Source of the DNA: a bacterium
GTDB lineage: Bacteria > Bacillota > Clostridia > Oscillospirales > Acutalibacteraceae
Length of the DNA: 37,858 nt
Assembly (NCBI GenBank): GCA_020624805.1
Contig: JAHKVW010000002.1
Coordinates: 1-37,858 of the forward strand
Reading direction: 5' to 3'
Shown: positions 1 to 37,858 of the stretch, piece after piece
How the letters are laid out: each line of letters begins with the position of its first letter
Position numbering within the stretch: the first letter of the stretch is position 1
The notes under the pieces: generated by a model
Databases searched by the model: none
What the model saw: only the letters and a program-made list of their open reading frames with translations
What the model was told of the DNA's origin: nothing
Translations under genes and position numbers: made by a program

Positions 1-133
1 ATATCGGTCTTGCCGAGCTGCCAAGATAATTGCCGATTTCTCTTGCAGTAACGGCAGAAATGTCACGCTCACGCAGGATCGCTAAGCCTGCACCGATAAT
101 TTCTTCTTTTGTAAATTTCGCTTTAGGGGGCAT
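1..133 (-). CDS. TetR/AcrR-family transcriptional regulator, N-terminal part only
   Basis: Reading the minus strand from an ATG at 131-133 gives about 44 residues starting MPPKAKFTKEEIIGAGLAIL, followed by a helix-turn-helix segment around TAREIGNYLGSSARPI. This is the usual DNA-binding start of TetR-family repressors: a KEEI-type first helix, then a helix-turn-helix with a small-residue turn. An AAAGGAG ribosome binding site lies just upstream on the minus strand at about 140-146. The ligand-binding C-terminal part is outside the window, so the inducer and targets cannot be given. It is divergent from the defence operon that starts at 431, and an inverted repeat between its promoter and start codon suggests that it represses itself. 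Confidence 0.8.
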   Translation of the reverse strand, partial: MPPKAKFTKEEIIGAGLAILRERDISAVTAREIGNYLGSSARPI

Positions 134-147
134 AACGGACTCCTTTC

Positions 148-163
148 TAAAACGAACGTTTTA
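148..163. promoter_or_regulatory. Probable TetR operator (inverted repeat)
   Basis: TAAAACG-AA-CGTTTTA is a perfect 7-bp inverted repeat with a 2-bp spacer. It sits between the minus-strand -10 box and the start codon of the TetR-like gene, about where transcription has just begun. Size and position fit an autoregulatory TetR operator. Binding is inferred, not shown. Confidence 0.55.
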
Positions 164-176
164 AATCAGCTGTTTT

Positions 177-205
177 ATTATAGGTTAACTTTTTAACTTT
201 GTCAA
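177..205 (-). promoter_or_regulatory. Consensus sigma-A promoter for the TetR-like gene
   Basis: On the minus strand TTGACA (200-205) and TATAAT (177-182) are separated by exactly 17 bp. Both boxes match the consensus fully. Expected start of transcription is near 170, just upstream of the inverted repeat. Confidence 0.8.
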
Positions 206-373
206 TAGCGACTTTAGTACTTATCGTATCTATGCTTATGATAAATTTTTTACAAAAGAGTCTTTAAAAGCTTGTAAGTTCACCGTTTAATGGCAGGATC
301 ATTAAAGTTAGCCAATTAACACGAAGCGAAATTACAATTTTTACAATTTTTAAAAATTAAAATGCATATTTTC

Positions 374-402
374 TTGACAAACTCTTATTAGCGTGTTACT
401 AT
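374..402 (+). promoter_or_regulatory. Sigma-A promoter of the defence operon
   Basis: TTGACA (374-379), 17 bp, TACTAT (397-402), with an extended -10 TGT in front. Start of transcription is expected near 409, giving a short leader with an AAAGGAAGTG ribosome binding site before the ATG at 431. Confidence 0.75.
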
Positions 403-430
403 TATAGACGAAAGGAAGTGCATTTCCGTT

Positions 431-1345
431 ATGAATAGTTCAACATTACAACAATATATTTTAAAGTTTTTATCGGATAACGAAAAACATACTGTGCAAG
501 AGATTAAAAACTATTTGAGCGATATTAATAACGATTATACAGACGGTCAGTTTTCGGGTTCAATTAACACCCTTCAACGAAATGGATCAATAAAAAAAAT
601 AGAACGTGGTGTATATGTTGCAAAGACAAGGAAAGAGAATATGAGAAAATGTTTTGTTGTTTCTCCAATTGGAGAAGAAGGTTCTGAAACAAGAAAAAGA
701 GCGGATCAATTGTTTAAATATGTAATCAATCCGGTCTGTGAACAATGCGAATTTAACGCAATCAGAGTGGATAAGATTAATAATTCAGACGCAATTACTC
801 AAACAATCTTAGACCACTTGAGAACAGATGAATTGGTTATTGCGGATATGACCGAGCACAATCCCAATGCTTTTTTTGAAATCGGTTATCGTTCAGCGTT
901 GGGCAAACCTATGATTCATCTTAAGAAAAGCGGAGAAACAATTCCTTTTGATGTTGCAAATATTCGTGCGTTTGATTACGATTTAAGTGATTTAGATTCC
1001 GTAGAAAAGATTAAATCTAGACTGATTCAAACAATTGAGAATATTTCGTTTGAAATTCCTGGGGATGATAATACTGAAAGCTTTGTTGATACGGAATCTA
1101 CAAATAATATCCTCCCTCTTTTATACGATATATCGGATAAGATTGATGGGTTAGAATCAAAAATCAAATCTGTTAATTCAGAAACAATAGATTCAATTAT
1201 GAAGGCGACATCAAAACTTTCTGCTTCTTCACATGCAGAAAGCACGGATGATATGATAAAACGAATGGTGATGGAACAAATCTTAAACAATCCATCTTCA
1301 GCAGATGCTCTAATGCGACTGGCTGATAAGTATGGCAAGAAGTGA
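431..1345 (+). CDS. Winged-helix plus TIR/nucleoside-deoxyribosyltransferase-like protein, putative defence effector
   Basis: This is a 304-residue protein. Residues 1 to about 68 look like a winged helix. Residues 72 to about 205 form a Rossmann-like domain starting KCFVVSPIGEEGSETRKRAD. It carries D139 (IADMTEHNPNAFFEIGY) and E150, in the arrangement seen in nucleoside deoxyribosyltransferase-like and TIR-like enzymes, which act on N-glycosidic bonds of nucleotides or NAD. The rest (about 210-304) is a helical tail with no recognised domain. It is the first gene of a two-gene operon with the Abi protein, 30 bp apart. Family members often sit in anti-phage loci. Enzyme activity is inferred from motifs. 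It could instead be a nucleotide sensor. AT-rich codon use sets it apart from genes after 2.7 kb. Confidence 0.65.
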   Translation: MNSSTLQQYILKFLSDNEKHTVQEIKNYLSDINNDYTDGQFSGSINTLQRNGSIKKIERGVYVAKTRKENMRKCFVVSPIGEEGSETRKRADQLFKYVINPVCEQCEFNAIRVDKINNSDAITQTILDHLRTDELVIADMTEHNPNAFFEIGYRSALGKPMIHLKKSGETIPFDVANIRAFDYDLSDLDSVEKIKSRLIQTIENISFEIPGDDNTESFVDTESTNNILPLLYDISDKIDGLESKIKSVNSETIDSIMKATSKLSASSHAESTDDMIKRMVMEQILNNPSSADALMRLADKYGKK

Positions 1346-1375
1346 AAAACCATAAAAACATAAGAGGCATTGAGT

Positions 1376-2335
1376 ATGGAGAATGATTGTAGAGTTAAGC
1401 TTACAATTGAACAGCAAATAGCACATATGAAGGAAAAGGGAATCCTTTTTAGTATTGAGGATGAAGAGTTTGCAAAAGAATACTTGCGTAACAATACCTA
1501 CTACTTCAAGCTAAAAGCGTATAATAAACTCTATGACAAAGATAAAGATGGAAAATATAGAGACTTGGAGTTTGCTTATTTAAGAGATTTAGCAACAATT
1601 GATTCTTTACTTAGAAGAAGTATTTTAAAAATATCAATTGATATTGAGCATTACCTTAAGGTAGCAATGTTGCGAGATTTTAATGAATCAGAGGAAGATG
1701 GTTATTCTATCGTAGAGTTTTATAAAAACCAAGATCCAGACCATTTTGAATCAGAGATTGAAAAGAAACTCTACGGAAAAGCTTGTAGCAATTTAGTTAA
1801 TAAGTACAAAGATAGCTTTGCCATTTGGAATATTGTAGAAATATTGAGTTTTAGCGATTTCCAAAACCTTTATGATTTATTCTACTTAAGAACTCGTAAT
1901 CCCAAAAACTCATGCGAAAACCAATACAAAAGGGTTCCTTACCATTATTTTTTCAACCCTGTAAGACTTTTAAGAAACGCTGCTGCCCACAATAATTGTT
2001 TGATTAGTAGCCTAAAAGTACCATATGTGAGTAAAGAGAATTTCAACTACAATAAACAAATAAGTGTATTTTTAGGACAACAGGGCATCAGTAACAACAG
2101 AATTACACGTCAGTTAGATAAGCCGCTGATTCACGATTTCTGTGTTATGTTGTTTTTATATCACAAAATTGCACCAAAATCGGCGCAAATGCATGTGTTT
2201 GATGAGCTAGATGACTTTCTTAAAGGCAGAGCTATTAAACACAAAGAGTATTATTCAAACCATGCTACGTTATGTTCTGCATATGAATTCATAGTACAAG
2301 TTGTAGGTGTATTTAGAAAATTATTACAAGATTGA
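1376..2335 (+). CDS. Abi_2 family (AbiF/AbiD-like) HEPN protein
   Basis: This is a 319-residue protein of the Abi_2 abortive-infection family. It has an early YYFKLKAYNKLY block near residue 43 and a HEPN-type RNase motif R200-N-A-A-A-H205, followed by NN. Such proteins are thought to cut RNA and stop growth during phage attack. The start at 1376 is preferred over an in-frame TTG at 1370, because AAGAGG (1362-1367) lies 8 bp before this ATG. It follows the TIR/NDT-like gene in one operon. A dedicated promoter and a small structured RNA begin within 10 bp of its stop codon, the layout expected for an AbiF-type toxin with an RNA partner. Toxin action and RNA control are inferences. Confidence 0.85.
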   Translation: MENDCRVKLTIEQQIAHMKEKGILFSIEDEEFAKEYLRNNTYYFKLKAYNKLYDKDKDGKYRDLEFAYLRDLATIDSLLRRSILKISIDIEHYLKVAMLRDFNESEEDGYSIVEFYKNQDPDHFESEIEKKLYGKACSNLVNKYKDSFAIWNIVEILSFSDFQNLYDLFYLRTRNPKNSCENQYKRVPYHYFFNPVRLLRNAAAHNNCLISSLKVPYVSKENFNYNKQISVFLGQQGISNNRITRQLDKPLIHDFCVMLFLYHKIAPKSAQMHVFDELDDFLKGRAIKHKEYYSNHATLCSAYEFIVQVVGVFRKLLQD

Positions 2336-2343
2336 ATTTCTCA

Positions 2344-2372
2344 TTGACATCTTAGGTTTTTTCGGCTATAAT
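2344..2372 (+). promoter_or_regulatory. Perfect consensus promoter for the Abi-linked RNA
   Basis: TTGACA (2344-2349), 17 bp, TATAAT (2367-2372): both boxes match the sigma-A consensus fully. It lies only 8 bp after the Abi stop codon and points away from it. No open reading frame follows, only two hairpins and a T-run. Confidence 0.85.
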
Positions 2373-2377
2373 ATTAA

Positions 2378-2439
2378 TGTAGCATAAAAACAGACTTCTG
2401 TTTTTAGTGGGCTGGTGTACGCACTGGTCCTATTTTTTT
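2378..2439 (+). ncRNA. Putative abiF-associated small RNA (two hairpins, terminator-ended)
   Basis: The predicted transcript is about 60 nt. Hairpin 1 (2386-2405) pairs AAAAACAGA with TCTGTTTTT around a 2-nt turn. Hairpin 2 (2409-2430) pairs GGGCTGGTG with CACTGGTCC around a TACG tetraloop, 9 bp with three G-U pairs, and is followed by seven T (2433-2439). Hairpin 2 therefore doubles as an intrinsic terminator. The strong private promoter and the place directly after an AbiF-like gene match the abiF RNA motif known from other bacteria. A match to that motif model has not been tested. It could otherwise be a strong terminator behind an orphan promoter. Confidence 0.7.
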
Positions 2440-2587
2440 ACTTATTTTCGTTTATAAGCGCAAACAAACGCCATCCGTACACAACACACAAGCAACATAA
2501 TAATGCAAAAGCCCTGTAAACACGCCGATCTTTGCGTTTGAAAAGTTCTCCAAGAGATAATCAGAATATTTCAAGTTTATCTTTACT

Positions 2588-2620
2588 CAAAGCCTCTGTG
2601 TATGCAGGGGCTTTGTTTTT
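2588..2620 (+). terminator. Intrinsic terminator
   Basis: CAAAGCCTCTG (2588-2598) pairs with CAGGGGCTTTG (2605-2615) with one G-U, followed by TTTTT. It closes the AT-rich island before the lipoprotein promoter. The 2440-2587 stretch in front of it holds no gene that I can see. Confidence 0.7.
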
Positions 2621-2670
2621 AGCGTGTCACCTTTGAAAACCGAACCGGTGTGATAAACAGAAATCCGCTC

Positions 2671-2699
2671 TTGATTTATTATGTGTTTTATAGTAGAAT
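2671..2699 (+). promoter_or_regulatory. Sigma-A promoter of the lipoprotein gene
   Basis: TTGATT (2671-2676), 17 bp, TAGAAT (2694-2699). It lies 36 bp before the ATG at 2735. Confidence 0.6.
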
Positions 2700-2734
2700 A
2701 GATAGGCAAAGCAAAAAGTAAAGGATTGATATAT

Positions 2735-3235
2735 ATGAAAAAGATCATTGCATTGATGATGGCAGTCGCGCTGGTGCTGTCGCTGAGCGCGTGCTTTATG
2801 CCCGGCGCCGACAACAACAGCGATTCTACCTCGGATCAGGCGAATGCCGCCGATATCTCGACCTATGACAAGGATTTTGACGGCTTGGTCAAGTACATCA
2901 AAGACCGCGATTCTAAATATGTAAAGATGGATATCTACTATGATATACTCGGTGCTGACAACGGTGCGCGTATTGATTTGAACAAAAACGCGTTTGTGGA
3001 GATCTATGATTTTTCAAGCGCGGACAGCGCTACCGCTGATTCCGCCAATGCCTCCAAGGCGAAAGAGATCCTCAATGCGATCCGCGAGAACGGAAAGTTC
3101 AAACCGATCGAGGATGGCGTTGAGCTGACCGCCGCGATCACAGACAGCGGCAAGTATGTCATCGCGTGGGACGCGTCCCGCGGCTTTGATTACACCGGCA
3201 AGATCGTGACCGATGAGCTGAAAGAAAACTGGTAA
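2735..3235 (+). CDS. Small lipoprotein of unknown function
   Basis: The product is 166 residues with a lipoprotein signal: MKK, a hydrophobic stretch, then the lipobox LSAC with Cys near residue 20. It is predicted to be lipid-anchored on the outer face of the membrane. The mature part starts with a Ser/Asp/Asn-rich linker and then an alpha-beta domain of about 125 residues that I do not recognise. ATG 2735 is chosen because AAAGGA (2720-2725) lies 9 bp upstream. An in-frame TTG at 2726 is too close to that site. The gene has its own promoter and terminator, so it is probably a single-gene unit. Confidence 0.8.
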   Translation: MKKIIALMMAVALVLSLSACFMPGADNNSDSTSDQANAADISTYDKDFDGLVKYIKDRDSKYVKMDIYYDILGADNGARIDLNKNAFVEIYDFSSADSATADSANASKAKEILNAIRENGKFKPIEDGVELTAAITDSGKYVIAWDASRGFDYTGKIVTDELKENW

Positions 3236-3246
3236 CAGGATTTAGG

Positions 3247-3272
3247 AAAGCCCGATTGTATCGGGCTTTTTT
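3247..3272 (+). terminator. Intrinsic terminator of the lipoprotein gene
   Basis: AAAGCCCGAT (3247-3256), loop TGT, ATCGGGCTTT (3260-3269), then T. A perfect 10-bp stem starting 12 bp after the stop codon. The stretch 3273-3445 shows no further gene. Confidence 0.9.
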
Positions 3273-3445
3273 CTTTGATGAAGACGCCTGATTGCGATGC
3301 TTCGGATCAGTGTGAATAGACATCCTGCATAAAACACCTATTTCTTCGCATCCGAATATGCTGTGATCTCCTCCGAAAAACCTATGATGATTACAGTTCA
3401 TCGCGGTGGAAGAAACAAGATAGGTAAGAAATATGCGGTTTCGTC

Positions 3446-3474
3446 TTGCAAGATAGTGTACCCTATGTTATAGT
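3446..3474 (+). promoter_or_regulatory. Extended -10 promoter of the sigma-fusion gene
   Basis: TTGCAA (3446-3451), 17 bp, TATAGT (3469-3474) with TGT just before the -10 box. Confidence 0.6.
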
Positions 3475-3570
3475 AAAACCGGAACAGACAGAACGGATCA
3501 TGGTGATCATTCATTTGATCCGTTTGTGACGATTATTTATTCATGGTTTTTCATTTTTGGAGGCGGCTTA

Positions 3571-5274
3571 ATGGTACAAAACAACTCTCCGCAGGCTTTG
3601 GTCTCACAAGCGAAAGACGGAAGTATCGAAGCGCTCAACACCCTGCTTGATGCTTACAAACAGCATATCTACGCGATCTGTTTTGCGTTGCTGAATGATC
3701 GGGAAAAAGCCGAACTGGCGATGCAGGAATCGGTGATCAGTATTTGGAAAAGTATCGGCAACTTAAAGGACAGCGAGAGCTTTGATAACTGGCTCTACCA
3801 TATCACGTATCATGTCAGCAACCGGATGCGCGGACAAAAAAAGTCATCCTCCGGGATAAAGACAGATAAGCTGTTTCGCCGTTCAGCTTCACTGAGTGAT
3901 TTGATGCTGCCGCAGCGGTATGCGGAGCGGGACGACCTGAAAGAACGCCTGGCGCAGATCATCTGCTCTTTATCCGACAAAAAACGAGAGATCCTCGTGC
4001 TGTATTATTATCATCAAAAATCCGTTGAGGATATCGCGCAAATCACGGAAAGCTCGGAGAAAAAGACCCGGTCCCTCTTGTATCAGGCGCATGAAAACGT
4101 GAGAGAGGCGCTGTATGAGAAGGAGCAGGAAAACGGCGAGAATTATATCAATACGGAAACGCCTGCCGTATCCCTGGGGTCGTTCATCACCTTTTATATC
4201 GATAAGAATCTTCCCTCTACCGAGAGGATCAACAGCATCATCAGTCATTCCCGCAGTGAAGCCTATTTTTCTTCCGGCGTAACGCCGGTTCCCCTTCCTG
4301 TCATCGAGGAAGAAAAGACCCGTCCCGAATCCGCAAAAAAACCGCAAAAGGCGGTATCCGACAGTAAACCGAAGCATGCAAGGGCTTCAACGGCAGAAAG
4401 TGAACCGGAACGAAAGGATTATTCGAGCGCCGTGAAGATCGTGGCGGTCGTGCTGATCATTTCGATCCTCGCCTGTATCGGATTATTGGTATACAATACT
4501 TATCTGTCACCCGAAATAAAGCGGGAGAATCGCGCGCAGGGCGTTGACGCCGGCGTGACAGAGCAGGAGGAAATCGCGACGACCGCTCCCACGGTTGAAG
4601 TGACCGCCGCCGCAACGGCCGCACCGACACAGGCGGATCAAAGCGCTGTTTACAAAGCCTATAAAGGCGTGTTGGAAGAAAATAAGGACGCGATCAAGAA
4701 CTATAACTGGCAGTACCGCGTCGATCCCGCCCATCCGATCGCGTTTGCGGATGTGATGGGGGATGATACGCCCGAGATGGTTTACTTGTACGCGACTGCT
4801 GTCGGCGACGGCGGTGATATGTACATGAGCATGCGTGTGATGACCTTTGACGGCAGTAAGGCCGTCGAAGCATTGAAGGTCGATATGCAGGATAATACCC
4901 GCCGTATCGGCGGAATCTACTGTATCACCAAGATCGAGGGAGAAAAGAATCTCTATTCCTTCTCGGTCACTTCTCCCGGTCAGCTGCGTACCCAAACGGC
5001 TTATCGCTATGTCGATAACGGTGACAATACATTGAAACAAGAGGAAGCTGTGCTGTATAATCCCAACTCCGGAGAACAGCATATCGACGGCAAGGATGTT
5101 TCCGCGGCTGAAGCGGAATCCGCCTATAATGATCTTGCCGCCAAATCCAATCTGCTGCTGCTCAGTTCCAGCGACAGCCGCGGTATCAGCTATGCGTCGA
5201 TCCTCAACCTCAAAGCGGAGAATGTCGCGAAAACCTATGAGGAAGCGATCGCGTATCTTTCGGATAGAATCTAA
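3571..5274 (+). CDS. ECF sigma-70-like protein fused to a membrane segment and an extracellular domain
   Basis: The product is 567 residues. Residues about 22-85 resemble sigma region 2 (FDNWLYHITYHVSNRMRG) and about 126-180 sigma region 4 (LSDKKREILVLYYYHQKSVE). A charged linker follows, then one membrane helix at about 287-311 (KIVAVVLIISILACIGLLVY), a Thr/Ala-rich stalk, and a 210-residue C-terminal domain. That domain contains an FG-GAP-like ADVMGDDTPEMVYLY motif near residue 391 and is predicted to lie outside the cell. Normal ECF factors are about 170-200 residues and soluble. The ATG at 3571 is chosen because a TTGGAGGCGG site ends 4 bp upstream. This may be a membrane-tethered transcription regulator that senses an outside signal, or one released by proteolysis. 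That role is inference. Confidence 0.75.
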   Translation: MVQNNSPQALVSQAKDGSIEALNTLLDAYKQHIYAICFALLNDREKAELAMQESVISIWKSIGNLKDSESFDNWLYHITYHVSNRMRGQKKSSSGIKTDKLFRRSASLSDLMLPQRYAERDDLKERLAQIICSLSDKKREILVLYYYHQKSVEDIAQITESSEKKTRSLLYQAHENVREALYEKEQENGENYINTETPAVSLGSFITFYIDKNLPSTERINSIISHSRSEAYFSSGVTPVPLPVIEEEKTRPESAKKPQKAVSDSKPKHARASTAESEPERKDYSSAVKIVAVVLIISILACIGLLVYNTYLSPEIKRENRAQGVDAGVTEQEEIATTAPTVEVTAAATAAPTQADQSAVYKAYKGVLEENKDAIKNYNWQYRVDPAHPIAFADVMGDDTPEMVYLYATAVGDGGDMYMSMRVMTFDGSKAVEALKVDMQDNTRRIGGIYCITKIEGEKNLYSFSVTSPGQLRTQTAYRYVDNGDNTLKQEEAVLYNPNSGEQHIDGKDVSAAEAESAYNDLAAKSNLLLLSSSDSRGISYASILNLKAENVAKTYEEAIAYLSDRI

Positions 5275-5535
5275 TACTAAGTATCCATTAAACGCTTTAA
5301 CAAATTTGTTAGCGAGAAATTTCGCAGAGCAAGGCGGAGGACGCAGGCATACTGGCGTATGTCATCTTTCGGGGACCCCATCACGCCCCGCGTGATGGGG
5401 AGAGGAGGAGCCGCCACACGAGGTCAAGGCATACCCAACCGGATATGCCTATCGAGTACGGCGTGCGACGACGACAACACCGCTATGCGGAATTTAACGC
5501 AATAAATGTTAAAGTGTTTTAATGATACTTAGTAT
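5274..5535. mobile_element. 262-bp element with terminal inverted repeats (MITE-like)
   Basis: The left end (5274-5302, starting ATACTAAGTATC) and the right end (5507-5535, ending GATACTTAGTAT) are inverted copies over about 29 bp with a few differences. Weaker pairing continues inward to about 5325 and 5488. Each tip is itself a small palindrome, ATACT-A-AGTAT. The inside has a perfect 11-bp hairpin, CCCCATCACGC / GCGTGATGGGG at 5376-5400, and a 25-bp stretch (5396-5420) that recurs, inverted, at 37825-37849. No transposase is coded. The left tip overlaps the stop codon of the sigma-fusion gene, so insertion may have trimmed that gene's original end or terminator. No clear target duplication was seen. 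Confidence 0.6.
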
Positions 5536-5545
5536 AATATGGTAG

Positions 5546-5576
5546 ATGAAAAGGGCTGTCATGATGACAGCCCTTT
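5546..5576 (-). terminator. Terminator of the minus-strand gene at 5622-6518
   Basis: AAAGGGCTGTCAT-G-ATGACAGCCCTTT (5550-5576) is a near-perfect palindrome. On the minus strand it is followed by CCCTTTTC, which gives the better U-run, and it lies 46 bp after that gene's stop codon. It may also stop plus-strand readthrough. Confidence 0.75.
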
Positions 5577-5621
5577 CGTTGATGATGGCGGTTTTGATCC
5601 ATGTGCGATCAAGGTGATCGG

Positions 5622-6518
5622 TCATTTATTGGAGAAATCGAGGGAATAGAAGCCGAAACGAGGAAAGGATGTTTCATCCGCGACCGCAAGCAGCAGGGTG
5701 CCGTCGATCGGGGAAAAGCCCTCCGCCTGCATCAAAAAGATTTTTTCTTTCTGCAAGCTCCATTCCGAGGTGAGCACGGTGACACGGCAGCTTTGACAGC
5801 GATCGCGCAACCGATTATAGACGCCCATGATCCACAGGCTCTCGATATCGTAGCCCTCGACGGGCGTTTTGCTGACGCCCGCGATCTCACTGTCCAGCGC
5901 GTCATGGGGCAGCGGCTTACGGAAGCGCAGGTTGAGCTGTTCATCGCCGACCACACTGCGGCACGCGACACAGAATACGCCGTCGGAGGAACGATATTCT
6001 TTGTCGGTCAGGGTGTCGAAAGTCTCGCAGAATTCGCGCAAGGCGGCAGTTTCGTTCTCGGTAAAGCCGATGAATTCGGCGGCGTCAGGGCTCGGGATAT
6101 CGCAGAGCGCACGCGCCTTTGCGATACAGTCGTGATAGGCGGGCAGCTTGATATCGCCCTTGTCCAACTCGGACAGCAGGCGGCGGTTGAGCTCGTCAAA
6201 GGTGAGCGTGCGGCTGTAGGAGAGGTCGAAGTCGCGCTCATGCTCGGGATAGCGGTGGTAGCGGCGACAGGTCAGGCGATCGTGTTCATCCACGCCGTAG
6301 ATGTTGTACGCTTCAAAAATATCGTTGCGCTCACGGCGTTCGATCCCGCCGCGCACCTGACTGCGGCACCATTCGACAAAGGGATCGGCGGGTGGTTGTT
6401 TAACAGGCTGTTCGGGTTCCGTTGGCGTCGGGATCACGGTTTCTTCGGGTGATTCGGCAATCGGCTCGGTTTTCGGTTTTTCGGAAGATGGTCGAAAGAA
6501 TTTGAATGGGTTTTTCAT
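5622..6518 (-). CDS. Conserved-looking hypothetical protein, cytoplasmic
   Basis: The product is 298 residues and I do not recognise a family. The first 55 residues are a Pro/Glu/Thr-rich, probably unfolded linker (MKNPFKFFRPSSEKPKTEP). The rest is an alpha-beta domain with many Arg/Asp residues and a short CVAC motif. No signal peptide or membrane helix is evident. The start at 6518 follows a GGAGG site (6524-6528) and a well-placed promoter at 6549-6577. A hairpin terminator follows the stop. These signals favour this strand over the long open frame on the other strand (5601-6452). It is a single-gene unit divergent from the dehydrogenase. Confidence 0.7.
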   Translation of the reverse strand: MKNPFKFFRPSSEKPKTEPIAESPEETVIPTPTEPEQPVKQPPADPFVEWCRSQVRGGIERRERNDIFEAYNIYGVDEHDRLTCRRYHRYPEHERDFDLSYSRTLTFDELNRRLLSELDKGDIKLPAYHDCIAKARALCDIPSPDAAEFIGFTENETAALREFCETFDTLTDKEYRSSDGVFCVACRSVVGDEQLNLRFRKPLPHDALDSEIAGVSKTPVEGYDIESLWIMGVYNRLRDRCQSCRVTVLTSEWSLQKEKIFLMQAEGFSPIDGTLLLAVADETSFPRFGFYSLDFSNK

Positions 6519-6548
6519 AGCTTCCTCCGCAGCGGATGATTTGATACT

Positions 6549-6577
6549 ATGATAGCAAATAAAAGAACTTTTGTAAA
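6549..6577 (-). promoter_or_regulatory. Promoter of the minus-strand hypothetical gene
   Basis: Minus strand TTTACA (6572-6577), 17 bp, TATCAT (6549-6554), with an extended -10 TGC. It is back to back with the plus-strand dehydrogenase promoter. Confidence 0.65.
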
Positions 6578-6598
6578 TGAGGGGATGGTAATTTTCGG

Positions 6599-6627
6599 TT
6601 GCGGGAAAGAGAGATTTGTGGTACAAT
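6599..6627 (+). promoter_or_regulatory. Promoter of the dehydrogenase gene
   Basis: TTGCGG (6599-6604), 17 bp, TACAAT (6622-6627), with TGG before the -10 box. The ATG at 6648 follows an AGAGGTGAG site. Confidence 0.6.
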
Positions 6628-6647
6628 CTCAAAAGAGGTGAGAACGA

Positions 6648-7595
6648 ATGAAAATCGTCCTGACAGACGCGCAAACGGTCGTCGATGAATTGGTGACGAC
6701 AGACTGTCTGAGAGAGTTCGGAGAGATCGTATCCCACGGACTGCTCCGATATGAGGAAGTCGCCGAGGCGATCGCGGACGCGGACATCGTATTATGCAAC
6801 AAAACACTGCTTGACAGCCACACCCTGCGGCTCGCCAAACAACTGAAATATATCGGGATATTCGCGACCGGATACAACAATATCGACGTGGACTACTGCC
6901 GCGCGCACGGGATCACGGTGTGCAACGCGGGATCGTACTCGACTCAGTCGGTCGCGCAGCAGACCTTTGCGCTGATCTTGGCGTATTATAATCAGATCGC
7001 GGCGTATGACCGCTATGTAAAGGACGGCAGATGGAAGCGCAGTCCGACCTTTTCGCCCTTTGTCTATCCGCTCAACGAGCTGATGGGAAAAACGCTGGGC
7101 ATCGTGGGACTGGGCGCGATCGGGCAGGAGGTCGCGGCGATCGCGAATGCCTTCAAAATGCGGGTCATCGGCTACAATCGCAGTGTGAAGAACGTGCCGA
7201 ATGTAGAGCAGGTGAGCTTTGAGAGATTGCTCAGCGAGAGCGATATCGTCAGCGTACACTGTCCGCTCAACGCCGATTCCGAGGATCTGTTCAACAAAGA
7301 CACATTCTCAAAGATGAAAAAGGGCTCGCTCTTTGTCAACACGGCGCGCGGCGGCGTGGTCGTGGAACAGGATCTGTATGAAGCGCTCGAGAGCGAACAC
7401 CTCGGCGGCGCGTGTCTGGACGTTTTGCGTGTGGAGCCGATGGAAGAGGACTGCATGTTGATGGAGGCGAAGAACTGTATCATCACGCCGCATGTCGCAT
7501 GGGCGCCGCTGGAGACCCGTCAAAGGTTGATGGGGATCGTCGCGGATAATATCAGGAACTTTTTGAACGGCACGCCGACCCATGTGGTGAACTGA
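6648..7595 (+). CDS. D-2-hydroxyacid dehydrogenase (glycerate dehydrogenase-like)
   Basis: The product is 315 residues, normal for the family. It is a cytoplasmic NAD(P)-dependent enzyme that interconverts 2-oxoacids and D-2-hydroxyacids. The sequence shows the Rossmann motif GIVGLGAIGQEV near residues 150-161 and the catalytic trio R234 (NTARGG), E263 (RVEP) and H282 (TPHVAW). The NAGSYSTQSVAQQTFALIL block is typical of glycerate/hydroxypyruvate reductase-like members. The exact substrate cannot be read from sequence. A GNAT gene follows 18 bp later, probably in the same transcript. It is not obviously linked to the signalling cluster downstream. Confidence 0.9.
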   Translation: MKIVLTDAQTVVDELVTTDCLREFGEIVSHGLLRYEEVAEAIADADIVLCNKTLLDSHTLRLAKQLKYIGIFATGYNNIDVDYCRAHGITVCNAGSYSTQSVAQQTFALILAYYNQIAAYDRYVKDGRWKRSPTFSPFVYPLNELMGKTLGIVGLGAIGQEVAAIANAFKMRVIGYNRSVKNVPNVEQVSFERLLSESDIVSVHCPLNADSEDLFNKDTFSKMKKGSLFVNTARGGVVVEQDLYEALESEHLGGACLDVLRVEPMEEDCMLMEAKNCIITPHVAWAPLETRQRLMGIVADNIRNFLNGTPTHVVN

Positions 7596-7613
7596 GATGA
7601 TAAGGAGAAACAT

Positions 7614-8081
7614 ATGATCAGAAGAGCGAAGAATGAGGATATCGACCGACTGAACGCACTGTTGTATCAGGTACAGCAGCTGCATGCCGACGGTCGTCCC
7701 GATATCTTTAAAAACGACGCGAAAAAATATACGACAGAAGAACTGAAAGCCATCATCGCCGACGATATGACCCCGATCTTTGTTTACGAAGAGGACGGTT
7801 TGGTTATGGGCTATGCCTTTTGTATCTACCAGATCACGCGGGAGTCGGAGCAGCTGCATCCTCGCAAGGTGCTGTATATCGACGATCTGTGTGTGGACGC
7901 GCCGTATCGCAGAAAGCATATCGGCGAAAAGCTCTATCATTATGTGCTGGACGTCGCAAAAAAGAATGGATGCGACAGCGTGACGCTGAATGTCTGGCGG
8001 GTCAATCCCTCGGCGGAAAAGTTCTATCAGAAAATGGGGATGGAGCCGCTGAAAACAACGATGGAACAACAGCTCGGATGA
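7614..8081 (+). CDS. GNAT-family N-acetyltransferase
   Basis: The product is 155 residues, a usual size for the family. It transfers an acetyl group from acetyl-CoA to an amine on an unknown substrate. The core is the acetyl-CoA binding stretch IDDLCVDAPYRRKHIGEKLY, where RRKHIG fits the R-x-x-x-x-G pyrophosphate loop. It is followed by SVTLNVWRVNPSAEKFYQKM, the typical last strand and helix. The start has an AAGGAG site. It lies 18 bp after the dehydrogenase, probably co-transcribed. No terminator is obvious between this gene and the ECF gene, so readthrough into the cluster is possible. Confidence 0.9.
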   Translation: MIRRAKNEDIDRLNALLYQVQQLHADGRPDIFKNDAKKYTTEELKAIIADDMTPIFVYEEDGLVMGYAFCIYQITRESEQLHPRKVLYIDDLCVDAPYRRKHIGEKLYHYVLDVAKKNGCDSVTLNVWRVNPSAEKFYQKMGMEPLKTTMEQQLG

Positions 8082-8178
8082 TGCGGCTGTGATTACAAGG
8101 TCGGGTGGATATGATGTCATCCGTTCCTGCACGGACAATAGATAAGGTACATTGGTTTGTGAAATTAGGATGAGTGGA

Positions 8179-8688
8179 ATGAACGATCGGAAATTTGAGT
8201 CATTTTATGCGGAATACTACGATAGGGTATTCAAATGTATTCTGAAAAAAACGGGAAATTTTCACGCGGCGGAGGATCTGACGATGGACACCTTCACCGC
8301 CTGTTACAAGCATTTTGACCGTTATGACGAGACCAAGGCGTCGCTGGGCACATGGGTGTTCACGATCGCTTCCAATAAGCTGAAGAACTATTACCGCAGT
8401 GATCAGAGCTTTGCGGAGCTACAGGATTACTCCGCCGTGGATGACGGGATGGAGGACGCCGTGATCGAGGCACAGCATCTCGCCGAGCTGCGCGATGTGC
8501 TTGCAGACGCGCTCGAAACGCTGAACGAGGTACAACAGCAGGTGATCGTGCTGAAATACTTCAAGAACAAGAATTCCAAGGAGATCGCGCAGATCACCGG
8601 ATTGACGTCCGATAATGTGCGCGCGATCGCCTCAAGAACGGTCAAAAAACTCAAGGATTACTTTGATACGCGACAGATCGCGTATTAA
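8179..8688 (+). CDS. ECF-type RNA polymerase sigma factor
   Basis: The product is 169 residues. Region 2 spans about residues 8-75 (YAEYYDRVFKCILKKTGNFH, AEDLTMDTF, GTWVFTIASNKLKNYYR) and region 4 about 108-165 (LNEVQQQVIVLKYFKNKNSK, EIAQITGLTSDNVRAI). The start is uncertain. ATG 8179 has AGGATGAG upstream at a suitable distance. ATG 8170 and TTG 8152 are also in frame. No anti-sigma gene lies next to it. It precedes the NHLM exporter by 41 bp and could direct transcription of the cluster, but no repeated ECF-type promoter was found to prove this. Confidence 0.88.
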   Translation: MNDRKFESFYAEYYDRVFKCILKKTGNFHAAEDLTMDTFTACYKHFDRYDETKASLGTWVFTIASNKLKNYYRSDQSFAELQDYSAVDDGMEDAVIEAQHLAELRDVLADALETLNEVQQQVIVLKYFKNKNSKEIAQITGLTSDNVRAIASRTVKKLKDYFDTRQIAY

Positions 8689-8729
8689 ATGCGGTTGGAC
8701 AGAAAACAGATGGGCGGAACAGGGTAAAG

Positions 8730-10886
8730 ATGAAGGGATTTGTCAAAACACCGACGATATTACAGATGGAAGCGGCTGAATGCGGAGCCGCTTCTCTTGC
8801 TATGCTCATCATGTATTACGGCGGACATGTCCCGATGGAAAAGATCCGCGTCGACGCGGGCGTATCGCGCGACGGCAGTAAGGCGGGCAACCTGATCCGC
8901 GCCGCGAAGAAATACGGAATGGAAGGTCACGGCTACAAAAAAACCTTTGCCGCTTTGATACAAATGCAGCCGCCGTGTATCATCCTGTTGAATTACGGTC
9001 ATTTTGTCGTTTTTGAAGGGACAAAAAAGAACTGCGCCTATCTCAACGATCCCGCGGTCGGTCGAAGAAGATTGACGCTCGAAGAACTCGAGGCGATCTA
9101 CGGCGGCGTGGTACTGACTTTTACTCCGACCGGGGATTTCAAAAAAGAAAAAACAAAAAGCTCGCTGAAAGATCTGTTTGCGCGCGCGGAGGGTTATCGC
9201 AGGGATTATTTCGCGGCGCTGGTTGCGGGTCTGCTGACGGCGGGTGTCTGTGCGGCGATCGTGACGCTGGTCGAGCGGTTCATCACACTGAGAACACTTC
9301 CGCACACGGCGGACGGCCCGGGACAACCGATGTGGATCGGGGAATTGATCTGTGTGCTGCTGATCGTGCTGGAGATCCCGCTCTTATGGCGGCAGAGTAT
9401 GATCCGCACGCGGCTGCGCTATCGGGTGGCGATGCCCTCGGCGCGGCGTTTTGTGACAAAGCTGCTGCGGCTGCCGCTGAGCTTTTATGAACAGCGATAT
9501 CCCGGTGAGCTGGTGCAGAGAACGAATAAGAACAACGCGACCGATAATTTTGTCACCGGCAGAGTGCCGGACGTCATTTTCGGATTGGTCACTTCCGCGG
9601 TCTTTTTCATCATGATGTGCGTCTATCAACCGATCCTCGGACTCATCGCGGCGGTCTTTTTTGTGATCCAGCTCCTCGCGATGGCGATCCTGTCAAAGAA
9701 AGCGGACAGCGCGTCGATCGGTCTGAGCGCGGAGGAAAACCGTATGGCGGGCAAGCTGTATGCGGGACTCAGGATCATCGGTACGCTGAAGGCGTCGGGC
9801 GCCGAACGGGATTATCCCGAAAAAATCAAAAAACAACAGGAAGCGATCAACCGCGCGGAGTATCGACTGATCCGGACACGGCAGCTCACCGGCGCCGCCG
9901 CTTCACTGCTTCGTTATGTTCTGCTGGTCATCCTGATCGTACTGGGCGGCCATATGGTGGCGTGGGATATGATTACGCAGTATATGATGACGCATGGCGA
10001 ATATGTCGCCTTTATGGTGTTGTTTGTCGCGTTCTTTGCGCCGATCGATACCATCGTGCCGATGATCACGCGCGTCGGTATCATCAAAGCGGATATGGAA
10101 TCCGCGAATGATGTGATGCAGTATGAGGATGACGAGATCTATCACACCGGCTCATTCGGCAAGACGCAGAAGCTGGAGGGTGAAATCATCCTCAAGCATA
10201 TCGATTTTGCATACAGCTCACTGGACAAGCCGTTGATCGACGATCTCTCACTGAAGATCGACCCCGGAACGATGGTGGCGATCGTCGGCGCGACCGGCAG
10301 CGGTAAATCGACGATCGCGAAGCTGATCAGCGGGTTGTATCGGCCGCGCAAGGGTGAGATCCTTCTGGACGGGAACGATCTGACAAAGATACCGAAAAGC
10401 GTCATCAACGCGAGTATCGCGACGGTGAGCCAGAACATCACACTGTTTTCGGGCACGGTACGCGACAATATCTCGATGTGGAATTCCAAGATCGCGGATA
10501 CGGATATCGCCAACGCGGCAAAGGACGCTTGTTTATATGATTTTATCCGCAACAAGCCCGATGGCTTTGATACAGTGATCAAGGAAAACGGCGCCAACCT
10601 TTCAGGCGGTCAGCGTCAGCGGATCGAGATCGCCCGCGCGCTGGCGGTCAATCCCTCCATCCTCATCATGGATGAGGCGACAAGCGCGCTTGATCCGATC
10701 ACGGAGGACAGGATCATCAGGAATATTCGTCGGCGCGGGTGTACCTGTGTGATGATCGCGCATCGACTCAGCGCGGTACGCGACAGTGATACCATCGTGG
10801 TGATGGAACACGGAAAGATCGCCCAACGCGGCACGCATGAAAAGCTCGCCGGTATGGAGGGGCCGTATCGTGAGTTGATCCGTTAA
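8730..10886 (+). CDS. NHLM-type peptide exporter with C39 peptidase domain
   Basis: The product is 718 residues. The N-terminal C39 Cys peptidase (about 1-140) has C18 in QMEAAECGAASLAM, a His near residue 91 in YGHFVVFEG and an Asp in LNDP. It would cut the leader from a peptide while exporting it. A membrane domain follows (about 155-450). The nucleotide-binding domain has Walker A GATGSGKS near 520, signature LSGGQ near 622 and Walker B LIMDEATSALD near 645. The layout matches the first ABC protein of NHLM bacteriocin systems. It is followed by the partner ABC gene, and the only evident substrate in reach is the 60-residue peptide at 14047. No HlyD-like adaptor is present. Confidence 0.93.
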   Translation: MKGFVKTPTILQMEAAECGAASLAMLIMYYGGHVPMEKIRVDAGVSRDGSKAGNLIRAAKKYGMEGHGYKKTFAALIQMQPPCIILLNYGHFVVFEGTKKNCAYLNDPAVGRRRLTLEELEAIYGGVVLTFTPTGDFKKEKTKSSLKDLFARAEGYRRDYFAALVAGLLTAGVCAAIVTLVERFITLRTLPHTADGPGQPMWIGELICVLLIVLEIPLLWRQSMIRTRLRYRVAMPSARRFVTKLLRLPLSFYEQRYPGELVQRTNKNNATDNFVTGRVPDVIFGLVTSAVFFIMMCVYQPILGLIAAVFFVIQLLAMAILSKKADSASIGLSAEENRMAGKLYAGLRIIGTLKASGAERDYPEKIKKQQEAINRAEYRLIRTRQLTGAAASLLRYVLLVILIVLGGHMVAWDMITQYMMTHGEYVAFMVLFVAFFAPIDTIVPMITRVGIIKADMESANDVMQYEDDEIYHTGSFGKTQKLEGEIILKHIDFAYSSLDKPLIDDLSLKIDPGTMVAIVGATGSGKSTIAKLISGLYRPRKGEILLDGNDLTKIPKSVINASIATVSQNITLFSGTVRDNISMWNSKIADTDIANAAKDACLYDFIRNKPDGFDTVIKENGANLSGGQRQRIEIARALAVNPSILIMDEATSALDPITEDRIIRNIRRRGCTCVMIAHRLSAVRDSDTIVVMEHGKIAQRGTHEKLAGMEGPYRELIR

Positions 10887-10942
10887 CCGAAATACAGAGC
10901 CGACAGGCGTCGGAATGACAGCGACAGAAAGGAGTGAGCCGA

Positions 10943-13183
10943 ATGGATGATCAAAATCAGATCCGTCTGACAAGCGGACAGGTCTATATTACCGAAAACG
11001 GACAGGACGCGTTCATCGTCCGTTCGGGCGTGCTTCTTATCTATGTCGTGACCTATCAGCGCGGCAATTTCGGTAAAAGAGTGTTTTTATATGAAGCAAA
11101 ACAGGGTGAGGTGATCCCCGGCTTTTGCTACACCGATATGAACTATGAGAACCGTCGCTTTCTCTTTACCTCGCGCGCTGACGCTGTGTTGGGGATCATA
11201 CGGGGCGGTTCGACCAAAAAGCTGAGAAAAGGATTTTTATCCAAGCTGGAGATCGACAGCGCGTACGCGGACAATTTCAATGAGGCGATCACCGACAGCA
11301 TCCGTACCGCGGAAGCAACGAACGAGGCGTTCATCGTCCGTTCCGAGTCCATGCGCGGCGAGATCGAACAGGATATCCTGCAGCTGGTACAGGAGAAGAA
11401 GAAAAAGAAATCCCGCCGGGAGTCGTTTGATCAAAAGCTGTTTATGCCTGCCTGTCGGCTGATCCGCATGAGCATTAACAGCTTAAAACCGCTCGCGAAC
11501 ATCGGTATCATCGTGGCGATGCTGACGGCGGCGCTGCTGTTACAGGTACTGCCGTTCGGTATTTTGAAGCTCAGGGATTTTACAGCATTTGAAGGTGATC
11601 GGGGAGCGGTACCGATGCGGATGATGCCGATGATGCTGTTGATGCTCATGCTGATCGCCGTGATGGGATCGTCCGTGATACGCAGTGTCGGGGAGCTGAT
11701 CGCGGGCAGAGAAGCGTCACGCCTGTCCGATCAGGCACAGCAGCAGGTGATCCGACGGTTCTTCTCCCTGCAATTCCGGTTTTTCAGAGAGCATGAATCC
11801 GCTGAGACCGCCAATATGATGCTGCATGTCAAGCAGGTGGTCGCGAAAGTGCTGACGGGAACACATTCGTTCCTTTTTGCGGTCATCGCGACAGCGGCAT
11901 GCTTTGTGATGTGCCTTTGGTTATCTGTGATGATGACGGTGGCGGGAGCGATATTGCTGGCGGTGTTGATGACGATCTACGTGGTGTTGATGCGCACGGC
12001 GCTGCGATATCGCGAAAAAGCGCTGCGGCATGATAACCGCTCCGGATCATTGATGTACCAGTTCATTACCGGTATCGTCAAGATCCGTCTTTCGGGCGCG
12101 GAGGAAAAGGCGACCCTCGAGTATCTGCGCTCCTTCTCAAAGAAAGAGGACGCCGAAGAGGTGCGCTATCAAAACGTACATTTTTCACATGATGTATTCT
12201 CGATCGCGGTGATCCTGTTTGCGGCGATATTCTGTCTGATCAGCGGTTGGTCGGCTGAGTCGTTCCGACCGGAGCGATGGGCGGCGTTTTTGTGCTCCTT
12301 TACATTGATGGCGTCCTATACCGCACTGGCGACGCGCTCGTTTTTGAGCATCGGAGAGGAATATGATTTTATCCGTAAGTTGTCGGAGGATCTGGATCGA
12401 TACGCTGAGAACACGGCGGATTCCGACCGGACGGCGCCGCCTGTGCTCGACGGAGAGATCGATATCCGCGGATTGCGTTTTTCTTATGATGAAGGAGATC
12501 ACGGGGTATTTGACGGACTGGATCTGCACATCGGCGCGGGCGAGTATGTCGCGATCGTCGGAGAGTCCGGCTGCGGAAAATCGACGCTCTTTAAGTTGTT
12601 GTTGGGATTTGAGAAACCCGATGACGGGGAGATCACCTACAGCGGACAGCCGCTGTCAAAAACCGACCTTTACCTACTGCGCAAGCAGATCGGCGTCGTC
12701 CTGCAGGACGGTAAACTGATCTCGGGCACGATCGAAGAAAATATCGCGGTGACCAAGCCCGACGCGACAAAGCAGGAGCTGCGCAAAGCGATTGCCGCAG
12801 TGGGCTTGGAGAGGGATCTGGACACGATGCCCATGGGTACGCAGACGGTGTTGACCGAGGACTCGGAGATGATCTCCGGCGGTCAGCGGCAAAAGATCCT
12901 GATCGCGCGCGCACTGCTGAACGATCCGAAGCTGTTGTTCTTTGATGAGGCGACCGGCGCGCTGGATAACCTTTCACAAAAGGTGATCACCGATACGCTC
13001 AAAGCGACCGACGCGACCCGCGTGGTGATCGCGCACCGCCTGAGCACGGTCGTCGACTGCGATCGGATCATCGTATTGGGCGGCGGAGGGATCGCCGAGG
13101 AGGGCACCTTTGACGAGCTGATGAAGAGAAAAGGTGTTTTTTATACCATGGCACAGCGCCAGATGCTGGTCACAGATGAATAA
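10943..13183 (+). CDS. NHLM-type ABC transporter, second subunit (no peptidase domain)
   Basis: The product is 746 residues. The N-terminal 160 residues are a non-membrane domain specific to this family (LTSGQVYITENGQDAFIVRS), in place of a peptidase. Membrane helices lie at about 175-420. The nucleotide-binding domain has Walker A GESGCGKS near 539, signature ISGGQRQK near 643 and Walker B LLFFDEATGALD near 665. This is the usual second ABC protein of NHLM systems and probably pairs with the C39-containing subunit. ATG 10943 is chosen because AAAGGAG ends 9 bp upstream. A GTG at 10934 abuts that site. The intergenic stretch 13184-13320 has no clear terminator. Confidence 0.92.
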   Translation: MDDQNQIRLTSGQVYITENGQDAFIVRSGVLLIYVVTYQRGNFGKRVFLYEAKQGEVIPGFCYTDMNYENRRFLFTSRADAVLGIIRGGSTKKLRKGFLSKLEIDSAYADNFNEAITDSIRTAEATNEAFIVRSESMRGEIEQDILQLVQEKKKKKSRRESFDQKLFMPACRLIRMSINSLKPLANIGIIVAMLTAALLLQVLPFGILKLRDFTAFEGDRGAVPMRMMPMMLLMLMLIAVMGSSVIRSVGELIAGREASRLSDQAQQQVIRRFFSLQFRFFREHESAETANMMLHVKQVVAKVLTGTHSFLFAVIATAACFVMCLWLSVMMTVAGAILLAVLMTIYVVLMRTALRYREKALRHDNRSGSLMYQFITGIVKIRLSGAEEKATLEYLRSFSKKEDAEEVRYQNVHFSHDVFSIAVILFAAIFCLISGWSAESFRPERWAAFLCSFTLMASYTALATRSFLSIGEEYDFIRKLSEDLDRYAENTADSDRTAPPVLDGEIDIRGLRFSYDEGDHGVFDGLDLHIGAGEYVAIVGESGCGKSTLFKLLLGFEKPDDGEITYSGQPLSKTDLYLLRKQIGVVLQDGKLISGTIEENIAVTKPDATKQELRKAIAAVGLERDLDTMPMGTQTVLTEDSEMISGGQRQKILIARALLNDPKLLFFDEATGALDNLSQKVITDTLKATDATRVVIAHRLSTVVDCDRIIVLGGGGIAEEGTFDELMKRKGVFYTMAQRQMLVTDE

Positions 13184-13320
13184 ACAGTTCTCAACCGAAT
13201 AAGGGAGAAATACCCTGCTCGGGCATCCGGAAAGAATATTGAAAAAAACTCGGATTCTATGTCACACCATCACTCCCTGCGTGTATATATAGACAGAAAG
13301 ACACAAAGGACGGGATCAAA

Positions 13321-13794
13321 ATGACAAATATGATATGGAAAAAAACAGCGCCCTTCACGGCGGTTGCCGTACCGGTTTTGATCATCGGCGGCGTCCTCGT
13401 GAAAACGATCGGCAAATCCGAAAACATTCTGACGGTTTACACCCGCTGCGCGGTTGTGATCATCGCCGCGATCATCGCATTTGTCTGTATCCGCATATTT
13501 AAAATGGTTCCCGATGACAATATCATCCTGCCGCTGAGGATCGGTTTTTGTATCGCATCCTTTATTGCGATCGGTCAGAATCTTATGTTTATGGCTCGCG
13601 GCTTGTATCGCGCTCTGACGATATACTCTACCGCGGGTATGACCGTGGCGGCGATCGGTATTTTTCTGGTTATCTACGCGATCAATACATGGATCACCGT
13701 CAATGGGATCTGTATTTTTATCGATATACCGTGGGGGCTGATCGCGCCGGTGTTGATCGCCTTAGCAGGGGCAAAGCTGATCACGATTTGGTAA
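13321..13794 (+). CDS. Small polytopic membrane protein, unknown function
   Basis: The product is 157 residues with about five predicted membrane helices (for example AVAVPVLIIGGVLVKTIG, CAVVIIAAIIAFVCIRIF, GMTVAAIGIFLVIYAI). No catalytic motif is seen. An AAAGGA site lies upstream. It stands between the NHLM exporter pair and the peptide gene. Possible roles are immunity to, sensing of, or help in export of the peptide. All are inferred from position only. Confidence 0.75.
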   Translation: MTNMIWKKTAPFTAVAVPVLIIGGVLVKTIGKSENILTVYTRCAVVIIAAIIAFVCIRIFKMVPDDNIILPLRIGFCIASFIAIGQNLMFMARGLYRALTIYSTAGMTVAAIGIFLVIYAINTWITVNGICIFIDIPWGLIAPVLIALAGAKLITIW

Positions 13795-13897
13795 TGATAA
13801 GACGGCTGTAAACGCATCCACACAGAGCCTTCGGTTTTTGGATCGATGAGATACTGATTTTCGGCAAAACGCCGTAAATGAAATCGGTATGATTGCT

Positions 13898-13941
13898 GTC
13901 GGAATACTTTTGATGACGATCAAAAACCCTCGTATTCCGAC
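13898..13941. promoter_or_regulatory. Long two-part hairpin before the peptide promoter
   Basis: GTCGGAATAC (13898-13907) pairs perfectly with GTATTCCGAC (13932-13941). Inside it TTTTGAT (13908-13914) pairs with ATCAAAA (13919-13925). It lies 33 bp before the -35 box of the peptide promoter. It may be a regulator binding site or a stop for transcripts from the exporter genes, although no T-run follows. Confidence 0.5.
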
Positions 13942-13973
13942 GGCGGCATCGATAAATGAATTGCACAAAGCTC

Positions 13974-14002
13974 TTGATAAATGAACAACAGCCATGTATA
14001 AT
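13974..14002 (+). promoter_or_regulatory. Strong promoter of the peptide/STAS/TIR unit
   Basis: TTGATA (13974-13979), 17 bp, TATAAT (13997-14002). Predicted start is near 14009, with an AAGGGTG site before the ATG at 14047. A private strong promoter is usual for precursor peptides, which are needed in excess over the exporter. Confidence 0.8.
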
Positions 14003-14046
14003 AAACTTGTATCTGTCCGATTTGCAGAAAGGACAAGGGTGAAAAC

Positions 14047-14229
14047 ATGAAAAAATTCGAGAAATTTTTAACTAAAATGAAGGACAGTCAGGAGTTCGCT
14101 CCGGATGACAGACTCTCTCGTTTGATCGGCAAATTCGACGAGGAAGAGTTGTCGATGGATGAACTGGACAATATTGCGGCTGCCGCAAAACCTGACTTTT
14201 TCTATCGGAATTCCGAACAGGAAGATTAA
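14047..14229 (+). CDS. Putative exported precursor peptide with triple-Ala leader motif
   Basis: This is a 60-residue acidic peptide. Its leader end, ELSMDELDNIAAA (residues 34-46), fits the double-glycine register position by position: L35 (-12), E39 (-8), L40 (-7), I43 (-4), and Ala at -3 to -1 where GG/GA is usual. Cleavage after A46 would free a 14-residue core, AKPDFFYRNSEQED. The core has no Cys or Thr and only one Ser, so it is a poor target for lanthionine or similar chemistry, and no modifying enzyme lies nearby. The C39 exporter upstream is the natural partner. It may be a secreted signal and not a toxin. STAS and TIR genes follow in the same transcript. Processing is inferred. Confidence 0.75.
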   Translation: MKKFEKFLTKMKDSQEFAPDDRLSRLIGKFDEEELSMDELDNIAAAAKPDFFYRNSEQED

Positions 14230-14238
14230 GAGGATAAC

Positions 14239-14601
14239 ATGATCAGACGTGTAATGAACAACAATGTTCTGGAAATATACGAGGATGAGGCTCTCGTCAT
14301 GTCTTTATCGGAGACGATAAAGGATGGCGGGATGTCTGTGCATATATCGGGCGCGATCAAAAGCACGGTGGCGCATGAACTGGAGGATGAGCTGATGGCG
14401 GCGGTGTCGTTTTGCCGAGCGATCAGCGTCAATATGTCACAGGTCACGTTCATTTCCGGAAACGCGCTGCGCTCACTGCTGACGGTGCAGCGGGTAGCGG
14501 ATGAGTCCGATATATCGCTGGTGATCGAATCCCCGTCCGACGAGGTACTTGCCGTCTTTGACGAAAGCGGCTTTTCGGATCTGTTGGAGATCCGCGGTTG
14601 A
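14239..14601 (+). CDS. STAS-domain protein (anti-anti-sigma-like)
   Basis: The product is 120 residues, with a STAS domain at about 30-118 (VHISGAIKSTVAHELEDEL, VNMSQVTFISGNALRSLL). STAS proteins of the SpoIIAA type bind anti-sigma factors or partners in signalling complexes. Where SpoIIAA has D-S-S-G, with the phosphorylated Ser, this protein reads S-G-N-A, so the usual switch residue appears to be missing. It begins 10 bp after the peptide gene with an AGAGGA site. No anti-sigma kinase gene is in the window. It may be a structural adaptor for the TIR or kinase proteins nearby. Confidence 0.8.
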   Translation: MIRRVMNNNVLEIYEDEALVMSLSETIKDGGMSVHISGAIKSTVAHELEDELMAAVSFCRAISVNMSQVTFISGNALRSLLTVQRVADESDISLVIESPSDEVLAVFDESGFSDLLEIRG

Positions 14602-14652
14602 TTTGACCGAGTCGGATAACACCGCGATGCTATGATTGAGTGAGGAAATGAG

Positions 14653-15630
14653 ATGAAGCGATGTTCTGTACGTCCGTATGAGGGTGCGGACAACTATATT
14701 TTCGTCAGCTATTGTCATCAGGATAAAAAAGAGATATATCCGATCATCGAGCGACTGGCGCGCGACGGATACAGGATATGGTACGATGAAGGGATCGACC
14801 CCGGTGCGGACTGGCCCGAGGTGATCGCCGACCACCTGAGCCGCTGTGCGCTGTGCATCGCGTTTTTGTCGGATAACGCCCTGAATTCCCACAATTGCCG
14901 GCGTGAGATCAACTTTACCCTCCTCAAAAGAAAACCGCTGATATCTGTTGCGATCGAAAATATCAGCATGTCACCCGGTATGCAGATGCAGCTGTCGTCA
15001 GCTCAGTCGATCGCCAAGGTCGGGATGACGGACGATGAGTTTTTTGCGACGCTGTACCGTTCGCCTTTGTTGTCATCCTCTATGGGAGCGCCTGATTACA
15101 GCATCTATGTATCGAGCGCGGCGGACTATGAGAACGAACCGATCGAAGTCGATGGAAAAAATGCTCCGTCGTTCAGCGATATGTGGTTTTCCGAGCATGA
15201 AAACAGCGCGGGCTACGAAAGCCGCAAGGTCAATGTGACCTATCACCCCACTTATCGTCCCGATCCGCCGACGATCAGGGCTTCCGCTCCGCAAAGCAGC
15301 GGGCATACAAAGGTTTACTCAAAGGAAGCATTCGTCAGAGAAGCCAGCCTCAAGCCCGTCAGGATGAAAAGTAATATCAAAAAGGTGGAAGAGACGCAGG
15401 CGCCACAGGTGAACGACAGCCAAAGACATTTAAAGTGGCTGATCCCTCTCATGATCGTTTTAATGGTTTTGGCACTCGCTCTGAGTATCGTAGCGGTGGT
15501 GTTGAGCCGCTCACCCGGCTCGGTCAAATCACAGCTTTCCCATGCGGGCGGGATCGTCCGTCAAAATGATATGCTCAACCGCAAAGAAACGGTAATCGAC
15601 GGCGTTTACGGTGAGCTGACCAATACTTAG
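14653..15630 (+). CDS. Membrane-anchored TIR-domain protein
   Basis: The product is 325 residues. The N-terminal TIR domain (about 12-135) shows IFVSYCHQDKKEIYPIIERL, then GYRIWYDEGIDPGADWPEVI, then SHNCRREINF, whose Glu is at the place of the catalytic Glu of NAD-cleaving TIR enzymes. A long, probably unfolded linker follows, then one membrane helix at about 260-284 (LIPLMIVLMVLALALSIVAV) and a short outside tail. The TIR part should face the cytoplasm. It may consume NAD or make a cyclic ADP-ribose signal, or act only as a scaffold. It is third in the peptide/STAS transcript, which ends at a strong terminator. Confidence 0.88.
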   Translation: MKRCSVRPYEGADNYIFVSYCHQDKKEIYPIIERLARDGYRIWYDEGIDPGADWPEVIADHLSRCALCIAFLSDNALNSHNCRREINFTLLKRKPLISVAIENISMSPGMQMQLSSAQSIAKVGMTDDEFFATLYRSPLLSSSMGAPDYSIYVSSAADYENEPIEVDGKNAPSFSDMWFSEHENSAGYESRKVNVTYHPTYRPDPPTIRASAPQSSGHTKVYSKEAFVREASLKPVRMKSNIKKVEETQAPQVNDSQRHLKWLIPLMIVLMVLALALSIVAVVLSRSPGSVKSQLSHAGGIVRQNDMLNRKETVIDGVYGELTNT

Positions 15631-15686
15631 GATCTTCGGACACGGCACAATGCTGAACCGAAAACAGGATCATAACCGGAAAACAG

Positions 15687-15717
15687 CGCCGTCGCGGCAG
15701 ATCGCGACGGCGTTTTT
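15687..15717 (+). terminator. Intrinsic terminator of the peptide/STAS/TIR unit
   Basis: CGCCGTCGCG (15687-15696), loop GCAGAT, CGCGACGGCG (15703-15712), TTTTT. A perfect 10-bp GC-rich stem, 57 bp after the TIR stop codon. Confidence 0.92.
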
Positions 15718-15854
15718 GCCCCGAGCTAACGGGCTGGGAATGAACCGAGATCGCGTTACATGAAACACCCTGAATGCGGAGATAATAGCTTTGGGATCCA
15801 CCGCCGCTTTACGGCGGAAACAGCGGATTGATCGGCAAAAAGCGGGTGAAGAAG

Positions 15855-16358
15855 ATGCGACTGTCAAGAAAACTGATCGGTACGGCGGGGGTGTTTGCGG
15901 CGGCACTCATCCTGTATCCGATCCTGCATGAATGCGGACATCTTGCCGCCGCCCGGATCACCGGAGGCGGCGTGGTCGGATTTGAGTTGTTTTCGCGTTT
16001 ATGTGTGGAACTGCGCATACAGGGCAGTGAGAAGAGGATGGTGTTCGTCGGCGTATGCGGCGGATGGTTTCCGATGCTTTTGCTGCTCTTGCCCGACAGG
16101 GGGAGCTTTTATCTGTATGCCGTGAAGCTCGCGACGGCGGCGGCAGGCATTTTTTGCGCGGCAGAATCGGTTGGATACGCCGTGCAGTATCTGCTCGGCG
16201 GTACGGCAGACGCGATGGATGACGCGGTGATCCTGCTGCGGATGTTTGACGGAGAAAAGGAGACGGTTTTTCTCGCTCTCGGGATCCAGGCAATGGCGTC
16301 GGCAGGGTTTATGATCCGAACACATCCGCTCAAAAGGACGGTATGGTTCTTAGAATAA
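15855..16358 (+). CDS. Small M50-like membrane metalloprotease
   Basis: The product is 167 residues. The end of the first membrane helix holds H25-E-C-G-H29 (ILHECGHLAAARITGGGV), an HExxH zinc motif typical of site-2-type M50 peptidases with the active site in the membrane. At least three more hydrophobic segments follow. A GG-TADAMDDAV stretch near 118-130 could supply the third ligand, but this is not certain. ATG 15855 is preferred, with GTG 15846 and TTG 15828 as in-frame alternatives. It lies between the TIR unit and the FHA unit, where a membrane protease could cut the peptide, the kinase or a tethered regulator. That role is inferred. Confidence 0.65.
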   Translation: MRLSRKLIGTAGVFAAALILYPILHECGHLAAARITGGGVVGFELFSRLCVELRIQGSEKRMVFVGVCGGWFPMLLLLLPDRGSFYLYAVKLATAAAGIFCAAESVGYAVQYLLGGTADAMDDAVILLRMFDGEKETVFLALGIQAMASAGFMIRTHPLKRTVWFLE

Positions 16359-16451
16359 TTATGGTATGATCTGTCCGATAAAAACGGGTTGAGATTTGTT
16401 CTTCGCCGCCTGTCAAAAAATACGGAGTTTTAACTGATTTTGGCTTTTTTA

Positions 16452-16480
16452 TTGACAGATATTTGTATGAATGTTATAAT
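16452..16480 (+). promoter_or_regulatory. Perfect consensus extended -10 promoter of the FHA gene
   Basis: TTGACA (16452-16457), 17 bp, TGT-TATAAT (16472-16480). Full match in both boxes plus the extended -10. Expected start is near 16487, leaving a leader of about 219 nt. Confidence 0.88.
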
Positions 16481-16486
16481 AAACTA

Positions 16487-16705
16487 TCACAATAGGCTTA
16501 TCATATGTAAAATCGGGAAACTGTGAATTTTTATGCAATAATACTGTTTTTTGTACCATAACTATTCTTTGTGTTTTCGTGAGAAAAAACGCCTATATAT
16601 AGTATATATATCCGAATATCTCTCGGATCGATCGGAATAAATATCGTATCTTATTCAGTCGGGTGACTGGAATTTCATATAGCTATTATCAGGAGGAAAA
16701 AGAAA
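16487..16705 (+). promoter_or_regulatory. Long untranslated leader of the FHA gene
   Basis: About 219 nt lie between the predicted transcription start and the ATG. The stretch is AT-rich, with TATATATAGTATATATAT near 16593-16611 and a small TCCGA/TCGGA inverted repeat near 16610-16630. No known riboswitch pattern was recognised and no open frame is evident. An AGGAGG site precedes the ATG. Confidence 0.4.
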
Positions 16706-17551
16706 ATGCGTATCACAAACAAAACAATGAAAAAACTAATCGGATTACTGTCGGTACTCGTCATGATGATCAGCGTGGCGACTGCTTCTGCGGTACAGAC
16801 ATCCGCGGCGTCCGCGGGTGCTGCTGTCCCCTCCGTAAGCGAGACGGCAAAAGCATTGATCAACGGATATGTTTCGGACTCTCTGATGGGAGTACTCGTC
16901 TTTGTTATCGTCCTTCTGGTTCTGGCGCTTGTCGCGGTCGTTGTCGTAATCCTCGTGATCTCTAACAAGAAAAAGGAAGCGAACAACCCCGCTCCGAATT
17001 CGATCCCTTCTCCGGCTCCGACTAACGCGCAGAGCTTTAATCGCGTACAGCCGATGAATCAGCCGATGGGTCAACCTGTCAACCAGCCGATGGGTCAGCC
17101 GATGAATCAACCCGCCAACCAGCCGATGGGTCAGCCCGTGAACCAGCCGACTTCCCGTCCGCAGGCTCCCGGGAACTTTGCTCAGAATACTCCCTCTGAG
17201 AAAACGCAGTTCCCCGTAGACGGCGCAGGCGATACGACAGTGCTCGGCGCGGGTTCCGCCGGATTCATCCTCATGCGCAAAAACGGATCGGAAAAGATCT
17301 CGATCAATAAACCCGAGTTTTATATCGGTAAAGAAAGAGCTAAGGTCGATTATTGCATCACCAATAACAACTCGATCAGCCGCAGACACGCAAAGATCAA
17401 GGTGCGTGCAGGCAAATGCTACATCAGCGACCTCGGTTCGACGAACTGCACTTATATCAACGGCACCAAGCTTTCTCCCAATCAGGAAGTCGCTTTGATC
17501 CCCGGTGATAAAATCAAATTGTCCAACGAAGAATTCGAGTATATCGGTTAA
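16706..17551 (+). CDS. Membrane-anchored FHA-domain protein
   Basis: The product is 281 residues. It has an N-terminal signal-like segment (KKLIGLLSVLVMMISVATAS) and a second membrane helix at about 70-90. A Pro/Gln/Met repeat linker is followed by a short TTVLGAG motif near residue 177. The C-terminal FHA domain spans about 195-281 with YIGKERAKVDY, SISRRHAKI and DLGSTNCTYING. FHA domains bind phospho-threonine peptides. The TTVLG motif resembles the TAVLGA repeats of the protein at 20389, so both may be targets of the kinase at 18624 and bind each other through this domain. It has its own very strong promoter and a terminator. The phosphatase and kinase genes follow. Confidence 0.92.
   Translation: MRITNKTMKKLIGLLSVLVMMISVATASAVQTSAASAGAAVPSVSETAKALINGYVSDSLMGVLVFVIVLLVLALVAVVVVILVISNKKKEANNPAPNSIPSPAPTNAQSFNRVQPMNQPMGQPVNQPMGQPMNQPANQPMGQPVNQPTSRPQAPGNFAQNTPSEKTQFPVDGAGDTTVLGAGSAGFILMRKNGSEKISINKPEFYIGKERAKVDYCITNNNSISRRHAKIKVRAGKCYISDLGSTNCTYINGTKLSPNQEVALIPGDKIKLSNEEFEYIG
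17050..17153 (+). repeat. In-frame tandem repeat coding the Gln-Pro-Met linker
   Basis: Units of the type CAGCCGATGGGTCAGCC recur with small changes and code for repeated NQPMGQPV-like blocks. Such a repeat can change copy number by slippage and so vary the length of the linker between membrane and FHA domain. Confidence 0.75.
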
Positions 17552-17561
17552 TGAAATCAAT

Positions 17562-17594
17562 AGCTGTTTACATCTTCGCGTGTAAACAGCTTTT
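17562..17594 (+). terminator. Hairpin terminator after the FHA gene
   Basis: AGCTGTTTACA (17562-17572) pairs perfectly with TGTAAACAGCT (17581-17591), followed by only four T. It is probably a partial terminator, allowing some readthrough into the phosphatase and kinase genes. Confidence 0.65.
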
Positions 17595-17845
17595 GGTGCT
17601 TATATGAACCAATAACGCATTTTGAGAATCATGATCCGGTGACAGGATCTCGGAGCGTTTTTTCATAAAAAGGGGTAGGATCACACCGTAAAATCCCCTT
17701 TCGTTATGTTTGCTCCGCCGATACGGTTCGGTCGGGATCCGCAGCAATGACGCTGTGTGATGCTTGTCGGTATGCCTTATCCGCCCACGTTAAGGCTGTA
17801 TCGGGTGTGTGTCACTGTGTGGGCGGAAAGGCCAAGGGAAACGAT
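17595..17845 (+). other. Intergenic stretch with small inverted repeats
   Basis: Contains GATCC/GGATC near 17632-17648 and AAAGGGG (17669-17675) pairing with CCCCTTT (17695-17701). The second part is open in the phosphatase frame from 17747. The AAGGGA site before ATG 17846 and the family start argue that this part is untranslated. No clear promoter was found. Confidence 0.35.
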
Positions 17846-18613
17846 ATGGAATTTTTAACGGCAGTACATACGGATGTCGGTATCAGAAAAAGCACAAATC
17901 AGGATTCCGCTCTGGTGATGGAAGCGCAGACGGATTGCGGCAGAGTCCTTTTTTCGGTCATCTGCGACGGAATGGGCGGTCTTGCGAAGGGCGAGGTCGC
18001 CAGCGCAACGGTCATCAATGCGTTCAGCGATTGGTTTGAAAAAGAGCTGCCGAAGCTGCTCCACATGGAGGATCCCGAAAAGATGATCTTCGGTGAATGG
18101 GAAGAGCTGGTCATGGACTGCAACCAGAGGATCTCTGAGTATGCGGGTCGATTCGGCGTGAGCATGGGCACTACCCTGAACGCGGCGCTGTTCATGAAGG
18201 ATCGGTATTATCTCATCAACATCGGCGACTCACGCGCTTATTTGATCTCGAACGGGCTGTATCAGCTCACAAAGGATCAGAGCTATGTACAGCGTGAAGT
18301 CGATCTGGGTCATATCACACCCGAAGAGGCCGCTGTTCATCCGCGGCGCAACGTGCTGCTGCAATGCGTGGGCGCGAGTCCGATCATCACACCGGATTAT
18401 TATTCCGGTGTTTGTGAGTCCGGTCAGGTATTTATGCAGTGCTCAGACGGTTTCAGACATACCATCACGCCCGAGGAACTCTTCCAGTATCTTAACTATT
18501 CCGTGCTTACGGATGAACAGACGATGCTGGACAACGCCGTTTATTTGACGGAGTTGAATAAGAGCAGACATGAAACGGATAACATCACTGTGTTGTTGGT
18601 CAAGATAATCTGA
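17846..18613 (+). CDS. PP2C-family Ser/Thr protein phosphatase
   Basis: The product is 255 residues, standard for stand-alone bacterial PP2C. It removes phosphate from Ser/Thr residues using two metal ions. Motifs in order are TDVGIRKSTNQDS, VICDGMGGLAKGEVAS (metal-binding Asp), GVSMGTTLNAAL, NIGDSRAYLI and ETDNITVLLVKI. Cytoplasmic, with no membrane segment. The start at 17846 is chosen because family members begin just before the T-D-x-G-x-x-R motif and AAGGGA lies 6 bp upstream. The kinase gene begins 10 bp after its stop, the usual phosphatase-kinase pairing, so the two probably oppose each other. Confidence 0.95.
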   Translation: MEFLTAVHTDVGIRKSTNQDSALVMEAQTDCGRVLFSVICDGMGGLAKGEVASATVINAFSDWFEKELPKLLHMEDPEKMIFGEWEELVMDCNQRISEYAGRFGVSMGTTLNAALFMKDRYYLINIGDSRAYLISNGLYQLTKDQSYVQREVDLGHITPEEAAVHPRRNVLLQCVGASPIITPDYYSGVCESGQVFMQCSDGFRHTITPEELFQYLNYSVLTDEQTMLDNAVYLTELNKSRHETDNITVLLVKII

Positions 18614-18623
18614 GGGTATTGCT

Positions 18624-20372
18624 ATGCTGGAAATCGGGTCGTTAGTAGACGGAAAATATAAAGTGCTCCGTGTCGTCGGACAGGGCGGCATGAGCGTCGT
18701 TTACCAGGCGGTAAACGAAAAAGCAAATAAAATCTGGGCGATCAAGGAAGTACGCAAGGACGGCGTGCAGAACTTTGAAGTCGTCAAGCAGAACCTGATC
18801 GTAGAGACGGAGCTGCTCAAGCGCTTCAATCATCCGAATCTGCCCAGTATCATCGACGTTATCGATACAGAGGACGCGTTCCTCATCGTCATGGACTATA
18901 TCGAGGGCAACTCGCTCTCGAAGTCGCTGGAAGAAAGCGGCGCGCAGGATCAGGAGGACGTTGTCGAATGGTCAAAGCAGCTGTGCGACGTGTTGGGATA
19001 TCTGCACTCGCGCAAGCCGCCGATCATTTATCGTGATATGAAGCCCGCCAACGTGATGCTCAAGCCCGACGGCAATATCTCGCTGATCGACTTCGGTACC
19101 GCAAGAGAGTTCAAGTCGTCGAGCGTGGAGGATACCACATGTCTGGGTACACAGGGCTACGCCGCTCCCGAACAGTACGGCGGTCACGGACAGACAGACG
19201 CGCGCACTGATATCTACTGTCTGGGCGCTACCATGTATCACCTGGTGACGGGTCATAACCCGAGTATGCCGCCCTATGAGATGTATCCCATCCGTCAGTG
19301 GAATCCGGCGCTTTCTTCGGGACTTGAACAGATCATCATCAAATGTACACAGCGCAATCCGGAGGACAGATACCAGAACTGTGCCGAGCTGATGTACGAT
19401 CTTGAGCATTACCGTGATCTGGATATCGAGAATCAGAAAACACAAAAGAAAAGATGGAAAGGCTTTTTGATCTGTGCGATCCTCACAGTGGTGTTCGCGC
19501 TGGGCGCGGTCGGTTTGAAGATCGGTGAAAACATGTTGAAGGCGTCGACCTATGACGGTTTGATCGAAGATGCGCTGTATAAGGCTTCTCAGCAGTCCGG
19601 CAAGGAAGGAACTGACGGAACCGAAAAGTATAAGGAAGAGATTGCGATGCTGGACAAGGCGATTAAGCTGGAACCCGGCAACACCAAAGCCTATTCAGAG
19701 TTGCTCAAACTCTATAAGAACGAAGGCGACTGGTTCCTGTCCAGCAAAGAATATATCGACCTCAGCACTAAGGTATACAGCCATCGTAATGAGATCAAGG
19801 AAAAAGACAAGGAAGCATACGCACAATTGGCGAAAGAAATCGCGGACGCTTCTTTCCTGGCGGTCGATGAAGGAGAAGAGACCAAAGGTTATGAAAACGC
19901 CAACACATGGTACGATCGCGTTCTGGAAACCAGCAAGGATGAGCAGCTGATCAAAGAAACAACGACGAGAAACACCATCGTAAAGAGCTGGGTGGATAAA
20001 GATAAAGCCAGTCTCAATCTGGAAGGAAAAGAAACAGGGATCGATACCCCGTATGACAATCTGTTTAAGATGCTGTCGACGTTTGTCAATGACAGCGACA
20101 TGGATAATGAAAATATCGTTATCCGCTTAAGATGTTATAAAACGGTTTCGAATCTTCTTTTTACCAAGGATTACGAATTCTTGAACGTGGTCAAAAGAGA
20201 CGAATTCAATGAGCTGGTCAATACGCTTTCGCAAAAAATCTCTCAGGTCGAGAGCAGCGAGCAATACGTGAGTAATGTCGATAAATACAAAGGATACCTG
20301 AAAACGATGCTCGAAGGTACCAAGGAAGAGATCGAAAAAATGCAAGAAGGCAAGAATAATGCCGGAAAGTAA
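18624..20372 (+). CDS. Transmembrane Ser/Thr protein kinase (PknB-like kinase domain)
   Basis: The product is 582 residues. The kinase domain (about 12-265) has the glycine loop GQGGMSVVY from residue 19, K41 (WAIKEV), the catalytic loop YRDMKPANVM with D138 and N143, and D156 in IDFGTA. The usual HRD is YRD here. An activation loop with DTTCLGTQGYAAPEQY follows. One membrane helix lies at 279-301 (GFLICAILTVVFALGAVGL). The outside part (302-582) is helical and TPR-like, not PASTA, so it is unlikely to sense peptidoglycan the way PknB does. It is coupled to the phosphatase 10 bp upstream and followed 16 bp later by the TxxLGA-repeat protein, a likely substrate. Confidence 0.95.
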   Translation: MLEIGSLVDGKYKVLRVVGQGGMSVVYQAVNEKANKIWAIKEVRKDGVQNFEVVKQNLIVETELLKRFNHPNLPSIIDVIDTEDAFLIVMDYIEGNSLSKSLEESGAQDQEDVVEWSKQLCDVLGYLHSRKPPIIYRDMKPANVMLKPDGNISLIDFGTAREFKSSSVEDTTCLGTQGYAAPEQYGGHGQTDARTDIYCLGATMYHLVTGHNPSMPPYEMYPIRQWNPALSSGLEQIIIKCTQRNPEDRYQNCAELMYDLEHYRDLDIENQKTQKKRWKGFLICAILTVVFALGAVGLKIGENMLKASTYDGLIEDALYKASQQSGKEGTDGTEKYKEEIAMLDKAIKLEPGNTKAYSELLKLYKNEGDWFLSSKEYIDLSTKVYSHRNEIKEKDKEAYAQLAKEIADASFLAVDEGEETKGYENANTWYDRVLETSKDEQLIKETTTRNTIVKSWVDKDKASLNLEGKETGIDTPYDNLFKMLSTFVNDSDMDNENIVIRLRCYKTVSNLLFTKDYEFLNVVKRDEFNELVNTLSQKISQVESSEQYVSNVDKYKGYLKTMLEGTKEEIEKMQEGKNNAGK

Positions 20373-20388
20373 AGGACGGTGACACATA

Positions 20389-20985
20389 TTGGAAACTTAT
20401 GAAATGATGAGAATCGGTTTTTACGTATGTTTGGCTGTCGCCGGTCTTTTTCTGGTCCTTACGATCATGCTGTTCTTTATGTTTGACATCCCCGGGATCA
20501 TTTCCGCGCGCTCCGGCAAGGCGAAAGCGAAAACCATCCAAGAGATGAAAGATACAAACAGCACGACCGGCAGACTGCTGCAAAAGAAGCATACACCGAA
20601 AACGACCGGAAACCTCGACAAGAAGGTCAAGGTCAAAAAAGGAACCGTGCTGACACCTGATCAGATGAACGGCTCGGGTATTACCGAAGAAATCAAAACG
20701 CCGCAGGAAAACGCAGATCCTGCCGAGGGCTCGGCTGAAACCGCCGCGCTCGGCGCTGATACCGCTATGACTGCTCCGCTCGGAGCGGATGCCGCTCAAA
20801 CCGCTGTTCTCGGCGCGGAACCTGCTCAGACCGCCGTTCTCGGCGCGGACGCCGTGACGCAGCGCTTCGGCGATTCCGAGACTGCTGTTTTGGTACAGTC
20901 GGCGAGTGTTCCTCCCGCAGAGGGCGTAACGTTTGAAGTAGTCAAGAAAGTGATCTTATGTGATACGCAGGAGATCGTCGATTGA
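20389..20985 (+). CDS. Membrane protein with cytoplasmic TxxLGA repeats, likely phospho-target
   Basis: The product is 198 residues. It has one N-terminal membrane helix (about 10-34, FYVCLAVAGLFLVLTIMLFF), a basic linker, then five threonine repeats at about 116-170: TAALGAD, TAPLGAD, TAVLGAE, TAVLGAD and TAVLVQ. The short C-terminal part has no known domain. TTG 20389 is used as start because the ribosome binding site (GGTGA) fits it and because it keeps a full first helix. ATG 20404 is the alternative. The repeats look like tandem phospho-threonine docking sites for the FHA protein at 16706, which carries a TTVLG motif itself. Phosphorylation by the adjacent kinase is inferred. Confidence 0.75.
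   Translation: METYEMMRIGFYVCLAVAGLFLVLTIMLFFMFDIPGIISARSGKAKAKTIQEMKDTNSTTGRLLQKKHTPKTTGNLDKKVKVKKGTVLTPDQMNGSGITEEIKTPQENADPAEGSAETAALGADTAMTAPLGADAAQTAVLGAEPAQTAVLGADAVTQRFGDSETAVLVQSASVPPAEGVTFEVVKKVILCDTQEIVD
20740..20892 (+). repeat. Tandem repeat coding TxxLGA units
   Basis: Five copies of an ACCGCnnnnCTCGGCGC-like unit, spaced by about 27-33 bp in the first four copies. The protein repeats are described under the host gene. Copy number may vary between strains. Confidence 0.75.
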
Positions 20986-21011
20986 TCAAGGTCTGCAAAC
21001 GTATATGATCA

Positions 21012-21079
21012 ACGATACCGCTTAACGAGCGTATCGTACCGCAAGTGTTGTCCGTGTGCAGAATGAAAAAGCGCACGGA
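21012..21079 (+). other. Two hairpins in the gap between membrane-protein genes
   Basis: ACGATAC (21012-21018) pairs with GTATCGT (21031-21037). TCCGTGTGC (21051-21059) pairs with GCGCACGGA (21071-21079) with one mismatch or wobble. There is no T-run after either, so these are more likely RNA processing or stability elements than terminators. Confidence 0.4.
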
Positions 21080-21107
21080 TGACGCCGACCCGATAGGGGT
21101 GATAGAA

Positions 21108-21629
21108 TTGTCAAAAGAAACACAATATATGAAGAGAACGATTCTCTTTCTGCTGATCTCTTCGTTGATGTTGTTATGTTCTTTATTTGTCGATACAGAG
21201 AACACAGTGGTGAGAGCGCTCACCTACATCGGCGGATTGCTGTTTTGGATCTTTCTGATAATAGGCTACTTTATGTTTTACCGATTCAGCAGATTTCGTA
21301 AATCACAACAGAAAAACAATCGTTCTGTGAAGCAAAAGCTTCCCGGCATCATCGTATTCTTTTCCAATCCGCAGGCAACAAAAGCGGATATCACCATGAT
21401 CCTTTCGCTGGTGATCAGCGTAGCGATGATGGTTATCAAACAGGTGATCAAAGGGAGCGACCCAACATTTAACAACTTTTTGTTTGAGTTGATCTCTGTT
21501 CTGTCGTTTGCGGTCTTTATCTTTGCGATTCAGATGCACGCGATCTTGAACGGAGTGAACTATCGGTATTATTTATCGTTGACCGAAACAAAAAGAAGAC
21601 ATAAAACCAAAAAGGACAGGGCTAAATAA
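21108..21629 (+). CDS. Polytopic membrane protein, unknown function
   Basis: The product is 173 residues with four predicted membrane helices (for example TILFLLISSLMLLCSLFV, ALTYIGGLLFWIFLIIGYFM, MILSLVISVAMMVI) and a Lys/Arg-rich tail facing the cytoplasm. No known domain is recognised. TTG 21108 is chosen since AGGGGTGAT ends 4 bp upstream. An earlier start at 21045 would add a charged segment that overlaps a hairpin. It lies between the TxxLGA protein and the giant surface protein, 95 bp from the latter, so it may help insert or anchor it. That is inference. Confidence 0.75.
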   Translation: MSKETQYMKRTILFLLISSLMLLCSLFVDTENTVVRALTYIGGLLFWIFLIIGYFMFYRFSRFRKSQQKNNRSVKQKLPGIIVFFSNPQATKADITMILSLVISVAMMVIKQVIKGSDPTFNNFLFELISVLSFAVFIFAIQMHAILNGVNYRYYLSLTETKRRHKTKKDRAK

Positions 21630-21724
21630 ACGAATGCTTTGTCCGAAGAAGATATCGAAGCCGAAACGGTTTGACAGGAAACAAACAGAGGGTCAGGATA
21701 GATCCGGTTTTAAAGGGGAGTAGA

Positions 21725-24700
21725 ATGATGAAAAAATCTCATGGAAATTCGCTGTTTCTGAGAACGTTGGCTCTGGTCATGGCGATCGGGTTGTTACTCG
21801 GCGCTGTTCCCGTTGCCGCTGTAGAGAGTCAGATACAGGCAGAGGATGAGAGCACTTCCTCTGCGGTAGAAGAGATTCCCGCACAGGAAGAAACAAAAGG
21901 CGGCGATGATTTGATCGTACCAGATGACGCAGGCGATCATATCGTCAAAGAGACAACGCCTGAAGAGGAAGAAGGAGCAGGCGTTTTACTTGAATCGAAG
22001 GGTGATACCTTGCTTGCCGAAACGGCAGAGGCGCCCGCCGGTGTTGATATCACCGTTAACAAGGGCAGCTACAAGAGCTCTTCGGATTATTACTATACCG
22101 GTATCGACAGCATCGTGATCACTTTTACCAAGCCGGAAGATCTGCCTGCCGATAAAATCAAGGCGGCCTGCTATAGAAATATGACCGAAACACAGGATTA
22201 CAGCGCTATTGAGTGGTGGAATAATTATTCTAATCTTGATGATTTTATCACTGTTTCTATTGATGGTAGTAATTTTGTGACGATCACAATGGATTTTGAA
22301 GGTTTCGCGGCAGAGAAATACGACAGCGACTTTACCGACGAAAAAGCCGACGGTCTCTTTACGCTTGTATTTCCTTACGACGCGGACAGCAGCGGTGATC
22401 CTATTATCGATGACAGCAGACAGTTTGTGATCTCCAACAAAAAGCCCGTTGTGTCACTCGATTACACAGACGGCGGCAAGTGGGTCTCGAACGAAGGAAA
22501 GATCACCTATACCGTTACGGATGCTGTATCCGGTTTGGCGAAGGTCTATCTCTGGAAAGCCAAATATGACAACTACAACAGATCCAGTTATGCTTCGGAT
22601 ACCTTTAAGATCACAGAGTCCGGTCAATACTATCTTACCGCAAAGGATAACCTCGGAAACGTTTCCGAAAAGATTGACGCCGGTGAGATCAATATTGAGA
22701 AAAAAGATCCGGAGATCAGTGAGGATGATATATCCTATCCCGAAGAAGCGGATCCCGATGACCCCAACGCATGGTCGTCGGATCCGGTCGACGTTACTTT
22801 CAAGGTAACAGACGGCGGCTCCGGCATGAAGCAGGTCAAGGCAAAGGACAAAACGCTGAATCCGAACGATAAAGGGGAATATACCCTGCGCTTTGATTCA
22901 CAGGAAGATATCGAAGTCACCATGACCAGCAACGCGGGCAGAGAGGCAAAACAAAAGATCGCCGCGCCGCATATCGACAAGGAGAATCCGTCCAAGGACA
23001 GCATCACGCATATCGGCTTCTCGACCAAAGAGGCAAATATGTTTGTACATATTTTGACATTCGGCATCTACAGCAAAAAAGAACTGAAGATGACGGTCTA
23101 TACCGAGGATGAATCCCCGATCAAGGAGATCGCGATCGCAGGCAACGAGCTGATCACAAAGGACGGAGAGATCGTCAGAAACGATAAAGAATCTGCCCAG
23201 ACCTTTACGATCCCCCTCGGCGACAGCGTGGATAACAGCGATTTTTCCGATATCAACATCCAGTTGACGGATATGGCGGGGAATCAATCCGACGCTAAGA
23301 TCACTTGGAAGGATATCAAGAGATTCACTGTCAAAGATGATAACGTCGAAAAGAGCTTTGATAATATCGGCGAAACCATCAAGGAAATGGTTAATACCAA
23401 GCTGACGCCCGATGTTACCGATTTCAAGGTGACCGGTGAGACCAGCGAGGATAATCCCGGCTATTACCGCAACAACGTCAAGGTCACTGCCGATATCAGC
23501 GAGCCGCTGACCGGTATCGAATCCGCCAAGGCGTATTTCGGTACGGAAGACGATTTTACATTTGACGCGGTAACAAAGGAATATCAGGAAAAAGAATCCG
23601 CTAAGGATATCAGCGATAAGCTGAAGGATTCCAAGAAAAGCGGCGATAAGATCGAGGGCAAGCAATTAGAGTATAAAATCGAGCCCGACAGCGATCTGCC
23701 GACCGGCAAGTATCTCGTACTCATCAAAGCGACGAACAACAGCGGCAATGAGATGCAGAAGGTCAAGGAATTCTATGTCGATAAAGAAGCACCTGTTATC
23801 ACAGTGACTTCCGCTCCCGAAACATGGACAGATGACAACAAGCTCACCTTTACCGTCAACGATGAGCCGAGCGGTGAGGGAGCTCACAGCGTCGGCATCG
23901 CAAAGGTGACCGTCAAGGGTGACGCTGATACGCCCGAGACTTCTCTTGAGGTCAAAAATGACGGAAAATATGAGTTCACCCCGAAGGCGGGTGAGAGCTA
24001 CACGCTCAAGGCAGAGGATCTCTTAGGCAACAAGGCGGAAGAGGTAACCATAGCTTACAGCAACATCAAATTTGACGATAAAGCTCCCGTTGTCGGCGAT
24101 TTCAAGTATTATGACAAAGACGGTAAAGAGATGAACGCCGAGGATCAGTGGAGCGATAAGGTCACCGTTAAATTTACGATCAACGATAAGTTCGACGGAA
24201 AAACGCTCTCCGGTTTTGATTTCAACGACACAAGCACCTTTGTCATCACAAAGAAGGATACAACAGACGTTCTGGATATCACCGTAGATACAAAAGCGGG
24301 CGAAAACGATACATATGTATGCTCGTTTGAAGTTCCTCACAACAACACGGCTTACTCGATTAAGGTCAAGGATAAAGTCGGCAACTATACCGCGATCAAG
24401 GATACCAAAACGATCAACCGTGATGAGTCGGAACCGGTTATTGACAGAATCGACTTCCAAAGCGTTGTTTCGGGAAAAAGATTCGGCGCATACGGTAAAG
24501 CCGTCGAAGCAACCGTCTATGTAAAGAGCGGATTTAAGGCTCCCATTACCAAGATCCAGTTAAAAGACGGGAATAAGGATCTTGAGGCGAAAGAAGATAA
24601 GATCAGCTATCATAACGATGATTTGACTTATTCAAAGACTTTCTATATCCCGGTTTCGGATGCTACTTCTTGTGAAGATTTAGGCGTATATGCGGAATCC

Positions 24701-27700
24701 GCGGCAGGAGTTCCGATCAAAACCGGCGCCGATAAAGACGGTATCGTAAAGATCGCGAATATCCGTGTCTATATGAACGGCGCGAATTTTGAGAAAGCAT
24801 CGGATTTCTTTGAGGCGGTATCTAAGGAAAGCGGTCCCGCTGTCAGAGTCGAATATGCGTTCACCGCGGATATGCAGGGAACCGCATACGGATACGCTCA
24901 TGATGAGGGCGGAAACGTTATCGTCGGTGAAAACGGTCTGGCAACATTCAGCTACAAGGTCAACGACGCTATAGCGGGTGTAAAAGACGATTCGATCACG
25001 GTATACTTTGATTCCTTGGATAAGTTTACCCTAAAAGACGGAAAGTACTATCCGAAAACCATAGACCCCGACAAGCTGCCGAGGAAGATCGAACAAGGTT
25101 TTTCAAAACAGACAAACGGTGATAATGAAAATACGAAAAACACCGAAAGCACCGGTGAATATCAGCTGAAAGATATCAAAGAAAGCGGCACCTACGTATT
25201 GTGTGTAACGGCAGACAACCTCTGTGATACAGAGAGCTTTGATTCCGTATTGATCGATATCGATAATTCGGCGCCTGTGATTTCGGATGTTCAGTATCAG
25301 TGTGAAAGCGGCGATCCTACTACAGGCTGGGTCAATAAGGACGTCAACGTTATCTTTAAGGTCACCGATCTGCCGGGTGAGAAGAACGGTGGTGTAGATG
25401 AAGAATCCATTACCGTTACAGGTGAATTGGACGGAGAACCCTACACCGTGACCCCTCTCGGTGAAAATAAGTACAGCTTTACACCGCCGTACGCGCAGAA
25501 GTATATGATCAACGCAAAAGATATGTACGGCAGTGTAGCAAAAACGGTCACTACCGAAAAGATCAAAATAGACACAGAGGATCCGCATGTTACGATTCCG
25601 GATCTGAGTGACTATCAAGATGATTGGTCTGCAATGAAAAAAGAAATTTTCTTTACGGTAGATGATCTCTCTGATTACTCGAAATTTACGGGAGAAGAAA
25701 AAGAGCTGTCCGGAATCAGCTCCGTTGTCGTTAAAAAAGAATCGAGTACAAAACCTTATGATTTAGTGCCTGCGGAAGTGGTAAAAACCGCAACAAGCAC
25801 GACCTATAAGTTTATCGCGGACGGCTATGGTAATTACCGGATCACTGTTATTGACGCTGCCGGAAACAGCATCACCAACAATGAGCTTATGGAAATTGCG
25901 ATCGACAGTCAGCCGCCGAAGATCACTCATGTTGAGTTCTCAAGACATAACATGAGTACCGGCGATAAAATCCTGAATTTCCTGACATTCGGTATCTTTG
26001 CCGGCAATCAGGTGGATATGACGGTCAAGGCAATTGATGAAGATCCTTCTTCCGAAATCGATGATATCACCCTCAGTGTGAATGAGACCAAAAAAGCAAA
26101 AACTGTCAGCGGAGGAAAGCCCACAAAATCCGAAGCAACCGTAGTATTCACGTTAAGCCCTGAGACCATCGCCAAAAGCGATACATTTAAAATAAAAGTT
26201 GCCGATAAAACTGAATTAGCAAGTGAGATTTCGTTAGCTCAGGCTTATGCGAATGGTATACTGAAGGTCCCGAATGAATTAAAATTTAAAGATGAGATTT
26301 TTGATTTTAAGGTTTCAGACGAAAAACCTGTGATCACGGGACCGACTATCACCGCGAAGGAAGGTGTAGTTGAGAAAACCGATAATACAGGAGTACGCTG
26401 GTTCAGCGGTGATGTTGACATTGATTTCGGTGTAGAGGATACAACTACCTATCTTCATGCAATCGACATCAATATGAATGGTCAATCGATTCAAGATAAA
26501 TCGTATGATAAAGATGGAAAAACGATTCCCGCATATTATACGAAATTCGATGAACCGGAATCCGCAGATAATCCATCTACTCCGGTAAAGAGCAAACAAA
26601 TCAAGATCGATTCTTCTAAATTAGGTAATATCGAGAACAAAAACAGTCAAAACGACTCCGGCAACAAACTGGAGATAAAAGCGTGGGGTAATAACGGTCT
26701 GGACAGTTCCGCCGATGCGTTCTATCAGATCGATGATGTCGAACCCGATATCACCTCGTTCAGCTTCTCCGATACGATCAATCCTTCTTTAGAGGAAGAA
26801 GACAAAGAAACTGGAAAAGAGATAGACAAGGCGCTGGCTAAGGGCGGCATTCAGTATAATACCATGACCTCCGACAACTATGTCTACTTCTTCCGGGACG
26901 ATGCGAAGGTCACGGTTTCCGCAACAGATGATCACAACGGAATAAAAGGCTCCGGCGTCAGAGAGATCCACTTCTATGTGGTCGGCAAGAAATCTGCCGA
27001 CGCGGAAGTAAAGGTTTATGGTGAGGATGATTACGAGCCTGTGATCCAAAAAGACAACTTCGGCAACATGAGTGCGACGTTCACGATCAAGGCAGGCTTC
27101 AAGGGCAGTATCTTTGCTTACGCGGTCGACCAGGTCATGAATACAGGTAAGCAGTACAGCCCGAACAATCTTGTCGTAGAGAATGCGAGTATCCATAATT
27201 CCTCCAGTGGCGCGGATATCACGATCAACACCGAATCCGTCGCGACGGATAACCACGATTATCCGCTGTATGATCGCGACGTCAACCTCACCTTTACGAT
27301 CGAGGATCAGTTCTCAGGTATCAGAAGCGTATCCTACTCCTGCATCGGATTGGAGTCGAGCGCAAATCTGGAAGGTTCTGCGTATGTCAACCGTGACGGC
27401 GACGTCAGCGATGACCTCGGAGAATGGGATGTCGCATCCCGCGACAAGAATCTGGTTCTCAAGATGAGCAGAACCATCACGCTGGACGGCGATGGAGATT
27501 TCAACTCCAACAGCATCGTGATCAAGATCTCCGGCTATGACTGCTCCGGTTATCAGATCGCCGAAGAAACGAAAACCATCAGCATCGATACCACCGATCC
27601 GGTGATCGAGGTCAGCTACGATCCCGTCAAGGGCTCCGGCAACACCTATGGAACCGATGAATATGAGTATTATAAGAACAGCCGCACCATGAACGTGACT

Positions 27701-29422
27701 GTTCTTGAGCGCAACTTCGACCCGAGCGGTTTTGACTACAGCGGCATTCTGAACCAATACGTCAGCGGCGATGTTCCCTCGCTGATCGCCGGTGAGGATT
27801 GGGATACCGACTATTCCGACTATACGGATAACTCGTCACATTCCTGTTCCTTTACCTTTGCGAACGACGGCGACTATGATATCACGCTCAACTGTACGGA
27901 TGAAGCCGGCAACAAGGCGGAAGAGTACATCGGCGAAAAGTTCACCATCGATACCATCGACCCGACCGTTGAGGTCAGCCTGAGCGGTACCGCGAAGAAC
28001 GGCAAGTATTATAACGAAACGGTCACCGCGACGGTCACCGTTCATGAGCACAACTTCGCCGAGGGCGACACCTATGTCACCTTCACGCCGAAAAACGACA
28101 TTGACACCAGCTATGATAAGTCAAGCGCCACACCGAGTATCTCCGGTTGGTCCGGCAGCGGCGATACCCATACGACGACCATCGACTTCTCCTCTGACGG
28201 TACCTATTCCTTTACCTTTGATTATAAGGACAAGGCACTGCGTGAGGCGCAGCAGTTCAGCCAGACAGAATTCGTTGTCGATAAAAACATCGATAAGCTG
28301 ATCAAGTTCATCGACGTTGAAAACACAACAGCCTATGACGGCAAGATCGCGCCGAAGGTCAGCTTTGACGATACCAACCTCGATACCGCGACCTCCAGCA
28401 TGACCCGTATCAGTCTGGATACGACAGATCTCAAACAGAGCGCGTCACCCGCATCGAACCTCAAGCACGCGATGAATCCCTCGAGCGGTTCCAGCAGAAC
28501 CGATGCATATGAGGACTTCCCGCAGGAGCTTGTCAACGACGGCATCTATGAGTTTGAGGCAAGCGGTACCGATATGGCAGGTAACTCCAAGAGTGAGAAG
28601 ATCATCTTCTCGGTCAACCGTTTTGGTTCGACCTTCATGCTCAGCGCACAGAGCCGTGAATGGGTCGATACCGGCTATGTCAATAAGCAAAACCAGCTGG
28701 ATGTGATCGAGATCAATGTCAATGAGGTCACAGATCAGAGCGTATCCGTAACGCGCAACTCTCAAACCGCGACGCTGAACAAAGATAAATTCAAGTTCTC
28801 TTACACCGGTGATAATGAGAATTGGTACCGTTATGATTATAATGTATATGACAGCAACTTTGCGCAGGACGGTGAGTATACGGTGACCGTATCCTCGACC
28901 GATACCTTCAAGAAGTCGGTCAGCAACCGTACCGCGGTGAATGACGAAGAAAAGGGCATCGAAAAGAACTGCCCGATCTCCTTTGTCATGGATACCGATG
29001 ATCCTATCATCAAGATCGACGGCGTTGAATCCAACACACCTTACGGAGAACCCGAAAAGACCGTCAGCGTCATCTGCGTGGATGCAAACATCGATTCCAA
29101 GACGCTGGTGATCAAGGATGACGATAATGAGCTGATAAGCGGATCGGATTATACACTGGAAGAGCATGCCGGTGAGTTGGATATCGAATTGATCGTCGAC
29201 AAACCCGGTAAGCACTCCCTGTCGGTATACGTAGCCGATAAGGCGACGAACGGCAACGAGGATGAGGTAACCAACTTTGAGTTGAACGCGTCTATCTTCA
29301 CGCTGTTCTTCCACAACACGGCAGCGGTCATCGCCACAGCTATAGCTCTGGTCGCATTGATCGCGCTTGCGGTATTCCTGATCCTCAGAAAGAAGAAAAA
29401 GGACGCCGTGGTAAAACCATAA
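21725..29422 (+). CDS. Giant Ig-like repeat surface protein with C-terminal membrane anchor
   Basis: The product is 2565 residues. It starts with a signal peptide (residues 1-36, LALVMAIGLLLGAVPVAA), then a Glu/Thr-rich stretch. At least ten Ig-like modules follow, recognisable by their starts (DKEAPVITVTS, DDKAPVVGDF, DNSAPVISDV, DTTDPVIEVS, DTIDPTVEVS) and internal GSG or GNx-Ser turns. One membrane helix lies near 2530-2555 (VIATAIALVALIALAVFLIL), with a KKKK tail and no LPxTG sortase motif. It would stick far out of the cell on a membrane anchor. ATG 21725 or 21728 both fit the AAAGGGGAG site. As last gene of the kinase unit it could be the ligand-binding or adhesive partner. A terminator follows. 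Confidence 0.9.
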   Translation: MMKKSHGNSLFLRTLALVMAIGLLLGAVPVAAVESQIQAEDESTSSAVEEIPAQEETKGGDDLIVPDDAGDHIVKETTPEEEEGAGVLLESKGDTLLAETAEAPAGVDITVNKGSYKSSSDYYYTGIDSIVITFTKPEDLPADKIKAACYRNMTETQDYSAIEWWNNYSNLDDFITVSIDGSNFVTITMDFEGFAAEKYDSDFTDEKADGLFTLVFPYDADSSGDPIIDDSRQFVISNKKPVVSLDYTDGGKWVSNEGKITYTVTDAVSGLAKVYLWKAKYDNYNRSSYASDTFKITESGQYYLTAKDNLGNVSEKIDAGEINIEKKDPEISEDDISYPEEADPDDPNAWSSDPVDVTFKVTDGGSGMKQVKAKDKTLNPNDKGEYTLRFDSQEDIEVTMTSNAGREAKQKIAAPHIDKENPSKDSITHIGFSTKEANMFVHILTFGIYSKKELKMTVYTEDESPIKEIAIAGNELITKDGEIVRNDKESAQTFTIPLGDSVDNSDFSDINIQLTDMAGNQSDAKITWKDIKRFTVKDDNVEKSFDNIGETIKEMVNTKLTPDVTDFKVTGETSEDNPGYYRNNVKVTADISEPLTGIESAKAYFGTEDDFTFDAVTKEYQEKESAKDISDKLKDSKKSGDKIEGKQLEYKIEPDSDLPTGKYLVLIKATNNSGNEMQKVKEFYVDKEAPVITVTSAPETWTDDNKLTFTVNDEPSGEGAHSVGIAKVTVKGDADTPETSLEVKNDGKYEFTPKAGESYTLKAEDLLGNKAEEVTIAYSNIKFDDKAPVVGDFKYYDKDGKEMNAEDQWSDKVTVKFTINDKFDGKTLSGFDFNDTSTFVITKKDTTDVLDITVDTKAGENDTYVCSFEVPHNNTAYSIKVKDKVGNYTAIKDTKTINRDESEPVIDRIDFQSVVSGKRFGAYGKAVEATVYVKSGFKAPITKIQLKDGNKDLEAKEDKISYHNDDLTYSKTFYIPVSDATSCEDLGVYAESAAGVPIKTGADKDGIVKIANIRVYMNGANFEKASDFFEAVSKESGPAVRVEYAFTADMQGTAYGYAHDEGGNVIVGENGLATFSYKVNDAIAGVKDDSITVYFDSLDKFTLKDGKYYPKTIDPDKLPRKIEQGFSKQTNGDNENTKNTESTGEYQLKDIKESGTYVLCVTADNLCDTESFDSVLIDIDNSAPVISDVQYQCESGDPTTGWVNKDVNVIFKVTDLPGEKNGGVDEESITVTGELDGEPYTVTPLGENKYSFTPPYAQKYMINAKDMYGSVAKTVTTEKIKIDTEDPHVTIPDLSDYQDDWSAMKKEIFFTVDDLSDYSKFTGEEKELSGISSVVVKKESSTKPYDLVPAEVVKTATSTTYKFIADGYGNYRITVIDAAGNSITNNELMEIAIDSQPPKITHVEFSRHNMSTGDKILNFLTFGIFAGNQVDMTVKAIDEDPSSEIDDITLSVNETKKAKTVSGGKPTKSEATVVFTLSPETIAKSDTFKIKVADKTELASEISLAQAYANGILKVPNELKFKDEIFDFKVSDEKPVITGPTITAKEGVVEKTDNTGVRWFSGDVDIDFGVEDTTTYLHAIDINMNGQSIQDKSYDKDGKTIPAYYTKFDEPESADNPSTPVKSKQIKIDSSKLGNIENKNSQNDSGNKLEIKAWGNNGLDSSADAFYQIDDVEPDITSFSFSDTINPSLEEEDKETGKEIDKALAKGGIQYNTMTSDNYVYFFRDDAKVTVSATDDHNGIKGSGVREIHFYVVGKKSADAEVKVYGEDDYEPVIQKDNFGNMSATFTIKAGFKGSIFAYAVDQVMNTGKQYSPNNLVVENASIHNSSSGADITINTESVATDNHDYPLYDRDVNLTFTIEDQFSGIRSVSYSCIGLESSANLEGSAYVNRDGDVSDDLGEWDVASRDKNLVLKMSRTITLDGDGDFNSNSIVIKISGYDCSGYQIAEETKTISIDTTDPVIEVSYDPVKGSGNTYGTDEYEYYKNSRTMNVTVLERNFDPSGFDYSGILNQYVSGDVPSLIAGEDWDTDYSDYTDNSSHSCSFTFANDGDYDITLNCTDEAGNKAEEYIGEKFTIDTIDPTVEVSLSGTAKNGKYYNETVTATVTVHEHNFAEGDTYVTFTPKNDIDTSYDKSSATPSISGWSGSGDTHTTTIDFSSDGTYSFTFDYKDKALREAQQFSQTEFVVDKNIDKLIKFIDVENTTAYDGKIAPKVSFDDTNLDTATSSMTRISLDTTDLKQSASPASNLKHAMNPSSGSSRTDAYEDFPQELVNDGIYEFEASGTDMAGNSKSEKIIFSVNRFGSTFMLSAQSREWVDTGYVNKQNQLDVIEINVNEVTDQSVSVTRNSQTATLNKDKFKFSYTGDNENWYRYDYNVYDSNFAQDGEYTVTVSSTDTFKKSVSNRTAVNDEEKGIEKNCPISFVMDTDDPIIKIDGVESNTPYGEPEKTVSVICVDANIDSKTLVIKDDDNELISGSDYTLEEHAGELDIELIVDKPGKHSLSVYVADKATNGNEDEVTNFELNASIFTLFFHNTAAVIATAIALVALIALAVFLILRKKKKDAVVKP

Positions 29423-29442
29423 AAAGAATAACCATATAACAA

Positions 29443-29475
29443 AGCGCCGACGTTTATCGTCGGCGCTGCCTTTTT
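29443..29475 (+). terminator. Terminator of the kinase/surface-protein unit
   Basis: AGCGCCGACG (29443-29452), loop TTTAT, CGTCGGCGCT (29458-29467), then GCCTTTTT. Perfect 10-bp stem. Confidence 0.85.
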
Positions 29476-29548
29476 ATCGGTTATGATAAGCGGTCGGTGA
29501 TCAAGCCGATCACGGATTATAGACAGAGATAATGATACAGTGACAATA

Positions 29549-29574
29549 AGCCCCCGCTCGACTGAGCGGGGGCT
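29549..29574 (-). terminator. Terminator of the minus-strand ABC/DUF4340 operon
   Basis: AGCCCCCGCTC (29549-29559) pairs perfectly with GAGCGGGGGCT (29564-29574). On the minus strand TTATTGT follows, a weak U-run but a very strong stem, 44 bp after the last stop codon. Confidence 0.65.
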
Positions 29575-29617
29575 CCGTATATAGGGATTCATTTTGAGGA
29601 TACAGGTCGGTCAGCGA

Positions 29618-31342
29618 TCATAATCCTGCGACCGTTTTACCGTCGATCAGGTTATCAGCGCCTTCGATCAGGCTGTTGATATAGGACTTGCTGACGGTGC
29701 CGATGATGTTGCCGTTATATTCCATGATGTACTTGGAGTTGTCGCTGCCGCTGTAGACGGTCAGCGTATCGGCGGAGCGGTCGGTCGTGTAGCGGAAGGT
29801 GACCGTCATCACCTTGTCCTTGCCGCCGGACTCTGCGGCGCCGAGGTTTTTGATCATGGTGATATTCTGGAAGAAGACGTTGAAGTCGTCGGTATTCAGG
29901 TCTTTTCCGTTATAGGTCGCGGTGGAATCAGCGGTTTCCTGCTCATTACCGTTGTCGTCGGTCGTGGTTTTCACATCGGTCTTGACATTCAGGGTAAAGT
30001 CGGTATCGCCCGCTGAGAAGCTGATCTCATCGATATAACGGAGATTTGCGTTCATCGGCGTCTCGGGCATGAGCAGCTCGACGCTCGTTTTTGCCCAGCA
30101 TACCGCCGCCAGCTGGATGGAGTAGATCACGTCTTTGTCGGGATTATACACATAGACGATACCATCGTCCTTCGGAGCGGAGCTCTGCAGGGTGATATCG
30201 GCGTCGGGATAGGACGCGTTGACCTGCGCATAGGGTTTGCTCAGTCCGTAGGAGGCAAGCTGATCGTCGCTCGGATTGACGCAGACAACTGCCTCCGCGT
30301 ACAGTCCGCGGATATTGCCGGCGATATCGTTGGCTTCGATCGCGTTGGCAGGTACCGAGAGGGGATCCTGCAGCAGATATGCCGCTTCGATCGATTCATC
30401 CTTGTTCGGGACAAGGACGATATCGTCATCATAGCGCGTGCCGCTGATCGTCGCCTTGGAGAACTGAGCGTTTTCGCTGTCCTGCATCGTGTCGGTGATG
30501 CTCAGACTGATGAATTGATTGACGCTGTAGAGGAGGCTTTCGACGTCGGTGCTGTTGACCAGATAAACATCGTTGGAGGAACCGAAGGTGATATAGGTTC
30601 CCATTTCACCCGCTGCGTCATTGCCGACGCGGATGATCGAGGAGGTGTCGTCGGTATAGGTGACCTTCGCGGTGGCGCGGGGTTCATCCAAGCCGAAGTC
30701 GGCGAGGTTGGCGTTCGCCTCGATGATACGGGTGAAGTTGATCTCGGAGCATTGCTTGGCGATCTCGTCGGCAACGCCTTCCTGCATCGGGTATTTCTCG
30801 AATCCGACGAGCTTGTACACGGTCGCCTCGCCCGACGGGGTTTCGGCGGTGACGCTGAAGGAACCGTCCTGATTCTCCACATCGATTTTCTTGATCTGCG
30901 AAGGAACATAGGTCAGCAGGGAACCTGTACCGTTCTGTGCGATCTTGCCGTTTTCATCGACAGCGATCTTCGCCTCGTGTACGCCGTCCTCGTTGACTTG
31001 GAGCGATAACTCCGCCGCGGTGTTCGTATCTTCTCCCTTCGGCGGGCGGGAGAGCAGGACGATCAGCAGCGTGACTAAGATAGCGACTGCCGCGAGGGCG
31101 ATGATCAGGATCAGGATCGGCTTGCGTTTGCCGGCGGTCTTAGGCTTTTTCTCTTCCTGTTCGCGGCTCAAAAAGCTGTTGAGCGCGCTGTCGTTTTCAT
31201 CTTGCTCTTCGTTATCCGGTTCGATCGTGTTTTCTGTCGTATCGGCGACAGGCTCGGTCGATTCGGTTTTCGGTTCGGTATCTTCGGCTGTCGGATTGGT
31301 CTCTTCGACAGCATCTACCATCTCTTGTTTCTTCTCTTCCAT
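29618..31342 (-). CDS. DUF4340 domain membrane protein, part of a Gld-like ABC system
   Basis: The product is 574 residues. It has an acidic Glu/Thr-rich cytoplasmic N-terminus (about 1-70), one membrane helix at about 75-95 (ILILIIALAAVAILVTLLIV), then a long outside region with two DUF4340 segments (VYKLVGFEKYPMQEGVADEI and FGLDEPRATAKVTY). The function of DUF4340 is not known. It is regularly found beside GldG-like proteins. Its ATG shares one base with the stop codon of the GldG-like gene (TAATG), so translation is coupled, and an AGGAGG site is present. Confidence 0.88.
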   Translation of the reverse strand: MEEKKQEMVDAVEETNPTAEDTEPKTESTEPVADTTENTIEPDNEEQDENDSALNSFLSREQEEKKPKTAGKRKPILILIIALAAVAILVTLLIVLLSRPPKGEDTNTAAELSLQVNEDGVHEAKIAVDENGKIAQNGTGSLLTYVPSQIKKIDVENQDGSFSVTAETPSGEATVYKLVGFEKYPMQEGVADEIAKQCSEINFTRIIEANANLADFGLDEPRATAKVTYTDDTSSIIRVGNDAAGEMGTYITFGSSNDVYLVNSTDVESLLYSVNQFISLSITDTMQDSENAQFSKATISGTRYDDDIVLVPNKDESIEAAYLLQDPLSVPANAIEANDIAGNIRGLYAEAVVCVNPSDDQLASYGLSKPYAQVNASYPDADITLQSSAPKDDGIVYVYNPDKDVIYSIQLAAVCWAKTSVELLMPETPMNANLRYIDEISFSAGDTDFTLNVKTDVKTTTDDNGNEQETADSTATYNGKDLNTDDFNVFFQNITMIKNLGAAESGGKDKVMTVTFRYTTDRSADTLTVYSGSDNSKYIMEYNGNIIGTVSKSYINSLIEGADNLIDGKTVAGL

Positions 31343-32862
31343 TATTTATGCCTCCTGCGGATCCAGATGATCAGTCCGATGACCAGAACGCCGATCGGGA
31401 TGACAAAGCGTACCAGAATGGACGGGAACATGATCGCGTTCATCGAGTTGATGCCCAGCTCATGGGAGGAAGGATCCTTACCCTCGATCACAACGCTGAT
31501 ATCGTCACGGTTGGAAAGTGTATTGAAGAGGTTGACGAAGTAGGCGGCGTTGTTATACGCGGTCGTGGACAGGTAATTGGTGGTGAGCGCGTCATAGGAG
31601 CCGATGACGACGACAGAGGAATTCTTGCTGCCCTCTGTACCGTCGTTGCGGATACCGATCGCGGCGCCGTTGAGGGACTCGGTCTTGGGATCGAAATCCT
31701 TGATGGCGTCTTCCTGCATATCTCTGGGGAAGAAGAAGCTCTTATCGGAGGATTTGAGCAGCGGCTTTGCCATCGTATCATCGGTGATGTTGACAGGCAT
31801 GGTCAGCATCATGACAACGGGGATGGAGGAATTGCGGAGATTGTCGGTATAGGTGGTATCCTCGCCGTAGTCATAGAGGGAGACATAGTGATTGGCGCCG
31901 GGAATGATGTGTTTCTCGTCGTTTTCGTAGACATAGCCGTAACGCACTTCCATACCGTAATCGGCGAGCAGCGCGTTCAGATTCGGGAACTCGCTGAGCT
32001 CGTGCTGATCGTTCGGGAAGTAGAACAGGTTGTGGCCGAATTTGCCGTCATTGTTGAGCCACTTGGTCAAGGTGTCGTATGCCTTGTCGTCAAGGTCGAC
32101 GTCGGGGTCATAGATGATGACGAACTCGCTGTCATCGGAGATGGATTCATTGAGCAGGCTGACGGTCTCGATCTCATAGGCGTTGTTCTCGAGCAGCTTG
32201 GTGAAGGCGGACATATCCTGTTCACCCTGACCGGTGAGCACGGTCACCTTGGTCTTTTCCTTAGTGGTGACGTTGACGATCGCGGTGGTGAGCGCCTGCT
32301 CGACCTTCTGACCGGTGATGACGATGTTGCCGTACTGGCTGTACTGCTCCTGATCAAAGTCGAACATATCAGTCAAATCGACCGCACGGTAAAGATCGCC
32401 GCTCTTGACGAGGACGGCATGGCTCTTTGTCCAGTCGACCTGTGTGTAGGGGGTGGTGAAGGTCGGCTCGGCGGCGAGATCGACATAATGCAGGGTGATG
32501 TTGTCGGAGCTGTTCTCAATGGCATGGATCAGCTTGTTCGCCTGCACGCGATATTTGTAGTTGGTGCTGTCGCCGCTTTCAAAGTCGGTTTCCTTCTGGA
32601 GCACATAGATATCGACAGGATCCTTGATCTCACCGAGATACTCTTTGGTTTCCTTTTGGAGCTGATAAGAAGCGTTCTCGGTCACATCGATATACATCGG
32701 ATGGGAGTCGGTGACGACAGAGAGGATGATGTTGATCAGTACGACTGACGCGATGAACAGCACGGTCAGCAGGATGGACATCGCGCCGCGGGTAAGCTTG
32801 CGGTTTGCGGGCTTTTTGGTTTTGGTCTGTTGATTATCGGAGGTTTTCCAGTTGTTTTTCAT
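31342..32862 (-). CDS. GldG-like ABC auxiliary protein
   Basis: The product is 506 residues. It has an N-terminal membrane helix at about 28-50 (MSILLTVLFIASVVLINIIL) and a long outside part of the ABC-transporter auxiliary (GldG) type, with SYQLQKETKEYLGEIKDPVD and the KVTVLTGQGEQDMSAF block. A second membrane helix lies near the C-terminus (ILVRFVIPIGVLVIGLIIWI), before an RRRHK tail. In Bacteroidetes GldG works with GldA and GldF in gliding and secretion. In Clostridia the system is of unknown role. It lies 11 bp after the permease gene with an AAGGAGG site. The long open frame on the opposite strand here is a shadow. Confidence 0.9.
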   Translation of the reverse strand: MKNNWKTSDNQQTKTKKPANRKLTRGAMSILLTVLFIASVVLINIILSVVTDSHPMYIDVTENASYQLQKETKEYLGEIKDPVDIYVLQKETDFESGDSTNYKYRVQANKLIHAIENSSDNITLHYVDLAAEPTFTTPYTQVDWTKSHAVLVKSGDLYRAVDLTDMFDFDQEQYSQYGNIVITGQKVEQALTTAIVNVTTKEKTKVTVLTGQGEQDMSAFTKLLENNAYEIETVSLLNESISDDSEFVIIYDPDVDLDDKAYDTLTKWLNNDGKFGHNLFYFPNDQHELSEFPNLNALLADYGMEVRYGYVYENDEKHIIPGANHYVSLYDYGEDTTYTDNLRNSSIPVVMMLTMPVNITDDTMAKPLLKSSDKSFFFPRDMQEDAIKDFDPKTESLNGAAIGIRNDGTEGSKNSSVVVIGSYDALTTNYLSTTAYNNAAYFVNLFNTLSNRDDISVVIEGKDPSSHELGINSMNAIMFPSILVRFVIPIGVLVIGLIIWIRRRHK

Positions 32863-32873
32863 GTTTGACCTCC

Positions 32874-33578
32874 TTAGCTCCAGCGGCGCTTCTCAAACAC
32901 TCTGACGCATAAGAACAGGAAGATCGCGATCACAGAGAGGAAGAAGACGACACTGGTCAAATTGATGATTCCGTTGATGAAGTTGGTGAAATGCGCGTCG
33001 AAGGAGATGTTGTGGAAGAGGTTGGTCAGCCAGTCGACGTTGAATACGTTGGACAGTGAATCCAGCATATAGATCAGCAGTCCGATACCGATGGATACCA
33101 CCGCGGCGATCACCTGGCTCTCGGTGAGTGCCGAGATGAACATATCGATGGCGATCAGCGCGCCGCCCATCAGCAGCATACCGAGCATGGTGGTCAGAAA
33201 GACCGCCCAGTCGGGCGTCGCGTAGAACGAGAGGATGATGGCATAGAGTATGTAGATCGCGTTGCAGATGCAATACAGCAGGAACGCGCCGAAGAATTTG
33301 CCCAGCACCATCTCGGTCAGGCTGATTGGCGCGGTCAACAGCGCCTGATCGGTTTTTTGCTTGCGTTCTTCGGAAAAGCTCTTCATCGTAATGATCGGGA
33401 TGACCAGCATCACGATCATCAGCATGCTCAAAAAGACATAGCTCATCGAGGTGGTGTTTGACAGCAGGCAATACATGTAGAAGAACAGCCCCGAGAAGAA
33501 ATAGAATACGGCGAGGACGATATAGCCGATCGCTGAGTTGAAATAGGAGCTTAGTTCTCTTTTGATGATGGCAGACAT
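32874..33578 (-). CDS. ABC-2 type (GldF-like) permease
   Basis: The product is 234 residues with six predicted membrane helices and the conserved MKSFSEERKQKTDQALLTAP loop between helices 2 and 3, typical of ABC-2/GldF permeases. Its ATG overlaps the ATPase stop codon by one base (TGATG), and an AAGGAGG site lies inside the ATPase gene. It would form the membrane channel with the ATPase encoded just before it. The substrate is unknown. Confidence 0.92.
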   Translation of the reverse strand: MSAIIKRELSSYFNSAIGYIVLAVFYFFSGLFFYMYCLLSNTTSMSYVFLSMLMIVMLVIPIITMKSFSEERKQKTDQALLTAPISLTEMVLGKFFGAFLLYCICNAIYILYAIILSFYATPDWAVFLTTMLGMLLMGGALIAIDMFISALTESQVIAAVVSIGIGLLIYMLDSLSNVFNVDWLTNLFHNISFDAHFTNFINGIINLTSVVFFLSVIAIFLFLCVRVFEKRRWS

Positions 33579-34501
33579 CAGCCCTCACCTCCTTCGGTCA
33601 GTTTCAGGAAGCTCTCTTCGAGCGTCATGCCGCCCGGACGCATCATCAGGATGGGGCAGTTTGCCTTGGAGAGCGCGTTGAATACGCCGCGTCGGATATC
33701 GACGCCGGTTTCGAATTCGACGGTGTAGCTCAGTCCCGCGCCCCTGGTGACGCGTTTGACGCCCTCGACGGAGCTGATCGCGCTGCGCACGGTGGCAGTG
33801 GCGCCGTCGACCTCCAGCGCGAGGATACCGCTGCCGCTGAGGGTCTCGCTGAGCTCATCGGTCTTGGCATCCGCGACGAGCTTGCCGTTGTTGATCATCA
33901 CGATGCGGTCGCACACGGCGGACACTTCGCTGAGGACATGGGACGAGAAGATGATGGTGTGCTTCTTGCCCAGCGACTTGATCAGCTTGCGGATATCGAT
34001 GATCTGCTTGGGGTCGAGTCCGACGGTCGGTTCGTCGAGGATCAGCACGGGCGGATTGCCCATCAAAGCGCCCGCGAAGCCGACTCTCTGGCGGTAACCC
34101 TTGGAGAGGTTCTTGATGACACGATCGGCAACGTCTGCGATCTTGACGATCTCCATGACCTCGTTGATGTGTTCCTTTTTGGGCAGGCGCACTTTCTTGA
34201 GGTCAAAGATGAACTCGAGGTAGCGGCGCACCGTCATATCGAGGTAGAGCGGCGGCTGCTCGGGCAGATAGCCGATCTTTGCCTTTGCCGCCTTGGGGGC
34301 GGTGAGGATATCGGCGCCGTCGATCAGCACGGTGCCCGACGTTGCGCCCAGATAGCCCGTGATGATGTTCATGGTGGTACTTTTACCCGCGCCATTGGGG
34401 CCTAAGAGTCCGACGACCTCGCCGCTGTCGGCGGTGAAGCTGATATCGTCGAGCGCCTTGACGCCGCCGTAGCGCTTGGTAATATTTTTCACTTCTATCA
34501 T
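33578..34501 (-). CDS. ABC transporter ATP-binding protein (GldA-like)
   Basis: The product is 307 residues. It has Walker A GPNGAGKST near 36, signature LSKGYRQRVG, Walker B LILDEPTVGLD and the switch His in FSSHVLSEV. The C-terminal 80 residues are the extension common to GldA/NatA-type ATPases. It powers the permease that follows. An AAAGGAG site precedes the ATG, and a good promoter lies 65-93 bp upstream, so the operon starts here. The set of ATPase, permease, GldG and DUF4340 is a complete four-gene unit. Confidence 0.93.
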   Translation of the reverse strand: MIEVKNITKRYGGVKALDDISFTADSGEVVGLLGPNGAGKSTTMNIITGYLGATSGTVLIDGADILTAPKAAKAKIGYLPEQPPLYLDMTVRRYLEFIFDLKKVRLPKKEHINEVMEIVKIADVADRVIKNLSKGYRQRVGFAGALMGNPPVLILDEPTVGLDPKQIIDIRKLIKSLGKKHTIIFSSHVLSEVSAVCDRIVMINNGKLVADAKTDELSETLSGSGILALEVDGATATVRSAISSVEGVKRVTRGAGLSYTVEFETGVDIRRGVFNALSKANCPILMMRPGGMTLEESFLKLTEGGEG

Positions 34502-34565
34502 ATGTTTACTCCTTTGATACCTGATGCGTGTTTTTGTATCGGTATCCCAAATTAAACCAATATAG

Positions 34566-34594
34566 ATTATATCATAGGTAAATGTAATAGTCCA
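34566..34594 (-). promoter_or_regulatory. Promoter of the Gld-like ABC operon
   Basis: Minus strand TGGACT (34589-34594), 17 bp, TATAAT (34566-34571), with TGA before the -10 box as an extended -10. Confidence 0.75.
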
Positions 34595-34653
34595 GTGAAA
34601 TAATTGTAAATATTAGGTGATGTGAAGGTGAAAAGGGTTTTGAGTGAGGAGTT

Positions 34654-34690
34654 GATACAACGTATCAGGAGGGTCAAGACCCTCCCCTAC
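34654..34690. repeat. Small dispersed-type palindromic repeat
   Basis: GATAC-AAC-GTATC (34654-34666) is followed by GGAGGGTC-AA-GACCCTCC (34668-34685) and CCTAC. This pattern of adjacent hairpins between genes is typical of repeats scattered in Clostridia genomes. No gene is seen in 34502-34789. Confidence 0.5.
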
Positions 34691-34745
34691 AATAGATGAT
34701 GCATTTGCTTCGCGCTTGAGCAGGATTGTTACATACGTTTTATCC

Positions 34746-34774
34746 AAAAAAACACCCCCGATTGCTCGGGGGTG
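34746..34774 (-). terminator. Terminator of the dockerin protein gene
   Basis: Minus strand CACCCCCGA, loop GCAA, TCGGGGGTG, then seven T (34746-34752). It starts 16 bp after the stop codon. Very strong. Confidence 0.95.
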
Positions 34775-34789
34775 AACAGCTGATTCCTA

Positions 34790-37273
34790 TTATGATTTTG
34801 CTTCGCCGATCGTGTAGGGGATATCCATCTTTGCCAGATAGCGCTGGAGCCATGTGACGTCCAGTGCGGTCACCTCGCCGTCGCCGTCAACGTCGGCAGC
34901 TGCTTCATCATAGGTTTCGGGCACATCCTGACGCGCCAGAAAACGCTGAACCCACGTCGTATCGAGCGCAGAGACCTGACCGTCGCCGTCCGCGTCGCCG
35001 AGGATGACCGTTTCAACCGGTTCCGGTCTTTCCTTGATATCGACAAAAGTCACATTACTTTTATAGCTTGCGTATTCTTCCGCGGCAGAACCCGGAGTTC
35101 CGTATATCGTTATCTGATTATCATTAAGGGTATACAACATATCACCTGCCCCTCCTCGTGTTATTTTCGTAACACTTGAGGGAATGACTAAGGTGGACAA
35201 ATTCTTGCAACCCCAGAACAAATAACCATAGAGTTCCGTTACGCTGTCGGGAAATTCCACTTCTGTTAAACCGTCACAATTTAAGAAAAACGTGCCATAT
35301 TCATATTTTGTTATTCCTCTGGGTAAAATGACGGTTTTCAGATTATCACAATTTGCGAAAACGGTAGCGTCGTACTTAGTGATCGTGTCGGGGAAGGTAA
35401 CCTTAACAAGCGTATCGCAATCATAAAACGGACTGCGTTCTATAGAAGTTACCGTTTTTCCGTTAACTGTGCTTGGGATCACTAATTCTTTTGCCGTACC
35501 ATGATATTTTTCTATACTGAGCGTACCGTCCTCATTTTCGACATATTCAATATCATCGTATATAAAGCTGTTGAAGTCGGCGTCAAACGTGATATATTTA
35601 TTCGTGACGGAGCCTGTATCGGTATGATAAGGATTCTTTACGATCGCATAGACGTTATATGTTCCGTGCATAGGGGGCGTATAGTTTAAAACATTATTAC
35701 ACCCGTTGTCGATATAGGTACTGCTTCCGTTAGGGTAGGTGATATAAAAAGTGTAATTATATACATACGGTAACGCACCGCCGATCGATATATTTACGCT
35801 CTCATCCAGACCGATTTTTTCTTTATCCGTACTGATGTTGTAATCCACTAAATCAGCCTCATCGATGATGTCAAAAGTAAACTTTTGTGCATTATTGTTA
35901 TCATAATACCGTAATACAACATTTGTTCCGTCTGAGATGGATTCATTTTTTAAATATATATACCTTGTCGTACAGCCCGCCGTTAAAGCCTGATATCCTG
36001 CTCTGTTTTGAATATACCACTCCTGAGCGGGATGGTCATGATAATTATAGCATTGGATATTTACTCCGTCGTAGTTATTTGCGCCGTCAACATCCATAAA
36101 GAGGTTGCCTGCCAGATTGCTGATTCGATAAGCGTTTGAGTTGTTCAGTCGGGTGAAATGCCAAATAGTACGATCATAATTATTTGCTGACTCAGTCATC
36201 AATTCTATATTATTGCTGTCATTATAACCGATTGGTTTTTGTGAACCGGCATGCTTGATCACGGCATAAAAATCATCGCCATAATTCACACCGACCTTTT
36301 CGGTATCGCCGATTTTCCAAATATTAAACTGTTGAGCGTTCGTTCCGTTCCACGGATACATACTCAGATTTGTCCCGGCAGTAAAATTACTGTAATAAAC
36401 ATCCAAAACGCGGCTGGTACAACCTGCGGTCATAGAAACCCATTCACCTCTGCTTTGGAAATACCAGACCTGAGCGGGATTGTTATGATACGGATAAAAC
36501 TGAGCGTTGGTTCCGTCGGCGTCATACGCACCGTCAACCTCTAAGACTTTATCGTTGACGGTAGAACGAATAACATAACCGTTGTTACTGTTAACTTTTG
36601 TAAAATGAAAAATAAATGTTTCATTAGGGTCTGTTCCTGATACAAGAACAGCATTATCCGAATCCGACTGACCTACCACAACAGAAGAATTACGGGTACA
36701 GATTGTTGCATAAAAGTCATCGCCGTAATTGATAAAGCCCCCTTTAAGATTCGGGTGGATGTAGGTTGCTGCATACTGTGCCTCATGCCCTTCGTGCAAA
36801 CCAACTGTTTGACCGTACGCATATGAATTTTGGTCATAATAATTGATGTAGCCGTCATATACGGCATCAACAATACCAATATGACCAAATTGAGAATCCG
36901 CATAGTGTTCAGGCTTTCCCTCATAAGATCCAGCACCCCATACAACAATAGCTCCGGGAGAAGGAGTATTATCTCTGTACCAGCCCTCAGGCAAATCATT
37001 CGATATATAATCAACTGCATTACCGGATACGTTATAGCCTTCAAGGAATTTATAATAATACATGATCAAATCGACACATTGTGCTCCCCATATGCCGTCA
37101 TAGTCCAAAGAACTGCCGGCTTGCGACCGCACCCAAGCTAATGCTTCTTCCTGCGTTTTTTCTGTGCCCGTTACAGCTATATCCGTATCCTCGGCAGACG
37201 CGCTGAACGGTACTGATGCAAATACGCTCAGAACCATTATCAGACACAGAATGATTGATATTGTTTTTTTCAT
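34790..37273 (-). CDS. Secreted CHAP amidase with two ricin-like lectin modules, LRR and dockerin
   Basis: The product is 827 residues. Signal peptide at 1-27 (ending FSASA). The CHAP domain at about 40-175 has the catalytic pair C66 (GAQCVDL) and H131 (GHIGIVD). This domain cuts peptidoglycan peptides. Two tandem ricin-type modules lie at 182-323 and 329-470, each starting NYGDDFYA. A beta-sandwich-like stretch (about 478-563) is followed by BspA-type leucine-rich repeats (about 605-705). A type I dockerin spans 757-823, with DADGDGQVSALD and DVDGDGEVTALD and paired WxQRxLA helices. It would be secreted and docked to a cohesin scaffold. ATG 37273 follows an AGGAGG site. Its promoter was not found, and repeats crowd the upstream DNA. 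Confidence 0.92.
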   Translation of the reverse strand: MKKTISIILCLIMVLSVFASVPFSASAEDTDIAVTGTEKTQEEALAWVRSQAGSSLDYDGIWGAQCVDLIMYYYKFLEGYNVSGNAVDYISNDLPEGWYRDNTPSPGAIVVWGAGSYEGKPEHYADSQFGHIGIVDAVYDGYINYYDQNSYAYGQTVGLHEGHEAQYAATYIHPNLKGGFINYGDDFYATICTRNSSVVVGQSDSDNAVLVSGTDPNETFIFHFTKVNSNNGYVIRSTVNDKVLEVDGAYDADGTNAQFYPYHNNPAQVWYFQSRGEWVSMTAGCTSRVLDVYYSNFTAGTNLSMYPWNGTNAQQFNIWKIGDTEKVGVNYGDDFYAVIKHAGSQKPIGYNDSNNIELMTESANNYDRTIWHFTRLNNSNAYRISNLAGNLFMDVDGANNYDGVNIQCYNYHDHPAQEWYIQNRAGYQALTAGCTTRYIYLKNESISDGTNVVLRYYDNNNAQKFTFDIIDEADLVDYNISTDKEKIGLDESVNISIGGALPYVYNYTFYITYPNGSSTYIDNGCNNVLNYTPPMHGTYNVYAIVKNPYHTDTGSVTNKYITFDADFNSFIYDDIEYVENEDGTLSIEKYHGTAKELVIPSTVNGKTVTSIERSPFYDCDTLVKVTFPDTITKYDATVFANCDNLKTVILPRGITKYEYGTFFLNCDGLTEVEFPDSVTELYGYLFWGCKNLSTLVIPSSVTKITRGGAGDMLYTLNDNQITIYGTPGSAAEEYASYKSNVTFVDIKERPEPVETVILGDADGDGQVSALDTTWVQRFLARQDVPETYDEAAADVDGDGEVTALDVTWLQRYLAKMDIPYTIGEAKS

Positions 37274-37304
37274 TTTCTTTCCTCCTACATTGATTAACGA
37301 TTTG

Positions 37305-37341
37305 TGGGATTGCCGCGCCCTAAAAAGGGCTCGCAATGACG
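37305..37341. repeat. Dispersed intergenic repeat (GGGATTGCC type)
   Basis: GTGGGATTGCCGCGCCC, a short spacer, then GGGCTCGCAATGACG: GCCC/GGGC form a hairpin. The GGGATTGCC start recurs at 37760-37768. Short repeats of this kind are common between genes in Ruminococcus relatives. Confidence 0.5.
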
Positions 37342-37360
37342 ATTAATCGGAGAGGTGCAG

Positions 37361-37406
37361 TCGGCAACCCTCCGCCCTTCGGGCACCTCCCCTAGGAAAG
37401 GGAGGC
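37361..37406. repeat. Dispersed intergenic repeat (CTCCC/GGGAG type)
   Basis: Starts CGGCAACCCTCCGCCC, contains GCCC-TTC-GGGC, then CCTCCC and GGGAGG as a second hairpin. It looks like a mobile or relic intergenic repeat. No open frame. Confidence 0.45.
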
Positions 37407-37427
37407 ATTTATGTTTCAGCGGCAATC

Positions 37428-37462
37428 AAAAAAGGCGCACGATCGAAAATCAATCATGCGCC
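37428..37462 (-). terminator. Terminator of the rod-shaped RNA
   Basis: Minus strand GGCGCATGAT pairs with ATCGTGCGCC (one G-U), then six T (37428-37433). Confidence 0.85.
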
Positions 37463-37640
37463 AAAAAACACGTTGCTCTTCAATCGTCACCAAACAATAA
37501 CACAACACCACTATTATTTCCATTAATAAAGGGATAGCTGTATAAGAGCATAGTGTTTTTATCAGATAATAAAAACACTATCCCCACATAATTAATGGAA
37601 ATACGTTAAAGAACAATATTTAGTTGTGTTATAGTTGGCA
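37428..37640 (-). ncRNA. Putative long rod-shaped non-coding RNA (6S-like in shape)
   Basis: Predicted transcript of about 213 nt on the minus strand, starting at or near its closing stem. GTTGC pairs with GCAAC (37474-37478 on the plus strand, read as GTTGC-type complement). Then CCAAC-x-ATAACACAAC (37489-37639 arms) pairs. A large internal loop follows, then TATTTCCATTAAT with ATTAATGGAAATA, then an apical hairpin ATAGTGTTTTTAT / ATAAAAACACTAT (37550-37581). The RNA ends in its own terminator. No open frame is evident. A long rod with a central loop is the shape of 6S RNA, but no 6S sequence signature was confirmed. A transposon-derived inverted repeat is the main alternative. Confidence 0.55.
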
Positions 37641-37645
37641 ACTTC

Positions 37646-37674
37646 ATTGTAGCATATCAGCAGGATTCCTGCAA
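37646..37674 (-). promoter_or_regulatory. Promoter of the rod-shaped RNA
   Basis: Minus strand TTGCAG (37669-37674), 17 bp, TACAAT (37646-37651) with TGC extended -10. The -35 box is weak, the -10 region good. It is placed so that transcription begins at the closing stem. Confidence 0.6.
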
Positions 37675-37711
37675 TCCAAAAATCAAAGGGTGTTTTTGTG
37701 CAAGGTAGACA

Positions 37712-37745
37712 AGAAAAAACAGGAACGGATTTTCCGTTCCTGTTT
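37712..37745 (-). terminator. Terminator of an upstream minus-strand gene beyond the window
   Basis: AAACAGGAACGGA (37717-37729) pairs perfectly with TCCGTTCCTGTTT (37733-37745). On the minus strand CTGTTTTTTCTTG follows, so it ends a transcript entering from beyond 37858. It isolates the rod-shaped RNA from that transcript. Confidence 0.85.
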
Positions 37746-37754
37746 GAGAGAATT

Positions 37755-37858
37755 CGGTTGGGATTGCCACATCGTCGTCACTCGCCGAGCTTGTGCAGGC
37801 TCACCTAACGGCAAGCCTTCGCACCGCGTGGCGGTTCCTCCTCTCCCCACAACTCGGG
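37755..37858. repeat. Dispersed repeat sequence at the window edge
   Basis: Begins GGGATTGCCAC like the repeat at 37305. Its far end (37825-37849) is an inverted near-copy of 5396-5420 inside the 262-bp element. No open frame of note. It continues out of the window. Confidence 0.5.

Follow-up and report, generated by a model that had tools for sequence, protein, structure and literature searches.

A peptide-exporter island adjoins a kinase-phosphatase-FHA cassette with a candidate phosphothreonine array in an Acutalibacteraceae genome

FHA domains follow the pT+3 rule in phosphothreonine binding, and GarA/OdhI, a soluble metabolic regulator, carries a threonine motif just before its FHA domain. 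In the T6SS PpkA-TssL-Fha switch, as the available part of the paper describes it, the kinase marks a threonine of a membrane protein, on which the FHA protein docks (PMC3953482), and in the MST2 linker-SLMAP FHA-PP2A system, likewise in the accessible portion, several tail phosphothreonines bind one FHA domain and recruit the phosphatase (PMC5663475). A 2024 survey of T7SS subtypes, in the text at hand, notes that the new subtypes include kinases, phosphatases and FHA proteins, considers that phosphorylation may have a regulatory role and describes a single-TM component as unstructured (PMC11217815). The kinase half of the locus described here matches T7SSe in domain make-up and synteny, and is set beside TseD-K by make-up, not by sequence: a putative membrane kinase (compare TseD), a PPM phosphatase (TseF), an FHA protein (TseJ), a single-TM protein with an unstructured cytoplasmic part (TseH/TseK) and a large Ig-like protein with a C-terminal TM segment (TsdI/TseI), as these T7SSe/T7SSd components appear in the same text (PMC11217815).

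The window, i.e., the whole stretch of DNA that was analysed, comprises 37,858 nt (GCA_020624805.1, JAHKVW010000002.1:1-37,858, + strand) of a member of the Acutalibacteraceae (Clostridia). Profile scans recovered the gene inventory of a preliminary description, from an ECF sigma factor through a giant protein, at or near the positions given there and on the + strand. Function assignments throughout the window are predictions from sequence. On balance, we favour reading the 21-kb run as two adjoining modules: a patchy C39/NHLM-type exporter island (8152-15630: NHLM-type ABC pair, 60-aa leader peptide as likely cargo, STAS, TIR), and a kinase-phosphatase-FHA cassette (16706-29422: FHA, PP2C, kinase, TxxL-repeat protein, Ig-like giant) that likely lacks a T7SS engine and whose membrane scaffold bears repeated Thr-x-x-Leu sites, the predicted targets of the kinase and ligands of the FHA domain.

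The two halves lie side by side in the window and in just two close relatives, L047 and L048, both of which lack the kinase and the giant. The run had been described as one unbroken series; separate promoter-like sites, however, precede the peptide gene (TTGATA-17-TATAAT, 11/12; 13974..14002, +) and the FHA gene (TTGACA-17-TATAAT, 12/12; 16452..16480, +), both being consensus matches from a scan that gave 17 sites versus 13.2 in shuffles. Both sites are the same in L047 and L048, and the former matches 10/12 in L089. A terminator-like hairpin (10 pairs, then TTTTT; 15687..15712, +) follows the TIR gene, with the scan listing the hairpin on the - strand only and the T run read on the + sequence; a similar hairpin in L048 lacks the T run and none was seen in L047. 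Because of the synteny across genomes and the promoter-like sites, a single 21-kb system was rejected; the neighbourhood survey found the halves largely occurring independently and rarely adjacent, contrary to the expectation of the preliminary description. The M50-like membrane protein is present (15828..16358, +), but its match is weak (16 bits, below the Pfam cut-offs); relatives at 26-34% lie close to the FHA operon of three genomes in the genus, and no match was found in L047/L048.

The exporter half resembles NHLM/NHLP export in its pair of a C39-bearing ABC1 and an ABC2. Its first gene encodes an ECF sigma factor (8152..8688, +; Sigma70_r2/r4), 91-93% identical in L047/L048, 53% in L089, 44% in L088 and 40% in L098; none was seen in island L109. 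Subunit 1 with its C39 peptidase domain (8730..10886, +; Peptidase_C39 1.6e-30) and subunit 2 (10934..13183, +) have TIGR03796 and TIGR03797 as their best-fitting models, consistent with the assignment made earlier, but at 781 and 451 bits both stay below the curated equivalog cut-offs (853 and 709). ABC1 was matched in 11/100 genus genomes (E<=1e-100). The next small protein (13321..13794, +) has about five TM-like segments and no family in profile and TM-like segment scans, and is 67-70% identical in L047/L048 and 33% in L089. As already noticed, neither a peptide-modifying enzyme nor an HlyD adaptor is found among the window proteins scanned. An HlyD-type gene exists in three related islands, over the NHLM HlyD cut-off (TIGR03794) in L088 and by BLAST in L098 and L109. 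The locus further differs from NHLM/NHLP systems in its attached STAS and TIR and in its short predicted cores; a RiPP cluster was rejected, as the scanned window proteins include no modifying enzyme and the predicted cores all lack Cys.

Substrates of C39 peptidases generally carry an LSxxELxxI-like leader motif with small residues at -2/-1. The 60-aa leader-type peptide (14047..14229, +) fits LSxxELxxI and has small residues at these positions; cleavage is predicted after LSMDELDNIAAA, giving a 14-residue core without Cys. Its identity is 93% in L047/L048 and 61% in L089. All 18 peptide clusters fit a leader pattern that was written for the peptide family itself, with predicted cores of 13-16 aa and Cys absent in 18/18. 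In the L047 and L048 comparisons dN/dS was 0.035/0.50 and 0.028/0.78, and only the leader part is clearly under constraint. For the predicted core constraint is not evident: versus L047 one codon differs silently and three change the amino acid, versus L048 three and one. The peptide is the likely cargo of the exporter pair: the C39 domain would cut behind AAA and a linear peptide of 13-16 residues would exit the cell.

The STAS protein (14239..14601, +; PF01740 2.3e-11) adjoins the TIR protein in the window, L047, L048, L088, L089, L098 and L109. The TIR protein (14653..15630, +; TIR_2 1.3e-19) has a C-terminal TM-like segment (258-289), and its Glu85 (of NCRRE), which we take to be the catalytic Glu of NADase TIRs, is invariant in 27/27 sequences. 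Its predicted model matched SPARTA TIR-APAZ in a fold search; by sequence, the TIR profile had no match in the PDB. It shares with SPARTA and other NADase TIRs the fold and the conserved Glu; unlike in SPARTA, the window holds no Argonaute partner, and a TM segment or an FHA domain stands instead. Of 601 TIR matches, 120 were listed, and 103 of these 120 are TIR-FHA fusions. No full-length fusion was found among the matches in an order sample (394 genomes, E<=1e-40; matches in 11 other genomes, G452 left out) or in a class sample (391 genomes, E<=1e-60; G941 left out), and within the genus G184 is the full-length profile match, to which a domain scan adds G1015; these matches therefore do not reach the source genomes of the 103 listed fusions. 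A plasmid or phage origin was rejected: the TIR-FHA protein had no plasmid match, and one viral contig (L108) matched part of the TIR domain at 47% identity. We propose that TIR would be an NADase-like effector and that in most of its listed relatives the fused FHA domain would bring the protein to phosphothreonine sites; in the window lineage TIR carries the TM-like segment in place of FHA, with a separate FHA-PP2C pair adjoining. The island points to a TIR-FHA protein family and suggests that phosphothreonine can control a bacterial TIR effector. A title search for published work on TIR with FHA or STAS found no paper on such proteins, and a paper on bacterial immunity domains, in its available part, cites TIR and FHA solely as effector-domain alternatives (PMC8195603).

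The kinase half starts with a membrane FHA protein (16706..17551, +; FHA 1.4e-16) that carries a single DTTVLG motif ahead of its FHA domain. Such an arrangement is reminiscent of GarA/OdhI, except that the window protein is a membrane protein; the OdhI model gave a weak match in the profile scan of the window. The linker motif is found in 22/22 FHA proteins scored. L047, L048 and G197, which lack the kinase, retain it, so the motif may be the target of a different kinase or of no kinase at all. Downstream lie a Stp1/IreP-like PP2C phosphatase (17747..18613, +; NF033484 173.6 bits, cut-off 230) and a membrane Ser/Thr kinase (18624..20372, +; Pkinase 3.9e-49) with the activation loop DTTCLGT, a motif present in 20/21 cassette kinases. 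These are followed by a single-TM protein with a putatively cytoplasmic T-x-x-L array (20389..20985, +), whose four motifs are predicted phosphothreonine docking sites, a small cassette member with four TM-like segments (21045..21629, +) and the Ig-like giant of 2583 aa (21671..29422, +; Big_13 3.3e-12), TsdI/TseI-like by make-up, with an N-terminal hydrophobic (25-53) and a C-terminal TM-like segment (2542-2576). Relatives of the giant are present in 9/9 family loci. In the proposed mechanism the kinase would autophosphorylate its DTTCLGT loop and then modify the similar motifs of the scaffold and of the linker in the FHA protein, these would become docking sites for the FHA domain, PP2C would erase the marks, and the giant, probably envelope-spanning, would be the thing assembled or gated.

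The cassette recurs in 20 other loci examined. Matches to the exporter, the peptide or TIR were absent from the flanks covered there, and a single STAS-like match (32%) lies about 6 kb from the cassette in G123. PP2C, kinase, TxxL protein and giant occur without an exporter in 9/9 family loci (sample of 10 other genomes, G014 left out) and in 11/13 genus genomes examined (the giant is not reached in L080); a further set comprised 19 genomes, with G149, G202 and G207 left out. BLAST found FHA in 7/9 family loci; L040 has none and the contig of L046 begins at PP2C. The gene order is conserved with T7SS-bearing loci. In G184 a T7SS engine (FHA-FtsK ATPase, YukD, WXG100) lies beyond the giant, and G217 and G193 have one by gene layout and WXG100. 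By contrast with T7SSe, for which the available text of the survey mentions no TxxL array (PMC11217815), the window's genome (99% complete) has no PF06013 (WXG100) match at E<=0.001, the FtsK-type ATPase TseC with FHA is not among the window proteins scanned, and the window FHA protein has the FHA domain only, with no DUF6382; L043 and L045 have both. WXG100 was found in 8/10 other cassette-bearing genus genomes tested and in 0/5 genomes with a window-type FHA. The cassette is probably the leftover of a secretion-system locus.

A decaying T7SSe relic without present function, beside which the island landed by chance, would fit the missing WXG100 in all five genomes with a window-type FHA and the graded states of the cassette, which is full in G154 and the window and lacks kinase, giant and motifs in L047, L048 and G197. 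In G154 the cassette occupies the same site, flanked by 2-hydroxyacid dehydrogenase and acetyltransferase genes on the upstream side and by a DUF4340 gene downstream, and the island is absent. G197, also without the island, keeps FHA-PP2C at the same upstream flank, and BLAST shows in addition the four-TM protein and a TxxL protein devoid of motifs. Such decay is nevertheless unlikely, given the 12/12 promoter-like site conserved in three species, dN well below dS in FHA and PP2C, the open 2583-aa frame of the giant, and a TxxL array that stays intact, in variants of differing copy number, across many strains. By the PP2C tree the kinase seems to have been lost more than once, eight joined proteins from four genomes prefer one loss without excluding more (p-AU 0.80 versus 0.29 and 0.09), and five proteins from five genomes are compatible with one or more; a single loss is possible.

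The exporter-peptide-STAS-TIR set is present in 6/161 genus genomes and in 1/10 loci examined outside the genus. Four other islands (L088, L089, L098 and L109) have the exporter half without a window-type cassette beside it, and three of these (L088, L089, L109) carry their own Ser/Thr kinase. In two the neighbour of a TIR-FHA fusion is a kinase that shares only distant kinship with that of the window, the third has a kinase without FHA, and neither FHA nor kinase was found in L098. No TxxLGT loop was found in the kinases of L088, L089 (where the loop itself was not located) and L109 or in the second kinase of G184. Alternatively, the island might be a simple bacteriocin or pheromone cluster whose STAS and TIR proteins serve self-protection or regulation with no phosphothreonine input. 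This would agree with the ELDxI leader and short core, with the double-Gly peptides in L109 and, as a second one, in L088, and with the state of L098; the kinases in 3/4 of the other islands and the prevalence of FHA fusion among the listed TIR matches make it rather improbable.

That TIR, next to a peptide exporter, is coupled to FHA and a kinase, an idea of the preliminary description, finds support in these other islands; the single relay proposed for the window is not supported. In such a relay the exported peptide, which may report on cell state or kin, would be sensed by the kinase, which would recruit TIR through FHA. The adjacency is kept in three species, FHA and PP2C stay beside TIR after the kinase and the giant are gone, and other islands hold TIR-FHA and kinase together. 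We find it quite doubtful all the same: promoter-like sites and a hairpin separate the halves, the kinase is missing in 2/3 species with the adjacency, and the cassette occurs elsewhere without the exporter. A motif scan found no TxxL docking motif in the window TIR, STAS or peptide, therefore no sequence link between the two modules is seen.

Returning to the two-module reading, the window TxxL protein has four motifs versus 0.55 expected (p 0.002). Leu occupies T+3 in 108/313 cases (35%) versus a 5.6% background in the scored loci, and in 134/432 versus 6.8% in 27 representatives of database homologues. T165 and L168 are invariant in 15 sequences, and the motif is present in 45/45 homologues, a figure that rests on a profile itself bearing the motif. 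All 21 kinase-bearing loci have it (20/20 scored, and L042, outside the count, read by eye), versus 0/3 relatives without the kinase in which the protein is retained (L047, L048, G197). That the repeats are a low-complexity linker without phospho-function, as their number differing between close strains and the 2/20 proteins not above shuffles (L041 and L046, p 0.23 and 0.22) might hint, is very unlikely against the sharp Leu peak at +3, the invariant T and L and the absence from the three kinase-less relatives. The repeats resemble a string of phosphothreonine sites to be read by the FHA domain, which is new here and offers a concrete candidate kinase substrate and FHA reader for T7SS-subtype regulation. 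The PpkA-TssL-Fha switch has, in the available text, one named site, not an array, in an unrelated machine (PMC3953482), and MST2-SLMAP, as far as its accessible text goes, is eukaryotic with the array within the kinase itself (PMC5663475).

More tentatively, and as a possibility that we would not yet favour, the locus may reflect a new bacterial phosphothreonine code, in which the kinases of such envelope machines would write T-x-x-L-G marks copying their own activation loop onto docking strings that FHA reads. The islands would have wired a TIR NADase in via FHA fusion, so that an unmodified peptide of 13-16 residues, once secreted, would act together with a membrane kinase to control a suicidal or dormancy-inducing TIR. 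Among PADLOC models, STAS and peptide had no match, the window TIR gave weak domain matches (best 1.8e-5), and the kinases strongly matched, perhaps only by their kinase domain, PD-T4-6 and other Ser/Thr-kinase models (window 2.5e-56, L109 6.3e-81).

Gene and domain calls recovered every gene listed in the preliminary description of the window (contig C124; the host genome is 2.52 Mb in 139 contigs). The best-fitting models for the two ABC proteins are TIGR03796 and TIGR03797, the pair being NHLM-type by best model, yet short of both curated cut-offs. The reading of all these genes as a single 21-kb series, in which an exported peptide, a kinase, an FHA protein and a TIR form one relay, is not supported: in 20 kinase-bearing loci outside the window the kinase half (the cassette, 16706-29422) occurs with no match at E<=1e-3 to the exporter, the peptide or the TIR of the island (8152-15630). 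The sole STAS-like match in these loci (genome G123, L077:14595-14891, minus strand; 32% identity to the STAS protein of L088, another island) lies about 6 kb upstream of FHA, with neither exporter nor TIR nearby. PP2C, kinase, TxxL-repeat protein and Ig-like giant are present in nine family loci and in 11 of the 13 fetched genus genomes, preceded by FHA in 7/9 and 11/11, respectively; L046 starts at PP2C, L040 has no FHA match, and the sequence of L080 stops short of the giant. The remaining two genus genomes, G197 and G163, have FHA genes and lack the kinase.

Two close relatives, L047 and L048 (ABC1 identity 90% and 84%), share the window's gene order (ECF, ABC1, ABC2, small TM protein, peptide, STAS, TIR, FHA, PP2C, TxxL, four-TM protein), the kinase, the giant and the M50-like gene being missing. 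No kinase orthologue was found elsewhere in their genomes (the best matches reach 35% for residues 5-264 and 45% for residues 3-297). TTGATA-17-TATAAT 5' of the peptide gene and TTGACA-17-TATAAT 5' of the FHA gene are kept in all three. In the window, a hairpin of 10 pairs followed by a T run stands 3' of the TIR gene; the one in L048 is similar but lacks the T run, and none was seen after TIR in L047. The window's TIR may have become coupled again to the adjacent FHA-PP2C pair, which stays beside it where the kinase is lost; however, the pair is also kept where the island is missing, and the window's TIR has no docking motif. G154, reached via its FHA gene, has the window's flanks and a complete cassette with zero island genes from the acetyltransferase gene to FHA, and a 5.7-kb contig of G197 carries the same two upstream flank genes, behind which come FHA, PP2C, a TxxL-type protein of 111 aa and the four-TM protein, both island and kinase being absent.

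Taken as a unit separate from the island, the kinase half looks like a T7SSe-type accessory set without its engine (WXG100 judged genome-wide, the ATPase within the window), a likeness of make-up and synteny and not of sequence comparison with the published proteins. The T7SSe parts named in PMC11217815 include the kinase TseD, the phosphatase TseF, the FHA protein TseJ, the single-TM proteins TseH and TseK, and TseI, counterpart of TsdI, a large Ig-like protein with a signal peptide and a C-terminal TM. In L043 the genes upstream of the cassette include those for WXG100, an FtsK ATPase and a YukD-like protein that scores below cut-off. In G184 the stretch past the giant encodes WXG100, YukD and an FtsK ATPase with FHA, and G217 and G193 share this layout. 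The longer FHA protein of G184 (L079:12279-13841, minus strand), in this T7SS-linked version of the cassette, has a trypsin-like protease followed by FHA. WXG100 is present in 11/24 genomes tested: in none of the five with the window-type FHA (window, G131, G136, G154, G197), in 8/10 other cassette-bearing genus members (missing in G211 and G162, both <90% complete) and in 3/9 other family members. Some family members have Tad-type genes upstream of the cassette in place of T7SS genes (DUF5702 and A24 prepilin peptidase above, TadE-like below cut-offs).

Of the TxxL proteins found in kinase-bearing loci, 20 were scored; their tails have Leu at T+3 in 108/313 cases (34.5%) against a background of 5.6%, and in at most 10.7% at the other offsets from -6 to +8. 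All 20 hold at least one motif, and the count exceeds that of shuffles (p<=0.05) in all except L041 and L046 (18/20); L042, outside this count, gives two ETTVL motifs on reading by eye. In a 15-protein alignment with a mean column identity of 24% only M1, G43, T165 and L168 are invariant; in the final motif T165 is the Thr and L168 the Leu at +3. Of 45 database homologues, 27 representatives show the peak again (134/432, 31%, background 6.8%), with a lesser shoulder at +2 (13.9%); all 45 bear the motif, the search profile itself having been made from motif-bearing proteins, to which some entries are identical. The 94% identical variants P0139 and P0144 have four and five motifs, one repeat unit apart, from which the copy number appears to change fast. 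The pattern also stands ahead of the FHA domain in 22/22 FHA proteins scored and in the activation loop of 20/21 cassette kinases (19 TxxLGT, one TTGIGT), and in none of four other kinases scanned; the L045 loop was missed by the search pattern used for activation loops. Phosphorylation of the array and docking of the FHA protein would have a precedent in PpkA-TssL-Fha (PMC3953482) and, as presented in PMC5663475, in the MST2 linker, where several phosphothreonines of a tail bind one SLMAP FHA domain and recruit the PP2A phosphatase. In all three kinase-less relatives (L047, L048, G197) the TxxL protein has no motif, and their FHA linkers still hold one, which disfavours a strict kinase-motif tie.

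The TIR-FHA profile matches 6/161 genus genomes at E<=1e-50, all six, the window's included, adjoining exporter and STAS, and 12/394 genomes of the order sample, again including the window's; among ten loci fetched from other order-sample genomes the sole island is that of G550 (L098). The part after the TIR domain is TM-like in the window, L047 and L048, FHA in L088 and L109, RCC1-like in L089 and LRR in L098; FHA is carried by 103/120 of the listed matches to the window's TIR (601 in total). Three islands encode a kinase of their own: that of L088 comes with PP2C, that of L089 carries an RCC1-like part, and that of L109 is a PASTA kinase. The islands of the window, L047 and L048 lack one, and none turned up in L098. 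The TIR, a putative NADase, has an invariant Glu85 (27/27); its model (block mean pLDDT 78-97 over residues 1-160, overall 69.4) best matches the fold of SPARTA TIR-APAZ (E 4.4e-7). PADLOC gives weak TIR-domain matches for it, none for STAS or the peptide, and strong matches of the kinases to PD-T4-6-type models, which may reflect no more than the shared kinase domain. Classical phosphorylation of the window's STAS protein is doubtful because Gly replaces the usual second Ser of what we take to be the phospho-site. At L092:8529-15340 another NHLM-type exporter has a STAS gene upstream, its usual phospho-Ser site intact, and a double-Gly leader peptide downstream.

The peptide, predicted to be exported, is 93% identical between the window and both L047 and L048 (dN/dS 0.035/0.50 and 0.028/0.78). 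Its leader is clearly constrained (silent vs changing codons 10 to 1 and 13 to 3), the predicted core not clearly so (1 to 3 and 3 to 1). The 18 peptide clusters of the protein database have predicted cores of 13-16 residues, none with Cys. Six peptide/TIR cluster pairs (P0003/P0022, P0005/P0025, P0007/P0024, P0015/P0030, P0016/P0088, P0017/P0105) have longest contigs of equal size and probably sit on the same contigs. The peptide profile matches 3/394 order-sample genomes (window, G550, G074); in G074 the match directly follows an NHLM-type exporter and an ECF gene. The island of L109, with TIR-FHA and PASTA kinase, encodes a 105-aa double-Gly precursor (8743-9060) whose hydrophobic core differs from the short ones. 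For Faecalibacterium MAM, PMC12184118 proposes export of the leader protein by the adjacent C39 transporter.

By title, no description of the TxxL array or TIR-FHA island was found in the literature on TIR/FHA, STAS/TIR/C39, Tad/FHA/kinase, FHA/TxxL/scaffold and NHLM (the last two among the best 10 or 15 of 61 to 190), subscription journals being mostly outside this scope. The available text of PMC8195603, on bacterial immunity domains, names TIR and FHA only as alternative effector domains.

In the window's flanks, a TIR/nucleoside-deoxyribosyltransferase-like effector gene (PADLOC Effector TIR, E 3.2e-15) adjoins an AbiD/Abi_2 gene (431-2335), likely an abortive-infection pair. The ECF-type sigma factor encoded at 3526-5274 is fused to a hydrophobic segment and has a long C-terminal part of no confident family. 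The transporter genes at 29618-34501 (minus strand; DUF4340, ABC_transp_aux, ABC2 membrane, ATPase) are presumably Gld-like, and parts of this set flank the cassette in the window, L047, L048 and G154. The product of 34790-37336 combines CHAP with LRR_5, a type I dockerin and four ricin-B stretches, and is probably a dockerin-borne protein active on the cell wall.
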